The position numbers and the translations under genes were made by a program. 64,000 bases of DNA from Anaerolinea sp. (GTDB lineage Bacteria; Chloroflexota; Anaerolineae; Anaerolineales; Anaerolineaceae). A model generated the notes under the pieces. The model saw only the letters and a program-made list of their open reading frames with translations. It was not told where the DNA came from and ran no database searches. The first letter of the stretch is position 1. Every line of letters begins with the position of its first letter. Positions 1-64,000 of the stretch are shown piece by piece. Location: NCBI GenBank assembly GCA_020725865.1, contig DYEC01000001.1, forward strand, positions 62,001 to 126,000, read 5' to 3'.

Positions 1-1
1 C

Positions 2-472
2 AGCGATGAGATAAATCTGGTGGTTTGTTATCTAGCTCGGACGAATTTTCATGTTCGCCGCACGATTGCCCGTGTCAACAATCCTCGCGATGCATGGCTG
101 TTTAATGAGCTGTTCTGTGTGGATGTGGCAATTAATCAGGCTGAAATTATGGCACGCATTATCGAGGAAGAAATGTCCATGGGCGACATGATGACTTTGC
201 TTAAGTTGCGCCGAGGACGTTACTCGCTGGTGGAGGAAAAGGTGCCGCCGGATGCAAAAGGGATTGGTCTGGCAATTAAGGATTTGGGTATTGAGGACTG
301 TGTCATTGCGGCGATTATTCGTCAGGGTAAGATCATTGTGCCGCGAGGCATTACCACATTCCAAGAAGGCGATGAGGTGCTTGCGGTGGCGGATGCAGAA
401 GGTGCGCGTTATCTGGCGGATTTACTGGGCAAACCCCAGTCAAGGGATGAGAATAAAGAGAGGAACGTGTAG
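2..472 (+). CDS. TrkA/RCK-type potassium uptake regulator, C-terminal part (5' end outside window)
   Basis: The reading frame is open from the first bases, so the start lies upstream of the window; 156 residues are visible. The visible part begins at the end of a Rossmann RCK-N (TrkA-N) domain, with a strand followed by ARTNFHVRRTIARVNNP, typical of the segment that senses NAD(H) or nucleotides. It ends in an RCK-C domain (roughly the last 75 residues, ending IIVPRGITTFQEGDEVLAVA), the small ligand-binding module of these proteins. Such proteins sit on the cytoplasmic face of Trk/Ktr K+ transporters and gate them. The transporter subunit is not in the window. A GTG at base 20 is only an internal codon, not the start. 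Family assignment is firm; the exact partner is inferred. Confidence 0.85.
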   Translation, partial: SDEINLVVCYLARTNFHVRRTIARVNNPRDAWLFNELFCVDVAINQAEIMARIIEEEMSMGDMMTLLKLRRGRYSLVEEKVPPDAKGIGLAIKDLGIEDCVIAAIIRQGKIIVPRGITTFQEGDEVLAVADAEGARYLADLLGKPQSRDENKERNV

Positions 473-501
473 AAGATGTGTGGTACACAGGTTGGGGTTG
501 T

Positions 502-531
502 TTGACCAATAAAGCCTGACTGCGGTATAAT
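502..531 (+). promoter_or_regulatory. Sigma-70-type promoter for rpmH block
   Basis: TTGACC at 502-507 and a perfect TATAAT at 526-531 are separated by 18 bases and point at rpmH, whose start is 51 bases downstream of the -10. This would separate transcription of the rpmH-rnpA-yidD block from the TrkA-like gene, which ends at 472. Confidence 0.75.
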
Positions 532-581
532 TTCAACTTGTTGATTTTACAGCAATTATCTGAAACAGGTAAAGGAGCAAG

Positions 582-755
582 ATGGTAAAAAGAACGTATC
601 AACCGAAGATTCGTCGCCGCGTGCGCGTGCATGGCTTTCGAGCCCGGATGGCAACTGCCGATGGGCGTGAAGTGTTGCGCCGACGCCGTTTACGCGGGCG
701 ACACAGGCTGACAGTGAGTGATAAACTGCGTGCCAAGCACGTCCGCTGGTCATAG
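582..755 (+). CDS. rpmH: 50S ribosomal protein L34
   Basis: This encodes a 57-residue, very basic protein of the large ribosomal subunit. It starts [13 protein letters not shown] and carries the diagnostic HGFRARMAT segment and an Arg-rich C-terminus. The length is slightly above the common 44-50 residues, with the extra part at the C-terminus ([12 protein letters not shown]). A good Shine-Dalgarno, AAAGGAG, sits at 571-577, five bases before the ATG. It heads the conserved rpmH-rnpA-yidD-yidC-jag order that usually lies next to the replication origin. dnaA and DnaA boxes are not visible here. Confidence 0.97.
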
Positions 756-826
756 GCAACCTGGCTGCCGCTGGTTAATGCTTAAGGGTTGCGGCATGAA
801 CACAAATTGGAAAGATGGGTTGATGG

Positions 827-1207
827 GTGAAACGGAATGTTCGCCTGCGAAGCTTTGTCGAATTCCAGCGGGTGCGGCGTTTTGGGAAATCTTTCACGCA
901 TCCATTAATTGTTTTGCTGGTCATGCCTCAAGAACAACCTGGCGTAAAAATTGGCGTTGCGGCGGGGAGATCCGTGGGCGGAGCGGTGAAGCGCAACCGC
1001 GCCAAGCGGCGGTTGCGAGCGATATTAGATGAATTTGTGCCGCAGTTACAGCCCGGTTATGATTTGATTGTTATGGCGCGTGAAGCAATTACTCGGGCTA
1101 GCTATTTTGAATTGCGCGCAGCGATAAAGGATGTGCTGATCAAAGCGCAGTTATTGAAAGAGACCAATGAATTTCCAAGTGACACAAACGCAGGAATTTC
1201 AACCTGA
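827..1207 (+). CDS. rnpA: Ribonuclease P protein component
   Basis: This is the 126-residue basic protein subunit of RNase P, which matures tRNA 5' ends together with the RnpB RNA. The N-terminus has the family pattern [17 protein letters not shown], and the signature RNR-type motif is visible as [16 protein letters not shown] (about residues 50-65). The start must be the GTG at 827, or a later codon, because an in-frame TGA lies at 821-823. No strong ribosome-binding site precedes it, which suggests coupling to rpmH 71 bases upstream. Its last 41 bases overlap yidD in another frame. RNase P RNA is not in this window. Confidence 0.95.
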
Positions 1208-1460
1208 ACCGCGTTTGCGGGATTTGCCGTTTAAGCTCAGCACAATACCGCGCTGGGTGTTATTACTTTTTATTCGAGGATATCAACGGTTTGTTTCCCC
1301 AATTTTGCCACCGAATACCTGTCGCTTTTATCCGACCTGTTCCCATTATGGTTATCAGGCGGTTTATAAGCACGGGGCGCTCAAGGGCAGTCTGATGGCA
1401 ATCTGGCGTGTTTTGCGCTGTAATCCCTTTAATCCCGGCGGCTTTGATCCGGTACCCTGA
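1167..1460 (+). CDS. yidD: Membrane protein insertion efficiency factor YidD
   Basis: This 97-residue protein has the YidD core (about residues 33-97): an amphipathic [23 protein letters not shown] segment with conserved Cys residues, then [11 protein letters not shown] and [17 protein letters not shown]. YidD is a small inner-membrane-associated protein thought to help YidC/Sec insert membrane proteins. An extra N-terminal tail of about 30 residues precedes the core. The start lies inside rnpA (41-base overlap), so translation is probably coupled to it. The product is well recognised; the start could be a few codons further in. Confidence 0.93.
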
Positions 1461-1522
1461 TATTTTGTGTGAAAGGCTTTTCCATACTAATAAAATTTCG
1501 AGATAAGGTTGTGTAAAATCGA

Positions 1523-2599
1523 ATGAGGCTGAAATATTTTTCTATTGTAATATTGCTGGTATTGACCAGCATGCTTATAGGGGGGTGCAGCGGGGCAGGG
1601 ACAATTGCGAACAACTGGCCTGGAATAACGGTTGACCAGGGTACAGTTTATGTGGCTTATGCCGGCGAGGTCATGGCGGTGCGGCTGAGCGATGGTAGTC
1701 TGGTTTGGCGCTTTCCTGAAAAGGTTGAAAGTGGCAGAACGTATTACGCTGCACCTGCGGTTTCTGATGGCCTGGTAGTTGTGGGAGATTATGCCGGGAC
1801 GCTTCATGCCCTGGATGCGGCGAGTGGTGTTCAAAAATGGCCCTTTACACCGCAGATCAAATCTGGAAATCCGGCACGTTTTGTGGGCAGCGCACTCATC
1901 CACCAGGATATGATTTTGGCGCCCACTGCCGGTCACGATAACCTGTATGCTGTGAGCCTGACCGGGAAGGAACTTTGGCGTTTTCCTACCGGACAGGCGA
2001 TCTGGGCACGGCCGGTTAGCGATGGCGAACAGGTTTACATTGCTTCTATGGACCATTATTTATACGCCGTTCGCCTTTCAGATCATCAACAGGTTTGGAA
2101 GAAGGACTTGGGTGCAGCGCTTGTTGCGGCACCCGTTCTGACAGATGATACCTTGTATTTAGGAACGCTGGGAAATGAGATGGTAGCTGTCAGTACGGCT
2201 GGGGAGATTTTGTGGCGTTATGCTACTGACGGATCTATCTGGTCCAGTCCGGTTTTGGTGGAAGATACTCTTTATTTTGGTGATGCTGCGGGATCTATCT
2301 ATGCAGTTGATGTGACGAACGGAGCAGGACTATGGAAAATTGACCTCTCGAGTGGAGCAATTACCGGTTCTGGGGCAGTTGTGGGGGGTAGTCTAGTGTT
2401 TAGCAGCGAAGACGGTAATTTGGTGGCGGTTGGTTTGGATGGGCGCAGGTTGTGGACGCAGATGATTCAGGGTAAACTCTACACCGGCCCTGAAGTTGCA
2501 GATGACAAAATCATTGTTGCCATAACGCAGGGCGACCAATTGCTGAAGGCATTTGACAGTAATGGAAATGAGTTGTGGTCTTTTGCGCCACCCAAGTAA
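1523..2599 (+). CDS. PQQ-type beta-propeller (BamB-like) lipoprotein
   Basis: This 358-residue protein begins with a lipoprotein signal (hydrophobic stretch, then LIGGC with the lipid-modified Cys at residue 22). The rest is a run of about seven propeller blades carrying the PQQ-repeat pattern, for example DGSLVWRFP, SGVQKWPF, TGKELWRFP, TNGAGLWKIDL and GRRLWTQ. BamB uses this fold as a scaffold in outer-membrane protein assembly; other members are quinoprotein dehydrogenases, but no quinone-site residues were recognised. It lies between yidD and yidC (13 bases before yidC), so a role as a surface factor helping membrane or secreted protein folding is a reasonable inference, not a demonstrated one. 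A clear ribosome-binding site is lacking before the ATG. Confidence 0.85.
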   Translation: MRLKYFSIVILLVLTSMLIGGCSGAGTIANNWPGITVDQGTVYVAYAGEVMAVRLSDGSLVWRFPEKVESGRTYYAAPAVSDGLVVVGDYAGTLHALDAASGVQKWPFTPQIKSGNPARFVGSALIHQDMILAPTAGHDNLYAVSLTGKELWRFPTGQAIWARPVSDGEQVYIASMDHYLYAVRLSDHQQVWKKDLGAALVAAPVLTDDTLYLGTLGNEMVAVSTAGEILWRYATDGSIWSSPVLVEDTLYFGDAAGSIYAVDVTNGAGLWKIDLSSGAITGSGAVVGGSLVFSSEDGNLVAVGLDGRRLWTQMIQGKLYTGPEVADDKIIVAITQGDQLLKAFDSNGNELWSFAPPK

Positions 2600-2612
2600 G
2601 GATAGGTGAAAA

Positions 2613-3386
2613 ATGTGGGACGCGTTTATAGGATTTTTTATTAATACCCTGCTGTTTATTTATCAGCTGGTCGGCAACTTTGGTGTTGCAATTATTCTGT
2701 TCACAATCTTGATTCGTGTGGTCACGCATCCTTTGACGGTACAGCAGCTTAAGGGAAGTGCGGCAATGCAGGAGTTGCAAAAGGACAAGCGTTGGCAGGA
2801 GATTCAGACGAAGTATAAAAATGATAAGGAAAAGCTGGCTCAGGAACAGATGAAACTGTATCAGGAGTTAGGAATTAATCCAATGGCTTCCTGTCTCCCG
2901 ACCTTGATCCAGCTACCCATTATCATCGGATTGTATCAGGCGGTGATCAAAGCTTTAGCAACAACACCGCTTGAGCTTCTTAACCTGACGCGGCATGTCT
3001 ATCCTTCACTTCTCAACGTGGCTTCGATCATTCCGTTGGACAACCGCTTTTTGTGGATGGATCTGGCGCGACCAGACTGGTTACGATTGGACTTTTTGCC
3101 GTTTGGCATTCCAGTGCTGGCGATTGTGGTTACCATAACCACTTACCTCCAGTCCAAGTTGATGTCGCCGCCATCCACCGGAGCGAAGGATCAAACGGCA
3201 ATGATGACAGGTATGATGAACCTGTATATGCCGTTTCTGATGGGGTATCTGGCGCTGACGTTTGCCTCCGGACTTTCGCTCTATTTCTTTGTGTCGAATG
3301 TGATTGGCATCCTGCAATATGCGCTTTTGGGAAAGGTGAATTGGAAGAATTTGTTCCCTGCCCGAAAACCTGTCAGTACGAAATAG
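2613..3386 (+). CDS. yidC: Membrane protein insertase YidC/Oxa1 (short form)
   Basis: This 257-residue insertase lacks the large periplasmic domain of proteobacterial YidC, like SpoIIIJ/Oxa1 forms. About five membrane helices are visible. The conserved groove Arg is at about residue 35 (LIRVVTHPL), a charged cytoplasmic hairpin follows (residues about 50-80, rich in Lys), and there is a conserved NPMASCLPTLIQLPI segment. The C-terminal tail is short and basic. It is preceded by AGGTGA six bases before the ATG. YidC inserts and folds inner-membrane proteins with or without Sec. It is followed by jag, its usual partner. Confidence 0.95.
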   Translation: MWDAFIGFFINTLLFIYQLVGNFGVAIILFTILIRVVTHPLTVQQLKGSAAMQELQKDKRWQEIQTKYKNDKEKLAQEQMKLYQELGINPMASCLPTLIQLPIIIGLYQAVIKALATTPLELLNLTRHVYPSLLNVASIIPLDNRFLWMDLARPDWLRLDFLPFGIPVLAIVVTITTYLQSKLMSPPSTGAKDQTAMMTGMMNLYMPFLMGYLALTFASGLSLYFFVSNVIGILQYALLGKVNWKNLFPARKPVSTK

Positions 3387-3419
3387 GGATAAATTTGGTC
3401 TGGTGATTTGAGGCGGATT

Positions 3420-4169
3420 ATGGAAGATGGAAAAACGATGTTGGAAGTGATTGGTCCGACCGTTGAAGATGCGATTGAAATGGGATTGGATCAGTTAGGT
3501 TTGCCGCGTGAAGCAGTCGAAGTGGAAGTGCTTGATCCGGGTAGCAAAGGGGTCTTTGGTTTGGGTGGACGCCAGGCACGCGTTCGTCTGACTTTCGGAA
3601 TGATAAAGAAAGAGGCTGTTTCAGATACTGGAACAGTGCAAAAGATAGAAACTGAACAGGAATCTCTATCACTCGATACTTTAACCGCAGAAGAAAATCA
3701 GCGGTCGTTGCAGGTGGCAAGCATGGTGGTGCGTGACTTGCTGGAGAGGATGCATGTGCGTGCTAAGGTGTCTGCTCGCTATTTGCAAGTTCCAGACGAG
3801 GTAGAACAGCCAACCGTTTTGATTGAAATTCAGGGGAACGATTTAAGCATTCTTATTGGGCGACGCTCTGAGACTTTGAACGCGTTGCAGTATTTGACGA
3901 ATTTGATTGTGGGCAAAGAACTTAGTCGTTGGGTACCGGTGCTGATTGATGTGCAGGGCTATCGCGCCAGACGTGAACGTCAGTTACGGATTCTGGCACG
4001 GCGCATGGCTGAGCAGGCAATTCATACTGGTCGTCGTCAAGTATTGGAGCCAATGCCTCCCGATGAGCGCAGATTGATTCATCTCGAATTACGCGATCAT
4101 CCGCATGTGACTACTGAAAGCATTGGCGAGGACCCTAACCGCAAAGTGACTATCGTACCGAAAAAATAA
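3420..4169 (+). CDS. jag: Jag/KhpB RNA-binding protein (Jag-N, KH, R3H)
   Basis: This 249-residue cytoplasmic protein has three parts. An N-terminal Jag domain carries KGVFGLGGRQARVRL (about residues 42-56). A KH domain follows a linker, with the IQGNDLSILIGRRSETLNALQ motif; its GXXG loop reads IGRR. A C-terminal R3H domain has RRERQLRILARRMAEQA and ends in the usual VTIVPK. KhpB binds RNA with KhpA and influences cell elongation and division in Firmicutes. A TTG at 3408 is in frame, but the ATG at 3420 is better placed behind GAGGCGG at 3410-3416. It follows yidC by 33 bases, the common order. Confidence 0.93.
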   Translation: MEDGKTMLEVIGPTVEDAIEMGLDQLGLPREAVEVEVLDPGSKGVFGLGGRQARVRLTFGMIKKEAVSDTGTVQKIETEQESLSLDTLTAEENQRSLQVASMVVRDLLERMHVRAKVSARYLQVPDEVEQPTVLIEIQGNDLSILIGRRSETLNALQYLTNLIVGKELSRWVPVLIDVQGYRARRERQLRILARRMAEQAIHTGRRQVLEPMPPDERRLIHLELRDHPHVTTESIGEDPNRKVTIVPKK

Positions 4170-4264
4170 AGAGTTGTCTTTTCGAGAGAAGTTAGAGAAA
4201 ATCGCCCTTGAAACCTTCCATGAACAATGTGTTTGCTTAACTTTCCAGAACAGAGAGGAACGCG

Positions 4265-5572
4265 ATGCGGGCTGTTGACATCATTATCAAGAAACGCGAT
4301 GGTAAAGAACTGAGCCGCGAGGAAATTGAGTTTTTTGTCAATGGTTTTGTGCGGGGTGATATTCCGGATTATCAGGTCTCTGCTTGGGCAATGGCGGTGT
4401 TGCTAAACGGGATGACCGATCGAGAGACAACCGATTTAACACTGGCAATGGCGCACTCGGGCGAGATTTTGGATTTATCAGGCGTTGTTCCTATTGCTGT
4501 TGATAAACATTCAACCGGCGGTGTGGGGGATAAGGTGACGCTGGTGGTTTTACCAATTGTTGCCGGCTGTGGATTGGCAGTCGGGAAGATGTCCGGGCGT
4601 GGTTTGGGGTTTAGCGGTGGAACGCTGGACAAACTGGAATCTATTCCGGGGTATCGCACGAATCTCTCTAAACAGGAGTTTCTAACCCAGCTAAAAGAAA
4701 TCGGCATCGTGTTAAGCGGTCAAAGTGCCGATCTAGCGCCGGCGGATGGCAAGTTGTACGCTTTGCGTGATGTGACCGGGACGGTGCCTTCCTTGCCATT
4801 GATTGCTTCTTCGGTGATGAGTAAGAAAATTGCAGCCGGTGCACATGCCATTGTTTTGGACGTCAAGACCGGTGTTGGAGCTTTTATGCAGACCCTTGAG
4901 GATGCCCGTAAACTGGCACGATTGATGGTGAATATCGGCAAGTTGAGCAACCGGCGAGTTGTTGCCGTGATTTCTGATATGAATCAGCCGCTTGGTTTTG
5001 CGGTTGGCAATACGCTGGAAATGCTTGAGGCAATAGAAACATTGCAGGGCGGCGGGCCGGCTGATTTTCGAGAGCATTGTTTGGTGCTTTGTAGTCATAT
5101 GCTGGTTCTCGGCAATATGGCGTCCACACTTGAGGAAGGCCGCGCAATGGCTGAGAAGTCGTTGGATGGCGGTGCTGCCTGGAAAAAATTTCGTAAGTTG
5201 GTGCAAACGCAGGGCGGGGATGTCAGTTATCTGGATGATGTTTCCAAATTCGAGCGTGCCAGTCTGATAGAGACTGTTCGAGCACCGCGTTCTGGCTATC
5301 TGTTGGCTGTTAATGCCAAAGAAGTGGGGGAAGCCGCAGTTGTTTTAGGTGCGGGACGTGCTAAAAAAGGTGACCCGATTGATCATGCCGTTGGAGTGAT
5401 TATTCACTGTAAAGTTGGCGACCGGGTGGAACAGGGCGAACCACTTTTCACTATCCATGCGAATGACGCCACAAAACTGGCGGAGGCAAAAGATCGTTTG
5501 CTCAGGGCTCATCAATGGAGCGAACAACCCTGTCCACCTTTGCCGCTCTTTTATGATGTCATTGCTGATTAA
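4265..5572 (+). CDS. pdp: Pyrimidine-nucleoside phosphorylase
   Basis: This 435-residue enzyme splits thymidine, uridine or deoxyuridine with phosphate to base and (deoxy)ribose-1-phosphate in nucleoside salvage. The thymidine/pyrimidine phosphorylase signature is intact (SGRGLGFSGGTLDKLES, about residues 116-132). So are the phosphate and substrate residues of the family (KHSTGGVGDK near residue 83, and SSVMSKKIAAGA near 183). The C-terminal PYNP domain carries biotinyl-like strands. The start has AGAGAGGAAC just upstream. A 95-base gap separates it from jag. Whether it prefers thymidine (DeoA) or is broad (Pdp) cannot be told from sequence alone. Confidence 0.93.
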   Translation: MRAVDIIIKKRDGKELSREEIEFFVNGFVRGDIPDYQVSAWAMAVLLNGMTDRETTDLTLAMAHSGEILDLSGVVPIAVDKHSTGGVGDKVTLVVLPIVAGCGLAVGKMSGRGLGFSGGTLDKLESIPGYRTNLSKQEFLTQLKEIGIVLSGQSADLAPADGKLYALRDVTGTVPSLPLIASSVMSKKIAAGAHAIVLDVKTGVGAFMQTLEDARKLARLMVNIGKLSNRRVVAVISDMNQPLGFAVGNTLEMLEAIETLQGGGPADFREHCLVLCSHMLVLGNMASTLEEGRAMAEKSLDGGAAWKKFRKLVQTQGGDVSYLDDVSKFERASLIETVRAPRSGYLLAVNAKEVGEAAVVLGAGRAKKGDPIDHAVGVIIHCKVGDRVEQGEPLFTIHANDATKLAEAKDRLLRAHQWSEQPCPPLPLFYDVIAD

Positions 5573-5591
5573 ACTTTTACTGATGAGAGAA

Positions 5592-5620
5592 AAGCAGCGC
5601 GCCAGTCCGGCGCGCTGCTT
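5592..5620. terminator. Bidirectional terminator between convergent genes
   Basis: A perfect 12-base-pair stem (5592-5603 with 5609-5620) closes a 5-base loop. On the minus strand it is followed by TTTTCTCT, a good T-tract that would end the exchanger transcript. On the plus strand the tail (CCTTAAAA) is weaker but would serve pdp. Confidence 0.8.
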
Positions 5621-5622
5621 CC

Positions 5623-6609
5623 TTAAAACCCAAGGCCTCTGTTGTATAGAAACCACAATCCAACAAAATAGCTGATTGCCAAAACAAGAGCGTCAATTTC
5701 CAGAAACAGAATTTTGCGTTCCAGACGGGCAAGGTTTCCAATTAATCCGAAGACGGTTAATAGTAAGCCAAGCAAGCCCACCAGCACAAAACCGGGTGCA
5801 ATAGCACTTAGAAAGCGGCCATCCAAGTAGAAAAGGTCGGCTGCGCCGATAGCGAACATGTTGAACATATTGCTGCCAAACAGGTTGCCAATTGCAAGGT
5901 CAATCGCTCCAACTCGCACCGCGGAAACAGTTGTGACAAGTTCGGGAAGTGATGTGATGATTGCCAGTAAAGCGGTGCCGATAAATCCGGTGCTAATGCC
6001 GGTGATTTCAGCAATTCCGGAACTGCTGCGCACTAACCAAGGAGTAACCACAACAAGTACTAGCGTAGCAATGCCGAACCCCAGCAAAGCCTTCTTTAAC
6101 GATGGTAGATTCTTTAGATCGTCACCTTCTATCTCTACAGTTTGTAATGGCTTGTTCCCTTGGAGGATCAGCACGCCCACAATATATGTTATCATCACAA
6201 TCAAGCTATCCAGTCCAACCCATCCAAATCGGATGTCGATATCTGCTAGGATGAAAAACACTACCAGCCCAATCATGAGGGTTGCCAGGCTGCCGCTAAG
6301 GGCGTGTTTGGTAGCAGCTTTGCGCAAAAGCCGTTGTCCCAGAAATATCATATCCAGAACTGCCAGCATAAACATATTGAACATGTTGCTGCCAAAAAGA
6401 TTACCTGCCGCAAGATCAACCACGTTCTGGTTGATAGAGTTAATAGTAGTAAGAAACTCTGGTAAAGAAGTCGCCCCAGCCAGCAACAATGTACCAATAA
6501 GCATACCACCTAGTTTGGTGCGGATGGCAATAACATCACCGTATTCTGCAAGTTTAATAGCTGCCGCAACAAGCAAGGCAGAACTGACAATAAACTGTAG
6601 CCAGATCAT
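5623..6609 (-). CDS. CaCA-family Na+/Ca2+-type cation exchanger
   Basis: This 328-residue integral membrane protein is built from two inverted halves joined by a hydrophilic loop (about residues 153-170). Each half carries an alpha-repeat (AGATSLPEFLTT and AIITSLPELVTT), and each is followed by GNLFGSNMFNM, the hallmark of CaCA antiporters (YrbG/CaX-like). About ten membrane helices are expected. It should exchange Ca2+ or another divalent ion for Na+ or H+. Its ATG overlaps the stop of the upstream PII-like gene (ATGA), so the two are translationally coupled. Ion choice is not decided by the sequence. Confidence 0.9.
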   Translation of the reverse strand: MIWLQFIVSSALLVAAAIKLAEYGDVIAIRTKLGGMLIGTLLLAGATSLPEFLTTINSINQNVVDLAAGNLFGSNMFNMFMLAVLDMIFLGQRLLRKAATKHALSGSLATLMIGLVVFFILADIDIRFGWVGLDSLIVMITYIVGVLILQGNKPLQTVEIEGDDLKNLPSLKKALLGFGIATLVLVVVTPWLVRSSSGIAEITGISTGFIGTALLAIITSLPELVTTVSAVRVGAIDLAIGNLFGSNMFNMFAIGAADLFYLDGRFLSAIAPGFVLVGLLGLLLTVFGLIGNLARLERKILFLEIDALVLAISYFVGLWFLYNRGLGF

Positions 6610-6965
6610 GATTTGTCACCCTTGAGGTATTCTTTGGATAACCCCTTGCATAAAGAAAGAGGCCAAGCAGCAAAGATACCGGTCTTCGGTTGGTTCAAAT
6701 CGCCGATGATTTGCTCGGTTGCTTCAAGACATTGCTGTATCATGGGTTCGTCAGGCACTATTGAAATAATGGTGTAGTTGCCCTGTTCAGTAATCTCGCT
6801 GAGTGGAAAAGCATAACGTGCTGGTAGGTTAAGCTGACGAGTTCGTAGCTTAAACACCCCCGTACTTTCCAAAATAGTGGCACCGCAGATGCCAACAGAA
6901 TCCCAGGCGTCTAGCACTTCAATCAGCTTGTTGGGTTGGTCCAGTATCAACATTATCAGGTACAT
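6606..6965 (-). CDS. PII-like (GlnB-fold) small signalling protein
   Basis: This 119-residue protein has the strand pattern of the PII/GlnB ferredoxin-like fold: an N-terminal hydrophobic strand (YLIMLILDQPNKLIEVLDAW) followed by a helix, a second strand with VGICGATILESTGV, and a third strand with YTIISIVPDEPMIQ. Canonical PII T-loop residues (the uridylylated Tyr) are not evident, so it belongs with PII-like proteins rather than GlnB itself. GAGGTGAAG precedes the start. It overlaps the exchanger by 4 bases. By analogy with transporter-linked PII-like proteins such as SbtB, it may sense a nucleotide or ion and regulate the exchanger; this is inference. Confidence 0.65.
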   Translation of the reverse strand: MYLIMLILDQPNKLIEVLDAWDSVGICGATILESTGVFKLRTRQLNLPARYAFPLSEITEQGNYTIISIVPDEPMIQQCLEATEQIIGDLNQPKTGIFAAWPLSLCKGLSKEYLKGDKS

Positions 6966-6991
6966 GCTTCACCTCGCTGGTTAGTGTTTCT

Positions 6992-6997
6992 TTTATA
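6992..6997 (-). promoter_or_regulatory. Possible -10 for the PII-like/exchanger pair
   Basis: On the minus strand, TATAAA lies 27 bases before the PII-like start. No convincing -35 was found at the usual distance, so this is only a candidate. Confidence 0.3.
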
Positions 6998-7094
6998 CCA
7001 TAAAAATTTTCGGTGCGGATCACTTCCTTATTGGAGCACGTTGGGTAGGAAACAACACTCCCCCTTAAGGAACAGAGAAAAAGTCGCTAATTTG

Positions 7095-7123
7095 TTGACC
7101 AAATTCGACGGTTGTGGCATAAT
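7095..7123 (+). promoter_or_regulatory. Promoter of the ileS T-box leader
   Basis: TTGACC (7095-7100) and CATAAT (7118-7123) are separated by 17 bases. The start of transcription would fall near 7130, at the 5' edge of the T-box leader. Confidence 0.75.
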
Positions 7124-7129
7124 TTGAGT

Positions 7130-7413
7130 ATCAAAAAGCGATGATGGAAACGAGTAGGTCTGATGGAAGCGTCAGCGAACCCGGGAATGGTGCGAGCCGG
7201 GGCGTGACTACAGACTGAAAATCCTTCCGGAGCTTCAAGCTGAACGCAGGAATCTGCCCTGTTAGTAGGTGCGACGGAAAGCCGACCGTTACAACGGCTC
7301 AGGTCTATCCATAGGATGGATGTACCTGACAGAGTGCCCGTCAACCGACGGGAAACGGGGTGGTACCACGGGAATTGCTCTCCCGTCCCTGAGGGATGGG
7401 AGAATTTTATTTT
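7130..7413 (+). ncRNA. T-box riboswitch (isoleucine specifier) upstream of ileS
   Basis: The leader has the parts of a tRNA-sensing T-box. Stem I is visible: GTCTG (7158-7162) pairs with CAGAC (7211-7215), a distal stem GTCA/TGAC encloses a CCCGG/CCGGG hairpin, and a lower helix GGAA/TTCC closes it. The specifier bulge lies between the CAGAC strand and TTCC and contains ATC at 7221-7223, an isoleucine codon. The T-box core GGGGTGGTACCACGGGAAT (7357 onward) includes TGGT, which would pair with the ACCA end of tRNA-Ile carrying discriminator A. An intrinsic terminator follows. Uncharged tRNA-Ile should stabilise the antiterminator and switch ileS on. Structure was paired by eye. Confidence 0.93.
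7380..7413 (+). terminator. T-box-controlled intrinsic terminator
   Basis: CTCCCGTCCC (7380-7389) pairs with GGGATGGGAG (7393-7402; one G-U) around a TGA loop, followed by AATTTTATTTT. The left arm shares bases with the T-box core, so terminator and antiterminator are mutually exclusive. Confidence 0.88.
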
Positions 7414-7450
7414 GAGCTTATACGGAGTGCTCTGAAGTTAAGGAGGCATG

Positions 7451-10400
7451 ATGTTTCGACCAGTATCTTCTAAATTGAACATTACCGCTCTTGAAGAAGG
7501 TGTGTTGAACTTTTGGAAAAAACATGACATCTTCCACAAGTCAATGGATGAACGTTCAGGGGGACCAAAATATGTTTTTTATGAAGGTCCGCCAACTGCA
7601 AACGGAAAGCCAGGAGTGCATCATGTGCTGGCGCGTGCGTTTAAGGATGTGTTTCCGCGCTATAAAACGATGCGCGGTTACCATTGTATCCGCCGCGGCG
7701 GATGGGATACACATGGCTTACCGGTTGAGATTGAAGTTGAGCGTAAGCTGGGGTTTACCAACAAACAACAGATTGAAGCCTACGGTATTGATAAATTCAA
7801 TCAGCTTTGTCGTCAGTCCGCGTTTGAATATATTCGCGATTGGGAGCGCCTGACCGATCGCATGGCATACTGGGTGGACCTGGAGACGGCTTATATTACC
7901 TACAAAAATGACTACATTGAAAGTATCTGGTGGATCTTAAAGAATTTCTGGGATAAAGGGTTGCTCTATCAGGGTTTCAAAGTCGTGCCGTATTGCCCTC
8001 GCTGTGGAACACCGCTCTCCGATCATGAAGTGGCATTGGGGTATGAAGAAGCCACCGATCCTTCGATTTTTGTGCGCATGCCGCTTATGGACACTCCTGG
8101 TACTTCGTTGTTGGTCTGGACGACCACACCATGGACGCTGCCGGGCAATGTTGCTGTCGCTGCACACCCAGACGTCACGTACGTTGTCGTTGAGCGTGAA
8201 CTCGCTGAAGGAGAAACGGAACGGTTGATTCTAGCGGAATCGTTGCTGGGTGCTGTGTTTGGTGAAGAGCAGGTACGGATTGTGGAACGGATGAAAGGCA
8301 AGCAACTGAAAGGCAAGCGATATCAGCCTTTATTTACATTTTTGCCACCGGAAAAGCCGGCTCATCGGGTTGTCCTAGGTGATTTTGTAACTACCGAGGA
8401 TGGCACCGGACTTGTTCACATTGCGCCTGCCTTTGGTGCCGAGGATATGCAGGTGGCTCTAGAAGAAAACCTTCCGATTTTGATGACCGTTGCTGAGAAC
8501 GGCACATTCATTCCGGAAGTTCGCCCTTGGAGCGGCAAGTTTGTTAAAGATGCTGATCCGTTTATCACTCGCGATCTTGACGAGCGCGGTTTGTTATTCC
8601 GCGCCACAACATATACACATACTTATCCGTTCTGCTGGCGCTGCTCCACACCATTGTTATATTATGCTCGCCCCACGTGGTACATCCGTACCAGCCAATT
8701 GAAAGACCGGCTGGTGGCGTTGAACGAGCGGATTAACTGGTATCCTGGTCATATTAAGAACGGACGATTCGGTAACTGGCTGGAGAATAATGTGGATTGG
8801 GCACTCGGCCGCGAAAGATACTGGGGAACGCCATTGCCGGTCTGGGAATGCGAGAGCTGTCACCATCAGCTTTGTGTTGGCTCGCGCCAGGAACTTTCTC
8901 AGTTATCCGGTATGGATCTTTCTGGTTTGGATTTACACCGTCCGCATGTGGATGAAATCAAATTACGTTGCCCCGAGTGCCAGGGTATTATGCGTCGCGT
9001 CCCTGAGCTGATTGATGTCTGGTTTGACTCAGGATCAATGCCTGTGGCGCAATGGCACTATCCATTTGAAAATCAGGAAATATTTAGAGAACAGTTTCCG
9101 GCTGATTACATTTGTGAAGCGGTGGATCAAACGCGTGGCTGGTTTTACTCTCTACATGCGATCAGCACATTGCTGTTTGACAGTGAATGTTACAAGAACG
9201 TGATTTGCCTGGGGTTGATCCTGGATGCTGAAGGACAGAAAATGTCTAAGTCACGTGGCAATGTAGTGGACCCTTGGGATGTTTTGAATAAGCATGGCGC
9301 AGATGCGATGCGCTGGTATCTTTACACTGCTAGCCCGCCAGGACAGGAACGGCGTTTTTCTGTTAATCTAGTGGAAGAGGTCGTCAGGAATTTTACGCTG
9401 ACCTTGTGGAATACCTACTCATTCTTTGTGACCTACGCCAATCTGGATGGCTGGAAACCTGACGTAACGGAAGTTGTGCAGTACAGCGCACTGGATCGCT
9501 GGTGCCGCTCTGCACTGCACGCGCTAGTACGTGAGGTAACCAATGCACTGGAAAATTATGATGTTCTTGGAGCAACGCGACCAGTTGAAACGTTTGTTGA
9601 CCAACTCTCTAACTGGTATTTGCGGCGCTCTCGTCGGCGTTTCTGGAAAAGTGGTTCAGATGCGGATAAGCGAGCAGCTTATGCCACTCTATATGAGGCG
9701 TTGGTGACTTTGAGCAAACTGCTGGCGCCCACCATGCCTTTCTTGGCAGAAGAACTATATCAGAACCTTGTCCGCTCGCTCGATCTTCAAGCCCCACTCT
9801 CCGTTCATCTGGCGATGTGGCCTGAATTTGATGCCTCGGTGATTGATGAGCGGTTAAACCGCGAGATGACACTAACGATGAAGCTGGCTTCACTGGGTCA
9901 TGCGGCTCGTAATAAAGCAAATCGTAAAGTGCGCCAGCCATTAGCTGAGGCTGCATTTGCGGTGGGCAATGTTGATGAACGCGCTGTGATTGATAAATAT
10001 GCTGATTTGCTGGCAGATGAACTGAATGTAAAGAGAGTTCGCGCCTTGGATGCCACTACCGAGGCGGTAGATTACACCTTGAATCCATTGCCCAAGCAAT
10101 TAGGACAGAAGTATGGCTCTCGTTTCCCTCGAATCCGCGAAGCGTTATTATCGTTAGATGCTTCCATTGCAGCCGCAAAGCTATTACAGGGTGAGACACT
10201 GGTTGTTGAAGTGGATGGCGAGCGTTATGAAATACTGCCAGAAGAGGTTGAGGTGCGTGTCAATGCACGGGCTGGTTTTGCAGTCGCATCCGAAGGTGCG
10301 TATCTGGCGGCTCTGGTAACCGATTTGACACCTGAACTGGTGCAGGAAGGGCTGGCGCGTGAATTTGTGCGCCGTGTTCAAGATTTGCGTAAGCAAGCAG

Positions 10401-10603
10401 GTTTAGATATAGCTGATCGCATTATCCTGCATTATCAAGCCACCGATGGACTTCAACAGGCAGTTGAGCGGTTTAGAGAGTACATTATGGGTGAAACACT
10501 GACGGTGGAAATGAATGTTGGCGATGTGCCACAGCATTTATCAACAAGCAGTGATGGGTTTGACGGTGAAAAGGTAACGATTGGCTTGCGCAAGATAGGC
10601 TGA
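7451..10603 (+). CDS. ileS: Isoleucyl-tRNA synthetase, IleS2 type with GXHH motif
   Basis: This class I synthetase of about 1050 residues charges tRNA-Ile. The HIGH motif reads GVHH (residues 55-58, in ANGKPGVHHVLAR), the swapped GXHH form known from IleS2 enzymes with extreme mupirocin resistance. KMSKS is intact (EGQKMSKSRGN, near residue 600). The editing (CP1) domain contains the usual TTPWTLPGN segment, and Cys pairs (CPRCG, CWRCS, CESC, CPEC) are present. An anticodon-binding domain and a long C-terminal extension follow. AGGAGG lies at 7441-7446. ATGs at 7448 and 7451 are both possible, and 7451 is better spaced. It is regulated by the T-box just upstream. Confidence 0.97.
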   Translation: MFRPVSSKLNITALEEGVLNFWKKHDIFHKSMDERSGGPKYVFYEGPPTANGKPGVHHVLARAFKDVFPRYKTMRGYHCIRRGGWDTHGLPVEIEVERKLGFTNKQQIEAYGIDKFNQLCRQSAFEYIRDWERLTDRMAYWVDLETAYITYKNDYIESIWWILKNFWDKGLLYQGFKVVPYCPRCGTPLSDHEVALGYEEATDPSIFVRMPLMDTPGTSLLVWTTTPWTLPGNVAVAAHPDVTYVVVERELAEGETERLILAESLLGAVFGEEQVRIVERMKGKQLKGKRYQPLFTFLPPEKPAHRVVLGDFVTTEDGTGLVHIAPAFGAEDMQVALEENLPILMTVAENGTFIPEVRPWSGKFVKDADPFITRDLDERGLLFRATTYTHTYPFCWRCSTPLLYYARPTWYIRTSQLKDRLVALNERINWYPGHIKNGRFGNWLENNVDWALGRERYWGTPLPVWECESCHHQLCVGSRQELSQLSGMDLSGLDLHRPHVDEIKLRCPECQGIMRRVPELIDVWFDSGSMPVAQWHYPFENQEIFREQFPADYICEAVDQTRGWFYSLHAISTLLFDSECYKNVICLGLILDAEGQKMSKSRGNVVDPWDVLNKHGADAMRWYLYTASPPGQERRFSVNLVEEVVRNFTLTLWNTYSFFVTYANLDGWKPDVTEVVQYSALDRWCRSALHALVREVTNALENYDVLGATRPVETFVDQLSNWYLRRSRRRFWKSGSDADKRAAYATLYEALVTLSKLLAPTMPFLAEELYQNLVRSLDLQAPLSVHLAMWPEFDASVIDERLNREMTLTMKLASLGHAARNKANRKVRQPLAEAAFAVGNVDERAVIDKYADLLADELNVKRVRALDATTEAVDYTLNPLPKQLGQKYGSRFPRIREALLSLDASIAAAKLLQGETLVVEVDGERYEILPEEVEVRVNARAGFAVASEGAYLAALVTDLTPELVQEGLAREFVRRVQDLRKQAGLDIADRIILHYQATDGLQQAVERFREYIMGETLTVEMNVGDVPQHLSTSSDGFDGEKVTIGLRKIG

Positions 10604-10651
10604 TATTTTCTACCAGAAAAAACAGCGTATCGTCTTGTTGTGCAAGGACTG

Positions 10652-10693
10652 CCAGGCAAGAAGATGGCAACATCTTCTTGCCTGGTTTGATTT
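10652..10693 (+). terminator. Strong intrinsic terminator after ileS
   Basis: A perfect 15-base-pair stem (10652-10666 with 10671-10685) around a GCAA tetraloop is followed by TTTGATTT. It ends the ileS transcript about 50 bases after the stop. Confidence 0.85.
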
Positions 10694-10790
10694 GAAAATT
10701 CGTAGCACATGGTAACAATGATGTATTCATATGTTTTGAGAGGCCAATTATTTGCTCGTCGGTTCACTCAGAGAAAATTGCAAACGCGCA

Positions 10791-10796
10791 TATAAT
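10791..10796 (+). promoter_or_regulatory. Possible -10 for the MDR dehydrogenase gene
   Basis: A consensus TATAAT lies 84 bases upstream of the dehydrogenase start. The expected -35 position has no good match, so the promoter is tentative. Confidence 0.35.
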
Positions 10797-10874
10797 GGTA
10801 AAAGTGAAACAAATTTAGAGTAGGATACTAATACAGGCTCAAGGGCTTAGCTAGTTCACTCTACGGGAGAACCA

Positions 10875-11906
10875 ATGATGAAGCGCCAGGCATTAATATT
10901 CACTGCTCCTGAAAAGGTTGAGATTCGGGAAGAAACACTACCACATCCCAGACGCGGCCAGGTTGTAGTTCAAACTCTTTTTTCGGCGATCAGCCCAGGG
11001 ATGGAGATGCTGGTTTATCGAGGACAGGCGCCTCAAGAGATCACACAGGATGAACCTATACCTTCATTAGCCAATAATTTTGAGTACCCGTTTAAGTACG
11101 GTCATTCTGTGGTTGGTGAGGTGAAAGCGGTTGGAGAAGGTGTTGACCCAGGATGGATAGGGCGTAAGGTTTTCTCTTTTCACCCACACGAAAGCGCTTT
11201 TGTTGCAAGCCTGACCGAACTTGTACCACTTCCGCTTGGAATCTCGGTAGAAGATGCCTTATTCCTACCCAGTATGGAAACGGCGGTAAATTTTTTGCTG
11301 GATGGCCGCCCATTAATTGGTGAAGCGGTAGCGGTCTTTGGTTTGGGAATTGTTGGAATTTTGACAACAGCTTTGTTGGTGGATTTTCCACTGGGTGCGT
11401 TGGTAACATTTGATAAATATCCTCGCCGGCGTCAGGTGTCTTTGGAATTGGGAGCGACTGCCAGTCTTGATCCCTATTCAGCCGGTTGGTTGCAAAAGGC
11501 GCAGGCTGAGGTTATTCAAGCTGGCCTAACAGGGGAATATGATCTGACTTTTGAGCTTTCCGGAAAACCGGTGGCGCTCAATCAGGCAATTGCGGTGACT
11601 GGTTTCGATGGCCGGGTGGTGATTGGGTCATGGTATGGTAAAAATCCAGTTAAGCTGGAGCTGGGGGGACGATTCCACCAAAGTCGAATGCGTCTGATTA
11701 GTAGCCAGGTCAGTACAGTGACGCCAGAACTGGGCGGCCGTTGGAATAAAGCACGCCGGATGATGCTGGCATGGAAAAAGTTGCGTCAAATCAAGCCGGA
11801 GCGATGGATTACACATCGTTTCCCGTTCGAACAAGCTGCAGAGGCTTATGCTCTGTTAGCAGCGCATCCAGAGCAGACTATTCAAGTTGTTTTAACGTAT
11901 TCTTAG
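10875..11906 (+). CDS. MDR (zinc-type alcohol dehydrogenase superfamily) oxidoreductase lacking the usual zinc Cys
   Basis: This 343-residue protein has the medium-chain dehydrogenase layout: an N-terminal GroES-like domain (to about residue 130), then a Rossmann domain with VAVFGLGIVGILTT (about residues 154-167), then a C-terminal GroES-like return. The position normally occupied by the catalytic zinc Cys reads SAISPGMEML. The following GHE motif is GHS, and the four-Cys structural zinc loop is absent. It therefore resembles the zinc-poor BchC/SAISAGTE-type branch whose substrates are mostly unknown. It has its own gap and terminators, between ileS and metG, and probably its own promoter. 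Substrate unknown. Confidence 0.8.
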   Translation: MMKRQALIFTAPEKVEIREETLPHPRRGQVVVQTLFSAISPGMEMLVYRGQAPQEITQDEPIPSLANNFEYPFKYGHSVVGEVKAVGEGVDPGWIGRKVFSFHPHESAFVASLTELVPLPLGISVEDALFLPSMETAVNFLLDGRPLIGEAVAVFGLGIVGILTTALLVDFPLGALVTFDKYPRRRQVSLELGATASLDPYSAGWLQKAQAEVIQAGLTGEYDLTFELSGKPVALNQAIAVTGFDGRVVIGSWYGKNPVKLELGGRFHQSRMRLISSQVSTVTPELGGRWNKARRMMLAWKKLRQIKPERWITHRFPFEQAAEAYALLAAHPEQTIQVVLTYS

Positions 11907-12051
11907 GCAAGTGAAAGATTACTAAATATCGGAGAAACTGGCGTCGTATGCCTCAAGACGCTGCACAACAGAGTAATTTAAAACAAATTTTTTCATTCGC
12001 ATATTCCGTGATAGAATTCATCCGTCTATATTTATTTGCATGAGGTGAAGA

Positions 12052-13842
12052 ATGTCCTTCCCTGTTCTGATTGCTGTGGCTTGGCCCTATGCTAATTCAG
12101 AAATTCACGTGGGTAATGTGACCGGTGCATATTTACCGGCTGACATCTGTGCTCGTTATCACAGGCTAAAAGGACGGCAGGTCTTGATGGTTTCCGGCTC
12201 GGATGCACATGGCACACCGATTACTGTTCGGGCGGATGCCGAAAAAGTTTCGCCCTATGAAGTCTATCAGCGTTTTCATGCTACGTTTATAGACCTCTTC
12301 ATGCGGATGGGATTAACATACGATCTGTTCACCAGCACGCATACATCTAATCATTTTCAGGTGTCGCAAAATGTTTTTCTGGCTCTGCTCCGCAATGGAT
12401 ATCTTTATACAGATCATGAACTTCAGTGGTTTGCCCCAAGTCAAGGGCGCTTCTTACCAGACCGTTATGTAGAAGGCACTTGCTACATTTGCGGCTATAC
12501 CAATGCTCGTAGCGACCAGTGTGATAAATGCGGCAATTTGCTTGAAGCGGAGAAACTGATTGATCCTCGTTCAAGAATTGATGGTTCGAGACCGGAACTT
12601 CGCGAGACAGAACATTATTATCTGGATTTGGGTAAATTACAAAATCGCATTGTTGACTTTTTGCGCGCACGTGAGTCATACTGGCGTCCTAATGTGGTGC
12701 GTCAGTCGTTGGGGCAGATATTGGCTGAAGGATTGCGTGGTCGGGCGATTACCCGTGATTTGGACTGGGGAATTCCGGTGCCAATTGAAGGCTGGGATGG
12801 AAAGTGTCTGTATGTTTGGTTTGAAGCGGTGATTGGTTATCTCTCGGCAACAATTGAATGGTCAAAAATCACCGGGCAATCAGAAGCTTGGCGAGAGTGG
12901 TGGCATACACCAGAGTCCAAAACCTTTTACTTTATTGGCAAAGATAACATTCCTTTTCATGCCATTATCTGGCCTGCGCAACTAATGGGTTGTGGGACAA
13001 CGTTTGATGAATTGCAGGGCAGCTATCCACCGATGGAGCTGGTGTTGCCGTATGATGTGCCAGCCAATGAATTTATGAATCTGGAAGGTGACAAAATCTC
13101 TGGTAGCCGTAACTGGGCAGTGTGGGCGAGGGATGCGTTAACGCGCTATGATCCTGACCCGCTGCGCTATTACCTGACCGTTAACATGCCCGAAACGAAA
13201 GATACAGATTGGAGCTGGGAAGATTTCCTGAAGCGGAACAATGATGAACTGGTGGCGACCTGGGGCAATCTGGCGAATCGGGTGCTTTCCTTTGCTTGTA
13301 AGCATTGGGAAGGAATTGTGCCCGATCCTGGAGAGCTCACCGCTCAGGATAAGGAACTGTTAGAAACTGTAGAAAGCGGTTTTGAGACTGTTGGCAATGA
13401 GCTGGAGGCTGTACATTTGCGTAATGCGGTAGGCGAGGCGATGCGGCTGGCGACCGAGGTGAACCGTTATCTGGATGCAACAGCCCCTTGGAACATAATC
13501 AAGACAGACAAAGCTGCCGCTGGCAGAGCAATTTATACTGCGCTGCGCGCCATTGATTCACTAAAAATCCTATTTTCACCGTTCTTGCCTTTCACCAGTG
13601 AAAAGCTTAATACTTATCTGGGTTATTCTAATCCTTTGTTTGGCACACAGGAAGTTGAGACGGTACAGGATGAACTGGGAGAACATATGGTTCTTCGCTA
13701 CTATCCTGGCCAAGCCAGCGGGCGGTGGGAAGCCAGCCAACTGGCACCGGGCACACGTCTCCAATCTCCCCAACCTCTATTCCGAAAACTGGATGTTTCC
13801 ATTGTTGTAGAGGAGCGGGCTCGTCTGGGAAAACCATCATGA
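12052..13842 (+). CDS. metG: Methionyl-tRNA synthetase
   Basis: This 596-residue class I synthetase charges tRNA-Met. Visible are the WPYANSEIHVGN active-site motif (HVGN at residues 19-22), the zinc knuckle with Cys 144, 147, 157 and 160 (CYIC and CDKC), and a KMSKS-like loop reading DKISGSR near residue 346, a common variant in MetG. The WSWEDF segment and the helical anticodon-binding domain follow. There is no C-terminal tRNA-binding (EMAP) domain. GAGGTGA lies four bases before the ATG. It converges on the minus-strand glycosyltransferase with only 7 bases between stops and no visible terminator. Confidence 0.96.
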   Translation: MSFPVLIAVAWPYANSEIHVGNVTGAYLPADICARYHRLKGRQVLMVSGSDAHGTPITVRADAEKVSPYEVYQRFHATFIDLFMRMGLTYDLFTSTHTSNHFQVSQNVFLALLRNGYLYTDHELQWFAPSQGRFLPDRYVEGTCYICGYTNARSDQCDKCGNLLEAEKLIDPRSRIDGSRPELRETEHYYLDLGKLQNRIVDFLRARESYWRPNVVRQSLGQILAEGLRGRAITRDLDWGIPVPIEGWDGKCLYVWFEAVIGYLSATIEWSKITGQSEAWREWWHTPESKTFYFIGKDNIPFHAIIWPAQLMGCGTTFDELQGSYPPMELVLPYDVPANEFMNLEGDKISGSRNWAVWARDALTRYDPDPLRYYLTVNMPETKDTDWSWEDFLKRNNDELVATWGNLANRVLSFACKHWEGIVPDPGELTAQDKELLETVESGFETVGNELEAVHLRNAVGEAMRLATEVNRYLDATAPWNIIKTDKAAAGRAIYTALRAIDSLKILFSPFLPFTSEKLNTYLGYSNPLFGTQEVETVQDELGEHMVLRYYPGQASGRWEASQLAPGTRLQSPQPLFRKLDVSIVVEERARLGKPS

Positions 13843-13849
13843 ATTTGAG

Positions 13850-15097
13850 TTACCGCTTGTCTGTCTGCTGGATTTGTTTGCGCCATGCAATTCGGCTTTG
13901 ATCCAGTAATTTGATCAACAGGGGACGACCATTGATCCGCTTGTGTGTTCTATCAGACACGCCGCGTTCTGCCGCCCGCCACAGCAGTCTGGCAACGCGG
14001 TAGGCGGCATATGGTCTTCCCAGCCGTTGCGCGTTTTTTGCCTGTTGTTTTAGTAGCGCACGATCATTGAGCAGCCAGTGAGTTAACGTTTCAAGGGCTA
14101 TAATAGGGTCTTCTACTAGTTCACCAGCACCATTCGAGACTACAAATTCAGCATTTCCGGTTTCCTGACCGGGGATTACATCTATAAGCATCATTGGTAA
14201 CCCACAGGCAAGTGATTCGGTGACGATCAGTCCACCTGCTTTACAGACAATGGCATCAGCAGCATGCATAAAAATAGGTATCTGGTCGGTGTATTCGTAG
14301 AGGTGGGTGGGGATGTGCCACTCAATTTGTTGAAGTGTACGATAGAGCTCTTCGTCCTTGCCGGCAACAACCACCAGTTGGAGTGGAGAACCATAGTGAT
14401 TAAAGACATTCAAGATTTTCGTAAGACCTTCCACTCGCCGACTGCCCACTGCCAGAACGGTAAATAAGTCAGTGCTCCAACCCAAACCAGCGCGCAGTTC
14501 ATTTGGCGAACGTCGCTCTTTTGTGATTAGGGGGTTCACTGGAATTCCAGTAACGATCATTTTGCGGTAAGGCATACCATAGCTGGCACCTAGGCTGTAA
14601 ACTTGCTCGTTAGGCACAAAACAGGCATCCACCTTGCGGTGAAACCAGATGCGGTGGATGGTCGAGAGGTCGGTGATAACAGTAAAGAAGGGGGTGAAAA
14701 CTTTTTTTATTGAAAATACTGCCGTCAGCGGCGCCTGATAAATGGGAAAAGTGGTCAGAATCGCATCGGGCTTGTATGTTTCGATCAAATCCCATAATGG
14801 TTCAAACAACATAGGTATCAGGGCACTTTCCAGGATCGCAGATGGAACCAATTTATCGCTGGCTCCAAAGCCCACGCGGTAAAGATCGGGCATTTCGCGG
14901 ACAATGCGGTCGTAATCGGATTGGGTTTCTCGCAAGAAAGCGGGTGTTCGTTTGTCCTCGAGTGGGTTTTCAATCTCAACCTGACAGGCGTCGCCATATA
15001 GTTCGTGCAAAGCAGCAGCAACAGCGTTGGCTGCACTGCGGTGTCCAAAGCCGGCATCTGCGGTCAGAATCAGTATGCGTTTCATCTGATTTTCCAT
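13850..15097 (-). CDS. MGDG-synthase/UgtP-type glycosyltransferase (GT28)
   Basis: This 415-residue protein has the N-terminal MGDG-synthase domain, opening ILILTADAGFGHRSAANAV (about residues 8-26), and a GT-B C-terminal domain with the nucleotide-sugar site around AIVCKAGGLIVTESLACGLP (about residues 293-312). Such enzymes add glucose or galactose to diacylglycerol on the inner membrane face, giving membrane glycolipids. The first ATG (MENQMKR) has AAGGA upstream; the ATG four codons later is also possible. It follows pncC by 69 bases on the same strand and may share its promoter. Sugar donor is not certain. Confidence 0.85.
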   Translation of the reverse strand: MENQMKRILILTADAGFGHRSAANAVAAALHELYGDACQVEIENPLEDKRTPAFLRETQSDYDRIVREMPDLYRVGFGASDKLVPSAILESALIPMLFEPLWDLIETYKPDAILTTFPIYQAPLTAVFSIKKVFTPFFTVITDLSTIHRIWFHRKVDACFVPNEQVYSLGASYGMPYRKMIVTGIPVNPLITKERRSPNELRAGLGWSTDLFTVLAVGSRRVEGLTKILNVFNHYGSPLQLVVVAGKDEELYRTLQQIEWHIPTHLYEYTDQIPIFMHAADAIVCKAGGLIVTESLACGLPMMLIDVIPGQETGNAEFVVSNGAGELVEDPIIALETLTHWLLNDRALLKQQAKNAQRLGRPYAAYRVARLLWRAAERGVSDRTHKRINGRPLLIKLLDQSRIAWRKQIQQTDKR

Positions 15098-15166
15098 CGC
15101 ATTTTTCCTTCAAACTCTATAACACATGAGCTAAATAATAGTTATCCGATGAATGCTGAAATGTTG

Positions 15167-15673
15167 TCAGTCGCTGAGCTTTCCGCATAGATAGTCCAGG
15201 AGGATTTGCAAGGCAGCCTGGGCAGAATATTCTTTATTCTCAATTCGACTTCCATTCCATACGAATTTCCAGGCTCGATTTCCTTCTGGGGCACTCAAGC
15301 CAATCCAAACCAGCCCCACGGGTTTTCCGGGCATTCCACCGCCGGGTCCGGCAATACCACTGACTGCCAGTCCGATGATGTTTTGAATTGGGAAATCATT
15401 TGCTAGAACCTGCCGGGCACCGCGTGCCATTTCAATCACCGTTTCGCGGCTTACAGCGCCGTGCCGGGCAATAATCTCATGCGGAACGCCAAGCAGCCGT
15501 TCTTTTGCCTCATAAGAATAGGCAGTAATGCCGCCAAGGAAATACTCTGAAGAACCAGGGACATTGGTAATGCGGTGTCCGATTAGTCCGCCTGTGCATG
15601 ATTCTGCCACGACCAGTTTTAGATTACGCTGTCGCAGCCAGCTGCCAATTTTAACTTCCAGAGTTTCTTCCAA
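15167..15673 (-). CDS. pncC: Nicotinamide-nucleotide amidase (CinA C-terminal domain)
   Basis: This 168-residue stand-alone CinA C-terminal domain deamidates nicotinamide mononucleotide to nicotinate mononucleotide in NAD recycling. The motif AESCTGGLIGHRIT (about residues 24-37) holds the catalytic Ser, and GIAGPGGGMPGKPVGLVW (about residues 114-131) is the second signature. The start is a TTG preceded by GGAGAGG. The N-terminal molybdopterin-like half of full CinA is absent, as in E. coli PncC. Confidence 0.92.
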   Translation of the reverse strand: MEETLEVKIGSWLRQRNLKLVVAESCTGGLIGHRITNVPGSSEYFLGGITAYSYEAKERLLGVPHEIIARHGAVSRETVIEMARGARQVLANDFPIQNIIGLAVSGIAGPGGGMPGKPVGLVWIGLSAPEGNRAWKFVWNGSRIENKEYSAQAALQILLDYLCGKLSD

Positions 15674-15700
15674 AGTAGCGCCTCTCCATTTCCTGCTTGC

Positions 15701-15731
15701 ATTATAGCGCGATGTGTGGGCATATTGTCAG
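15701..15731 (-). promoter_or_regulatory. Promoter for pncC (minus strand)
   Basis: Read on the minus strand, CTGACA (15731-15726) and TATAAT (15706-15701) are 19 bases apart, a slightly long spacing, and the -10 lies 27 bases before the TTG start. Confidence 0.5.
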
Positions 15732-15785
15732 TAAACTTTATTGAAAATGGCGTTGGTTTTTGAACGCGGCACGTTTTTCGCACCA

Positions 15786-15815
15786 TTGACGGAAAGACAG
15801 GGTATCCGTTATGAT
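15786..15815 (+). promoter_or_regulatory. Promoter for the start of the polysaccharide locus
   Basis: TTGACG (15786-15791) and TATGAT (15810-15815) are 18 bases apart. The predicted transcription start is only about 12 bases before the ATG at 15835, so the leader would be very short. It is divergent from the pncC promoter. Confidence 0.6.
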
Positions 15816-15834
15816 GTAAACCCGGGAACATCGA

Positions 15835-17832
15835 ATGCAAGAAGCCTTTGCTCTTTTTGTTTGGACATGTTTGTGGGCGTTAGGTGGAGTCTGGCTGCTT
15901 CGAGACGCCTTTAACCTGCGTCGCGATGAACAGGTGCTGGCTGGCGTTGGTCTAGGATTAGTTCTGGAAAATTGGCTAGCAAACCTGTTGGGGCGTTTTG
16001 TTTCTGTCCCTTTTGCGTTTTGGCTGGCGGCAGGATTGGTATTTCTATCAGGATTAGCAACGGGATTGATTGCCCGGCGCGACTGGCGTGCTTTTCTTGA
16101 AATTCCTATTCGTCCGTTGCAAGTTCTGGCTCTGGCTTTACTAGGGTATATGCTGTTTGCTGTGGGGCGTGGACTGGCTATTCTGGACGACTATCAAAAT
16201 CTTCCGATGACCTCGATCCTGGCCGCTGGTGATATACCGCCTCATTTCGCGCTCGATCCGAAACTTTCATTCAACTATCACTACGCGACATTGCTTTTTT
16301 CGGCACAGGTTATGCGTGTAGGTAATGTTTTTGTATGGACAGCGCTTGATTTGGTACGGGGTTTTGGTACAGCACTGGCGTTGATCCTGAGTGGGCTATT
16401 TGTACGACGCTTTACCCGTAGCAGTTTTTTGGGTTTTGTGGCGGTAATGTTTGGTCTGTTCAGTGGTGGGCTGCGCTGGGGAATGTTGCTTTTACCTGAG
16501 AACCTTTTAGAACAGCTTGGTCGGCAGATCACGTTTATTGGTTCAAGCGCAGGGCTTGGACCAAATTTTATTGATGCCCTGCTCAGCCCATTCCCCATTG
16601 AGTCGGGTGCAACCTGGAACTTTCCTTTTGCCTATATGGGCGGGATGGACACAGCAGCAGTCTGGACTTTTCAATCCGGTGCAGGTGGTTTGGGGGGCAT
16701 CATAACCGGTCTTCTACTGCTCAGTTATCATCACTGGCGCGGCTGGTTGGGCGGATTGGTGACTGTATTATTGTTATCAGCTTTGGCGCTCAGCAATGAG
16801 GTGGGTTTTGTGGGGCTGTGCGCTGGGCTGGTGTTGGTAGCTTTGGCTTATCTAATCCGTTACCGACGCATGATTCCAGGTTCATTGCGCAAGTGGTTTG
16901 TGGTAGCGTTTTTTGCTGGTCTTGTTACGTTGGTACAGGGTGGAGTGATCAGCGGTGTGTTTCTGGATGCGATCAATAACCTGTTTTTCCCCGTTGCTAC
17001 AGAGCAATCCTATTTTGGCGGTAGTCTTCATTTGCGCTGGCCGCCTGCTCTGTTATCTACTCATCTTGGCTATCTTGAATTAACCAATCCTTACCATTTA
17101 TTGGTTCTTTTCTTTGAATCCAACGGCTTGCTTTTGGTTGGTTTACCAATTGCTTTTGTCCTCGCATTTAAGGCTTTCCGTTCTGGACATTGGTATCTGG
17201 TGTTTGGGTTTGCTTGGTCGTTGGCATCAATTTTGCTTGCGTTTGCTCAGTATGCGGGTCCGGCAGGTCCAACAGCATTAACACGGGCGCAGGGTAGTTT
17301 GACTAGTTTGGGCGCGCTAGGTTTTACATACCTACCCTTTGTTGCCGCTAGACGTAAGGATTGGGTTAAGGTTGTAGTTGCCTGTCTGGTTTTGCTCAGC
17401 ATGTTTGGGGGGATGGTGTTATTCGGTTTTGAGTTGCTTTCGGCACCAAAGCCGATCTATTCCACTTTCATTGATGTGTTAGATGCCCAGATGATGCAAA
17501 GGCATTGGAATAGTCTGGAAACCGATGCGTTGATTTTTGATCCGATTTCGTACCGCGCGCCAACAGTGTTTGGCCGATTTACAAATTCCAACATTACCTG
17601 GTATCGCAGCAAACCAGAGTGGGAAAAGCTTACAGAAACACCTGATCCCTATGCGATCCGCTCTGCAGGTTTTGACTACATATACTTAGACCAAAAATAC
17701 TGGGATCAAATTGGCGCGAAAGGCCGGAAGTTGATTGAGGATACCTGTGTAAAGGTTTTTGATGAAGTCAGGGCGAAACGCACGGATGAATTTCGGCGGC
17801 TGCTGGACATTCGCAACTGTCAAAGAGAGTGA
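15835..17832 (+). CDS. Large polytopic membrane protein, GT-C-like (function unknown)
   Basis: This 665-residue protein is predicted to have about 13 membrane helices spanning residues 1-550 and an extracytoplasmic C-terminal domain of about 120 residues (with FDYIYLDQKYWDQIG). The first large loop holds ILDDYQ (residues 116-121) and FNYHYATLL (146-154), a layout like the acidic/aromatic first loop of GT-C glycosyltransferases and DUF2298-type proteins. It could transfer a polyprenyl-phosphate-linked sugar outside the membrane, or act as a polymerase. I recognise no specific family. It stops 7 bases before the next GT-C-like gene. Confidence 0.75.
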   Translation: MQEAFALFVWTCLWALGGVWLLRDAFNLRRDEQVLAGVGLGLVLENWLANLLGRFVSVPFAFWLAAGLVFLSGLATGLIARRDWRAFLEIPIRPLQVLALALLGYMLFAVGRGLAILDDYQNLPMTSILAAGDIPPHFALDPKLSFNYHYATLLFSAQVMRVGNVFVWTALDLVRGFGTALALILSGLFVRRFTRSSFLGFVAVMFGLFSGGLRWGMLLLPENLLEQLGRQITFIGSSAGLGPNFIDALLSPFPIESGATWNFPFAYMGGMDTAAVWTFQSGAGGLGGIITGLLLLSYHHWRGWLGGLVTVLLLSALALSNEVGFVGLCAGLVLVALAYLIRYRRMIPGSLRKWFVVAFFAGLVTLVQGGVISGVFLDAINNLFFPVATEQSYFGGSLHLRWPPALLSTHLGYLELTNPYHLLVLFFESNGLLLVGLPIAFVLAFKAFRSGHWYLVFGFAWSLASILLAFAQYAGPAGPTALTRAQGSLTSLGALGFTYLPFVAARRKDWVKVVVACLVLLSMFGGMVLFGFELLSAPKPIYSTFIDVLDAQMMQRHWNSLETDALIFDPISYRAPTVFGRFTNSNITWYRSKPEWEKLTETPDPYAIRSAGFDYIYLDQKYWDQIGAKGRKLIEDTCVKVFDEVRAKRTDEFRRLLDIRNCQRE

Positions 17833-17839
17833 GTGAGGA

Positions 17840-19705
17840 ATGTTCTGGCGGCTGTTTCATCGTTCGTGGTTTCAAACGGTACTGGCTCTGCTGGCTGTTG
17901 TCCTTTATGTGACGCAGTCATTTGTCCTTGCCCATACGATGGATGTGACAATGGACGAAGGTACTTACCTGACCAAAGGGCTTCTATTCGTACGCGGCGT
18001 TTATCGCCCGTTTCAGGAATACGGACCATTGACCAATAAAATGCCGTTGTCGTATTTGATACCTGGAATTGCTCAGGCGATATTTGAGCCCGGGTTACGC
18101 ACAGGTCGTTATTTTTCCATTTTTTTGAGCCTGCTTATGCTGGCAGGGTTATGGTGGTTAACTAGGCGCCTGGCGGGCAGGGGATGGGCGATTGGCATGT
18201 TGTGGGTTTCAGCGCTCAATCCGGCTAACTTGGCAAATTATACTCAGGCGCTATCGCAGGTCGTTACTGCCTGTCTGCTGGTATGGTCGTTTGTGTTTAT
18301 TCTCGGACAGAACAGGTCGTGGTGGCAAATCTCGCTGGGGTCGCTGTTGGCGGTTGCGGTGGTTTTAACCCGCCAGAATATGGCACCGGTGATTCCGTTT
18401 GTTCTTGCCTATATCTATTGGGAACATGGCTGGCGTAAAGGGACTTTGGCTCTTGTCGTATCGCTGTCGACTCTGGTAGTTAGTCACGCCATTTACTGGC
18501 CGGGCATTATGCAGATTTGGACGGATTTAACCCCTTCCCCGTTTAAACAATGGTTGTTTGGGCGTTTTATAGTTTCAAGAGGAGGGGGTATCTCTCTCTG
18601 GCGCAATGAACTAGGGACTTTTGCTAATCTTTTTTCATTTTGGGAAGGTGTACGTTTTAACTTTTTCGGTTTGGTGGGATCATTGCTGGCAGTGTTGATT
18701 TTGCCGCGGCCCAAAGGTTGGAAAAGTCTAGTATTGTTTCGCGCTTCAGTCATTTTGTTTGCATTGTTGACCGTACTGGTGGCGATACATTTGTATGCCG
18801 CCATTGGTAAGGATTATTGTACTTTTTGTTTTTCTCGATATATGGCGTTCTTCAGCCCGCTACTGATCTTGTTGGTGGTGATTTCATTTTCCTCTTGGCA
18901 GCGCAAGTTTCACCCTGTTCGGCAGATTCTAGCGGCTGGTCTGATCCTGGTGTGTTCTACCGGAATTGGGTTTGGCGCCTACCAGCATTTGGGTGGCTTG
19001 CTTGAAATCCCTGTGCCGCGTGTAAAGGAATTGCGTATTATGCCGGGCATGACAGAACTTTGGAGGCTACTCAGTAACAAGTTTGGATTAACCTATGAGC
19101 AGCTTCAGGTTATTTTGCCGACCGTTGCCGGGATGGTGTTTGGCATATTGTTTTTGCTGATAGTGTATTTGGGATATCGGGTATTATTCAAGCGTGGGCA
19201 GGTGGTTGGAAATTACGGATTTCTGTTGATTTGCTCCTTTCTTTTGATTGGAACTTTGTTATCACCAACCGGTCTGCTGGGCGGCGGTAAGTTGCCTTCA
19301 GATTGTGGCTGGGATGTAATCGCCTCGCATGAAGCGGTGGGTAATCATTTGCGGCAGTTGGTACCGGCGGGTGTGAAGGTGTACTGGATGAATGATGTAT
19401 CTCCCTTGCCATTGTTGTATCTGTTACCAGAAAACACCATTTATCCACCGCAATTAAACCACTGGTATACCTATCTGAAGGGTGGCAACCCCGAGAGGCT
19501 TTATCGTCTTGGCTTCTGGAATGATGCTCTGGATCAGCAATGGCGTGCAGAAGCAGATTATTTGCTGGTTGCCGAGCGATATGTAAAAGAATCGTTCTAT
19601 AATAATCTGGCGCAGATTGGTCATTTTGACGAACTGGCACCAACGCCACAAACGGTTCCCTGTCGAAACCGCTCGGTTATTCATATATTCCGTCGTATGT
19701 GGTGA
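17840..19705 (+). CDS. GT-C glycosyltransferase-like membrane protein (GT39/ArnT style)
   Basis: This 621-residue polytopic protein has the classic first-loop acidic motif of PMT/ArnT enzymes: MDEGTYLTKG (residues 38-47), followed about 20 residues later by PLTNKMPLSYLIPG. About 12 helices are expected, then a C-terminal extracytoplasmic domain (from about residue 490) with VKVYWMNDVSPLPLLY. These enzymes take a sugar from a polyprenyl phosphate and attach it to lipid, glycan or protein outside the cytoplasm. GTGAGTGAGGA precedes the ATG. The first gene of the locus is 7 bases upstream, and wecC follows after 92 bases. Confidence 0.78.
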   Translation: MFWRLFHRSWFQTVLALLAVVLYVTQSFVLAHTMDVTMDEGTYLTKGLLFVRGVYRPFQEYGPLTNKMPLSYLIPGIAQAIFEPGLRTGRYFSIFLSLLMLAGLWWLTRRLAGRGWAIGMLWVSALNPANLANYTQALSQVVTACLLVWSFVFILGQNRSWWQISLGSLLAVAVVLTRQNMAPVIPFVLAYIYWEHGWRKGTLALVVSLSTLVVSHAIYWPGIMQIWTDLTPSPFKQWLFGRFIVSRGGGISLWRNELGTFANLFSFWEGVRFNFFGLVGSLLAVLILPRPKGWKSLVLFRASVILFALLTVLVAIHLYAAIGKDYCTFCFSRYMAFFSPLLILLVVISFSSWQRKFHPVRQILAAGLILVCSTGIGFGAYQHLGGLLEIPVPRVKELRIMPGMTELWRLLSNKFGLTYEQLQVILPTVAGMVFGILFLLIVYLGYRVLFKRGQVVGNYGFLLICSFLLIGTLLSPTGLLGGGKLPSDCGWDVIASHEAVGNHLRQLVPAGVKVYWMNDVSPLPLLYLLPENTIYPPQLNHWYTYLKGGNPERLYRLGFWNDALDQQWRAEADYLLVAERYVKESFYNNLAQIGHFDELAPTPQTVPCRNRSVIHIFRRMW

Positions 19706-19797
19706 ATCGCTTTCACTTGTCAAATGCATCTGTGACCTGCGAGGCAAGTTAACAGAGAATTCATTAACGCAAATAAAAACTCTCACGACGAGGTGCT

Positions 19798-21099
19798 ATG
19801 AACTTTGAAAAAGTATGTGTTTTGGGATTAGGGTATATTGGCCTGCCTACGGCGGCCGTGTTGGCAGGGCATGGAATTAATGTGATTGGGGTGGATATCA
19901 ATCGAGATATTGTCAACGGCTTAAAGAACGGGAAAGTGCATATTTGTGAGGAAGGTCTTGACGAGCTGGTTACAGAAGCTCTTGGATCAAGGAAGTTGAA
20001 GGTTTGCACTGAACCCGAGCCCGCAGATGCTTTTATCATTGCTGTCCCTACGCCGTTTTATGAAGATAAACGTGCGGACATGCGCGCAGTGACTGCAGCT
20101 ACGGAAGCAATTGTCCCACACCTGCGCCGAGGCAATCTGGTGGTGTTAGAATCAACTTCACCGCCTTTGACCACACGCAATCTGGTTGTTCCCATCTTGG
20201 AACGTTCTGGATTGAAAGCGGGCGAAGATTTCTATGTTGTTTACTCACCAGAGCGCGTGCTTCCCGGGCGAATTTTGAAAGAACTAGTGGAAAACGCTCG
20301 CGTCGTTGGTGGAATAAATGAAACTTCAGGAGAAGCTGGCCGTGATCTGTACGGTATATTTTCCAAAGGGAAGATTGTTTTGACCGATTGCACAACGGCT
20401 GAGATGGTCAAGTTGATGGAAAACACTTATCGCGATATTAACATTGCCATTGCAAATGAGTTTTCTCGTCTGGCGGACCGCTTTGGCGTGGATATTTGGG
20501 AGGCGATTTCAATAGCCAACTTGCACCCAAGAGTGAAAATTCTGACGCCGGGGGTTGGTGTTGGAGGGCATTGTATTGGAGTTGATCCATGGTTTCTGGT
20601 TGAGGCTGCGCCGGAGTTTACTTCATTGGTTTATACTGCTCGACGGGTGAACGATGCCCAGCCACATTATGTAATAACGCTGGTACGGCGGGCGTTGCAG
20701 GACCAGCTTTTGGGAAAGCGAATTGCTGCATTAGGATTATCCTATAAACCAGATGTAGATGATCTACGAGAAAGCCCGGCGATTGAAGTGGTAAAAACAC
20801 TGGCTGAGGCGGGCGCCGTGGTTAAAGCCTATGAACCATACAAAGTGGATGCCATGATAGATGGGATTCAAACGGTTGATAGGTTAGAAACTGCGTTAAT
20901 TGATGCTGAAGTTGTTTTGCTGCTGGTTGGCCATAAACGATTTCTTTCTCTGACGCCGCAACAACTTGTCTCTCAAACACCCGCGCGCCTGCTGGTGGTT
21001 GCTGCCAATGCCTGGAGGGGGAAAGAATGGGTAGAGGCAGGGTTCAGGATGTTCCACCTTGGTGTGGGCAGGAGCGATATGTTTTTCCCGGCTGTATAG
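19798..21099 (+). CDS. wecC: UDP-N-acetyl-D-mannosaminuronate dehydrogenase family (WecC)
   Basis: This 433-residue NAD-dependent UDP-sugar 6-dehydrogenase oxidises a UDP-hexosamine to the uronic acid. The N-terminal Rossmann motif is GLGYIGLPTAAVLA (about residues 10-23). The catalytic Cys lies at residue 259 in GVGGHCIGVDPWF, and the C-terminal UDP-binding domain has LGLSYKPDVDDLRESP. The GHCIGVDP wording fits the WecC/WbpA amino-sugar branch rather than UDP-glucose dehydrogenase (Ugd). CGAGGTG lies just before the ATG. No wecB-like UDP-GlcNAc epimerase is in the window, so the exact uronate is not fixed. asnB follows 29 bases later. Confidence 0.9.
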   Translation: MNFEKVCVLGLGYIGLPTAAVLAGHGINVIGVDINRDIVNGLKNGKVHICEEGLDELVTEALGSRKLKVCTEPEPADAFIIAVPTPFYEDKRADMRAVTAATEAIVPHLRRGNLVVLESTSPPLTTRNLVVPILERSGLKAGEDFYVVYSPERVLPGRILKELVENARVVGGINETSGEAGRDLYGIFSKGKIVLTDCTTAEMVKLMENTYRDINIAIANEFSRLADRFGVDIWEAISIANLHPRVKILTPGVGVGGHCIGVDPWFLVEAAPEFTSLVYTARRVNDAQPHYVITLVRRALQDQLLGKRIAALGLSYKPDVDDLRESPAIEVVKTLAEAGAVVKAYEPYKVDAMIDGIQTVDRLETALIDAEVVLLLVGHKRFLSLTPQQLVSQTPARLLVVAANAWRGKEWVEAGFRMFHLGVGRSDMFFPAV

Positions 21100-21128
21100 C
21101 TGTCAACTTAAGGGACACCGAAAAAAGC

Positions 21129-23081
21129 ATGTGTGGTATCACCGGTTTTTTGACCCCTTCTTCAGGGATGACCCGCCAGGAAATGGAAACCTGCGTGAGA
21201 AACATGGCGCATACCGTCATTCACCGCGGTCCTGATGATCACGGGGTATGGGTGGATGAAACCTGTGGGATAGCTTTGGGGTTCCGCCGTCTAGCGATTT
21301 TAGACCTCTCACCGGGTGGGCATCAGCCGATGCTTTCAGCTAATGACCGTTATGTGATTATTTTTAATGGTGAGATTTATAATTTTGCCGAAATACGCCA
21401 AGAGTTGATTGATGCCGGACATCATTTTCGTAGCCGCTCAGATACTGAAGTGATGCTGGCATCATTTTGTGAGTGGGGTGTAGAAACTGCAGTCAGGCGT
21501 TTCAATGGTATGTTTGCCTTTGCGCTCTGGGATCAAACAGAGAAAGTTCTCTATCTGGTACGTGATCGTATTGGCATTAAGCCGTTGTATTACGGTTGGA
21601 ACAAGAATACCTTTCTGTTTGGGTCTGAGTTAAAAGCCCTTAGGGCGCACCCAGAGTTTGAGGCAGAGGTTAACCGCGATGCGCTGGCTCTGTATCTGCG
21701 TTATAGTTATATTCCTGCTCCTTATTCAATTTATCAAGGAATTTTCAAACTGTTACCAGGCACTATTCTTGTTCTCAAGAGTGGTGAACAAACACCGGTT
21801 TTTGTAACTTACTGGTCGGCGCGTGAAGTGGCAGAACATGGCATTAGTGAACCTTTTCATGGTGATGAGATTGAGGCAAGGCAAGAATTGGATCGGATCT
21901 TGCGCGAATCGGTGCGCTTGCGCATGATTGCTGATGTGCCGTTGGGTGCATTTCTATCTGGTGGGGTTGATTCTTCCACCGTGGTTGCTTTGATGCAGGT
22001 GCAGAGCATTATTCCTGTTAAGACATTTACGATTGGTTTTCATGAGTCAGATTACGATGAAGCCAGATTTGCGCGAAAGGTAGCAGCGCATTTAGGTACA
22101 GACCACACCGAATTGTACGTAACACCGAAAGAAGCCATGGAAGTCATCCCATATTTACCACAAATTTATGATGAGCCGTTTGCTGACAGTTCACAAATTC
22201 CAACTTTCCTGGTTTCCCGATTGGCGCGTCGTCATGTTACGGTGAGTTTATCGGGAGACGGCGGAGATGAATTGTTTGCCGGTTATGTGCGTCATCTCTG
22301 GTCTAAGCGAATTTGGAGGTATATTAGCTGGCTGGGTATTGGCGGTCGGCAGGCAGTTGGTTGGCTGGTTGGGAGGTTTACCCCTGCGCAGTGGGCAAAC
22401 CTGTTGAAATATTTGCAACAAGCTCTGCCATCAACCTATCGACAATCACTTCTGGCAGATAAGGTTCAAAAGTTTGCAAATATTCTGCGCGCAAAAGATG
22501 AACGCGAAATGTATCTAATCGAGGCTTCTCACTGGAAACAGCCGCAACAGGTTGTTTTGAGAGGGGCTGAGCCGCTTACGCCGTTCACAGATCCGGTGCA
22601 ATCTCCAATGTTTGATGATGTTTTATTCTGGATGATGTACATGGATCTGGTCACTTATCTGCCGGATGATATTCTGGTCAAGTTAGATCGTGCCAGCATG
22701 AATGTCAGCCTCGAAGCACGGGTTCCTCTTTTGGATGACCATCGAGTGGTTGAGTTTGCCTGGAGCTTGCCCATTAATTTCAAGCTGCGTAACGGCCAGG
22801 GTAAATGGCTATTGCGCCAGGTGCTTTACCAGTATGTGCCGGCTGAGTTGATCGAGCGCCCCAAAATGGGATTTGCCTTGCCTATTGATGGTTGGCTGAA
22901 GCATGAGTTGCGAGATTGGGCTGAAGCGTTGCTGGGTGAGACGCGTCTGCGCCGGGAAGGGTTCCTTAACCCTATTCCGATTCGTCAGAAGTGGCAGGAA
23001 CACTTGAGTGGTAAAGCAAACTGGCAATATGATATTTGGAGTATTCTATTGTTTGAGTCCTGGTTGGAATATTATTCTTGA
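21129..23081 (+). CDS. asnB: Asparagine synthase-type glutamine amidotransferase
   Basis: This 650-residue protein begins MCGITGF, so after Met removal Cys becomes the N-terminal glutaminase nucleophile; this fixes the start at 21129 even though the frame is open further upstream. An N-terminal Ntn glutaminase domain (HRGPDDHG near residue 34, RLAILDLSPGGHQPM) is followed by an ATP-pyrophosphatase domain with GAFLSGGVDSS and SGDGGDELFAGY. It makes an amide from glutamine, ATP and a carboxylate. Next to wecC in a polysaccharide locus, it may amidate a uronic acid sugar rather than aspartate; this is inference. No close Shine-Dalgarno is seen. Confidence 0.9.
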   Translation: MCGITGFLTPSSGMTRQEMETCVRNMAHTVIHRGPDDHGVWVDETCGIALGFRRLAILDLSPGGHQPMLSANDRYVIIFNGEIYNFAEIRQELIDAGHHFRSRSDTEVMLASFCEWGVETAVRRFNGMFAFALWDQTEKVLYLVRDRIGIKPLYYGWNKNTFLFGSELKALRAHPEFEAEVNRDALALYLRYSYIPAPYSIYQGIFKLLPGTILVLKSGEQTPVFVTYWSAREVAEHGISEPFHGDEIEARQELDRILRESVRLRMIADVPLGAFLSGGVDSSTVVALMQVQSIIPVKTFTIGFHESDYDEARFARKVAAHLGTDHTELYVTPKEAMEVIPYLPQIYDEPFADSSQIPTFLVSRLARRHVTVSLSGDGGDELFAGYVRHLWSKRIWRYISWLGIGGRQAVGWLVGRFTPAQWANLLKYLQQALPSTYRQSLLADKVQKFANILRAKDEREMYLIEASHWKQPQQVVLRGAEPLTPFTDPVQSPMFDDVLFWMMYMDLVTYLPDDILVKLDRASMNVSLEARVPLLDDHRVVEFAWSLPINFKLRNGQGKWLLRQVLYQYVPAELIERPKMGFALPIDGWLKHELRDWAEALLGETRLRREGFLNPIPIRQKWQEHLSGKANWQYDIWSILLFESWLEYYS

Positions 23082-23096
23082 GATAGGGATGGATTC

Positions 23097-24203
23097 GTGA
23101 AAATTATCCTGTTTGCGAATACAGATTGGTATCTGTATAACTTTCGTCTGGCGCTGGCACAGGCATTGAAAAAACAAGGGCATGAGGTGCTTCTGGTTTC
23201 GCCATCTGGTGAATATGGACTCAAGTTACAGGAGATGGGTTTTCGCTGGCTGCCTTTTGCATTTTCGCGCCGGGGGCTTAACCCGGTTTCTGAAGTTATC
23301 ACTCTGTTGCGGTTGGAGCACCTTTACCGGCGCGAAAAACCCGATCTGGTTCACCATTTTACTATTAAGTGTGTTCTATATGGCTCGTTCGCGGCGCGCC
23401 GGGTGGGAGTGCCACGGGTTGTGAATTCGATTACGGGTTTAGGGTATGTTTTCATCAGCCAATCTGTCAAAGCACGATTGATCCGCTGGCTGGTGAGCCG
23501 TTGGTATCGCATGGCACTGCGTGGGACAGATGTCATCTTTCAAAACCCGGAGGACAAACAGCTTTTCCTGTCATATCGGTTTACAGATGAGCAGCACTCC
23601 TATTTGATCCCCGGTTCAGGGGTGGATATAAAAAGATTCTTTCCTTGTGAAGAAACTACAGGTATGCCGGTGGTGATTTTACCGGCTCGGCTGTTATGGG
23701 ATAAGGGTGTAGGCGAATTCGTCGAAGCGGCTCGGATACTGCGCGCAGAGGGTATTCGGGCGCGCTTTGCGCTGGTTGGAAAAATTGATGGTGATAACCC
23801 TGCGGCTATCCCCATCAACCAATTGACAGCTTGGCAAAAAGAGGAAGTGGTCGAATGGTGGGGCTGGCAAGAGGATATCGCGGCAGTGTACGCGCAGGCA
23901 CATATTGTCTGCTTGCCCTCTTATCGGGAAGGAATGCCTCGCGTGTTGGCTGAAGCGGGTGCGAGCGGACGGCCGGTGGTGGCAACAGACGTGCCTGGTT
24001 GCAGGATGGTAGTCAAAGATGGGATCAATGGTTTGCTGGTAAAGCCGCGCGATGCTCGTGCACTGGCGGATGCCTTAAAGCGGTTGATTCTGGATCCCTC
24101 GCTGCGGTCTATGATGGGAAAATGTGGTCGCGAGATCGCGATACGGGATTTTTCGATCGAGCGGGTGGTATCTGATACTATTAAGATATATCAACAGCAA
24201 TGA
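23097..24203 (+). CDS. GT4 family glycosyltransferase (PglA/CapM-like)
   Basis: This 368-residue GT-B enzyme is cytoplasmic or membrane-peripheral. Its N-terminal half opens KIILFANTDWYLYNFRLALAQAL and includes the acceptor-side SITGLGYVFIS. Its C-terminal half holds the donor-binding E-x7-E region (SYREGMPRVLAEAGASGRPVV, about residues 277-297) and TDVPGCRMVV. This pattern is close to the first glycosyltransferases that extend undecaprenyl-pyrophosphate sugars (PglA, CapM). The start is GTG at 23097 behind TAGGGATGG. A WecA-like initiating transferase follows directly, supporting that role. Confidence 0.87.
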   Translation: MKIILFANTDWYLYNFRLALAQALKKQGHEVLLVSPSGEYGLKLQEMGFRWLPFAFSRRGLNPVSEVITLLRLEHLYRREKPDLVHHFTIKCVLYGSFAARRVGVPRVVNSITGLGYVFISQSVKARLIRWLVSRWYRMALRGTDVIFQNPEDKQLFLSYRFTDEQHSYLIPGSGVDIKRFFPCEETTGMPVVILPARLLWDKGVGEFVEAARILRAEGIRARFALVGKIDGDNPAAIPINQLTAWQKEEVVEWWGWQEDIAAVYAQAHIVCLPSYREGMPRVLAEAGASGRPVVATDVPGCRMVVKDGINGLLVKPRDARALADALKRLILDPSLRSMMGKCGREIAIRDFSIERVVSDTIKIYQQQ

Positions 24204-24219
24204 TTTTGAGGTGTATGCT

Positions 24220-25269
24220 TTGAGTGTTTCATCTATCTCCTACATGTTTCAAAGCATACTGGCAGGGATTATTCTGACGGGGTTGATCAGCCCGTTTATG
24301 ATTCGTCTTGCCCACCAAATGGGCTTGCTTGACCGACCGGGAATTCAGGCGCACAAACAACACACTGCGCCAGTTCCGCTGGTGGGTGGATTGATCATCC
24401 TGATTGTACTGCTGGCTTTGTTCTTTGTATTTGGGCTGGAAAGAATGAATTTGGCTGGTGTTCTCTGGCCGGCGTTGATTATCTTTGCCTTTGGTCTATG
24501 GGATGATTTCAAGCGGCTTTCTGCTTTACAAAAATTTTTTGGCCAATTGCTAGGTGCTGTGGCGGTTGTGGTATCAGGTGTATCCATACAAGTTTTTGAA
24601 AATAGTGCGTTTTATATTGGGGGTAGCCCTCTGATTTATGTCTGGTTGGATCGCCTTTTGACAGTTTTTTGGCTTGTGGGCGTGACCAATGCGCTTAATT
24701 TGGTAGATAGTATGGATGGCCTGGCGCTTGGTTTAAGTGGCTGGGCGCTGGCTTTCTTTATGCTTGTCACATATGACTCGAACCAGATAGCGCTTTCGAT
24801 GTTGACTGCCCTGTTATTGGGGATTTGTTTGGGGTTGTACTATTTTAATGCACCGCCGGCGCGTTTGTTCTTGGGTGATTCGGGGGCGCAATTTTTAGGT
24901 TTTTTGATCGCTGTAATTGCAATTTTATATAATCCCCTTGACCGATTCCAAGCTTCATCCTGGTTTTTGCCCATTCTATTGTTAGGTGTTCCTATCTTTG
25001 ATACATCGTTAGTTTTTTTCTCGCGCCTGAGACGGGGCCGGCCAGTTTATCAGGCTGGACGCGATCATACCTACCACCGTCTGGTCGCGTTGGGAGTCGG
25101 CGCTGAGCGAGCTGTGCAATTGATGCATTTAGCGGCGCTGGTGTTATCCTGTATTGCTTTCATTGCACTTGGGTTGCCGCCTTTGCCGGCTAATCTCTTG
25201 TTTGCTGTGTGCTTATTTCTTGCTGTTTTAACATTTTATTATCTGGATGATCCAAAGCGATGGCAGTGA
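24220..25269 (+). CDS. MraY/WecA-type polyprenyl-phosphate sugar-1-phosphate transferase
   Basis: This polytopic enzyme of about 349 residues starts a lipid-linked glycan by moving a sugar-1-phosphate (often GlcNAc-1-P) from UDP to undecaprenyl phosphate. The signatures are present: the cytoplasmic loop FGLWDDFKRLS, the catalytic NALNLVDSMDGLA, LFLGDSGAQFLGF, and a His-rich loop GRDHTYHRLV. The start was taken as TTG at 24220 because GAGGTG sits 6 bases before it; an ATG at 24244 is the alternative. An in-frame upstream extension runs into the preceding gene and is unlikely to be used. It overlaps the next gene by 10 bases. Confidence 0.9.
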   Translation: MSVSSISYMFQSILAGIILTGLISPFMIRLAHQMGLLDRPGIQAHKQHTAPVPLVGGLIILIVLLALFFVFGLERMNLAGVLWPALIIFAFGLWDDFKRLSALQKFFGQLLGAVAVVVSGVSIQVFENSAFYIGGSPLIYVWLDRLLTVFWLVGVTNALNLVDSMDGLALGLSGWALAFFMLVTYDSNQIALSMLTALLLGICLGLYYFNAPPARLFLGDSGAQFLGFLIAVIAILYNPLDRFQASSWFLPILLLGVPIFDTSLVFFSRLRRGRPVYQAGRDHTYHRLVALGVGAERAVQLMHLAALVLSCIAFIALGLPPLPANLLFAVCLFLAVLTFYYLDDPKRWQ

Positions 25270-27854
25270 AAAATACCCGTTGGCTTGCTTTTTTCCTCTT
25301 AACTTCAATTGAAGCGTTGGCTGCGACGCTTTATCTGCTTTCAATACCAAGTGATCCGAAAAATAGTGTGCTTTTTGGTTTTTCACTATCTCGATTAGTG
25401 CTGGTAGGTGGATTATTGTTGGCTTTTCTCGGTGCTTTGTGGCTGGCAGTGCGAGTGCGGTTTCGAAACTGGAGTCCCGAAGCGTTGCTGGAAAACATTG
25501 GTCTGCAAGAAAAAGCCTGGCGCGTCTTGATAGTTTTGGCTTTTGGTGTGTTTGCTTTAGCAGGCTGTTTTGTGTTATTACCCGCATACCGTGCAGGACG
25601 GTGGGGTGCAGTGCTGGAGCGATTGCGTCCGTTGCTTTTGTGGCTGGCACTGGTGGGCGGACAGGCGGCAGTTCTGTTCTGGGAACGGCGTGTTGGTTTT
25701 CGTACACGTGTGTTAAGAAGATATCTGACTGCAAACCGCCCTATGCTCCGCTGGGTGCTCGGATTGCTTCTCGTGTTTGCAGTCATTGGGGTTTTCATGG
25801 TAATTACCCGCATAGGTATTCAGCCGGATGTCATGCATTGGAATGAAAGCGGCGTTCCATTGTTGAGCGAACAGGTAATGATTTCGTTGCTTGCAGCGCT
25901 TACCGGGTGGGCGGTTGAAAGATTAACCGGCAAATGGCAAGTAAAACGCTGGCTGGGTACAGCGCTTTTTTTTCTGATCTGGCTGACAGCCGCGGTCTTG
26001 TGGGTAGCTGAGCCGCAGCCGCCCACTTTTTTTGCCCCCGGACCCTATCCCCCGAATGAAGAACTGTATCCGTTTTCAGATGCTGCAACCTACGATCTAT
26101 CAGCACAGTATGCGTTGATAGGTCAAAAATTGGGTAATGGCTTTCATGTAGATAAACCATTATATTCTACTTTCTTGCTTGGTTTGCATCTGGTTGCAGG
26201 TCAGGATTATTTGTTACTGGTTAATGTGCAATCAGCGATTCTTGCTGTGTTGCCAGCGTTGTTATATTTATTGTTGGGGCAATTGTCCAACCGTCCAACG
26301 GGTTTATTAGCGGCTACACTGATGATTTTTCAGGGCATAAACTCCATAACAGCTAGCCGCTATATTCAAACTTCGCACCCCAAGCTGGTTATGAGTGAAT
26401 TTTTCTTAGCAGTGTTTTTGGGGTTGTTTGTTATCTGGCTGGTGCGCTGGTTAGCGAGACCAAACAAGAATAAGGTTGCGCCATTGGTGGTGGGAGGGAC
26501 ATTATCACTGGCGACGCTGGTGCGCCATAATGTCTGGCTGCTGATTGCGGCGACGCCTCTGTTCGCTTTGCCGGCTTTCTGGCGGCGTTGGCGTGCCTGG
26601 TTGGTCTCAGTAACCTTAATGATGGCAACCTTATTTTTGACATCGTTGCCTTGGATGTGGCGCACTACACAGGTCACCGGCACACCTTTTTACTTCCTGG
26701 GACCGATACGTGGGGTAGTCTGGATGAAACGCTATTTGCCCGCTATAAGCACTCCCACACCGTTGCTGACTCCGCAGATGCCCGCAATTATCACAGCGAA
26801 ACCAAACAGTGGAGCCGAGTCTTCATTGGCGGACATCAATGCGAGCGAGCCAGATATGATGAGAAAATTGACTGGCGCGATGTCGTTTATTTCAGCGCAT
26901 TTCTTTCATAATCTGATTGCTTCGGTGTTTATTCTCCCTCTGACGCCGGTCTTCGAGGATTTAGGGCATATCTTGCGTGAAGTATTTCCATTCTGGCAAC
27001 TATCATGGAATGGAACAATACCTCCCTGGGTGATGATAGTGCTAATTTTTAATCTATTTTTGATTGCCCTAGGAGTTGCGGCTGCTTGGCAGCGTTGGCG
27101 CTTTGCAGGTTGGGCGCCGCTGGCGGTGTTTATCACCTATTTGCTGGCTTGCGCAGTGGCGCGCACTTCTGGTGGGCGCTACATTGTACCTGTGAGCTGG
27201 ATTGTGCTGGTTTACTATGCAATCGGATGGGGGGAGATTCTGAACTGGCTGTGTATTCTACTTGGGATTGATTTTGAAGTTCCTGAAGAGCAGCGGCTGT
27301 TATCTTACGGTGCAAGACCAAAGTTACTGCGTTCGGTGTTGGTCGTGATGGTTTTTTTGGTCATTGGCAGTTCGCCGCTGCTTGCAGATGTCACTTTCCC
27401 TCGCATTTATAATGAGCAAAGTGAGTTGCAACTTCTGGGGGAGTTGGAGCGGTCAGGTATCTTGAAGCAGACTGGACTTGATTTTGCGGCTCTGGCGGCA
27501 TTTTCCAGTGCTGAAGATGGTTGGGTGGCGCGCGGCCGGGCGCTTTATCCGCGCTTTTATCTTCAGGATCAAGGTGAAGCCGAGAATTACACCCGTATCC
27601 GCCCTTATCCCCGCTTAACATTTTACCTAATTGGCGCCGATATTAATTCTGGAATCGTTCTTCCATTGGACGAGATTCCCCAATTGCCAAATGGCGCCGA
27701 TGTTGTTGTTATCGGTTGCACTGGGAAATTTGCTGTGGATGCATGGTCACTCATCTGGTTAGATAATCAAACTGCCTATCATCGTTCTCCTGTGGCGCCT
27801 CTACGTTGTCCATTGCCTGAGCCAAAATGTGACGAAAATCATGTTTGTCAATAG
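25260..27854 (+). CDS. Very large GT-C-like membrane glycosyltransferase (GT39-like)
   Basis: This 864-residue protein has about six helices in an N-terminal block. The GT-C core follows, with the acidic first-loop motif near residue 273 (SDAATYDLSAQYA) and HVDKPLYSTFLLGLHLVAG, the PMT-type second motif. A long periplasmic loop (about residues 500-545) and a C-terminal extracytoplasmic domain follow. It probably transfers a polyprenyl-linked sugar outside the membrane. The extra N-terminal helices make it longer than usual GT39 proteins. Its ATG lies inside the end of the WecA-like gene, so the two are coupled. It is followed by a 409-base gap. Confidence 0.75.
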   Translation: MAVKNTRWLAFFLLTSIEALAATLYLLSIPSDPKNSVLFGFSLSRLVLVGGLLLAFLGALWLAVRVRFRNWSPEALLENIGLQEKAWRVLIVLAFGVFALAGCFVLLPAYRAGRWGAVLERLRPLLLWLALVGGQAAVLFWERRVGFRTRVLRRYLTANRPMLRWVLGLLLVFAVIGVFMVITRIGIQPDVMHWNESGVPLLSEQVMISLLAALTGWAVERLTGKWQVKRWLGTALFFLIWLTAAVLWVAEPQPPTFFAPGPYPPNEELYPFSDAATYDLSAQYALIGQKLGNGFHVDKPLYSTFLLGLHLVAGQDYLLLVNVQSAILAVLPALLYLLLGQLSNRPTGLLAATLMIFQGINSITASRYIQTSHPKLVMSEFFLAVFLGLFVIWLVRWLARPNKNKVAPLVVGGTLSLATLVRHNVWLLIAATPLFALPAFWRRWRAWLVSVTLMMATLFLTSLPWMWRTTQVTGTPFYFLGPIRGVVWMKRYLPAISTPTPLLTPQMPAIITAKPNSGAESSLADINASEPDMMRKLTGAMSFISAHFFHNLIASVFILPLTPVFEDLGHILREVFPFWQLSWNGTIPPWVMIVLIFNLFLIALGVAAAWQRWRFAGWAPLAVFITYLLACAVARTSGGRYIVPVSWIVLVYYAIGWGEILNWLCILLGIDFEVPEEQRLLSYGARPKLLRSVLVVMVFLVIGSSPLLADVTFPRIYNEQSELQLLGELERSGILKQTGLDFAALAAFSSAEDGWVARGRALYPRFYLQDQGEAENYTRIRPYPRLTFYLIGADINSGIVLPLDEIPQLPNGADVVVIGCTGKFAVDAWSLIWLDNQTAYHRSPVAPLRCPLPEPKCDENHVCQ

Positions 27855-28263
27855 CGTCGCGCGGGTTCTTCTATCCCCAAGAGTTCATGATAATTATGCG
27901 ATTGTCGGAGAATGAATAGCCCCTTGACAAAAGAGTGGTTTCATATGAGAATTCAAAAAATGAATGCTGAAATTCCTTAACCAGATGTCAAAGTCTTTGA
28001 ATGTGTATAGTTTGAGAATGTAGTAGCTTAAACCATGTGGATAGCTCTTTAGTGCAGCCGAGAATGTTAAAGAACATTAGTATTTGAGTTGGATAGTGGG
28101 ATATAATGCATGCGAGGTGGTGTGTGTTGGCAATTCGCGTATTTGGCTGGTCGGGTTCTTTTGCATATCTGGTGCATTCGATAGTCAATGCTACAAAATA
28201 CAGTGATAATTTTCACTCATGAATATTGCCATTGGCTTATGCACTGAAAACTGAGAGGGTAGC
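27855..28263. other. Intergenic region of about 400 bases
   Basis: This AT-rich stretch has no convincing coding frame on either strand, no tRNA-like fold and no strong terminator hairpin. It holds a candidate promoter at 27924-27952 and an isolated TATAAT at 28102-28107. The change from long intergenic space to a TTG-started epimerase suggests that a new transcription unit begins here. Confidence 0.5.
27924..27952 (+). promoter_or_regulatory. Candidate promoter before the epimerase-aminotransferase pair
   Basis: A perfect TTGACA (27924-27929) is followed after 17 bases by GAGAAT (27947-27952), four of six matches to the -10 consensus. It would give a leader of about 300 bases. Confidence 0.4.
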
Positions 28264-29220
28264 TTGATAGAAGGAAAAACAGTTTTTATTACGGGCGGAG
28301 CCGGTTTCATTGGTTCAGCCATCGCAGGACGGTTAGTAGAAAAAAACCGCGTCGTAATTTTTGATAATCTAGCACGTAATTCATTGCAGAATAAGGGTTT
28401 TAAAGAAGATCCAAACTTAACCCTAATCGAGGGCGATGTCCTTGACATAGAATCAGTTTCTAAGGCCATGCATGATGCGGATGTCGTTATTCACTGTGCA
28501 GCTATTGCTGGAATTGATACGGTGATCAAGAAACCTGTAAATACTTTGCGAGTTAATATGATAGGCTCGGCGAATGTACTTGAAGTGGCTTCTCAGCTCA
28601 CAGGTATTGAACGAGTGGTGTGTTTTTCGACCAGCGAAGTATTTGGGCAAACCGCTTTTCGATCAACTGAAAGTGATAATGCCACGATAGGTAAAGTAGG
28701 TGAAGCACGTTGGACATATGCGGTTAGCAAGCTAGCTGAAGAGCACTTAGCAATGGCCTATTTTCAAGAAAGGAATTTACCCGTTACAATCTTACGCCCA
28801 TTTAATGTCTATGGCCCTGGACAGGTTGGTGATGGTGCTTTACGCACTTTCATTACACGTGCCATCAGGAATGAACCATTAGAGATTCATGGTGACGGTA
28901 CCCAAATTCGTGCTTGGTGCTATGTGGATGATATGGTGGAAGGAACCTTGCTGGCTATGACACACCCAAAAGCAATAGGCGAATCATTTAACATTGGAAA
29001 TCAACGTGCAGTCACGACAATATATGGCCTTGCCAGCACTGTCATACGGGTTCTAGATTCAAAGTCTCAAATTATTTTCACAAATAAAGAATATGCCGAT
29101 GTTGAGTTGCGCATCCCATCGGTTAGCAAAGCTCGAGAAATTCTAGGATTCGAGGCAAAAATTGATCTAGAGGAAGGCATTCGACGCACTGCTATGTATT
29201 ACCGGGAGCTTCTAAGATGA
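28264..29220 (+). CDS. NAD-dependent nucleotide-sugar epimerase/dehydratase (extended SDR)
   Basis: This 318-residue extended short-chain dehydrogenase carries the NAD-binding TGGAGFIGSAI (about residues 10-20), a catalytic Tyr-Lys in YAVSK with the upstream STSEVFG, and the sugar-nucleotide loop RPFNVYGPGQ. These fit UDP-sugar 4-epimerases or dehydratases; the exact sugar is unknown. The start is TTG at 28264, with GAGAGGG seven to nine bases upstream and no better codon nearby. Its stop overlaps the aminotransferase start by 4 bases (ATGA), so the two probably act in sequence to make an amino sugar. Confidence 0.87.
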   Translation: MIEGKTVFITGGAGFIGSAIAGRLVEKNRVVIFDNLARNSLQNKGFKEDPNLTLIEGDVLDIESVSKAMHDADVVIHCAAIAGIDTVIKKPVNTLRVNMIGSANVLEVASQLTGIERVVCFSTSEVFGQTAFRSTESDNATIGKVGEARWTYAVSKLAEEHLAMAYFQERNLPVTILRPFNVYGPGQVGDGALRTFITRAIRNEPLEIHGDGTQIRAWCYVDDMVEGTLLAMTHPKAIGESFNIGNQRAVTTIYGLASTVIRVLDSKSQIIFTNKEYADVELRIPSVSKAREILGFEAKIDLEEGIRRTAMYYRELLR

Positions 29221-30356
29221 TTCGTCTGGCAGTTCCAACGATTGAGAAAGATGATCTTGAGGCAGTTTGCGCTGTTCTAGAGACCGGTTTTCTGGTTCAG
29301 GGATCGCAAGTGGTCGCTTTTGAGGAAATGGTGGCCAATGTGGTAGGGATTCGTCATGCCATTGCAGTAAGTAACGGTACTGCTGCATTACATCTAGCGT
29401 TACTTGCACTGGATGTCCGTCCTGGTGATTTAGTGGTTGTTACCACCTATTCTTGGATTGCTACTGCAAATGTGGTCGAGCTGTGTGGTGCACAGCCGGT
29501 CTTTGTAGATATTCAGCCGGATACTTTCAACATGGATCCCCATAAATTGGATGAGACGTTACGACGGTTGATGTCCGTTTCTAGTACTGCTAAACGGGTA
29601 AAGGCTGTCTTGCCGGTACACACCTTTGGCCAAATGGCGGACATGCCTAACATTCTTGAAATTACGAGTTATTATGATCTCCCAGTGGTTGAAGATGCTG
29701 CTTGTGCACTGGGCGCGTCATGGCAGGGAAGACAGGCTGGTTCCTGGGGGGTTATGGGCTGTTTTAGCTTTCACCCTCGAAAGGCCATCACTACTGGTGA
29801 AGGCGGTATGGTAGTCACCAATGACTCGTCCTTGGCGCGCAAACTACGCATTCTTAGAAATCATGGATTGGATCCTGATGCTTGTGCTCCAGAATTTGTT
29901 GTACCGGGCTTTAATTATCGTATAACTGAATTCCAGGCTGCTCTCGGACTGACCCAAATGAGCAAGTTGAAGCGGATTGTAATTGCTAGGCGCAAACTTG
30001 CGAAGCATTATGATGAACTTCTCAAAGGCAGCCTGTTGAAATCGCCTTACACACCTGAGGGTAGCGATCCAGTGTACCAATCATATGTTGTGCTTTTGCC
30101 AGAGTACATCGCTCCCCATCGTGCGGAACTGATAGCTGAGCTTAAGCGGCAGGGAATTGAAGCAGGTATTGGTACTTGGCATATGCCACTTACCAGCTAT
30201 TATCGCAGTCGTTATGGTTATCGTCTGGGTGATTTTCCGGCTACAGATGATGTCTTTGCGCGCTCGTTAGCGTTGCCAATGTTTGAAACTTTGAGTCCAT
30301 CCGAACAGGAAAAAGTCGTTCGGGCTGTGATGAACTTGATTAGCGAAATGGATTAA
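29217..30356 (+). CDS. DegT/DnrJ/EryC1-type sugar aminotransferase
   Basis: This 379-residue PLP enzyme aminates keto-sugar nucleotides. Substrate and PLP segments are visible: VSNGTAALHLALLAL (about residues 51-65), VEDAACALGASW, and SFHPRKAITTGEGG with the Schiff-base Lys at residue 189. The C-terminal part has the GFNYRITEFQAALG motif of the family. Glutamate is the usual amino donor. It is translationally coupled to the epimerase, and the two would turn a UDP- or dTDP-keto sugar into an amino sugar for the surface glycan. Confidence 0.92.
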   Translation: MIRLAVPTIEKDDLEAVCAVLETGFLVQGSQVVAFEEMVANVVGIRHAIAVSNGTAALHLALLALDVRPGDLVVVTTYSWIATANVVELCGAQPVFVDIQPDTFNMDPHKLDETLRRLMSVSSTAKRVKAVLPVHTFGQMADMPNILEITSYYDLPVVEDAACALGASWQGRQAGSWGVMGCFSFHPRKAITTGEGGMVVTNDSSLARKLRILRNHGLDPDACAPEFVVPGFNYRITEFQAALGLTQMSKLKRIVIARRKLAKHYDELLKGSLLKSPYTPEGSDPVYQSYVVLLPEYIAPHRAELIAELKRQGIEAGIGTWHMPLTSYYRSRYGYRLGDFPATDDVFARSLALPMFETLSPSEQEKVVRAVMNLISEMD

Positions 30357-30386
30357 GAACTGAAGATTTTGAAAACGATGGTTTGA

Positions 30387-30509
30387 TCAAAGTGGAAGCA
30401 ATTGCGGTCCTAGCTGCTCAAAGGGCACCGTTTTGAGAGCCTGGGCCAGCTGGCCAAGTCCTGAATAACGCTCTCCATTACTGAAGCCAGCACCGCCATC
30501 CTTACTCAT
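30387..30509 (-). CDS. Small unrecognised ORF next to IS630 remnant
   Basis: This 40-codon frame begins MSKDGGAGFSNGERYSGLG and ends EQLGPQLLPL. Its ATG overlaps the stop of the IS630-like remnant (ATGAGTAA). The residue composition looks protein-like, but I recognise no family and see no ribosome-binding site. It may be another fragment of a mobile element, or chance. Confidence 0.25.
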   Translation of the reverse strand: MSKDGGAGFSNGERYSGLGQLAQALKTVPFEQLGPQLLPL

Positions 30510-30735
30510 GGAAGAAACGCCCGCAAGTGCTATCCATCACTGCCTCGATTGTCTCTTTCAGCTTATTGGCACAGGCTTGGTCTTTCAGATGATGCTAGAA
30601 ATGCTCGATCAGGTTCAAGTCAGAGCAGTAGGTTGGCAGTCAAGCTGTCATCCCACGATGTTCAAAGTCGCTCAATGTGGCAAAGGCGGCAACATTCTGG
30701 TAATGCAACGCATTGGCTTTCCCAATTTATTGCTC
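30502..30735 (-). pseudogene. IS630-type transposase remnant
   Basis: On the minus strand one frame reads the C-terminal end of an IS630/Tc1-type DDE transposase: NALHYQNVAAFATL, then LPTYCSDLNLIEHF with the usual Trp replaced by a stop, HHLKDQACANKLKE, and the end CGRFFHE. Two in-frame nonsense codons are present, one before LPTY and one after EHF. The N-terminal catalytic Asp regions were not found. It is a decayed insertion sequence within the 537-base gap between the aminotransferase and the acetyltransferase; the rest of that gap shows nothing clear. No terminal inverted repeats were identified. Confidence 0.75.
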
Positions 30736-30893
30736 AGGAATCTGTGCGCTAGGGTTTATGAATACATCAACCCGGGGCTATGTAAGCAAGTGGTTGGATG
30801 AGCACGCCTCTGGCCTAAAAACCACCGTTTACTCATCTGGTCACTGCTCAGCTTTGAGTGGTGGCTGAAGAGATTTTAGGAGAGAATAAGACA

Positions 30894-31484
30894 ATGACTC
30901 TTGAGCAATTATCTTCAATAGAAAAATTGTTGGAAAGTTTCCACCAGCTTTACCAAAGTTTGCGCTTGAACATGCGCACCCAGTGGAAACGCGACTTGCC
31001 ACTGGAAGAATTGTTGTTTGATCGTTGGGAGCGTGCACGATCATTAGGCTTTGGGAAAAACACAAGCATTTATCACAATAGCTATGTGTACGGCACGGTC
31101 AGTGTCGGGGCTAATACCTGGATCGGACCTTATACTCTTCTGGACGGCACAGGGGGATTAACTATTGGCGATTACTGCAATATTAGCGCAGGGGTGCAAA
31201 TTTATACCCATGATAGTGCGCGCTGGGTGCTCTCTGGAGGTAAATCTAAATATGAGTATGCCCCTGTTAAGATCGGCAACAATTGTTACATTGGTCCACA
31301 AACAGTTATAGCGAAAGGTGTGACGATTGGAGATCATTGCCTGATTGGGTCATGCTCTTTTGTCAACTCAGACATACCTTCTTTCAGCCTCGCTTTTGGT
31401 ATCCCGTGTCGTCCTAGGGGAACGGTACGGGTAAGTGAGAATGGGGAAGTAAGCTGGCATCTTTTTGAGGCTGGTCAAAGTTAA
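30894..31484 (+). CDS. Hexapeptide-repeat (LbH) acyltransferase
   Basis: This protein of about 196 residues has a left-handed beta-helix built from hexapeptide turns (TVSVGANTWIGPYTLL, LTIGDYCNISAGV, VKIGNNCYIGPQTVIAKGVTIGDHCLIG) after an N-terminal helical part. The insertion IYTHDSARW holds a His in the position of the acceptor-deprotonating residue. It probably adds an acetyl or similar group to a sugar or UDP-amino sugar. A GTG at 30858 is in frame, but ATG 30894 has AGGAGAG nine bases upstream and is preferred. The coupled epimerase and aminotransferase upstream suggest N- or O-acetylation of their product. Confidence 0.88.
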   Translation: MTLEQLSSIEKLLESFHQLYQSLRLNMRTQWKRDLPLEELLFDRWERARSLGFGKNTSIYHNSYVYGTVSVGANTWIGPYTLLDGTGGLTIGDYCNISAGVQIYTHDSARWVLSGGKSKYEYAPVKIGNNCYIGPQTVIAKGVTIGDHCLIGSCSFVNSDIPSFSLAFGIPCRPRGTVRVSENGEVSWHLFEAGQS

Positions 31485-31516
31485 AACAATAAATCCTCTA
31501 CATTTATGGAGAGAAA

Positions 31517-32224
31517 ATGACGCGCGATAAAAATGCTGTAATTCGCAATCAACACGCCTCGCTGATACGGGTGATTCGAGCGCGTAATTATCGCACCTTA
31601 ATTGATTTGGGGTGTGGAAATGCTGAAATGGCGCTCTTTTTTGCTGGAGAGCTGGGGATGCAAGTGACGGCTGCGGATGAATTTGAAGGACATGGATCAG
31701 GTGTGCAGTTTGAAGAGATAAAAAAGAAGGTGAGCGCCTTAGGGCTGACAGACCAGGTCGCTGTTCTTAAATGGGATGCCCTGCAAGTTGGACAGTTGGA
31801 ACAAACATTTGATGTTGTCTTTATTCAGAACGTGCTGCATCACATTTTCCTCTGGCCAGAATCGAAAAATAGTGAGCTGGCGAAGCGTTTTTTCGAAGAC
31901 TTGAGAAAAATCATCTCGCCGGGAGGTTTGATTTATATTACCGACGCTGGGCGTTGGAATTTTTGGGATCGTCTTCACCGCCTTCTGCCCGGAAAGTGGT
32001 ATCAAGCAAAACTCTTTCGCTCAATTAATCAGGTGGACTTCAACACAAAGACGCCAGCCTCGGTCTGGCAGGCATATCTTAAGGAGGCGGGTTTCAACAC
32101 GTTGTTCTTTGAATACTACGTGCCTTATGAGTTTCGTCACTTAAGGTGGGCACTCAACAATCCGCTCGCCAACGTGTTTATTGAGTCGATCTATTCTATC
32201 GCTGCTGAATGTTCTAATTGTTGA
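31517..32224 (+). CDS. Class I SAM-dependent methyltransferase
   Basis: This 235-residue protein has SAM motif I LIDLGCGNAEMALFF (about residues 28-42), an acidic strand-2 end (VTAADEF), motif II FDVVFIQNVLHHI and a GGLIYITDAGRW post-motif. It is a free-standing Rossmann methyltransferase; in this locus the likely acceptor is a sugar or a lipid-linked glycan. It lies 32 bases after the acyltransferase with GGAGAGAAA in front of the ATG, so it probably belongs to the same transcript. The acceptor is unknown. Confidence 0.85.
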   Translation: MTRDKNAVIRNQHASLIRVIRARNYRTLIDLGCGNAEMALFFAGELGMQVTAADEFEGHGSGVQFEEIKKKVSALGLTDQVAVLKWDALQVGQLEQTFDVVFIQNVLHHIFLWPESKNSELAKRFFEDLRKIISPGGLIYITDAGRWNFWDRLHRLLPGKWYQAKLFRSINQVDFNTKTPASVWQAYLKEAGFNTLFFEYYVPYEFRHLRWALNNPLANVFIESIYSIAAECSNC

Positions 32225-32309
32225 CCTTAAACACAAAATTTTTTATCAATCCAGCAAAAGTTCAGGAAATTAAACATTAGCGAGGATCAATATTTCAGCC
32301 AAACGTTTA

Positions 32310-33776
32310 TTGAAAGAAAGTCTCGTCTATGGTATAGCAGGGACGGTAAATCGTTTTGTCGGCATCCTGCTGGTTCCCCTTTATACGCGGCTGTTTTCCC
32401 CTGCAGATTATGGCTTGCTGGATTTGTTGACCACTTCTTCGGCGTTGCTTTCTCTTTTAGCGGGTTTGCAGATTGAGTCCGGTCTAGCGCGTGAGTACTA
32501 TGAAGCAAAAGCCAAAGGTCGCGAGAGGGAACTTGTAGGCACTGCCCTGATAACGTCGTGCGTCAGCGATTTATTTTGGAGTATTGTAGCTTTCATTGTA
32601 TTCCACTTCATTATTCAAGGATATGCAGGGTTAAGCAACCTGCACTTGGCAGCTATCCTTTTGTCGCTTATTCCTTCCCATTTTATGTCCATTTGTCTTG
32701 TTCTGTTGCGCTTTCAACGCCGCGCTGGAGTTTTCCTCTTTTTTTCTTCAGGCGATATTCTAACAAGCACGCTGTTGACTATTTATTTGGTGGTGTATCA
32801 GCATTGGGGTATCTTAGGAGTGCTTTGGGGGTTGTGTATTTCCAAGATGATCTGGGCTTCTTTCATGCTGTTGATGCTGCGTCAACATTTGCGGCTGGCA
32901 TGGTGTCGAGAGCTGGCGCAGCGAGTGCTGCTTTATAGTGTTCCGCTGATACCGGCTGTGCTCACCAAATGGGGACAGAATTACGCCAATCGCTTCATTA
33001 TGGCTGCCACGTTTACGCTTACTGATTTGGGAATTTACAGTCTAGCTGTGAAGATTGCTTCCGGGCTTGCGCTGGTTGATATAGCTTTTCGTATGGCATG
33101 GGATCCATACGCGATTGAACTGATGGGGGAAGACGGCTTTGAAAAGAGATATGCCCGCACGTTTGATTTTTACTTGTTAGGGATGTTTGCATTAAGCGCC
33201 TCCGTGGTTTTATTGGGCACGCCGATTGTGAGGATCATGACTACTCAGGCTTATCAGGATGCCGGCAGGTTGGTTGGGCTGATTGCTGTTGGTTTGTTCT
33301 GGACAAGTATGGATAAGTTCTTTGCGCTGGGCAACAGCGTCGTGCGAAAGACGTACTGGAATCTAGCCGGTTATTTTCCCGGGGTTTTAATCAATCTTTT
33401 AGCATTGTGGATGTTTGGAAATCGCTGGGGCTTGTTTGCTGCGGGGATGGCTTACATTCTGGGTGGAGTTGTGAGTTCCAACGCGCTCTTGTGGGTGGCT
33501 CAAAAAAATCATTATGTGCCTTATCGAAACCGCGTTGTGGCTTTCTCTCTCTTATTATCCGTGTCATATGCCGTGTGGACCTATCTGGCTGAGCCAATTG
33601 CCTTGCAGTTGATCTCGCCAGGCTTGTGGCTCCTCATCAATGGGGCAATAGGAGCAATCCTGATTTTACTGCTGAGTTGGTCTATATTCTCTATTAAGGT
33701 TATCAGAGAGTGGAGTCTTAGTACATTGTCTTATCTAATCGGACGGTATCAAAGATGGTCGAAAAGAAACTATTGA
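32310..33776 (+). CDS. Wzx/MATE-fold polysaccharide flippase
   Basis: This protein of about 488 residues has roughly 12-14 membrane helices and the N-terminal signature KESLVYGIAGTVNRFVGILLVPLYTRLFSPADYG, quoted here as its two halves KESLVYGIAG and LLVPLYTRLFSPADYGLLDL. These exporters flip polyprenyl-linked glycans across the membrane. TTG at 32310 gives the shortest plausible N-terminus, but no ribosome-binding site precedes it. The frame is open back to 32274, and an ATT at 32292 sits five bases after GAGGA, giving the family-like start ISAKRLLKESL. It follows the methyltransferase by 85 bases. Confidence 0.88.
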   Translation: MKESLVYGIAGTVNRFVGILLVPLYTRLFSPADYGLLDLLTTSSALLSLLAGLQIESGLAREYYEAKAKGRERELVGTALITSCVSDLFWSIVAFIVFHFIIQGYAGLSNLHLAAILLSLIPSHFMSICLVLLRFQRRAGVFLFFSSGDILTSTLLTIYLVVYQHWGILGVLWGLCISKMIWASFMLLMLRQHLRLAWCRELAQRVLLYSVPLIPAVLTKWGQNYANRFIMAATFTLTDLGIYSLAVKIASGLALVDIAFRMAWDPYAIELMGEDGFEKRYARTFDFYLLGMFALSASVVLLGTPIVRIMTTQAYQDAGRLVGLIAVGLFWTSMDKFFALGNSVVRKTYWNLAGYFPGVLINLLALWMFGNRWGLFAAGMAYILGGVVSSNALLWVAQKNHYVPYRNRVVAFSLLLSVSYAVWTYLAEPIALQLISPGLWLLINGAIGAILILLLSWSIFSIKVIREWSLSTLSYLIGRYQRWSKRNY

Positions 33777-33837
33777 AAATCAAAGAATCCGGGTGAGACA
33801 GGCAAATCTGTTTTGTCGGCATTGAGAGGAATAAAGT

Positions 33838-35430
33838 ATGCAAACCGGCATTTTGTTTTTTATTTTTATAACGGTCGTTTTAGTGGGGGTTGTTTTGAGA
33901 ATACTGCCAAGGTTCTTGCATCCCTGTGTTGTCGACTCAGATACGGTTTACCATTTGCTGGTAGCCGAGCGGGTTAGAGAGAACCGTTTTCGCTTGCCGC
34001 AATTTGTTCAAGGTTTTATTTTGCAAACGCCTTACACCTATCCGCCCCTGTACCACTATCTGTTAGCGTTGATGCCAAGGCGCTTGCGTGAGAGTGCTGA
34101 ACCCTATATGGGGGCATTGATAGATACGTTGCATGCCGTATCAATTTTCCTGTTTTGCTTCTGGGCTGATTGGTTTGCTGATTTATCTTCAGGCTGGCAA
34201 GTTCAGCTCGTACCAGTTTTAGCGATGTTTGTCTTTTTGACGTACCCGGCGCTTCTCAACGCAGTACCTTTGCGTGTTTATCAGGGTACCCCCAGACCGT
34301 TGGGAGAGTGGCTATTTTCTACAGCCATGTTCTCGCTGGGGATTTATATCGCACAAGGAAATAGCATTTGGTTTATCTCTGCTGTGTTGGCTGCTGCCCT
34401 GTTGTTGCTTTGCAGCAAGTTTGGCGCTCAGGCGTTTTTATTTACCTCGACTTTTATGGCTGTATGGATGAATAAACCGAACTTGTTGCTGCTAATGCCA
34501 TTGGCGATTGTTACCGCAACCTTGATTTCTAAAGGGCATTACTTGAAAGTACTGTGGGGGCAGATTCAACATTCAATTTTCTATCAGCGTTATATTATTA
34601 AATCCCATCCCGTAAAAGAACGAAATCAACTCAGCGATTTGCTGCACTTACCCAAAGATTTATTTCTCAATCCCAAGAAGGCTTTTCAAATTTTATATGA
34701 AAAGAATACTTTTTCAGCATTAATCATCAGAAATCCATACCTTTTGTTGGCGGGTTATTTTTTGTTGTTATCGCCAAGCGCACTTCTTAGTGAATTTAGA
34801 TTTTTGTTCGGATGGGTACTTGGTTGTATCTTTGCCTTTGTTGTCACTTCTCTGCGACCTTTCCTGTTTCTCGGTGAAGCAGAACGTTATGTAGAATATG
34901 CAGTTCCTGCGATCAGCGTGCTTATCCCGGCTTTTTTATTTGAATATGGAAATAAAACTAGCTGGCTGATTGGGCTTGTAATTTTTTTGTATTCATTGGC
35001 TTTTGCTGTAGGAAATCATTTTCTCATTTTCCGTAAGTGTTCTAAACAAAAGCGTGAAGAGCTTGACACGTTGGTAAGATGGCTAATTCGGATTCAAAAA
35101 ACCCAAAGAATTCTTCCAATCCCTGCTCATTTTTTGGGGCGCATCTTGGTCAAAGAGACCCATCATCAGGCTTTATTTTTTAGCGACAATTTGAGTGAAA
35201 AATACTTGAGTGGCGAGGAGTTTTTGCGGGTTTTTCCTCAATACCCATTCCCAAGCGAGGATTTTGAATATTTAGCAAGCCAATATCAAATTGACTTAAT
35301 TGTATGTGAAAAACAATCTATGCTACAAGCAGCAAAACGAGGTCTTATGTATGACTTCTCCAGCTGGTCACTCATATTTGAGAACGGTGAATATGCGGTT
35401 TATCAAAGAACCAGTAATCTGGAGAGATAA
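33838..35430 (+). CDS. GT-C-like polytopic membrane protein (function unknown)
   Basis: This 530-residue protein has about 11 helices and a C-terminal soluble domain from about residue 415. After the first helix comes VDSDTVYHLLVAERVRENRF (residues 32-51), then YTYPPLYHYLLAL, the acidic then PP-aromatic pattern of GT-C glycosyltransferases. AGAGGA lies seven bases before the ATG. It follows the flippase by 61 bases and could transfer a sugar in the extracytoplasmic space or act in polymerisation. No specific family recognised. Confidence 0.72.
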   Translation: MQTGILFFIFITVVLVGVVLRILPRFLHPCVVDSDTVYHLLVAERVRENRFRLPQFVQGFILQTPYTYPPLYHYLLALMPRRLRESAEPYMGALIDTLHAVSIFLFCFWADWFADLSSGWQVQLVPVLAMFVFLTYPALLNAVPLRVYQGTPRPLGEWLFSTAMFSLGIYIAQGNSIWFISAVLAAALLLLCSKFGAQAFLFTSTFMAVWMNKPNLLLLMPLAIVTATLISKGHYLKVLWGQIQHSIFYQRYIIKSHPVKERNQLSDLLHLPKDLFLNPKKAFQILYEKNTFSALIIRNPYLLLAGYFLLLSPSALLSEFRFLFGWVLGCIFAFVVTSLRPFLFLGEAERYVEYAVPAISVLIPAFLFEYGNKTSWLIGLVIFLYSLAFAVGNHFLIFRKCSKQKREELDTLVRWLIRIQKTQRILPIPAHFLGRILVKETHHQALFFSDNLSEKYLSGEEFLRVFPQYPFPSEDFEYLASQYQIDLIVCEKQSMLQAAKRGLMYDFSSWSLIFENGEYAVYQRTSNLER

Positions 35431-35523
35431 GCTATTTATCAACCAGCTCTTTCGTTTTGCATTTCTCGAAGGCGCCACTCTACCACTTTAGGGAGTGGCT
35501 AAAGACTGGGGTAAAATATAAGT

Positions 35524-36251
35524 ATGATAGAATGTCCCAAATGTCACCGAACGGAACGTCAACATCGGGCTGGAAAAACAGACAGTGGCAGCCAACGCTA
35601 TCGCTGTGCGTTTTGTCGAGTGAAATACACGCCCAATCCGAAGCCCTGGGCTTATCCCGAGGAAATGCGCCGCAAAGCCTTGCAGATGTATGTAGATGGG
35701 ATGAATTTGCGTCGGATTGCCCGGCATCTGGGAGTTCATCACCGCACCGTTTCCTTATGGGTCAAAGCCCAGGCAGATCAGCTGTCTGATCCCCCGACAC
35801 CGGAACAAGTCAAAGAAGCGGAGATGGATGAACTATTCACTTTTATTGGGGAGAAAAAAAACAAATCTACGTTCTCACGATAGTTGATCGTCCCACCCGC
35901 TGTTATCTGGGCTTTCGGGCAGTCTGGCAGCAAGCGCAATAGGCTCTGCAGGAGCTGGTGGATGAAGCGCCCAAAGCGAAGAGAGATTACAGCGATGCGT
36001 TTGAGGGCTATGAGCGTTTGTGGTATCACGGAGGCAGGTATGAGGTCTCACGGGAAAAAGCCAATACCTACTCGGTTGAAGCGGACAATGCTGAATTACG
36101 CCATTACCTGGCATGCCGCTCGCACTGCTTTTCACGTTGCCCTGAAGCCCTGAAAGCCGCTTTGAAGCTCTTTATGGATTGTTTCAACCAGCGTCAACCA
36201 CATAAACAACGCTTTCCCAATTATCCGGCTCATGTTTACCAATTCATCTAA
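35524..36251 (+). pseudogene. IS1-family transposase with programmed -1 frameshift site, inactivated
   Basis: The first frame (35524-35883) encodes an InsA-like protein: a zinc ribbon (CPKCH and CAFC), then a helix-turn-helix (LRRIARHLGVHHRTVSLW). At 35856-35862 stands A AAA AAC, the heptamer on which IS1 ribosomes slip back one base. The -1 frame continues as the DDE-type catalytic part (IYVLTIVDRPTRCYLGF, then NAELRHYLA and CFSRCPEAL). A TAG at 35940-35942 interrupts it where related proteins have Trp, and residues seem missing near HYLACRSHC. Terminal repeats were not recognised. The element is therefore dead but retains the recoding architecture. Confidence 0.85.
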
Positions 36252-36763
36252 GCCCAAGGTTTATCCATTCCTTGGACCTTTTCAATATTGGCAAAACATG
36301 AAAACAGACAGCAAAAAACCATATACGTGGCTTATGCGTTGTTGCTAAAACCGCATATACAGCGTTATTCACGCTATTCACCAAAGCTGGAATAATCATT
36401 GCCAATCCTTTGATCAGCTTGTGGAGACCGTTGCCGTTATGCGAGAACATCTTCCTGGATGTCCAATCCCGGCAACAATGAAGCTCATGCAAAAACTTGG
36501 TGAATTCGCAGAAACGACCCAGGCAGCATCTTTCGTTCTTCAATGTTTTAACGATATATATTGACTACTGAGCAAAGTGCGTCTCAATAAACCAGATGCT
36601 ATAATGGTCTATGGTACCAAAGCGACTGGGCAGATGACCGAATTGACTGATTCCTGTTGTTATGTTCCGGTTGTAAGCGGAAACAGCCGCGTATAATGAT
36701 GGCTCTGCATAATGAATTTTTCTTGAGGAAACCGACTGTTGGATCATTGAGGAATAACGTGGT
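36252..36763. other. Intergenic region of about 510 bases with a coding-like trace
   Basis: A small hairpin (CCAAGG 36254-36259 with CCTTGG 36270-36275) follows the IS1-like stop. From about 36360 to 36564 a plus-strand frame without a start codon reads like protein (QSFDQLVETVAVMREH, then MKLMQKLGEFAETTQAA) and may be the end of another decayed gene. I could not identify it. A promoter-like pair lies at 36671-36697. Confidence 0.4.
36671..36697 (+). promoter_or_regulatory. Candidate promoter for the GT4 gene at 36764
   Basis: TTGTAA (36671-36676) and a perfect TATAAT (36692-36697) are 15 bases apart, a short spacing. The -10 is 66 bases before the start codon. Confidence 0.42.
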
Positions 36764-37879
36764 ATGGAAGCGAATGTGTCAACAAAAGTCGACCTGACAA
36801 TTTTTTTACCTAATTTGGAAGCGGGTGGGGCTGAGCGTGCTTTAACCCGATTGGCAAATTATTTTGCCAGGCAGGGGTTGCAGGTTGATATGGTCTTGGT
36901 TCAAGCAGGTGGTGCGTTATTGAAAGAGTTATCTGAACGGGTTCGGGTAGTTGACTTGGCAGCCCATAGCAAATATACCTGTACGCCCAAATTAATTAAA
37001 TACTTAAGGAAGTATCGTCCGAGAGTATTGCTTTCTTCGCTTGTCTTGACGAATTTGTTAGCGGTCATTTGTAACCGCTTAACAGGCTCGATTACCCGTG
37101 TTGTGGTACGAGAGGCTAGCACTTTGTCATATTTGAGAAGAAACTCAAAATGGAAAAAATGGTTGGAACGAACGTTGGTGCGAATCTTATATCCACAGGC
37201 TAATGCAGTGATTGCAGTTTCTCAAGGCGTTGCTAATGATTTGGTCAACTATACAGGAATTTCTGAGAGTATTATTGAAGTCATCCCCAATCCAGTGATT
37301 ACTGATGAATTGTTTCAAAAGGCTTCAGAAAAGGTGGGGCATCCATGGGTAAATCCTGACCAACCGCCACTGGTTTTGAGTGCAGGAAGATTAGCGCCGG
37401 AAAAAAACTATGAATTATTATTACGTGCTTTTGCTATGGTGCGACAATCAATGCAAGCTCATTTATTGATATTAGGCGAGGGATCAGAACGTCAAAAATT
37501 ATGCACATTGGTGCGCTCGCTGGGTATAGAAACCGATGTTGACATGCCAGGTTTTACGCAAAATCCATTTGCTTATATGAGTAAAGCTTCAGTTTTTGTT
37601 TTATCCTCTATACTTGAGGGATTACCTAATGTATTAATAGAGGCAATGGCTTGTGGCTGTCCAGTGGTCAGTACGGACTGTCCTTCTGGGCCAAACGAGA
37701 TCTTACGGGGGGGCAAATATGGTCATCTTGTACCTGTAAATGATGTGCCTGCTATGGCACAGGCCATTGAAGCTGTATTAAGAGGGGATCGTCGTATGCC
37801 AACCGCTAAGTGGCTTGAACAGTATAGGATTGAATCGGTTGCCAGACGCTACCACCAAGTTTTAGAACTCCCCAATTAA
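36764..37879 (+). CDS. GT4 family glycosyltransferase
   Basis: This 371-residue GT-B enzyme has the N-terminal glycine-rich entry LEAGGAERALTRLANYF (acceptor side), a donor site with SAGRLAPEKNYELLLRAF, and the catalytic E-x7-E region SILEGLPNVLIEAMACGCPVV (about residues 285-305). This is the common pattern for enzymes that extend lipid-linked glycans from UDP- or GDP-sugars at the cytoplasmic membrane. TGAGGAA is nine bases before the ATG. It is the first gene after the dead IS1-like element, so it is probably transcribed from its own promoter. Confidence 0.9.
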   Translation: MEANVSTKVDLTIFLPNLEAGGAERALTRLANYFARQGLQVDMVLVQAGGALLKELSERVRVVDLAAHSKYTCTPKLIKYLRKYRPRVLLSSLVLTNLLAVICNRLTGSITRVVVREASTLSYLRRNSKWKKWLERTLVRILYPQANAVIAVSQGVANDLVNYTGISESIIEVIPNPVITDELFQKASEKVGHPWVNPDQPPLVLSAGRLAPEKNYELLLRAFAMVRQSMQAHLLILGEGSERQKLCTLVRSLGIETDVDMPGFTQNPFAYMSKASVFVLSSILEGLPNVLIEAMACGCPVVSTDCPSGPNEILRGGKYGHLVPVNDVPAMAQAIEAVLRGDRRMPTAKWLEQYRIESVARRYHQVLELPN

Positions 37880-37945
37880 CAGGTGGTATAATTCCTGCCA
37901 GTCTGCCGGGGTGCTGGCAGTCATTCTTTGCGGCGATACGTTTGG

Positions 37946-39106
37946 ATGAGTAAACCCAATCCCCAAACAATCCTGTTTGTTGGGTCACAGATGGCGGTAG
38001 GCGGTTCGCAGATGGTTTTGCTGCAGCTTGCCGATTGGTTTCACGCGCAGGGTTACCATGTGGCAGCGGCGTTTTTTTACGACCGCGACGGGCTGGCGGA
38101 AAAATGGCAAGAGCGTTATTCTTTCCCTGTGGTCGATTTGCAAGCATGGAAGAAGGGCCCTGCCGTGCTAAAGCCGCTCTGGCTAGTGCGCGGGATACTG
38201 CGGCTGTTTTTGCTGATACGCCGCGAACGTTTCTCGGCGGTGATGGCGTTTACCCATCACAGCAATTTGTTGGCGTTGCCGCTGGCGTGGCTGGCGGGGA
38301 TACCGGTTCGTGTGGCTTCGCATCGCGGGCGGATTCTCGGTTTTCCCCGCTGGCAGGAACGGCTACATGCCTGGATGGTCAACAGCCGGATGGCAACCTG
38401 TCTGGTGGCAGTTTCGGAACAGGTGCGAGCGGAGTCTATCGAGGAAGGCGTGCGCCCGGCAAAGATCAGGGTTATCCCAAATGGTGTCAGCCTGACAACA
38501 GTAAAAAAGGCTGAACGCCAGCGTCTGCGCCGAGAGGCGGGCGTTCAGCCGAAGGGTTATCTGATCGTGAGCGCCGGACGTCTCTGGCCAGAAAAGGGAC
38601 ATATTCATCTGGTGCGGGCAATGCCGATGGTTGCGGAGCAGTTGCCGCGTGCTGTGCTGGCAATTGCCGGCGACGGCGTTTTGCGACCTGAATTGGAGGC
38701 AGAAGCTCAGGCACTGGGGGTTGCCGGGTATATTCGGTTTTTAGGTGTGCGTTCTGATGTGCGCGCGTGGTTTGCCGCGGCGGATTTGTTTGTCCTGCCC
38801 TCCAATTCGGAAGGGATGCCGATGGCTTTGTTGGAAGCGATGGGGATGGGTGCACCCGTTGTTGCTACCCGCGTAGGCGGTGTGCCGGAACTTGTGCGGG
38901 ATGGAGAAACCGGTAAACTTGTCCCGCCGCAAAATCCGTCTGCGCTGGCAGAAGCCATTGTTTCATTACTGCGAGACAAGGCGGAACGTGCTCGTTTGGC
39001 GCAAAACGGGCAGATTTATGTCATGAAGTATTATTCGGTTGAAAAGATGTATGAGCGGTATATGCGTCTGCTGGTCCCTGCAGCATTTGAGGTGAACGGC
39101 GAATGA
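37946..39106 (+). CDS. GT4 family glycosyltransferase
   Basis: This GT-B enzyme of about 386 residues opens QTILFVGSQMAVGGSQMVLLQL and carries the donor-binding SAGRLWPEKGHIHLVRAM and the E-x7-E motif SNSEGMPMALLEAMGMGAPVV, followed by ATRVGGVPELVRDG. It resembles enzymes that add hexoses to polysaccharide repeat units. The ATG at 37946 was chosen over an in-frame TTG at 37928; neither has a good ribosome-binding site. Its stop overlaps the next gene (ATGA). Confidence 0.9.
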   Translation: MSKPNPQTILFVGSQMAVGGSQMVLLQLADWFHAQGYHVAAAFFYDRDGLAEKWQERYSFPVVDLQAWKKGPAVLKPLWLVRGILRLFLLIRRERFSAVMAFTHHSNLLALPLAWLAGIPVRVASHRGRILGFPRWQERLHAWMVNSRMATCLVAVSEQVRAESIEEGVRPAKIRVIPNGVSLTTVKKAERQRLRREAGVQPKGYLIVSAGRLWPEKGHIHLVRAMPMVAEQLPRAVLAIAGDGVLRPELEAEAQALGVAGYIRFLGVRSDVRAWFAAADLFVLPSNSEGMPMALLEAMGMGAPVVATRVGGVPELVRDGETGKLVPPQNPSALAEAIVSLLRDKAERARLAQNGQIYVMKYYSVEKMYERYMRLLVPAAFEVNGE

Positions 39107-41115
39107 GGGAACGGCATCTCTCTCCTTCGGTAGTCTTTCGCATCCTTGCTACGCTAGCACTGGTCGCTTTTTCAGTTGGTATCGTTGGCGATATGCGGGT
39201 GCGTTTTGAACCTGCTCTGCGGGCTGGAACCGAATTTCCGCGCACATTTGCGCTGGCAATCGCGGCATGGCTGGGCTTTATAGTTATTGTACTGGTACAA
39301 ATCTGGTTTCCCCGTTTCTACCAGCCATTGATCCATTTGCGTAGTAAGCTGAGCTTACTGGGCATCATCGTCGCGGTTTTACTGGGAGTTTTCATAAGCT
39401 GGTTTTTCCTGTACACAATCTGGAGTGAGGTATTCAGCGGATTTTATCTGCGGTTGCTGTTTTATCTGTTGGTTTTGTGGCTGATGTCATGGTTTCTAAC
39501 GCGCACACCCGGTCAGGTGATTGGCTGGAATGGTTTACTGGCTGGTATCGTTTTGCTGGGTGGTATGTTTACACTAGTGCAGGCTTCCACGGGGGTAACC
39601 AGTTATCCTTTTGGGTTGTCCTGGTCAGAAGGTAATCGTCTGTGGGATTATTCAGTTTTGTATGGAAAACATTTGTACAATTTCCCGCAAGATAAAACGA
39701 TCCCGGCTTATATTGATCTGGGCCGCCAAAGCCTGTGGGGTCTGCCTTTTTTACTGCCGGAGGTGACAATTGCAGAAGTGCGTTTTTGGAGTGCTTTTCT
39801 TTTTACCATACCCTATGCTTTACTGGGATGGTTTGTTTTTCGCTCGCTGAAAAACCGTCCGGCATTGTGGCTGCTGGCGGGGCTGTGGAGCATGTTGTTT
39901 CTCAATCAAGGACCGATATACACCCCGTTGATTTTGATTGCCATTCTTGCCGTTGCTACACGCCCGATGCCTCTCTGGCTGGGTTCGTTATTTGTCATGC
40001 TGGCAAGTTTTTATGCTGTCAGAACGCGGGTCACGTGGATGTTTGCAGCGGGGATCTGGGCGGCACTGATTGCTTTCATTGAGCTTAATCCTAAAGGTGT
40101 TAAGAGCTCCTTTCAGCGCTGGCTGCGGGCAGTTGTACTGGGGCTTTCTGGAGTAATTGGCAGCAATCTAATTCCTCTGGTTGTACGGTTGATTGTAAGT
40201 TACCAAAGTGGTGCGCCGGTGAAAGCCACAACCGCAGTCGAAACTGCAGTTGGTTCTGTAGGAAGGCAACCGTTGCTCTGGGACCGTTTGTTGCCCAACC
40301 CGACCTATCCTCCGGGAATTTTGCTTGGGTTACTGATGGCAACGGGTCCGCTGGTGGTTTTGTTCTTGATTTGTGGCGTCCGCCAATGGAAACTTAACCT
40401 CTGGCAAAAGCTGGCAATCTGGGGCAGCGCGCTGGCATTTCTGGGCGTTGGGTTGGTTGTAAGTGTTAAGATTGGCGGTGGCAGTAATCTCCATAATCTG
40501 GATATGTTTCTAATCACACTGCTGATTCTTGCCGGACTGGCATGGGAGGCGGGCATTTTTTCATGGGCGTTAGCACCTCGAGGGCGTACACGGATTCTGC
40601 ATCTACTGCTATTGCTGGCTTTTATAATCCCGGCTTCAAATGGAATGATGAGCGCGTCACCGCGCAACTTGCCGGGACCTGAGAAAGTGCAACCTGCACT
40701 GGAAGCCATCCGGGAAGCGATACGAGATGTCGGCACAGATGGTGAGGTATTGTTTATTGATCAGCGCCAACTGCTGACTTTTGGTTTAGTACCTTCGGTC
40801 CCGTTAATTCCTGAATACGAGAAGAAACGAATGATGGATGAGGCAATGGCGGAGAACGCTGCCTATTTTGCGCCTTTCTACCGCGATTTGTATAACCGCC
40901 GTTTTGCTTTGATCATCAGCGAACCGCTCTGGATCAAGTTTCAGGGTCAAACCTATCAGTTCGGCAATGAAAATGATGCCTGGGTAAAATGGGTTTCTAT
41001 ACCAGTTTTGTGTTATTATCAACCGGTTGAAACCTTCCTGGATGTGGGTATTCAGTTGCTGGTACCGCGTGAAGGGACGTTCTCTGAGACTGAAATACCC
41101 TGTCCTGTTCCATAA
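39103..41115 (+). CDS. Large polytopic membrane protein, GT-C-like
   Basis: This 670-residue protein has about 13 membrane helices, a loop near residue 174 with SWSEGNRLWDYSVLYGK and a later LGRQSLWGLPFLLP. It ends in an extracytoplasmic domain from about residue 530 (VLFIDQRQLLTFGL) that resembles the C-terminal domains of the other giant membrane proteins of this locus. A polyprenyl-phosphate-sugar dependent transferase or a polymerase role is plausible; there is no firm family. It is coupled to the GT4 gene before it. Confidence 0.72.
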   Translation: MRERHLSPSVVFRILATLALVAFSVGIVGDMRVRFEPALRAGTEFPRTFALAIAAWLGFIVIVLVQIWFPRFYQPLIHLRSKLSLLGIIVAVLLGVFISWFFLYTIWSEVFSGFYLRLLFYLLVLWLMSWFLTRTPGQVIGWNGLLAGIVLLGGMFTLVQASTGVTSYPFGLSWSEGNRLWDYSVLYGKHLYNFPQDKTIPAYIDLGRQSLWGLPFLLPEVTIAEVRFWSAFLFTIPYALLGWFVFRSLKNRPALWLLAGLWSMLFLNQGPIYTPLILIAILAVATRPMPLWLGSLFVMLASFYAVRTRVTWMFAAGIWAALIAFIELNPKGVKSSFQRWLRAVVLGLSGVIGSNLIPLVVRLIVSYQSGAPVKATTAVETAVGSVGRQPLLWDRLLPNPTYPPGILLGLLMATGPLVVLFLICGVRQWKLNLWQKLAIWGSALAFLGVGLVVSVKIGGGSNLHNLDMFLITLLILAGLAWEAGIFSWALAPRGRTRILHLLLLLAFIIPASNGMMSASPRNLPGPEKVQPALEAIREAIRDVGTDGEVLFIDQRQLLTFGLVPSVPLIPEYEKKRMMDEAMAENAAYFAPFYRDLYNRRFALIISEPLWIKFQGQTYQFGNENDAWVKWVSIPVLCYYQPVETFLDVGIQLLVPREGTFSETEIPCPVP

Positions 41116-41129
41116 ACTTGGAGTTCGTA

Positions 41130-41957
41130 GTGGTTAACTTTCGTTATCTGATCCCCCGAATGATTCGGCATTTCATGCCGGAATCGCTCGCCCGCTGGTT
41201 GTTGAGGCGCGGCTGGGTGATTCGTCCGGGGCTGGAAACGCGCGCACCACAGGAAGCTGTCCGGCGATACCAAGCGACATTGCAAAGCAAGGGTGTTTCC
41301 CTTGAAGGCAAACGAGTATTGGTTTTTGGTTATGGTAGCAGTTTTGCGGTTGGATGTGGGTTGTTGCGCTTGGGCACAGGGCATGTAGTACTGGCTGAAA
41401 AAGCGGATTTTTATGGTGACCAAAGCAACCATCCTTTGCTGGCAGAATACGGCGAATATCTGTATCTCGAGGATGGGCATGTCAAACCAAATCCAAAATG
41501 GATAACCGTATTTCATGGCGACATTCTTTCTGCACAAGCCCAACAGGTAATAGGTGAAGCGGATGTTGTTCTGAGTTCCTCTGTTTATGAGCATTTGGAT
41601 GCGGTAGAAGAAATCACCCGCGCGCTGGTTTCGGTAACGGCTCCGGGTGGAGTTCATCTCCATTACATTGATCTTCGAGATCACTTTTTCAAGTATCCGT
41701 TTGAGATGTTGTGTTACTCGGAAAAAGTCTGGCAAAAATGGCTGGATCCCAGCAGTCATCACAACCGCTGGCGGATGAATGATTATCGTCAATTGTTTGA
41801 AAGGTACTTTTCTGTGGTTTCTTTAGATGTTTTGGCGCGTGATGAATCTGCTTTTGAAAGTGCGCATCCGCGCATTCGGTCTGAGTTTTTGACCGGCGAT
41901 GTACAAGTGGACTCGGTGACATTGCTACAAGTTTTCGCAACGAAACCAATCAAGTGA
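41130..41957 (+). CDS. SAM-dependent methyltransferase-like protein
   Basis: This protein of about 275 residues has a Rossmann segment (RVLVFGYGSSFAVGCGLLRLG, here split as RVLVFGYGSS and AVGCGLLRLG), an acidic end of strand 2 (VLAEKADF) and DVVLSSSVYEHLDAVEEI, the pattern of class I methyltransferases that modify sugars. Motif I is less glycine-rich than usual. GTG at 41130 has TTGGAG six bases upstream and is preferred over a TTG at 41118. It follows the membrane protein by 14 bases. The acceptor is unknown. Confidence 0.78.
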   Translation: MVNFRYLIPRMIRHFMPESLARWLLRRGWVIRPGLETRAPQEAVRRYQATLQSKGVSLEGKRVLVFGYGSSFAVGCGLLRLGTGHVVLAEKADFYGDQSNHPLLAEYGEYLYLEDGHVKPNPKWITVFHGDILSAQAQQVIGEADVVLSSSVYEHLDAVEEITRALVSVTAPGGVHLHYIDLRDHFFKYPFEMLCYSEKVWQKWLDPSSHHNRWRMNDYRQLFERYFSVVSLDVLARDESAFESAHPRIRSEFLTGDVQVDSVTLLQVFATKPIK

Positions 41958-42040
41958 GGTGAATTATTAACGAGCATATTGACAAGAAACGAGTTCTGCA
42001 AATAGAGGTAATTGATGGAAACCCAAAGGCAGCCGAACTT

Positions 42041-42826
42041 TTGGGATTAGAAACAATTTTCGCATCTGCGCAGGAGACAATATCATACCCTTTGCGGGTG
42101 GCAGATTTGAGAGCTGATCTGCACACGCATACGGTATGGAGCGATGGGGAATTGACAATTGAGCAAATTGCGCGCCAATCTCGGAGATTGGGCAGACAGA
42201 TAATTGCGATTACCGATCACTCATGTCTGATGGGCGTTAGGGACAATACGTTTCGCCAAAGGTTAAAAGCCCAGCGTGAAGAAATTAACGCCGTACAGGA
42301 ACGTATTGGCGATTCCATCTATCTGCTTCACGGTGCCGAGGTGGATATTCTGGCGGATGGAACGCTGGAGTTTCCGGATGACGTACTGGCTGAGCTGGAT
42401 ATTGTAGTGGCATCTTTGCACACGGAGCTGGATCAACCTGGTGCGTTAATGACAGAGCGCCTACTGCGGGCGATGCACAACCCGCATGTGGACATCATCG
42501 CTCATCCCAGTGGTCGGATTCTGCCTTATTTCAAAGGGGCGGAGTTGGATTGGGAACTGGTTTTTGAGACTGCACGGAAAACCGGCGTTGCGCTGGAAAT
42601 TGACTCGAATCCGGATCACCTCGATTTGGATGAAGAACATGCTCGACTGGCGGCACAATATGGTGTTTTGTTCAGCGTAGATAGTGATACACATCGAGCA
42701 CATCATCTGCGTTGTCTGCGCCTTGGGGTTCGGATTGCCCGTCGTGCAGAGCTTCGTCCGGATGATGTGATCAACACATGGTCATTGGAACGTTTGCTGG
42801 TCTGGCTGCGCTCACGAGGAGCATAA
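42041..42826 (+). CDS. Orphan PHP-domain phosphoesterase, PolX-derived
   Basis: This protein has an intact PHP metal centre: DLHTHTVWSDG, ITDHS, GAEVDILADG, VASLH, HPSGR, and DSDTH. The wording closely follows the C-terminal PHP domain of bacterial family X DNA polymerases (DADGTLEFPDDVLAELD-type segment), but no polymerase part precedes it. The hydrolysed substrate is unknown (a sugar phosphate or DNA end are possible). TTG at 42041 is the first ordinary start, yet the frame is open to 41963 and reads IEVIDGNPKAAELLGLE, with GAGGTGA at 41956-41962, so the true N-terminus may lie upstream at an unusual start codon. Confidence 0.8.
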   Translation: MGLETIFASAQETISYPLRVADLRADLHTHTVWSDGELTIEQIARQSRRLGRQIIAITDHSCLMGVRDNTFRQRLKAQREEINAVQERIGDSIYLLHGAEVDILADGTLEFPDDVLAELDIVVASLHTELDQPGALMTERLLRAMHNPHVDIIAHPSGRILPYFKGAELDWELVFETARKTGVALEIDSNPDHLDLDEEHARLAAQYGVLFSVDSDTHRAHHLRCLRLGVRIARRAELRPDDVINTWSLERLLVWLRSRGA

Positions 42827-43153
42827 ATTCTAACAAATCCAGAGTGAAGGTGTTTTGGGCGACATTTTCCGTTTGTTGGTGAATATTATTGGTTGTCGGG
42901 ATTGGTGTCCTCCGCTGTACCTGTCAAGGCGTTATTACTCAAGACGGGGTAGTCGGTTGGCAGTACGCAACACAGCGCATAACGGCAACTTTTGACCACG
43001 TATTTTTCGTATAGGTATGAGCCAAATGGAGTTTATTAGCCACTGCACAATGCCAAGTGGTTAGGTTAGTTATGATATACTTTTTTAGATAATATACCTA
43101 TCCTCGCGAAATTAGAAAATAGTTGTTTATTACTTGACCAGGAGTAATTCCAA
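42827..43153. other. Intergenic region of about 330 bases before glgP
   Basis: No coding frame or RNA gene was recognised. It marks the end of the polysaccharide locus. A candidate promoter lies at 42992-43021, and AT-rich -10-like sequences (TATACT 43076-43081, GATAAT 43088-43093) occur nearer the gene but lack partners. Confidence 0.45.
42992..43021 (+). promoter_or_regulatory. Candidate glgP promoter
   Basis: TTGACC (42992-42997) and TATGAG (43016-43021) are 18 bases apart. The leader to the glgP start would be about 125 bases. Confidence 0.4.
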
Positions 43154-45328
43154 ATGGAACCGGTTCGTCGAGAAATTCCTAACCATTTCAGCCTGCCGCG
43201 CCGGATTGGGCGGCTGGGTGAGTTAGCGTATAACCTTTGGTGGTCGTGGAATCCTGAAGCACAGATGCTTTATTCGCAGGTGGATAAAGCGCTTTGGGAA
43301 AACGTAGGGCATAATCCAGTTGTCTTTTTGCAAAAAGTAGAGCGTCCTTTTTTGAATGCGGTGACTAATGACCGCTATTACCTTGACTTGTATGACCGCG
43401 TAATGAACAATCTGGATGAGTATATCAAGGGAGAGAAAAACTGGTTTAAGGATCAGTATCCCGATATTCGGGATGCACAGATTGCTTATTTTTCGTTCGA
43501 GTTCGGCTTGCATGAGTCGTTGCCGGTTTATGCAGGTGGGCTTGGTGTGCTTTCTGGTGACCATTTGAAGGAAGCCAGTGATTTGGGCTTACCGATGGTT
43601 GGGGTTGGTTTTGTGTACAATCAGGGTTACTTTGTGCAGCACATTACCGAGGACGGATGGCAGGAGACACGCAGCCAGTTCTTGGATTTCAGTCAAATGC
43701 CTATTATCCCGTTGCTGACGTCTTCGGGAAAACCGCTTATGCTTTATGTGGACTTGCCGGGACGACGGGTTTGGGCGCGTTTGTGGCAAGTGCAAGTTGG
43801 TAGAGTGCCGCTCTATTTGATTGATACAAATGTGGATGAAAACTCCCCAACCGACCGGCAACTCACTGCGCGTTTGTACAGTAATGATCCAGAGGTGCGC
43901 ATTTCTCAGGAGATTCTGCTTGGTATTGGCGGAGTACGCGCCCTGCGGGCGCTTGGGTATCAGCCAACAGTCTGGCATATGAACGAGGGACATTCGGCAT
44001 TCCTTGTGTTAGAACGGGCAAGAGAGATAATTGCAACACAGGGGATAACCTTTGAGCAGGCAGCGGAACGTTTACGGCGAGAGAATATCTTTACCACTCA
44101 TACGCCTGTGCCGGCTGGTAATGATCAATTCCCAATCTGGTTAGTAGATAAATATTTTGCCAGTTATTGGCCTGAGTTGAAATTAACGCGTGAGCAATTT
44201 GTAGAACTGGCACGGCATGTTCAGACATGGGGTGAGACTTTCAGTATGCCGGTCTTGGCATTGCGGCTTTCGGAATATTGCAATGCTGTTTCTGAATTGC
44301 ATGGCAAAATCTCACGTCAGATGTGGCATTTTCTCTGGCAGGATAAGCCGGTTGAAGAAGTCCCGATCACCCATATCACCAATGGCGTCCACACCCGTAC
44401 TTGGCTGGCTCGGCGCATGGGTGTGTTATATGAGCGTTATCTTGGCCGGGATTGGTTGCAACGGTTGGATGACCCGACGCTTTGGGCGCAGGTGGAAAAT
44501 ATTCCTGATGGTGAGCTGTGGGCTGTGCGCCAGCATCTCAAGCGAAAACTGATCATGTTCGCCAATGAACGTGCCCGGCAACAGTGGCTTTCCGGCACCC
44601 GTCATCCGGTTCAAATTATTGCCGGAGGGGTGTTGCTTGAACCCTATTCTCTCACCATAGGTTTTGCACGCCGTTTCGCCACATACAAGCGAGGCAATTT
44701 AATCCTGAGAGACTTCGAGCGACTGTTGCGAATTATCAATAACCCGGAGATGCCGGTGCAGATTATCTTTGCCGGCAAAGCGCACCCTGCGGATGAGCCT
44801 GGCAAATTAATTGTTCAGGAGGTATACCGTGCCGTCAAGGATGCCAAGACGGGTGGTCGTCTGGTTTTTCTTGAGGATTATGATATGAATGTGGCGCGCT
44901 ACTTGGTGCAGGGGGTGGATGTGTGGCTGAATACGCCGCGCCGTCCTAATGAAGCTTCTGGCACTTCAGGAATGAAAGCAGCAATGAATGGTGTGCTGAA
45001 TTTCTCTGTTCTGGATGGCTGGTGGCATGAGGCGTATAATGGTAGCAATGGCTGGGCAATTGGCAGCGATCGCGACTATTCGGACATTGAAACTCAGGAT
45101 GAAGCAGATGCGCGCAGCTTGCTTGATGTACTGGAAAATGAAATTGTGCCGTTATACTATAAAGGACGTTCTGCCGCAAAATTGCCGACCGAATGGCTAG
45201 CGCGAGTGAAGGAATCAATCCGTACCTTGGCACCGCAGTTCTGCACACGGCGTATGGTTAAGGAATATTTACAGCAATTCTACTTGCCGATTATGCAAGA
45301 AGTGGAAACACAGGAAGAAAGGGTGTAA
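43154..45328 (+). CDS. glgP: Alpha-glucan (glycogen/starch) phosphorylase
   Basis: This 724-residue PLP-dependent enzyme releases glucose-1-phosphate from alpha-1,4-glucans. An N-terminal DUF3417-type domain (LGELAYNLWWSWNPEAQ, about residues 21-37) identifies the shorter phosphorylase branch. The PLP-binding region reads EASGTSGMKAAMNG with Lys at residue 608, and the phosphate site includes RRFATYKRGNL. The length fits that branch rather than the larger GT35 enzymes. CAGGAG lies nine bases before the ATG. It is followed directly by the UPF0316 gene, 3 bases away. Confidence 0.93.
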   Translation: MEPVRREIPNHFSLPRRIGRLGELAYNLWWSWNPEAQMLYSQVDKALWENVGHNPVVFLQKVERPFLNAVTNDRYYLDLYDRVMNNLDEYIKGEKNWFKDQYPDIRDAQIAYFSFEFGLHESLPVYAGGLGVLSGDHLKEASDLGLPMVGVGFVYNQGYFVQHITEDGWQETRSQFLDFSQMPIIPLLTSSGKPLMLYVDLPGRRVWARLWQVQVGRVPLYLIDTNVDENSPTDRQLTARLYSNDPEVRISQEILLGIGGVRALRALGYQPTVWHMNEGHSAFLVLERAREIIATQGITFEQAAERLRRENIFTTHTPVPAGNDQFPIWLVDKYFASYWPELKLTREQFVELARHVQTWGETFSMPVLALRLSEYCNAVSELHGKISRQMWHFLWQDKPVEEVPITHITNGVHTRTWLARRMGVLYERYLGRDWLQRLDDPTLWAQVENIPDGELWAVRQHLKRKLIMFANERARQQWLSGTRHPVQIIAGGVLLEPYSLTIGFARRFATYKRGNLILRDFERLLRIINNPEMPVQIIFAGKAHPADEPGKLIVQEVYRAVKDAKTGGRLVFLEDYDMNVARYLVQGVDVWLNTPRRPNEASGTSGMKAAMNGVLNFSVLDGWWHEAYNGSNGWAIGSDRDYSDIETQDEADARSLLDVLENEIVPLYYKGRSAAKLPTEWLARVKESIRTLAPQFCTRRMVKEYLQQFYLPIMQEVETQEERV

Positions 45329-45331
45329 AGC

Positions 45332-45859
45332 ATGGAAGCATTACTGTCTCCCCAAGCCTGGCTAATGGGATTGGGTATTTTTGCCTTACGTGTTTGTGAT
45401 ATGTCGTTGGATACTGTTCGGCTGCTTTTTGTCGTTCGCGGCAAGAAAAAACTCGCCTGGTTGTTAGGGGCAATGCAGTCGCTTATTTTTGTCATTGCGA
45501 TTAGCTCAGTGTTATCGAATCTGAATAATCCGCTGAACATTATTGGGTATGCAACCGGTTTTGCAACTGGCATCGTGATTGGGATGTTTATTGAAGAGCG
45601 TCTGGCAATTGGGCATATTCACCTCACAATTATGTCACCCATGCGTGGGGCGGCTATTAGTGATGCCTTACGAGCCGCCGGGTTTGCGGTTACGGAAATT
45701 GCCGCCCGCGGCAAGAGTGGAACAGTAGCAGTTTTGCATGTGGATGTATTGCGCAAGAATATGGATCAGGCAGAGACCATTATCCTGGAAGCTGATCCAG
45801 ATGCATTTGTCACTGCAGAAGATGTTCGCCCGATCCGGCGCGGTTTCTGGCGGGCTTAG
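45332..45859 (+). CDS. UPF0316/DUF2179 membrane protein
   Basis: This 175-residue protein has three membrane helices (about residues 8-25, 40-60 and 65-82) and a cytoplasmic DUF2179 domain (residues 95-175: GAAISDALRAAGFAVTEI and GKSGTVAVLHVDVLRK). It is the usual layout of the YebE-like UPF0316 family, whose function is not established; DUF2179 domains are suspected ligand sensors. It is likely co-transcribed with glgP (3-base gap) and is followed by a terminator. Confidence 0.88.
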   Translation: MEALLSPQAWLMGLGIFALRVCDMSLDTVRLLFVVRGKKKLAWLLGAMQSLIFVIAISSVLSNLNNPLNIIGYATGFATGIVIGMFIEERLAIGHIHLTIMSPMRGAAISDALRAAGFAVTEIAARGKSGTVAVLHVDVLRKNMDQAETIILEADPDAFVTAEDVRPIRRGFWRA

Positions 45860-45891
45860 GTTGCTATGACTTATGAGGAAGCTTTCTTATA

Positions 45892-45930
45892 CCGGCGGGA
45901 GCTGATAAAGCCTTGCCGGCAAATTTTTTT
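45892..45930 (+). terminator. Intrinsic terminator after the glgP-UPF0316 pair
   Basis: CCGGC (45892-45896) pairs with GCCGG (45915-45919), extended by an inner GG/CC pair, then CAAATTTTTTT. The T-run overlaps the stop codon of the convergent nfeD gene. Confidence 0.65.
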
Positions 45931-47245
45931 ACTTCAGTTTTCTGACAATTAGCCGAAGACCTTCAACCCGGACAACTTCAATTCGCGCGCCCTCCGGAAT
46001 AAAACTGTTGTCCTCCGATTCTGCCCACCACGCCTCACCGCTGACCTGGACAGTACCTCGGGGATTGAGGTTCTCTGTAACAGTGCCGCTTTGCCCAATG
46101 ATGGACTCTCGACCAGTGCGGATGGGGGCATGTTGTGCCCGGATGGCAAAGGTAACGATTGTCAGAAAGCTGGCTGCGATGAAAATACCCATCCCAACCA
46201 CTAGCGGGGTGGATACTGCAGGAAAACCCGGCAGGCGTGCGGAATTGAACAGTACAAGTGCGCCGACGATAAACGAGATGGCACCGGCGACGGTCAAGGC
46301 GCCAATGGTGGGTGTCTTAATTTCCAGGATAAAAAGAACAAAAGCCAGAACGATGAACAGGATGCCAAACCAGTTGACCGGCAAGATGCCCAGTCCGTAA
46401 ATTGCAAGGATCAGACACACCACACCAACAAATCCCGCCACCCATCCACCGGGGCTGGAGAGCTCGATCAAGATTGCTTGAACCCCAATGGAAAGTAACA
46501 GAAAAACCAGATTGGGATTCACCAGAAGCTGCAGGACCTGCTCAATCAATGTGTTTTGAACCGTACGTTCAACTGCTCCGCGGGTTTTTAAGGCGACTTC
46601 CTCTCCCAAAACTATAACTTTCCGCCCATCCAGTTGATTCAGTAAATCCGGCACATCCGCGGCAATCAAATCTATCAGTCCAATTTCCAATGCTTCATCG
46701 GCAGTAACGGCGCGAGCTTTCTCAATTGTTTCCTCAGCCAGTTTGATTGCTTCAGGTGAGCGGTTCTTTGTCAGGGTGCGCACCGATGCCTTGAGCATTT
46801 CCTTGACTTTGCTCTCCATGGTCTCGCCAATATCTTCGCCCTGAGAGCCAACGGGACTGGCTGCGCCGATTGTTGTTTCAGGTGCCATGGCTGCCACGTG
46901 TCCTGCCAGAGTAATAATGGTTCCGGCGCTACCTGCCATTGCGTTGCGTGGGGAGACATACACCACAATCGGTATTGGACTGTTACGAATGGCGGCAACA
47001 ATGCGTTCCATCACATCAATGCTGCCTCCCGGTGTGTTGAGTTGCAGAATAACGATATCCGCCTTCTGGTCGCGCGCAATTTGCAAGCCTCGCTCAATAT
47101 ACCCTGCCATAACCGGTGTTACAGGCCCCTCGGCGATCAATGTAATGGCAAGCGGGGCAGTTCCTTGTGCTCGAATTGTGGTGACACCCTGTAAAGCCAA
47201 TAAAACTAATGCCAGCAGGAAGCAAACTCTCGCCAGCGATTTCAT
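45929..47245 (-). CDS. nfeD: NfeD-family ClpP-class membrane serine protease
   Basis: This 438-residue protein has an N-terminal signal segment (residues 1-26). A ClpP/SppA-like protease domain follows (QLNTPGGSIDVMERIV, and NAMAGSAGT with the nucleophile Ser at residue 106); Lys 146 or 148 is the likely dyad partner. Four to five membrane helices (about residues 235-380) and a C-terminal NfeD OB-fold domain (GQSGTVTENLNPRGTV) complete it. Such proteins, with stomatin partners, trim membrane proteins. No stomatin/slipin gene is adjacent here. It is monocistronic and convergent with the glgP unit. Confidence 0.92.
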   Translation of the reverse strand: MKSLARVCFLLALVLLALQGVTTIRAQGTAPLAITLIAEGPVTPVMAGYIERGLQIARDQKADIVILQLNTPGGSIDVMERIVAAIRNSPIPIVVYVSPRNAMAGSAGTIITLAGHVAAMAPETTIGAASPVGSQGEDIGETMESKVKEMLKASVRTLTKNRSPEAIKLAEETIEKARAVTADEALEIGLIDLIAADVPDLLNQLDGRKVIVLGEEVALKTRGAVERTVQNTLIEQVLQLLVNPNLVFLLLSIGVQAILIELSSPGGWVAGFVGVVCLILAIYGLGILPVNWFGILFIVLAFVLFILEIKTPTIGALTVAGAISFIVGALVLFNSARLPGFPAVSTPLVVGMGIFIAASFLTIVTFAIRAQHAPIRTGRESIIGQSGTVTENLNPRGTVQVSGEAWWAESEDNSFIPEGARIEVVRVEGLRLIVRKLK

Positions 47246-47337
47246 AACAACCTCCGTTTCACTTTTGATTATAACGCTTTTGAGCTTTGGTTTCTGACTG
47301 CTTGAATAACGTTTTGCGATGTGTTTGCTGATATATT

Positions 47338-47371
47338 TCCAATATCCTGTTAATATGATTCTTGTATATTG
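47338..47371. promoter_or_regulatory. Inverted repeat upstream of dnaK (possible operator)
   Basis: CCAATAT (47338-47344) is matched by ATATTGG (47365-47371) with 20 bases between, 52 bases before the dnaK start. It does not match the HrcA CIRCE element. -10-like sequences lie between the arms (GTTAAT, TATGAT), but no -35 is convincing, so function is inferred from position only. Confidence 0.35.
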
Positions 47372-47423
47372 GGAGTATGCTTATGGCGAATAGCAATCAT
47401 GGGAAAGAAAGGAGATTTTTGTT

Positions 47424-49298
47424 ATGAGCAAGGTTATCGGTATTGATCTCGGGACCACCAACAGTGTGGTGGCTGTTATGGAGGGGGGGGACCCGGTGGT
47501 AATTACTACTGCCGAGGGGTCACGACTCTGTCCATCGGTTGTCGCATTTAACAAAAACGGTGAACGATTGGTCGGTTTACCTGCTAAGCGCCAAGCAATT
47601 ATTAATCCAGAGAATACCGTGTACTCGATCAAACGGTTCATGGGGCGGCGCTATGAAGAAGTAGAAACTGAAAGAAAGATGGTGCCGTACAAAGTTGTCC
47701 GCGGTCCTGCGGGTGACGCACGGGTTCATCTGCCCCAGACCGGGCGCGATTACTCGCCTCAGGAAATTTCAGCCATGATCCTGGCAAAGCTGAAAGCCGA
47801 TGCAGAGGCTTATTTGGGGCAACCGGTCACCAAAGCTGTTATCACTGTCCCTGCTTACTTTAACGACAGCCAGCGCCAGGCAACCAAAGATGCTGGCAAG
47901 ATTGCTGGGTTGGAAGTCCTGCGCATCATCAACGAACCGACGGCTTCGGCTCTGGCTTATGGGCTGGATCGAAAGAAAAATGAAAAGATTCTGGTGTTTG
48001 ACCTCGGGGGTGGTACCTTCGATGTCAGTATTCTTGAAGTTGGTGATGGCGTTTTTGAGGTTAAATCAACCAGTGGTGATACTCACTTGGGTGGCGACGA
48101 CTGGGATGAGCGCATTGTGAACTGGATGATTGATGAATTCAAGAAAGAGCAGGGAATTGACCTGCGCCAGGATCGTCAGGCTTTGCAGCGATTACGTGAG
48201 GCGGCAGAGAAAGCCAAAATTGAGCTTTCCAGTGTTCTTGAGACAGAGATCAATCTGCCTTATATCACTGCAGATGCCAGCGGTCCGAAACATTTGCTGA
48301 TGAAGCTGACACGCGCTCGATTTGAGCAAATGACGGCAGATTTGCTGGAGCGCTGCCGCAAGCCGTTCGAAGACGCTTTGCGCGATGCGAATTTGACCGC
48401 CAGCCAGATTGATGAGGTGGTGCTGGTGGGTGGTTCCACCCGTATGCCGATGGTGCAGGAACTGGTTCGCAAGTTGACCGGGAAAGAACCAAACAAGGGT
48501 GTTAACCCGGATGAAGTGGTGGCTGTTGGTGCAGCTATTCAAGCTGGTGTTCTGGCGGGTGAAGTCAAGGATGTGTTGTTACTTGATGTGACACCGTTAT
48601 CGCTTGGTGTGGAGACGCTGGGTGGTGTGATGACCACCTTAATCGAGCGCAATACAACCATCCCGGTGAAGAAATCGCAGATTTTCTCAACGGCTGAAGA
48701 TGGGCAGACAGCGGTGGACATTCATGTATTACAAGGTGAACGTCCAATGGCGGCTGATAACATGAGTCTGGGACGCTTCCGCCTGGATGGTATCCCGCCG
48801 GCGCCGCGCGGTGTGCCGCAGATTGAGGTTGTATTTGACATTGACGCGAATGGGATTTTGAATGTCTCGGCGACCGATAAAGCAACAGGGCGTGAACAGC
48901 GGGTGACGATCACAGCATCAACCAATCTGAGCAAAGCTGAAATTGATCGTCTGATCCAGGAAGCCAACCAGCATAAAGCCGAAGATCAACGCCGCCGCGA
49001 ATTGGCTGAAGCGCGCAATATGGCGGATACGGTGGCATATCAGGCAGAAAAGCTGGTCAAGGAACAGACAGGCTTGCCTGAAAATGTGCGTAGTGATTTA
49101 CAAAACAAAGCGGCACAGCTTCGTAAGGCAATGAATAGTGAGGACATTGCCCATATCCGCCAACTCAGTGATGAACTGCAACGGGCACTTGCTTCTGCAG
49201 CGTCTGTCTCGAGCACTAGCGCTCCTGGCGGTGGTAATGGTAACGGAGCAGGGCGCTCTGAGGGCGAAGTCGTTGAGGGCGAGTTTCGCGAAGCATAA
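47424..49298 (+). CDS. dnaK: Chaperone DnaK (Hsp70)
   Basis: This 624-residue Hsp70 has the ATPase motifs [33 protein letters not shown] (split: [12 protein letters not shown]) and [11 protein letters not shown], plus the substrate-binding domain linker [11 protein letters not shown] and a C-terminal tail with [12 protein letters not shown]. Cooperation with DnaJ and GrpE is expected, but neither gene is adjacent. It stands alone between divergent nfeD and a terminator. AGGAG is about eight bases before the ATG. The length is normal. Confidence 0.97.
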
Positions 49299-49344
49299 AG
49301 TGACTTGATTTCACTCCAAAGTCACTTTAAAAACGCCTTGTCTA

Positions 49345-49386
49345 AAATTCCCTCTCTGCTAAAATGGAGAGGGAATTTATTTTTGT
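49345..49386 (+). terminator. Strong terminator after dnaK
   Basis: A perfect 12-base-pair stem (49345-49356 with 49367-49378) is followed by ATTTTTGTT. A weaker hairpin (10 pairs, 49297-49306 with 49319-49328) begins within the dnaK stop codon. Confidence 0.85.
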
Positions 49387-49466
49387 TATTGTTATGCTTT
49401 CGAGTGCGTTTGGGAGGTAAAGGAACTGAAAGGCATGTCTTGTCGTTTTAGATAAGGAGAAAAAAC

Positions 49467-50675
49467 ATGATCTCAAAGAAGCTTGTTCTTTGCTTTGCAT
49501 TAACCCTTCTGATTATGACAGCGGCATGTTTGAGCGGTGTTTTACCTGCCGGAAAGACATCGCTCAACCAGGGTGGCAGTGCGGTTTTTCAAACGGTGGC
49601 GGCCGTGCAAACTCGTGAAATGGTTAATACGCTTATAGTGGAATTGACGCGTTTGGCGCTAGTCACGCCGACCCCCGTTATCCCCACCAACACGTCAATC
49701 CCAACAAATACGCCCGTACCACCTACAAATACACCAACGCTTACTCCTACTGAAACGTCCACTCCAATTCCCACGAATACTTTTACTGCAACTTCTCTTC
49801 CCTGTTATTCTATTAAATTTATTGGTGATACAACTGTCCCGGAGAATACCGTGATGAATCCGGGGCAGACCTTTACTAAAACCTGGCGATTACAAAACAC
49901 TGGCAGTTGTGCCTGGGCGCAGGATTTCACCCTTGAGCTTGTGGGCGGTCTGCAAATGGGTGCTCCGTCGCCATTGCAGATCAACATTACCGTCAATCCC
50001 GGGCAAACAGTAGACCTCTCCTTACCCCTTGTTGCACCAAGTGCTTCCGGCATGTATGCGGGTTATTGGAAGCTGCGTAGCTCTGCAGGTGTGTTGTTCG
50101 GTCTAGGTGATAAAGCCGATATACCCTTAGTGGTCAAGATCATTGTTCAGGTGGTCAATCATAAAATGGATGCAGCAGCGCCGCTTGATTTTGCTTATAA
50201 CTACTGTGCAGCCTACTGGAGTAGCTCGACAGGGCGTTTGCCCTGCCCCGGAATAGCCAATGACTTTGTCAATGGCTCGGTCACTCGCACGAATACGCCA
50301 AGACTGGAGAGCGGTTATCAAGATGACGAACCCGCGATTATTCTGATTCCCAGCAATGGGATTGGCGGATTCATCAGTGGGCGCTTTCCTGCCATAACGA
50401 TTAAAAGCGGAGATCGCTTCCGGGCTGTGATTGGATGTCTGGATGCCAGCCCGTTGTGTAATGTGCTTTTCCAGTTGAATTACAGTGCAGATGGCGGTGC
50501 ATTGCAAAGTTTGGGGGGATGGGTGGAAACATCCGATGGTGCTTGGGCTCGCCTGGACGTGGACTTAAGTTCTCTAACTGGAAAATCAGTCGAATTTGTG
50601 TTTACACTCAGCAATCGAAACGATGTTTCAACTGATGACCGCTTTTTCATTATGGCGCCATATATCAAGCGATGA
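49467..50675 (+). CDS. Lipoprotein with NBR1-like Ig domain
   Basis: This 402-residue protein has a lipoprotein signal (Cys at residue 21, MTAAC), a low-complexity Thr/Pro linker of about 45 residues (TPTPVIPTNTS, then NTPTLTPTETS) and an Ig-like domain of the NBR1 'four-Trp' type (about residues 110-225: NPGQTFTKTWRLQNTGSCAW, then GYWKLRSSAGVLFG). A C-terminal beta-rich domain follows (SPLCNVLFQLNYSADG). NBR1-like domains are frequent in Chloroflexota surface proteins, where their ligand is unknown. AAGGAGAAA lies before the ATG. No partner gene is coupled. Confidence 0.85.
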   Translation: MISKKLVLCFALTLLIMTAACLSGVLPAGKTSLNQGGSAVFQTVAAVQTREMVNTLIVELTRLALVTPTPVIPTNTSIPTNTPVPPTNTPTLTPTETSTPIPTNTFTATSLPCYSIKFIGDTTVPENTVMNPGQTFTKTWRLQNTGSCAWAQDFTLELVGGLQMGAPSPLQINITVNPGQTVDLSLPLVAPSASGMYAGYWKLRSSAGVLFGLGDKADIPLVVKIIVQVVNHKMDAAAPLDFAYNYCAAYWSSSTGRLPCPGIANDFVNGSVTRTNTPRLESGYQDDEPAIILIPSNGIGGFISGRFPAITIKSGDRFRAVIGCLDASPLCNVLFQLNYSADGGALQSLGGWVETSDGAWARLDVDLSSLTGKSVEFVFTLSNRNDVSTDDRFFIMAPYIKR

Positions 50676-50762
50676 AATGGCAATCAATAGGACAATGATC
50701 ATGGAATGGAGGTGATGCAAGTCGTTTGCCAATTTAGTCCAGTTTTCATAATTGTATAGCGC

Positions 50763-50791
50763 TTTCCAATGTGAGAAATTGTCGCTATACT
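50763..50791 (+). promoter_or_regulatory. Promoter with overlapping inverted repeat for the four-repeat protein
   Basis: TTTCCA (50763-50768) and TATACT (50786-50791) are 17 bases apart. A 7-base inverted repeat TATAGCG (50755-50761) / CGCTATA (50783-50789) flanks the -35 and overlaps the -10, a layout expected of a repressor operator. Confidence 0.5.
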
Positions 50792-50832
50792 AATAATACA
50801 CAGGTCCTTTTGTAAACCTTTGGAGGAGGGGC

Positions 50833-52200
50833 ATGATGGGATCAATAAGTATTTTTATCTCTTTTATCAAAATATGGGAAAGGTATGGTCTTCGCCTGTT
50901 GGCAGCTTGTTTTCTGGTTTTGGGGTTGTTGTTGACAGCCACGCAGCCGGCTCAAGCTGCTATTCCCACTTTCAGTATTGTCAGCGTGGTTACGGATACT
51001 TCGGTGACCATTCAGGCGTTTAACTTTCCTGCTGGACAAACATTTACGGTGCGGATGGGTGCCTATGGCACTTTAGGCATTGGTGGTGTTGTAATTGCCA
51101 CCACGAACTCCGGTGCTGGTGGTTCTTTCCTGGCGACGTATTCGATTCCGGATAGCCTGAAAGGCAGCGACAGGATTGCCATTCGCATGGACAGCCCGGC
51201 TGGTTATTATGCCTATAACTGGTTCTGGAACAATACTGCCACAGTGCCGTCCGGCTCGTCTTCAAGTACTGGTGTTATCCCAACTTTCACGATCACCAAT
51301 GTTGTTAGGGATTCTTCGGTTACCATCCGCACCAGCAACTTCCCGGCAGGCAGAGACTTCACGGTACGGATGGGACCTTATGGCACGCTTGCAATCGGTG
51401 GGACAGTGGTAGCAACGACCAATTCCGGTGCGGGCGGATCTTTTGAAGCCACATATTCGATTCCAGCCGTGCTGGCGGGCAGTTATCGCATTGCTATTCG
51501 CATGGATAGTGCTGATGGGTATTATGCCTATAACTGGTTCTATAACAATACCGTCTCTGTTGTGCCAGGCTATTCAGGAATTCCTACGTTTAGCATCCTG
51601 AGTGTTGTTCGAGACGATAAAGTTACCATTCGCACAAACAATTTCCCCGCCGGGCTGGATTTCACCGTGCGCATGGGGGCGTATGGTACACAGGGGATCG
51701 GTGGCACTGTGGTGGCAACTACAAATTCTGGCGCCGGCGGTACCTTTGATGCTACGTACTCAATCCCGGATGGTTTAAAAGGAAGCAACCGGATTGCCAT
51801 TCGCCTGGAAAGTTCAGCCGGTTATTATGCTTACAACTGGTTCTGGAACAATACAACAGATGGCTCGACACCTTCAGCGACACCGGTGCCGACGGTCGCC
51901 CCCGGTTATTCTGGAATTCCCACCTTTAGCATTGTCAGCGTTGTGCGGGATAGCACAGTGACCATACAAACGTATAACCTGCCCCCCGATCAGGAATTTA
52001 CCGTACGGATGGGTCCATACGGAACACTAGGAATTGGCGGTATTGTAGTAGGCACATTCAATTCGGGGGCGGGTGGTTCGCAATCGCAAACCTGGTCTAT
52101 CCCCGCTGCACTCGCGGGCAGTACCAAAATCGCCATTCGCATGGATAGTAACCTGGGCTACTACGCTTTCAACTGGTTCTGGAACAATACTACTGGCTAA
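50833..52200 (+). CDS. Secreted protein of four about 95-residue repeats
   Basis: This 455-residue protein starts with a signal peptide (hydrophobic segment about residues 21-36, probable cut after AQA at 42). It then contains four copies of a beta-rich module beginning IPTFSI and ending YYAYNWFWNN. Each contains FTVRMG.YGT..IGG and NSGAGG at fixed spacing. Thr/Pro/Ser linkers separate copies (for example TPSATPVPTVAP before copy 4). There is no catalytic motif, and I do not recognise the module as a named domain; a cell-surface binding or matrix role is inferred. GGAGGAGGG precedes the ATG. Confidence 0.85.
   Translation: MMGSISIFISFIKIWERYGLRLLAACFLVLGLLLTATQPAQAAIPTFSIVSVVTDTSVTIQAFNFPAGQTFTVRMGAYGTLGIGGVVIATTNSGAGGSFLATYSIPDSLKGSDRIAIRMDSPAGYYAYNWFWNNTATVPSGSSSSTGVIPTFTITNVVRDSSVTIRTSNFPAGRDFTVRMGPYGTLAIGGTVVATTNSGAGGSFEATYSIPAVLAGSYRIAIRMDSADGYYAYNWFYNNTVSVVPGYSGIPTFSILSVVRDDKVTIRTNNFPAGLDFTVRMGAYGTQGIGGTVVATTNSGAGGTFDATYSIPDGLKGSNRIAIRLESSAGYYAYNWFWNNTTDGSTPSATPVPTVAPGYSGIPTFSIVSVVRDSTVTIQTYNLPPDQEFTVRMGPYGTLGIGGIVVGTFNSGAGGSQSQTWSIPAALAGSTKIAIRMDSNLGYYAFNWFWNNTTG
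50959..52197 (+). repeat. Four tandem protein-coding repeats
   Basis: The four copies begin near 50962, 51280, 51580 and 51915 and are about 280-300 bases of module each plus linkers of 20-60 bases. The protein sequence is highly similar, but codons differ at many synonymous sites, so the duplications are not recent. Confidence 0.8.
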
Positions 52201-52224
52201 ACTAATTTTCTCCTTTCAGTAATA

Positions 52225-52248
52225 CCCTGAGGTTCGCGATTCTCAGGG
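52225..52248. terminator. Short convergent terminator hairpin
   Basis: CCCTGAG (52225-52231) pairs with CTCAGGG (52242-52248). It overlaps the stop of the minus-strand gene. A T-run is missing on both sides, so termination strength is doubtful. Confidence 0.35.
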
Positions 52249-54540
52249 CAATGCTCCAGAAAATAGCTGGTAACCGAAGGCGATCAGAATTTGGTGGTCG
52301 GGTGTGATGGTGAATGCTGTTGGCGGCTCGTTGGGGATGAAGTAATTATCATCCTGCTGAGGTCGCAAGATATGTTGTAGATTCAGTTTCAGGCTGAAGT
52401 GATAAATACTGACCGACTGCTGGTCCAGAAGGTATACTGAAGGATCAGGGGGAGCAGTCGTCAGTATTTGGATCACTCTCTCGTCAGAAAACTCAATTGG
52501 CTCGCCGCTTTTACCAGGACGCATATCTTTCAGCGTAGCCGGGTCATCACATTTCGTTTGGTTGACCGAATAGGTACACCAGGTGATTTTTCCATCATTG
52601 CGCAACAAATACAGTTCTTCTCCGCTGACAGCTAAATCAATCGATTCTGCGAGATGTTCAGGGGTGCTCAATCCAAAGAAAAAGTGCGGTTCCTTGGTGT
52701 ACTTTAGTTTGGCAATATCATCTGTATAATACCAGACGCTCTTATTGATCGCGTCAAGCAGATAGAGTAAGCCATTATCAACTGTAATTGCTGTGGCATT
52801 CAAAATCTGGCTGGTTTGTGGAACAGGCAGCGGATTGAACAGCGGCAGGTCGTCCGGTACGCAAAACAGCAGGTTAGCATTGTTGTCCACTGCCATGACA
52901 GTGGCGTTAAATTCATTGCCGGATGGAATAGGAGCGATGGAAACAACACTTCCCATCGCCGGATCTGTTTCGGATCCGGGTCCGCAGATGAATTTTTCAT
53001 CCAATTCATACCGCTGACTTACTTTAGCTAGACGCAATACCTGACCGCTGGTTTGATCCAATATGTACAGGTCACCATTGTTACCTGAAACGATCTGTTT
53101 GATTTTTATACGCCGGTCCAGTTGCGTGATAAGCGGTTGCATGAAGATTCGTTTGACTCCATCCATCAAATCAAGCGATTGTTGCACCTGTTGATGTAAA
53201 GCGTTAGATTCCTGGCTTTTGCCGAATTCTTCCGCTTTTGTCAGTAACTGATCGGCCTGCTTCAAAAGGTTGCGCTGAAGCACAATATCGTTTTCTTTGC
53301 CAGACTGAATGACAAGCTCCCTCGCTTGTTCCAGATACATCTGATGTTGCTGGCTAGGTCCGCTTTGAAAATACACTGTGGTTGCTATAGCGACAATGAC
53401 AACTGGTACAGCTATGGCAATAAACAACATGGTAGATCCTGGCATGGAAGTATTTCGATCTTCACCGGGCATAAGACGCCCCAGAAACGTGGCGATCTTC
53501 TGACACATGCCAGAGAGTCTTCTTTTACCGGCAAACCAGACACGTGCCAGTTGTTTGCGAAAAGATGTTCTGGGTTTTTCCGGTTGGCTTACAGGTGGTG
53601 GTTTAACCCAAGCGGGGATTGTGTCTTTTTTTGCAGACGTATATTCGCGGCGGATATAGACACCGGGCGATGTAGAAGGAGTGATCAATGCCTCTGATTT
53701 CAGTGGAGTAACAACCGCCTGAGATTGTGTTTCAATCGGTGTGACTTTTTCGGGTGTGCTTTCGCCCAGGCTAATCGAAGATGGAGTAACAGATATTTTT
53801 GCAGATTGGGGCGGTACTGGGGATCCGATGACTTCTTCAGTGCTAGCCAGCGGAGTGCGTGGTTTAAGGCGTTTTACCTGTCCATTCCCCGCCTGAACCT
53901 GGATGACAGCAGCTTGCAAGTTGCCGCCGGTCTGGTTAAGCAAACGGCGGAGTAATTGTTCAAAAGAAATTGTCGAGCTGTTTGCCAGGGACTCTGTTGT
54001 CCAGTGTTGGGGAGGGTTGGGACAGAAGATAAACAGATCGCCTGGCTGCAATTTTGCCTGATAATACCGCAAGGCAATGGAGCGACTCACTCCTAGGCTA
54101 CGGGCACTCATCTGTGGATCATGATAATCGTGGGTTTCGTTTTGGCTAAGGACAAAAGTATGTGTTGGCCCTGCCTGGGCAATAAATAAAGTGTCTTTGC
54201 GCAAAACAGCCAGATTCAGTACCGCACTGATCTGGTTGCCATCTTTTTTATTGAAATTCTCATGTAACAGTGTACTATTGAGAAGTTCTACAGCCGCGCG
54301 CAAGCCGGCAGTTGCAGAACCATGTGTGCGAAAATAGGTTGTTGCCAGATTTTGCAATATTTTTTGTGTTTCTTCCGTTGAGATCGCGTCGATTCTACTA
54401 AATGTCAGTAAGATCAGTAATAAATCACCGGCGCGTGTTCGCTCATGACGGCGAGGAGCGGCGCTAATCCATAGATTGCTCAGTTCCGGATTTTCCTGTC
54501 CATTAATCAGGTTGATTGGTAAAAGATAGAGATCAAACAT
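52243..54540 (-). CDS. Membrane protein with degenerate PP2C-like domain and predicted propeller
   Basis: This 765-residue protein begins with a PP2C-fold region (about residues 1-215; SAAPRRHERTRAGDLLLILL, LYLPIN and QAGPTHTFVLSQ). The metal-binding Asp motifs of active PP2C phosphatases (for example VGDSR) are replaced, so it is probably a pseudophosphatase. A basic, Pro/Ser-rich linker (to about residue 365), one membrane helix (MLFIAIAVPVVIVAIATTVYF, given here as its start MLFIAIAVPV), a helical stretch (about residues 405-455, possible coiled coil) and a C-terminal domain of repeated GDLYILDQTSGQVLRLAK-like strands follow. That last part looks like an extracytoplasmic beta-propeller. 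It may sense outside and signal inside; this is inference. Confidence 0.7.
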   Translation of the reverse strand: MFDLYLLPINLINGQENPELSNLWISAAPRRHERTRAGDLLLILLTFSRIDAISTEETQKILQNLATTYFRTHGSATAGLRAAVELLNSTLLHENFNKKDGNQISAVLNLAVLRKDTLFIAQAGPTHTFVLSQNETHDYHDPQMSARSLGVSRSIALRYYQAKLQPGDLFIFCPNPPQHWTTESLANSSTISFEQLLRRLLNQTGGNLQAAVIQVQAGNGQVKRLKPRTPLASTEEVIGSPVPPQSAKISVTPSSISLGESTPEKVTPIETQSQAVVTPLKSEALITPSTSPGVYIRREYTSAKKDTIPAWVKPPPVSQPEKPRTSFRKQLARVWFAGKRRLSGMCQKIATFLGRLMPGEDRNTSMPGSTMLFIAIAVPVVIVAIATTVYFQSGPSQQHQMYLEQARELVIQSGKENDIVLQRNLLKQADQLLTKAEEFGKSQESNALHQQVQQSLDLMDGVKRIFMQPLITQLDRRIKIKQIVSGNNGDLYILDQTSGQVLRLAKVSQRYELDEKFICGPGSETDPAMGSVVSIAPIPSGNEFNATVMAVDNNANLLFCVPDDLPLFNPLPVPQTSQILNATAITVDNGLLYLLDAINKSVWYYTDDIAKLKYTKEPHFFFGLSTPEHLAESIDLAVSGEELYLLRNDGKITWCTYSVNQTKCDDPATLKDMRPGKSGEPIEFSDERVIQILTTAPPDPSVYLLDQQSVSIYHFSLKLNLQHILRPQQDDNYFIPNEPPTAFTITPDHQILIAFGYQLFSGALP

Positions 54541-54584
54541 AGTCGGTTCATCTGTTGTATGAACACAATGTCACGCTAGAGTTG

Positions 54585-54590
54585 ATTATA
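54585..54590 (-). promoter_or_regulatory. Possible -10 for the pseudophosphatase gene
   Basis: On the minus strand TATAAT lies 44 bases before the start codon. The upstream CTTTCA at 16 bases is only a weak -35 match. Confidence 0.38.
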
Positions 54591-54718
54591 CTTGTGTTTA
54601 CAAAATTGAAAGCAACAAAGCCTACTAAAAATGCTTGAAGTTACTGTATACTTTGCAATAGCTGGGTATTTTCTGTGTTGGGACGGAAGACCAGTCTAAT
54701 AACAAAAGAGTAAGCTTC

Positions 54719-55240
54719 ATGAAACTAAAGAATCAATCCAAGCCATTCTCTGATCACTGGCGTGAATTTGTGCAGTTTACAGGAACCTTCTGGGGGATTC
54801 TGGCTCTTGCATCAGTTTTTTTACCGCTGCTCAATTACTTTTCGCAAGTCATTCCAGCACAGAAGGTTGAGAATCAGGGAGTGCTGGTCTGGTTCTCGAT
54901 TGGCCTTTTCACCATTCTTTCTCTATTGATTAATGTTTTTATCCTATTTGGGGCTTTTACGTACCGCCAAAAATCTGTTTCTCAACCAGAGCTAGCTTCG
55001 TTTCAGCGCCAGTCCCTGTCATTGCTGGCAAGTGGTATTGCGGCAGTCTTGATTTATCTGGCAGGCTATTTCTTCATTCATGATTCGGGTTTGCTTTTTT
55101 GGGGGTGCAATGAAAATGAGATTTGCCGGCTGGTGGCAGAAGCGGCTTTGTTATTCTTTTATGTAGGTTTTTTTGCCTGTATCACTCGCGCTTTTGCTCT
55201 GTTGGCATTAGCATACTATTTACACCATGATAATTATTAG
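54719..55240 (+). CDS. Small four-helix membrane protein, unrecognised
   Basis: This 173-residue protein is predicted to have four membrane helices (about residues 17-42, 55-82, 100-120 and 140-170). A short extracytoplasmic loop with WGCNENEICRL contains two Cys that could form a disulphide. No family was recognised. AAGAGTAAGC lies before the ATG, a weak ribosome-binding site. It precedes the flavoprotein gene by 39 bases and is probably co-transcribed with it. Confidence 0.65.
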   Translation: MKLKNQSKPFSDHWREFVQFTGTFWGILALASVFLPLLNYFSQVIPAQKVENQGVLVWFSIGLFTILSLLINVFILFGAFTYRQKSVSQPELASFQRQSLSLLASGIAAVLIYLAGYFFIHDSGLLFWGCNENEICRLVAEAALLFFYVGFFACITRAFALLALAYYLHHDNY

Positions 55241-55279
55241 TTTTTACAGGTGCCTTTTGATTGAGACGAGGGTGTTATT

Positions 55280-56470
55280 ATGGATTATGACGTCATTATT
55301 GTTGGTGCCGGTCCTGCAGGAAGTGTGCTGGCTTATTTACTGGCGAAGCGTAGTTTGAATGTACTGTTAATTGAAAAAGAAACCCTCCCCCGTTACAAAC
55401 CTTGTGGCGGGGGTATTCCTCTTAAGACACTCCGCAGTCTGCCTGTCGACGTCAGTCCTGTCTTGGAGTTGGAAGCCAGATGGGGGATTTTGTCTTATTC
55501 AGGCAGGCACATGTTGCGTGTACCGTTAAAAAATTTTGGCTGGCTCGCAATGCGTGACCGTCTAGATTATTTTCTTGCCCAGGAAGCAGTCAAGGCGGGC
55601 GCGATGTTGATGGATGGACAGGTGGTTTACCGTTTGGAAGAAGAAGATGGACGGATGGCGGTTCACACCAGTAAGGATACTTGTTACACCAGACTGGTCG
55701 TGGGCGCAGACGGGGTCAATAGCAAAGTGGCTGTATGCAGTGGTTTGTTGCAGAATCGGGAAACCGGCACAGCCCTTGAAGCCGAGGTTGAGGTATCACA
55801 CGCAATACTGGAAGAATATGGAAGCACGGTCATTTTTGACTTTGGCGCACTGGAGCAAGGTTATGGTTGGGTTTTTCCCAAGAGTGATCATCTTTCGGTG
55901 GGTGTTTTTTGTGCTCGCTCTGGCAGTGCCGGCAATATGAAACGTCAATTGGAGCGGTTTATCTCACAACAACCGATGCTGAATAACTGCCGCATCATTA
56001 CAGTGCAGGGCCACCGTATTCCCTTAGGGGGAGCTTTTCATCCCCTTCATAATGGACGTGTTTTATTGGTTGGTGATGCTGCCAATCTGGCAGATGCCTG
56101 GATTGGAGAGGGAATTTATCATGCGGTTCGTAGCGCACACATTGCTGCCGAGGAAATACCGTCCATACTGGAAAGTTCACCATTTGATGCCAGTCGTTAT
56201 ACCCGTCGGGTGCATGCAGAAATTGTATATGAGTTGAAAGCAGCAAGGCGATTCGCCTGGCTGGTCTATAACTATCCGTGGCAATGTTCGGTGGCTTTGA
56301 CTTGTAGTCCGAAAATGCAGAAAATTGTCTTTGGCAACATTCGCGGTGATGTTTCTCCGCGGAATATGCTGGGGCAATTGCTGATTACTTCGCCACAAAT
56401 TCTATACGAAGTTTTACGTAACCGAAAATTGGCAAGTCTTCAACACATGAAGACAATAGAAGTTCGTTGA
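55280..56470 (+). CDS. Geranylgeranyl reductase-family FAD oxidoreductase
   Basis: This 396-residue flavoprotein has an N-terminal dinucleotide motif VIIVGAGPAGSVLAYLLA (about residues 5-22), the family segment YKPCGGGIP (about residues 40-48) and the second FAD motif VLLVGDAANLADAWIGEGI (about residues 262-280). The family saturates isoprenoid chains of lipids, chlorophyll or quinones; in non-phototrophs the usual substrate is an isoprenoid lipid or menaquinone. Membrane association is likely. The preceding small membrane protein may be a partner; no prenyl-chain genes lie nearby to fix the substrate. Confidence 0.88.
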   Translation: MDYDVIIVGAGPAGSVLAYLLAKRSLNVLLIEKETLPRYKPCGGGIPLKTLRSLPVDVSPVLELEARWGILSYSGRHMLRVPLKNFGWLAMRDRLDYFLAQEAVKAGAMLMDGQVVYRLEEEDGRMAVHTSKDTCYTRLVVGADGVNSKVAVCSGLLQNRETGTALEAEVEVSHAILEEYGSTVIFDFGALEQGYGWVFPKSDHLSVGVFCARSGSAGNMKRQLERFISQQPMLNNCRIITVQGHRIPLGGAFHPLHNGRVLLVGDAANLADAWIGEGIYHAVRSAHIAAEEIPSILESSPFDASRYTRRVHAEIVYELKAARRFAWLVYNYPWQCSVALTCSPKMQKIVFGNIRGDVSPRNMLGQLLITSPQILYEVLRNRKLASLQHMKTIEVR

Positions 56471-56527
56471 GTAGCGGCTCTAACTTCTTTAGACGTAGCT
56501 GGCTGAGGTGAGCACTTTTTAAGCAAC

Positions 56528-57907
56528 TTAACGACGGTATGCTGACAGTGCGCGCTCTCTTGCTTGCCGATGATTTACAATTGGGGCAGGATAATCCACT
56601 CCGATTTGGCAACTGGCAGCGCGTTGCTGATCAGCTGACATCAACCATGGCTCATGGATGGAATCATTGGGCACATGTGCCAGTTCAGGCACCCAGCGGC
56701 GCACATAAGCGCCTTCGGGGTCAAATTTTTTGCCTTGCAACACGGGGTTGAAAATGCGGAAGTAAGGCGCAGCATCGGTGCCAACGCCGGCAGCCCATTG
56801 CCAGCCCCCATTATTGGCGGCAGGGTCACCGTCTACCAGCCAGTGCATGAACCAGCGTTCGCCTTCCTGCCAGTTAATCAACAAATCCTTTGTAAGAAAT
56901 GAAGCCACAATCATTCGTGCGCGATTGTGCATCCAACCGGTTTGTTTTAGTTGACGCATAGCAGCGTCCACGACCGGATACCCAGTGTGTCCCTCTTGCC
57001 ATGCACGCAAATCTTCCTGGTTTTCTCGCCAGGGGATATTACGCATGGAAGCATTGAAGGCTGTCCGTAGCACATAAGGAAAATGGTACAGGATAGCCAT
57101 ATAAAACTCGCGCCAGATCAACTCGTTTAGCCAGGTCTCTGCACTTTTCTGTGCTACAGAGTCCGGCGCGTTCTCAATTGCTTTCACAGATGTATTAACT
57201 AGCTGGCGAATAGAAATCAGCCCAAAGCGCAAATATGGACTAAGCCTTGATGTGCCATCGAAATCCAGCCGGTTGCGATTTTCTTGGTAGGTATAAATCA
57301 AGTTTTCAGCGAAAGCTTGCAGCCTGCGTTGGGCTTCCTGCTCACTGGCGGGAAAACCGGTTGGTTGAGATACAACGGGCAGATGTTCACCATCAATCTC
57401 TGGAGGCGGTACAAAGACTTCTGGAATCGAGATAAGTGAACGGGAAGGAGCTGGCAGTGATTTCCAGGCTTTGCTGAATGGTGTGAAGACTGTATAAGGA
57501 GAGCCATCTGCACGCACAACTGCTGACGGGTGATGGATGGTTACCCCGCCGGTCAACCTGAGCGGAAGGTGTCTGCTAATTTCAGCATCGCGACGACGGG
57601 CGTATGGACTATAATCTTCTTCTGCATAAATGGCAGAGGCGTTTATTTCTCGTACAAGTTCTGTCAGCACCTGCAAAGGTTTTCCTTTGCGCACGAACAG
57701 GCGGCTACCTCGACGACGCAGTTCTTCATCTAGTGAGTTCAAGGAGGAGAACAGGAAAGTCCGTCTGTTTTCGGCGGAATTTTTCAGCAAGATTGGGTCA
57801 AGGATAAACAATGGCAATACAGCCGCTCCACCGCTCCGCGCTGCCTGAAGTGCCTGATTGTCTTGCAGGCGTAAATCCCTCCGTATCCACCATACGTTTA
57901 TAGACAT
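56528..57907 (-). CDS. phr: Deoxyribodipyrimidine photolyase (class I, CPD)
   Basis: This 459-residue light-driven DNA-repair enzyme has an N-terminal Rossmann antenna domain (WWIRRDLRLQDNQAL, about residues 6-20) and a C-terminal FAD/helical domain. The latter holds the conserved WLNELIWREFYMAI, the TGYPVVDAAMRQL segment (about residues 312-324), HNRARMIVASFLTKDLL and the GGWQWAAGVGTDAAPYFRIF block. That last block carries the Trp/Asn residues which bind the dimer and FAD. It is the distal gene of the Nudix-binding protein-photolyase run (42 bases from the binding-protein gene). Confidence 0.95.
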   Translation of the reverse strand: MSINVWWIRRDLRLQDNQALQAARSGGAAVLPLFILDPILLKNSAENRRTFLFSSLNSLDEELRRRGSRLFVRKGKPLQVLTELVREINASAIYAEEDYSPYARRRDAEISRHLPLRLTGGVTIHHPSAVVRADGSPYTVFTPFSKAWKSLPAPSRSLISIPEVFVPPPEIDGEHLPVVSQPTGFPASEQEAQRRLQAFAENLIYTYQENRNRLDFDGTSRLSPYLRFGLISIRQLVNTSVKAIENAPDSVAQKSAETWLNELIWREFYMAILYHFPYVLRTAFNASMRNIPWRENQEDLRAWQEGHTGYPVVDAAMRQLKQTGWMHNRARMIVASFLTKDLLINWQEGERWFMHWLVDGDPAANNGGWQWAAGVGTDAAPYFRIFNPVLQGKKFDPEGAYVRRWVPELAHVPNDSIHEPWLMSADQQRAASCQIGVDYPAPIVNHRQARERALSAYRR

Positions 57908-57949
57908 TTTGAGACCCCTTGTACTGATATTCTGCTTGATGCAGGAGGA

Positions 57950-59437
57950 TCACTTGACTTCTTTTGTTTCTTGAGTAATTTTAAGTACTTCGATAATAGT
58001 GTGATCAAGTTGAGCAAGAATAACGGGGATCTGGTCTCCGATATCCGGCTGGGGCTGAAAGACCTGCCAGCCGGCGTCTTCCAGGATGCGGAGCGCGGTC
58101 AGCCAGTGGTGTGCCCGTGGCGTCGGACGCGCCAGTGGTATCCAGCTCAATGTTTGTGCCCATTGCGGATGGTCCTGACGATAGTTGGAAAGCTTTTCAA
58201 CCGCCGAGACGTTGGCTGGCCAGCCGCCGCCAGCTTCGATCAGTTGAGCCTGTGTTGTAGGTGTTGCCATCCAGCGAACGAACAACCAGCTTGCCAGTTG
58301 TTCTTCTGGGCTGGCGGCAAAAACAGCATACGACGTGCCGCTGGTGTATATAACCGGTTTATTCCCGGTGCTGGGATAGGGAATAACCACCCAGGCATCA
58401 GGGCTTTCGTAACGCTGAATGGCATCTTCTTGGGGGAGAATATCGCTCAATGTTCCGGAGTAAAACAGTGCCTGACGGGTAGCAAAATAATCGTACGGCA
58501 ACGGGTTACGGCTGATCCAGGCACAACCCTCGTCATACAGTGTTCTCAAGAAATCAAATGCTTCCTGGGCTGGCGGGACATTGAAGATCGTCAACTGGTC
58601 TTTTGGGTCTTCAGGGGCTTCGTAGCCAAATAAGGTTAGCCAGCTCAGCAATGCCAGTGAATCTGTGCTAACGATCCAGCCGCCGGTACCATCATTTTCA
58701 CGATGCTGATCTTTCAGGAGCGAGGCAGAGGCAGTGCATGCCTGGGACTTAAATTCCTCAATAGTGGTCGGTGGAGTAGAAAAACCGAGTTCTCTGCCCC
58801 AGCTCTGATTATAGAATAGCACCTGCGCGTCACGAGTCAGAGGAATACCGATTTGAACACCTTCAATCTGATCCTGTTTCCAGAATACAGTCGGGAAATC
58901 TGCGAGTTCCAAGGGTGAAAGCCCCCAATCGGGGTGCTGAATATAACCATCTAATCCGATCAACAAACCGCTGCGATTTTGCCATTCGTTCAACAGTTCT
59001 CCTGGTGCAACCAGCACATTGGGCAGTGATCCGTTTTTCAAACCGAGTTCTACCATTTGATAGAGCAAACTGTTACCGCCGGTAGCTGTTTGGTTTATTC
59101 TTATCCCCCATTCGTTTTCCTGATTGAATTTATTGACCAGCGCACTGAATATCTCCGCCTGTCTGCCAGCTAGCGGGTGCCAGAAATTCAGAACTACACC
59201 GCGCAACTGACTGGTTTCCACTTGCAAATGAGCGGGCAGCGTCGGTGTGTGGGTTGGTAGCGATGTTGATGTGGGATTAGGGGGCGGTGTTACCGTCGCG
59301 GTCGGATCCGAAGCAGTGGTTGAGAAAGTTCCAGCTTCCGCTGTGAATATTGTTGTGCTTAATCCCGGAACCGGCGTCAGCGGTGCACAGGCGCTGGCAA
59401 ATAAGATGATCAAAAGCAGAAAGCTGGATTGCTTCAT
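57950..59437 (-). CDS. ABC transporter extracellular solute-binding lipoprotein (sugar family)
   Basis: This 495-residue lipoprotein (Cys at residue 17 in ASAC) has a Thr/Ser/Pro-rich linker and a family 1 solute-binding fold (VVLNFWHPLAGRQAEIFSALV, here as VVLNFWHPLAG; then NEWGIRINQT, GIPLTRDAQVLFYN and SWLTLFGYE). This family captures oligosaccharides for ABC importers. No permease or ATPase gene for it is nearby, so it is an orphan binding protein. It sits between a Nudix hydrolase (23 bases upstream) and phr. Confidence 0.85.
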   Translation of the reverse strand: MKQSSFLLLIILFASACAPLTPVPGLSTTIFTAEAGTFSTTASDPTATVTPPPNPTSTSLPTHTPTLPAHLQVETSQLRGVVLNFWHPLAGRQAEIFSALVNKFNQENEWGIRINQTATGGNSLLYQMVELGLKNGSLPNVLVAPGELLNEWQNRSGLLIGLDGYIQHPDWGLSPLELADFPTVFWKQDQIEGVQIGIPLTRDAQVLFYNQSWGRELGFSTPPTTIEEFKSQACTASASLLKDQHRENDGTGGWIVSTDSLALLSWLTLFGYEAPEDPKDQLTIFNVPPAQEAFDFLRTLYDEGCAWISRNPLPYDYFATRQALFYSGTLSDILPQEDAIQRYESPDAWVVIPYPSTGNKPVIYTSGTSYAVFAASPEEQLASWLFVRWMATPTTQAQLIEAGGGWPANVSAVEKLSNYRQDHPQWAQTLSWIPLARPTPRAHHWLTALRILEDAGWQVFQPQPDIGDQIPVILAQLDHTIIEVLKITQETKEVK

Positions 59438-59460
59438 AACGGTAACGGTTATTCCACAAG

Positions 59461-60093
59461 TTAGTCGAAATCTGTCGGTAATTCTGGGTGGCGCAGGTGC
59501 TCAAAGAAACGATGAAGCTCGCTGGCAGTTGTCCGTGCGATGGAGAGGGGGGGTAAATCATCTTCGGCGAAAAAACCAGCCCCGCCGGTTTCCATACTCT
59601 CTTTGGGTTGCCCACCAATCAATTGGCACAAGAAGAAGAGTTTGTACACATGAAAGATATAAGGCGGGTGACCATGTTTATTGCGATCATAGAGTGCCAG
59701 CAGCTTGACTGCTTTTACTTCGTAACCGGATTCTTCACGCACCTCGCGTTCGACCGCCAGACTGGGCGGCTCATTAACATCCACCCATCCCCCGGGGAGC
59801 GTCCAACCGCCATCTATCAATTCTTTCACCAGCAATACTTTATCATCCTTAAATACCACTCCGCGCACATCTACCTTTGGGGTTGCATAACCCGCCTGCG
59901 CGTCAAACAGGTTGCGAATGGTTGCTGGTTCCCCACCAGTGCCTGCTGCAATCATCTGGGCAGCGATTTCCTGAATGGCATGGTAGCGTTCGATGTCAAA
60001 GGGATTTTTACAATAAGCAAGACCGCTTTGGGCAATAGACTGTAATGCCTGTGCCCAGAGCAACCATTGAGGTAGGTTTTGTGAGGTATTCAT
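59461..60093 (-). CDS. Nudix hydrolase with Nudix N-terminal extension
   Basis: This protein of about 210 residues opens with the Nudix-N type helical region (WLLWAQALQSIAQSGLAY then FDIERYHAIQEIA). The Nudix fold follows, with its catalytic box GGWVDVNEPPSLAVEREVREE (G-x5-E-x7-REVREE-x-G). It hydrolyses a nucleoside diphosphate linked to another moiety, substrate not determined. The frame runs to 60126, but ATG 60093 fits the family start. A TATAAT ends six bases before this ATG, so the message may be leaderless. It heads the Nudix-binding protein-phr run. Confidence 0.88.
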   Translation of the reverse strand: MNTSQNLPQWLLWAQALQSIAQSGLAYCKNPFDIERYHAIQEIAAQMIAAGTGGEPATIRNLFDAQAGYATPKVDVRGVVFKDDKVLLVKELIDGGWTLPGGWVDVNEPPSLAVEREVREESGYEVKAVKLLALYDRNKHGHPPYIFHVYKLFFLCQLIGGQPKESMETGGAGFFAEDDLPPLSIARTTASELHRFFEHLRHPELPTDFD

Positions 60094-60099
60094 GGCGCA

Positions 60100-60105
60100 A
60101 TTATA
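60100..60105 (-). promoter_or_regulatory. -10 element immediately before the Nudix start
   Basis: On the minus strand a perfect TATAAT is followed after six bases by the ATG, so transcription would begin at or next to the start codon. No -35 match is seen 15-19 bases upstream. Confidence 0.45.
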
Positions 60106-60191
60106 GCAGAGGATATTCCCGCGCACCTTTCCCTTGCATAAATTGAGGTTTAAGTTCAGTTGATGTGGGATTGCCCTTTTGCCAGTCGGAT

Positions 60192-60746
60192 TTAATAAAA
60201 CATGTAAGGGAACCAGGAGATAATCACAGGCTGTAGCTGCAAGAGTACTGCTCCAATCCCAATGCCAAGTAAAAAACCAGCAAGTATATCAGAAAGATAA
60301 TGCACACCAGTGGCAATGCGCGCCAGGCTCATGAACGGTGCCCAGATGATCAGGATGGTGGCAAGCCAGGACGGTCCAAGTGCCAGTGTCATGATGATTA
60401 ACAAACCGGCACGCGCTGCATGACCGGAAGGAAACGAATGCGGATCGGTGTTGCGGTAAACGGCACCCCACTCACCCGGAGGACGCTGGCGGCGGATGAT
60501 GAACTTTATTCCCAGGACGAGAATTGCCAGGAATACAATCCCGCCTGCCAGAAAGTTAATGCGGTTGTGCCATTCGGCGCTGCCAAATAACCAGAATGGT
60601 AACAACCCTGCCAGCCAAAGCCAAGAGTCGCCCGAATGTGCCAGAATTGCTACAATTCCCCACACAAGACGATTATCTGTCCGGAGTCGTAAACGGTTGG
60701 ATAAACTGGCGTCCAGCCTGAGAATGGGACGAAGTATCTTGATCAT
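60192..60746 (-). CDS. PAP2-family phosphatase
   Basis: This integral membrane protein of about 184 residues has five to six helices and the three PAP2 motifs: KFIIRRQRP (about residue 80), FPSGHAAR (about 107) and ARIATGVHYLSD (about 142). It removes phosphate from lipid phosphates such as undecaprenyl pyrophosphate or phosphatidate outside the membrane. The first ATG follows an in-frame GTG one codon earlier (60749); both lie too near the upstream GCAGG to decide. It follows oppF by 15-18 bases and is likely in the opp transcript. Confidence 0.88.
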   Translation of the reverse strand: MIKILRPILRLDASLSNRLRLRTDNRLVWGIVAILAHSGDSWLWLAGLLPFWLFGSAEWHNRINFLAGGIVFLAILVLGIKFIIRRQRPPGEWGAVYRNTDPHSFPSGHAARAGLLIIMTLALGPSWLATILIIWAPFMSLARIATGVHYLSDILAGFLLGIGIGAVLLQLQPVIISWFPYMFY

Positions 60747-60764
60747 CACCTGCCAAATGCCCGT

Positions 60765-61811
60765 TTAAGCCTTGGGTTTGAGGAGCGTACTGCCCGACTC
60801 ACCAGTTTTTTCTTTGGACGAGATCAGCCAGCAGGCAGCCTGATGACCCGGCCGGACTTCCACCAACGGGGGTTCTTCCATACGGCAAACATCCATTGCA
60901 AATGGACAACGTGGGTGAAAACGACAGCCAGAGGGCGGGTTAAGAGGGCTGGGCACATCCCCTTTCAGGATGATGCGCTCGCGTTTCAGCTTCGGGTCCG
61001 GAATCGGTATGGCGGACATCAAAGCCTGGGTGTAGGGATGAAGTGGGTTGCGAAACAGTTCCTCGCGGTCGGTCAACTCCACTATCTTGCCTAGATACAT
61101 GACCGCTACCCGGTCGGAGATATGTTCCACGACGCTCAGATTGTGGGCGATAAACAGGTAAGTCAGTCCGAATTCTTCTTGTAAATCCTTCAGGATGTTC
61201 AACACTTGCGATTGAATGGAGACATCCAGAGCGGAGACCGGCTCATCACAAACGATGAATTTTGGTTTCAACGCCAGAGCGCGGGCGATACCGATGCGCT
61301 GGCGTTGACCGCCCGAAAACTCATGCGGATAACGCCGGGCGTGATATTCTTCCAGCCCCACTTTTTTCAATGTCTGGATAACAATGTCATAGCGTTCTTT
61401 TGGGGTGCCGATCTTATGGATGCGCAGACCCTCCATAACAGATTCACCTATCGGCACACGCGGGTCAAGTGAAGAATATGGATCTTGAAAAATGATTTGC
61501 ATGTTGCGGCGGAGCTTCTTCAGTTCTTCACCTCTGAGCGTAAAAACATCCTGCCCATCAAAAAAGACCTTTCCACCTGTTGGTTCGGTTAACCGTAACA
61601 TGGTACGCCCAACTGTGGACTTGCCACAGCCTGATTCACCGACCAGCCCGAGTGTCTCACCCTGCCGTATTGTAAAGCTGATTCCATCCAAAGCCTGTAC
61701 CCACGCCACCACGCGTTGCAACACGCCGCCACGCACCGGGTAATATTTCTTCAGGTTTTCCACCCGGATTAATTCATTTGCATTGGTCTGGTTATTCAGT
61801 GTGGTTACCAT
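60765..61811 (-). CDS. oppF: Oligopeptide ABC transporter ATPase, second subunit
   Basis: This 348-residue ABC ATPase has Walker [13 protein letters not shown] (about residues 56-67), signature [15 protein letters not shown], Walker [13 protein letters not shown] and the C-terminal oligopeptide/dipeptide (oligo-HPY) extension with [13 protein letters not shown] and Cys pairs that characterise OppD/F. It pairs with OppD to energise uptake through OppBC. The start has GAGGT upstream. It follows oppD by 11 bases. Confidence 0.95.
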
Positions 61812-61822
61812 GCGGACCTCAT

Positions 61823-62866
61823 TTATTCTCTGAACTGATCTGCGGTCAATCGTAGGGGCGCCTGGTGCTGGTCGCTGTCCTGGTATAACCAGCAGCGTAC
61901 CAGATGACTGGGGGCAGCTTCAGTCAGTTCCGGTTCATCCTGTGTGCAAATGGTTATCCCATACTTCTCGCGCATCGTGCAACGAGGGGCAAATCGGCAG
62001 CCTGGCGGCAGATTAATTAGATTGGGCACATTCCCCGGGATTACTTCCAACCGTTTCTGTGTCTTACCCAAAATCGGAATGGAGCCGATCAGTCCGTGCG
62101 TGTAAGGGTGCAGTGGCGCATCGAAAAGCCGCTGGACATCTGTTTGTTCTACGATACGACCCGCATACATGACCGCCACCCGGTCAGCCATTTCAGCGAT
62201 AATCCCCAAATCGTGAGTGATTAGAATAACAGCCGTACCAAGTTGTTCGCGCAACTTGCGAATCAGATCCAAGATTTGCGCCTGAATGGTCACATCCAGT
62301 GCAGTCGTGGGTTCGTCGGCAATAAGCAATTTAGGCTTGAGTGCCAATGCCATAGCAATCATTACGCGCTGCGCCTGACCACCAGACATTTCATGCGGAT
62401 AGGCGAATGCTTTTCTCTCTGCATCGGGAATACCAACCAGACGGAAGAGCTCGACCGCTTCCGTCCAGGCTTTTTGGCGGGCGAGTTTTTCGTGAATTTC
62501 AAACACCTCGCCCACCTGATCGCCGACGCGGAAAACAGGGTTAAGGCTGGATTGTGGCTGCTGGAAAATCATCGAAATGCGGTCGCCGCGAATTTTAGTC
62601 ATCTCTTCCTCATTCAATTGAAGCAGATCGCGTCCTTCAAAGTGGATGGATCCCTGGATGATTCTGCCGGGAAATGAGACTAGACGCAGAATGGAGAAGG
62701 AGGTAACGCTCTTGCCGCAGCCGGATTCGCCCACCAACCCCAACACCTCGCCTGGATAAACGTCAAAATCCACACCATCTACTGCTTTGACAACACCATC
62801 TTCGGTGTAAAAATACGTTTTCAGATCACGCACTTCAAGCAAGGGTTGAGGGGGCTGATCAATCAT
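61823..62866 (-). CDS. oppD: Oligopeptide ABC transporter ATPase, first subunit
   Basis: This ABC ATPase of about 347 residues has Walker [12 protein letters not shown], signature [15 protein letters not shown], Walker [13 protein letters not shown] and the oligo-HPY C-terminal region with [10 protein letters not shown]. Two ATGs lie upstream in frame (62881 and 62878), but GAGGTG stands five bases before the ATG at 62866. Its OppBC permeases are not on this strand; oppA diverges from it. Confidence 0.94.
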
Positions 62867-62910
62867 TGAACACCTCATCATTCAAATAAAGCCCTACCGG
62901 GCTTGTAATA

Positions 62911-62916
62911 ATTATA
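62911..62916 (-). promoter_or_regulatory. -10 for the oppDF unit (minus strand)
   Basis: On the minus strand TATAAT lies 45 bases before the oppD start. A small hairpin AAGCCC/GGGCTT (62889-62904) sits at the start of the leader. A -35 is not obvious. Together with the oppA promoter this makes a divergent control region. Confidence 0.42.
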
Positions 62917-62979
62917 CTTGATGGTGAGGCATAGAGCGGAAAAAATCAGATTAAAAAGTGGTTTATGTGCCGAAACCGG

Positions 62980-63007
62980 TTGACATCTCAATCAAATGTC
63001 TTATAAT
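62980..63007 (+). promoter_or_regulatory. Strong promoter for oppA
   Basis: A perfect TTGACA (62980-62985) and a perfect TATAAT (63002-63007) are 16 bases apart. The leader before oppA would be about 215 bases. Within it AAAGGAGGTG (63141-63150) resembles a strong ribosome-binding site without a normal start codon at the right distance. Otherwise the 346-base gap between oppD and oppA holds nothing I could recognise. Confidence 0.82.
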
Positions 63008-63228
63008 CTTACAAAACCAGCTGCATATCAGAAAAATTGAAAACAGGATAAAAGTGCCAGTCTTGTTCAATACCCCTTTGAAGCAAGAAATTAAACGGGC
63101 GCTTTAGCTGTATGCGTTTGAAATTTGCAGTTGAAGGTCCAAAGGAGGTGTCAAGGAACGATAAATTCTGGAATTAATTCAAGCTTCAGTATTCACAATC
63201 AAAGGTTTATTCTAGTAAGGAGGAGAAC

Positions 63229-64000
63229 ATGAAACACAAATTCTATACTTTTATGGGGATCATCTTGTTGCTCAGTATGGCTCTGGCTGCTTGCCAGCCG
63301 GCAGCAACGCCCGCACCGGAAAAACCTGCTGAGCCAACCAAAGCCCCCGAAGCACCAGCTGAGCCGACTAAGGCTCCTGAGGCCCCGGCCGCTTTTGAGG
63401 GGATGAAAGTTGAAGCACCCAACTGCGATTACGGCGGCGAGTTCAAATCCATTGAAGCTGTGGATGCCAAGACGGTAAAGTTCACTCTTTGCTATCCAGA
63501 CCCGGCTTTTCCGCAAAAGGTGGCTTTCTCGGTGTTCTCAATTCAAGATAAAGAATATCTGGATGCCAATGGCGGTGACTCGGTCAAGATGAGCGATAAC
63601 GTGAATGGTACTGGTCCGTACAAGGTCAAGGAATGGAAACGCGGCGACAGCATCATCTTTGAAGCCAATCCAGACTACTGGGGCGAGAAAGCCAAGATTC
63701 CAACGTTGATTTTCCGCTGGTCTGAGCAGTCTGCTCAGCGTTTGTTGGAGTTGCAATCGGGTACGGTGGATGGGATTGATAATCCGGCGCCAGAGGATTT
63801 CGCCACCATCGAGGGTGATGCAAATCTGAAACTATATCCACGCCCGGCGCTAAACATCTTTTACATTGGCTTCAATAACAAAATCAAGCCTTTTGACGAC
63901 GTTAACGTTCGCAAGGCGTTTGCTATGGCGATTGACCGTCAGCGCATTGTGGATCAGTTCTATCCTGAGGGATCGCGGGTGGCAGATGTTTTTGTTCCAC
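63229..64000 (+). CDS. oppA: Oligopeptide ABC transporter substrate-binding lipoprotein, 5' part
   Basis: The gene runs off the right edge; 257 codons are visible. A lipoprotein signal ends in LAAC (Cys 22), followed by a 30-residue Pro/Ala/Glu linker with two near-identical EPTKAPEAPA units. A family 5 solute-binding domain follows, including NGTGPYKVKEWKRGDSI and NPDYWGEKAKIP. The DVNVRKAFAMAIDRQRIV segment is the usual opening of the second lobe. The normal N-terminal lobe that precedes the GTGPY region in OppA proteins is shortened here (about 60 residues between linker and GTGPY). AAGGAGGAGA lies before the ATG. Confidence 0.9.
   Translation, partial: MKHKFYTFMGIILLLSMALAACQPAATPAPEKPAEPTKAPEAPAEPTKAPEAPAAFEGMKVEAPNCDYGGEFKSIEAVDAKTVKFTLCYPDPAFPQKVAFSVFSIQDKEYLDANGGDSVKMSDNVNGTGPYKVKEWKRGDSIIFEANPDYWGEKAKIPTLIFRWSEQSAQRLLELQSGTVDGIDNPAPEDFATIEGDANLKLYPRPALNIFYIGFNNKIKPFDDVNVRKAFAMAIDRQRIVDQFYPEGSRVADVFVP

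Follow-up and report, generated by a model that had tools for sequence, protein, structure and literature searches.

The cluster of five large membrane proteins (P1 to P5) in the window, the whole analysed stretch of 64,000 nucleotides, is best explained, with a probability of roughly 0.55, as a heteroglycan locus of the undecaprenyl-PP type in a bacterium of the order Anaerolineales, equipped with GT-C enzymes and with a recurrent P5 module for a shared part of the glycan. This module would consist of P5, the glycosyltransferase GT4c and the methyltransferase-like protein MTb, in relatives often accompanied by P1, and may add or attach this common glycan part within otherwise variable loci. 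GT-C glycosyltransferase is the preferred interpretation for all five proteins, although with unequal support; they would be catalytic, with a putative transfer from a polyprenyl-linked donor to a presumed acceptor. To our knowledge, the surface glycans of Anaerolineales have been little described, and a literature search found no paper on GT-C enzymes of this order.

Gene content of the locus

The following features were assigned (coordinates, strand, assignment and evidence):

15835..17832, +, P1, predicted GT-C-fold protein, 665 aa (AF2 model, structure matches, conserved D118)
17840..19705, +, P2, PMT_2-like putative GT-C, 621 aa, D39-E40 motif (relatives' PMT_2 matches)
19798..21099, +, nucleotide-sugar dehydrogenase (TIGR03026, 431.1 bits, over cut-off)
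21129..23081, +, AsnB-like glutamine amidotransferase (TIGR01536, 507.7 bits, over cut-off; PF00733)
23097..24203, +, GT4a, GT4 glycosyltransferase (PF13692, 1.1e-32; PF00534)
24124..25269, +, WecA/MraY-type initiating phosphoglycosyltransferase (PF00953, 1.8e-34; TIGR02380, 103.4 bits, below cut-off)
25260..27854, +, P3, PMT_2-like putative GT-C, 864 aa (relatives' PMT_2 matches)
28264..29220, +, NAD-dependent epimerase/dehydratase (PF01370, 1.9e-56; TIGR01181, 168.9 bits, below cut-off)
29217..30356, +, DegT/PseC-like sugar aminotransferase (PF01041, 4.6e-108; PseC, 341.5 bits versus cut-off 423.5)
30858..31484, +, hexapeptide acyltransferase (PF00132, 9.1e-20)
31517..32224, +, MTa, SAM methyltransferase (PF08241, 4.5e-8)
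32310..33776, +, Wzx-type flippase (PF13440, 1.9e-10, and PF01943, 5.3e-10, both over cut-off)
33838..35430, +, P4, probable remote GT-C, near-orphan, 530 aa, D33 and D35 (distant relatives)
36764..37879, +, GT4b, GT4 glycosyltransferase, PglJ-like (PF00534, 4.4e-37; NF050063, 184 bits versus cut-off 500)
37928..39106, +, GT4c, GT4 glycosyltransferase, cassette gene 1 (PF13692, 3.2e-43)
39103..41115, +, P5, order-restricted family with predicted GT-C fold, 670 aa (AF2 model, structure matches, relatives)
41118..41957, +, MTb, methyltransferase-like protein, cassette gene 3 (PF13489, 1.5e-4, below cut-off)

P2 starts 7 bp downstream of the end of P1, P3 shares an overlap of 10 bp with the WecA-like gene, GT4c and P5 share 4 bp, and the mechanical TTG start of MTb lies 2 bp past P5. 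The start of the AsnB-like gene was set at MCG (21129), the mechanical ORF start being 21027, and the real start of the WecA/MraY-type gene may lie farther downstream. The nucleotide-sugar dehydrogenase is nearest to UDP-ManNAc dehydrogenase (PRK11064, 432.8 versus a cut-off of 459).

The initial annotation had described five giant, mutually divergent, GT-C-like membrane proteins with many helices, an acidic first-loop motif in most and a C-terminal extracytoplasmic domain. Its five large polytopic proteins were placed and sized exactly, but "giant" was an overstatement, as 530-864 aa is a usual length for GT-C enzymes. A simple hydropathy threshold, which undercounts, returned 10, 9, 13, 6 and 13 hydrophobic segments for P1 to P5, respectively, and the last of these is followed by C-terminal tails of 134, 141, 153, 132 and 154 residues, which would lie outside the membrane in the presumed topology. 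Mutual divergence was confirmed (the best of ten BLASTP pairs, P1-P4, had an E value of 0.003 and the other nine were at or above 0.1), and one or more acids occur in an early loop of each protein. By contrast, the presence of so many such proteins in one cluster is less noteworthy than had been thought, and the idea that five GT-Cs per locus are exceptional was rejected, since the same genome holds 15 PMT_2 matches besides P1 to P5, 13 of them over cut-off; four fall within 23 kb on another contig (C2:190.7-213.7 kb).

Fold and family links of the five proteins

Structure prediction, which had been proposed as a check and was run for P1 and P5, led to the solved GT-C enzymes STT3, ArnT, AglB and AftA and not to unrelated transporters. 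For P5, the AF2 model (pLDDT 91.0, pTM 0.91) supports a predicted GT-C fold. VIA aligned it with ArnT at Z 10.0 (rmsd 6.3 over 421 residues), a value that is modest for helical proteins; rows 1-14 were all GT-C (314-447 residues, Z 10.0-7.5), and the first unrelated row (Z 7.2) was confined to 63 residues in the N-terminal helices. Similarly, Foldseek returned AftA (5.1e-5, probability 1.00), GT-C proteins with probability 1.00 in rows 1-8, and GT-C proteins for all six matches at E<=0.001. GT-C enzymes are expected to have at least 11 core membrane helices and an external C-terminal domain; the helix list of the model, read by eye, shows 11 candidate core helices, two of them short, the first at 142-162 and the last at 497-516, preceded by about four extra helices N-terminal to the GT-C core, as read from the model. 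In an alignment of the window's P5 with 44 P5 ORFs from the loci of the best 80 of 284 relatives (A6), E176 (39628-39630) is acidic in 45/45 rows (42 E, 3 D), and D182, six residues further on, is conserved in 42/45 rows, and in 16/23 rows of a more distant set (A4, the window's P5 with 22 of the other relatives). P5 has one early-loop acid without the strict DxD/DD spacing, which speaks against the main reading. In addition, R227, R395, K456, H464, N465, D467 and R555 are invariant in 45/45 rows, and the motif GGGxNLHNLD is found at residues 458-467 (40474-40503). The P5 family had no believable sequence match in Pfam, NCBIfam or PDB, and hhalign comparisons with P1, P2 and P3 gave probabilities of 1.9-7.2%.

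The AF2 model of P1 is of middling confidence (pLDDT 73.7, pTM 0.79; 84 residues with pLDDT below 50) and likewise supports a predicted GT-C fold. VIA matched it with STT3A (Z 14.2, rmsd 8.0 over 464 residues), ArnT (Z 13.9, rmsd 6.1 over 427) and AglB (Z 13.8), PglB being among the further matches; rows 1-36, classed by entry titles, were all GT-C or GT-C-like (Z 14.2 to 6.6), after which Z fell to 3.7. The GT-C-like chain is what we take to be chain U of GPI transamidase, and another match is presumably the STT3 chain of 9n9j. Foldseek rows 1-13 were all GT-C (E 3.2e-4 to 3.1e-2, top probability 1.00), and the first unrelated row had a probability of 0.11. About three extra helices, as read from the model, are N-terminal to the GT-C core. 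The acidic pair D118-D119 (16186-16191) lies a few residues past the helix that opens the core in the model (residues 94-111) and agrees with the DxD or DD pattern of GT-C enzymes; in the P1 alignment (A1, the window's P1 with 20 of 38 other places, all 20 near-complete and free of stops), D118 and D/E119 are each present in 21/21 rows, as are the invariant H149, E322, E428 and R484. The family had no believable sequence match in PDB or Pfam, and hhalign against P2 and P3 gave 24% and 16%. Membership of DUF2298 (PF10060) was rejected for P1: one of the 21 family members matched this model (E 0.024), whereas 20, including the P1 of the window, did not. In neither VIA nor Foldseek, searches without the power to exclude GT-CB, did a listed row for P1 or P5 name a WaaL or SEDS chain.

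P2 and P3 are supported by sequence as probable GT-C proteins through relatives that match PMT_2 (PF13231). This concerns 15/23 members of the P2 family (A2, own plus 22 of 31 others; best 6.9e-9) and 9/20 of the P3 family (A3, own, the paralogue L002 and 18 more, chosen among those with loci; best 2.2e-8), and hhalign related the P3 and P2 families with a probability of 83.7%. In P2, D39 and E40 are each conserved in 23/23 rows, and one of 23 relatives had a Wzy_C match (E 0.097). In P3, which has a long membrane extension at its N-terminus, D274 and D279 are each found in 19/20 rows; a scan of the genome-contig library with P3 gave 20 stretches, none of which was a relative. P4 is weakly a probable GT-C, the weakest of the five, as only its remotest relatives match PMT_2. 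It found matches in 16/400 genomes of the phylum, its own included, most of them weak. In its loose alignment (A7, own plus 17 of 18 other places, L211 being left out), seven of 18 members match PMT_2 (best 1.4e-10) and six match PTPS_related, but neither model has a match among the three relatives closest to P4; hhalign linked P4 to the P2 family with a probability of 88%. Both D33 and D35 are present in P4, and all 17 distant relatives have an Asp in alignment column 34 (14) or 35 (3). The window's own P2, P3 and P4 have no PF13231 match and are counted as relatives of PMT_2, not as members. P1 to P5 gave chance rows only in NCBIfam, and PDB sequence searches with A1 to A4 and P4 gave a single chance row (E 0.11).

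ArnT belongs to GT83, STT3, PglB and AglB to GT66, the arabinosyltransferases to GT53 and PMT to GT39. These families are assigned to GT-CA (PMC10920833), and all GT-C enzymes are said to carry a DxD/DD motif, in which D may be replaced by E, in their first luminal loop (PMC6801728). P1 and P5 resemble GT-CA enzymes in core fold, in the acid or acids of the first core loop and in a C-terminal domain past the last membrane helix, whereas they differ in their extra N-terminal helices, in lacking a believable PDB or Pfam sequence match and, for P5, in having one acid in place of DxD/DD. With respect to PMT_2, the likeness of P2, P3 and P4 lies in their relatives, and P3 differs further by its N-terminal extension.

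Distribution of P5 and its neighbouring genes

Within the sample searched, P5 is restricted to the order of the window. It was found in 29/400 Chloroflexota genomes (the window's own, six further members of its family and 22 others from the order) and in 0/371 others, a count in which at most three first-look candidates were scored per genome, so that a few may have been missed. Within the order, P5 is common but not universal, with 30/37 genomes of its own family and 11/24 of other families (41/61 overall; six of 14 other families sampled). The description "order-wide" was withdrawn because of the 11/24 outside its own family.

A search of genome contigs yielded 284 relatives of P5, and neighbourhoods were compared for the best 80 of these. 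The 80 loci include those of two cultivable strains, Levilinea saccharolytica KIBI-1 and Ornatilinea apprima P3M-1. A GT4c relative lies directly upstream of P5 in 32/72 loci with room, two GT4 ORFs sharing 60-200 bp with the P5 ORF (printed distances -3190 and -3159) being scored as adjacent, and an MTb relative lies directly downstream in 31/74. Both partners adjoin P5 in 12 of the 67 loci where each side has room; most loci lack part of the cassette, which argues against the main reading. P1 is a further recurrent partner: 28/29 P1 genomes among the 61 of the order also carry P5. The two genes occur within 5 kb of each other in 19 genomes and within 150 bp in 11, always as P5 followed by P1 on one strand; the pairing count omits one P1 fragment of G054, without effect on the genome counts. 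P1 ORFs from P5 loci formed a separate alignment (A5, own plus eight, one partial). Other arrangements exist, as P1 precedes P5 in G044 and G057, the genes are on opposite strands in G018, they are on different contigs in 7/28 genomes, and 21 kb separates them in the window.

Because GT4c, MTb and P1 recur as its neighbours, P5 may serve a shared glycan step rather than a strain-specific decoration. The extracytoplasmic sugar decoration suggested initially for the whole cluster is questionable in the case of P5, given its recurrence beside the same genes across many genomes of the order. Given that no library model matched it, that it is confined to one order within the sample and that its gene context recurs, P5 qualifies as a good candidate to define a new family of GT-C proteins. 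This context also indicates which genes to test together, and, if P5 handles a shared glycan step, this would represent an envelope trait found across much of the order.

Alternative functions and known systems

A non-canonical polymerase in the locus, as also raised initially, is possible. One form of it, in which P5, alone or with P1, would replace Wzy by polymerizing or ligating a Wzx-exported Und-PP repeat unit outside the membrane, from a lipid-PP-oligosaccharide donor, is rather unlikely. In its favour, the locus encodes Wzx as well as an initiating transferase, and Wzy_C (PF04932) is listed at E<=0.1 for none of the 20 scanned proteins (15.8-45.9 kb), P1 to P5 included, in agreement with the initial statement that no clear Wzy is present; P5 also recurs across the order although most of its neighbourhood varies, and it recurs paired with P1. 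However, three Wzy_C proteins, all on other contigs of the genome, could serve in trans, and the enzymes matched by both models, P1 and P5, are GT-Cs such as STT3, ArnT and AftA. PMC10920833 bears on both sides, as it gives GT-CA one lipid-PP-oligosaccharide family, GT66, but calls polymerases extremely diverse in sequence, whereas P5 rows in A6 are mostly 40-63% identical to the P5 of the window. The fuller proposal that P5 founds an order-specific GT-C family and forms with P1 a two-protein extracytoplasmic polymerase/ligase in place of Wzy/WaaL, for which GT4c and MTb would build and methylate the acceptor, is decidedly unlikely.

That P1 (or P4) is an oligosaccharyltransferase of a pgl-like protein glycosylation locus, moving a lipid-linked oligosaccharide en bloc to protein, is very unlikely. 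STT3A heads the P1 matches, with AglB and PglB among them, and the PglJ-like GT4b, the PseC-like aminotransferase and the hexapeptide acyltransferase resemble a bacillosamine-type pathway, but STT3A, ArnT and AglB are tied within less than one Z unit. Moreover, the WWD motif, a hallmark of the C-terminal domain of STT3, PglB and AglB, is found in none of P1 to P5, and none of them lists PF02516 (STT3 family) at E<=0.1. Equally improbable is that P1 and/or P5 transport lipids or glycans, or act as scaffolds without catalytic activity for the other proteins. A fold alone proves no function, the early-loop motif of P5 is atypical, and chain U of GPI transamidase, a P1 match, has a GT-C-like fold with a non-catalytic role; however, many polar residues are invariant in P5 (45/45 rows) and P1 (21/21 rows), and a transporter identity was rejected, the listed Foldseek transporter rows having probabilities of at most 0.16.

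On the donor side, the genome has 19 GT2 matches and two GtrA matches, and at least five of the GT2 proteins (L222, L224, L225, L227 and L229) have two or three hydrophobic segments towards their C-terminal end, as GtrB/DPM enzymes do. None of these putative GT2 donor synthases or GtrA matches lies in the window or is tied to the locus, which counts against the main reading. Three-component extracytoplasmic glycosylation is exemplified by the GT136 system of Citrobacter (PMC11127046). The locus differs from such systems in that the window has no donor synthase or GtrA match and in that GT4 and methyltransferase-like genes flank P5, and resembles them in the placing of GT-C proteins among O-antigen-type genes, in a genome with GtrA and with GT2 proteins bearing C-terminal hydrophobic segments.

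The glycan locus and its membrane proteins

The genome of Anaerolinea sp. (3.12 Mb; completeness 99.03%) carries, on contig C25, a glycan locus on the + strand, between about 15.8 and 42 kb of the window, with the following genes:

~15.8-42 kb, +: nucleotide-sugar enzymes, an AsnB-like amidotransferase and a hexapeptide acyltransferase
~15.8-42 kb, +: three GT4 glycosyltransferases (GT4a, 23097-24203; GT4b, 36764-37879; GT4c, 37928-39106), a WecA-like initiating transferase and a Wzx-type flippase
~15.8-42 kb, +: two methyltransferase-like proteins (MTa, 31517-32224; MTb, 41118-41957) and the GT-C-like membrane proteins P1 (15835-17832), P2 (17840-19705), P3 (25260-27854), P4 (33838-35430) and P5 (39103-41115)

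Between P4 and GT4b (35524-36251), a degenerate element looks by eye like a frame-broken IS1-type transposase. The presence of five GT-C-like proteins in one cluster, taken in the initial annotation to suggest extensive sugar decoration or a non-canonical polymerase, is ordinary for this genome. Indeed, 15 more PMT_2 (PF13231) matches, 13 of them above the curated cut-off, were retrieved outside the locus, and four (L241, L244, L245 and L251) lie together at C2:190.7-213.7 kb, another stretch rich in GT-C proteins. Four GT2 matches fall nearby, at C2:185-215 kb.

Searches of P1-P5 against Pfam and NCBIfam yielded no believable match, apart from a few chance rows. Among 61 genomes (the own genome and 60 relatives), matches were found in 29 (P1), 25 (P2), 30 (P3), 41 (P5) and two (P4; itself and one weak match). 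When family members were scanned singly, PMT_2 was matched by 15/23 members of the P2 family and 9/20 of the P3 family, the profiles of which are related (83.7%). The profiles of P1 and P5 stand apart from the others, as compared for P5 with P1, P2 and P3 and for P1 with P2 and P3; DUF2298 (PF10060) was matched by 1/21 members of the P1 family (E 0.024), and the 23 members of the P5 family gave scattered single matches to family models without joint sense. In a loose alignment of P4 (rows 15-21% identical to it), PMT_2 was matched by 7/18 and PTPS_related by 6/18 rows. Since its three closest relatives (L205-L207) matched neither of these, the GT-C tie of P4 comes from its remotest relatives, its early-loop aspartates and a match to the P2-family profile (88%). 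The own genome also contains a near full-length paralogue of P3 (L002:1501-3957, G000:C17:5052-7508; 31% identity over residues 10-840).

Modelled folds and active-site signs

The model of P1 was built from nine sequences (pLDDT 73.7, pTM 0.79), and its top matches in the VIA structure search were STT3A (Z 14.2), ArnT (13.9) and AglB (13.8), which are tied. The leading 36 rows were GT-C enzymes or the GT-C-like chain U of GPI transamidase, after which Z fell from 6.6 to 3.7; the chain roles in these rows, including that of chain U, are partly presumed. The leading 13 Foldseek rows agreed with VIA. For P5, modelled from 45 sequences (pLDDT 91.0, pTM 0.91), VIA ranked ArnT first (Z 10.0, rmsd 6.3, 421 residues), followed by yeast STT3 and ALG12, with unrelated rows starting at Z 7.2 and aligning 63 residues of N-terminal helices. 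Similarly, Foldseek placed AftA (5.1e-5) and seven further GT-C rows ahead of any other protein. The structure prediction and fold comparison proposed initially thus favoured GT-C proteins rather than transporters for both P1 and P5, and these matches indicate that, in both models, additional helices come before a core of GT-C-like fold. The P5 core has 11 helices by our count in the model, two of them short; a figure legend in PMC6801728 gives this number as common to every member of the GT-C superfamily.

The acidic first-loop motif ascribed to most of the proteins was recovered in P1 (an invariant D118 and an acidic D/E119, behind the first core helix, 21/21), P2 (D39-E40, 23/23) and P3 (D274 and D279, 19/20 each). 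P5, however, possesses a single early acid, E176 (acidic in 45/45), and departs from the DxD/DD rule for GT-C enzymes as given in PMC6801728, which counts against a plain filing among these enzymes without deciding it. Its residues K456, G460, H464, N465 and D467 are invariant in both alignments (45/45 and 23/23) and sit at the junction of helices 433-454 and 464-482.

Distribution and gene neighbourhood of P5

A search with a P5 profile, which scored up to three candidates in each genome and in which the order was represented mainly by two families, matched 29/400 Chloroflexota genomes, namely the own genome, six others from its family and 22 further ones from its order, and none from another order; seven further genomes of the same family or order gave no match. 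Within the order, a less sensitive single-sequence search retrieved P5 in 30/37 genomes of its own family and 11/24 of other families (6/14 other families sampled). P5 is therefore common in its order and absent outside it in this sample, but not universal. The records of the best 80 of 284 relatives named Chloroflexi/Chloroflexota, Anaerolineae, Anaerolineales, Anaerolineaceae or individual genera, the remaining genera presumably belonging to Anaerolineae. Several genomes (G043, G047, G060 and G217) carry two or three genes each, so the family has paralogues.

P5 occurred in 28/29 P1-bearing genomes, compared with 41/61 overall. Both genes shared a contig in 21 genomes and lay within 5 kb in 19 and within 150 bp in 11, all 11 with P5 followed by P1 on one strand. 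Against a strict pair, they were on different contigs in seven genomes (many assemblies being fragmented), P1 came first in G044 and G057, the strands were opposite in G018, and the distance was 15 kb in G031 and 21 kb in the window.

In the loci of the best 80 of 284 relatives (748 neighbours up to six genes away, grouped into 249 clusters), one large GT4 cluster supplied the gene upstream of P5 in 48/80 and the MTb cluster the gene downstream in 31/80. GT4c relatives were directly upstream in 32/72 loci with room, MTb relatives directly downstream in 31/74, and both flanked P5 in 12/67. As 32/43 GT4c-best and 31/35 MTb-best ORFs hold these single positions, the association does not reflect chance, but it is far from universal. 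The window's GT4c and P5 genes share 4 bp, and the mechanically assigned MTb start lies 2 bp past P5. MTb matched a Pfam methyltransferase weakly (1.5e-4, below the cut-off), yet its relatives directly downstream of P5 in 31 loci are 49-55% identical to it.

The further surroundings of P5 vary, though many locus flanks stop at contig ends. Among the same 80 loci (E<=1e-8, 60% coverage), no WecA, MTa or P4 relative occurred; relatives of Wzx and GT4a occurred in one locus each, of DegT in nine, of AsnB in 18 and of the epimerase in 24. P3 relatives occurred in 17/80 loci. Another PMT-type GT-C was present in 29/80, in 17 at +2 (one representative, L176:9289-10929, PF02366 7.3e-18); the window lacks it at that place.

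Possible role of P5

Because P5 is found across its order beside recurring partner genes, in glycan loci that vary in other respects, it more likely acts in a shared step, with either the sugar or the acceptor in common, than in a strain-specific one. Among titles and abstract starts in the open-licence literature on Chloroflexi/Anaerolineae GT-C/PMT/glycosyltransferases or DUF2298, no paper on a P5-type family was found; gene tables for Chloroflexi in PMC8756737 list DUF2298 and PMT_2 proteins among neighbouring genes without following them up, PMC10920833 includes a table of GT-C classes, and PMC11127046 deals with a three-component extracytoplasmic glycosylation system of Citrobacter (GT136).

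The initial remark that no clear Wzy polymerase is present holds for the locus, as none of the 20 proteins scanned (15.8-45.9 kb) matched Wzy_C (PF04932); other contigs of the genome encode three Wzy_C proteins. Hence, polymerisation of the glycan may occur in trans, be absent, or be performed by P5/P1, the last option being improbable. Finally, donors of the polyprenyl-phosphate type may be available: outside the window, the own genome encodes two GtrA proteins and at least five GT2 proteins that carry hydrophobic segments close to their C-terminus.
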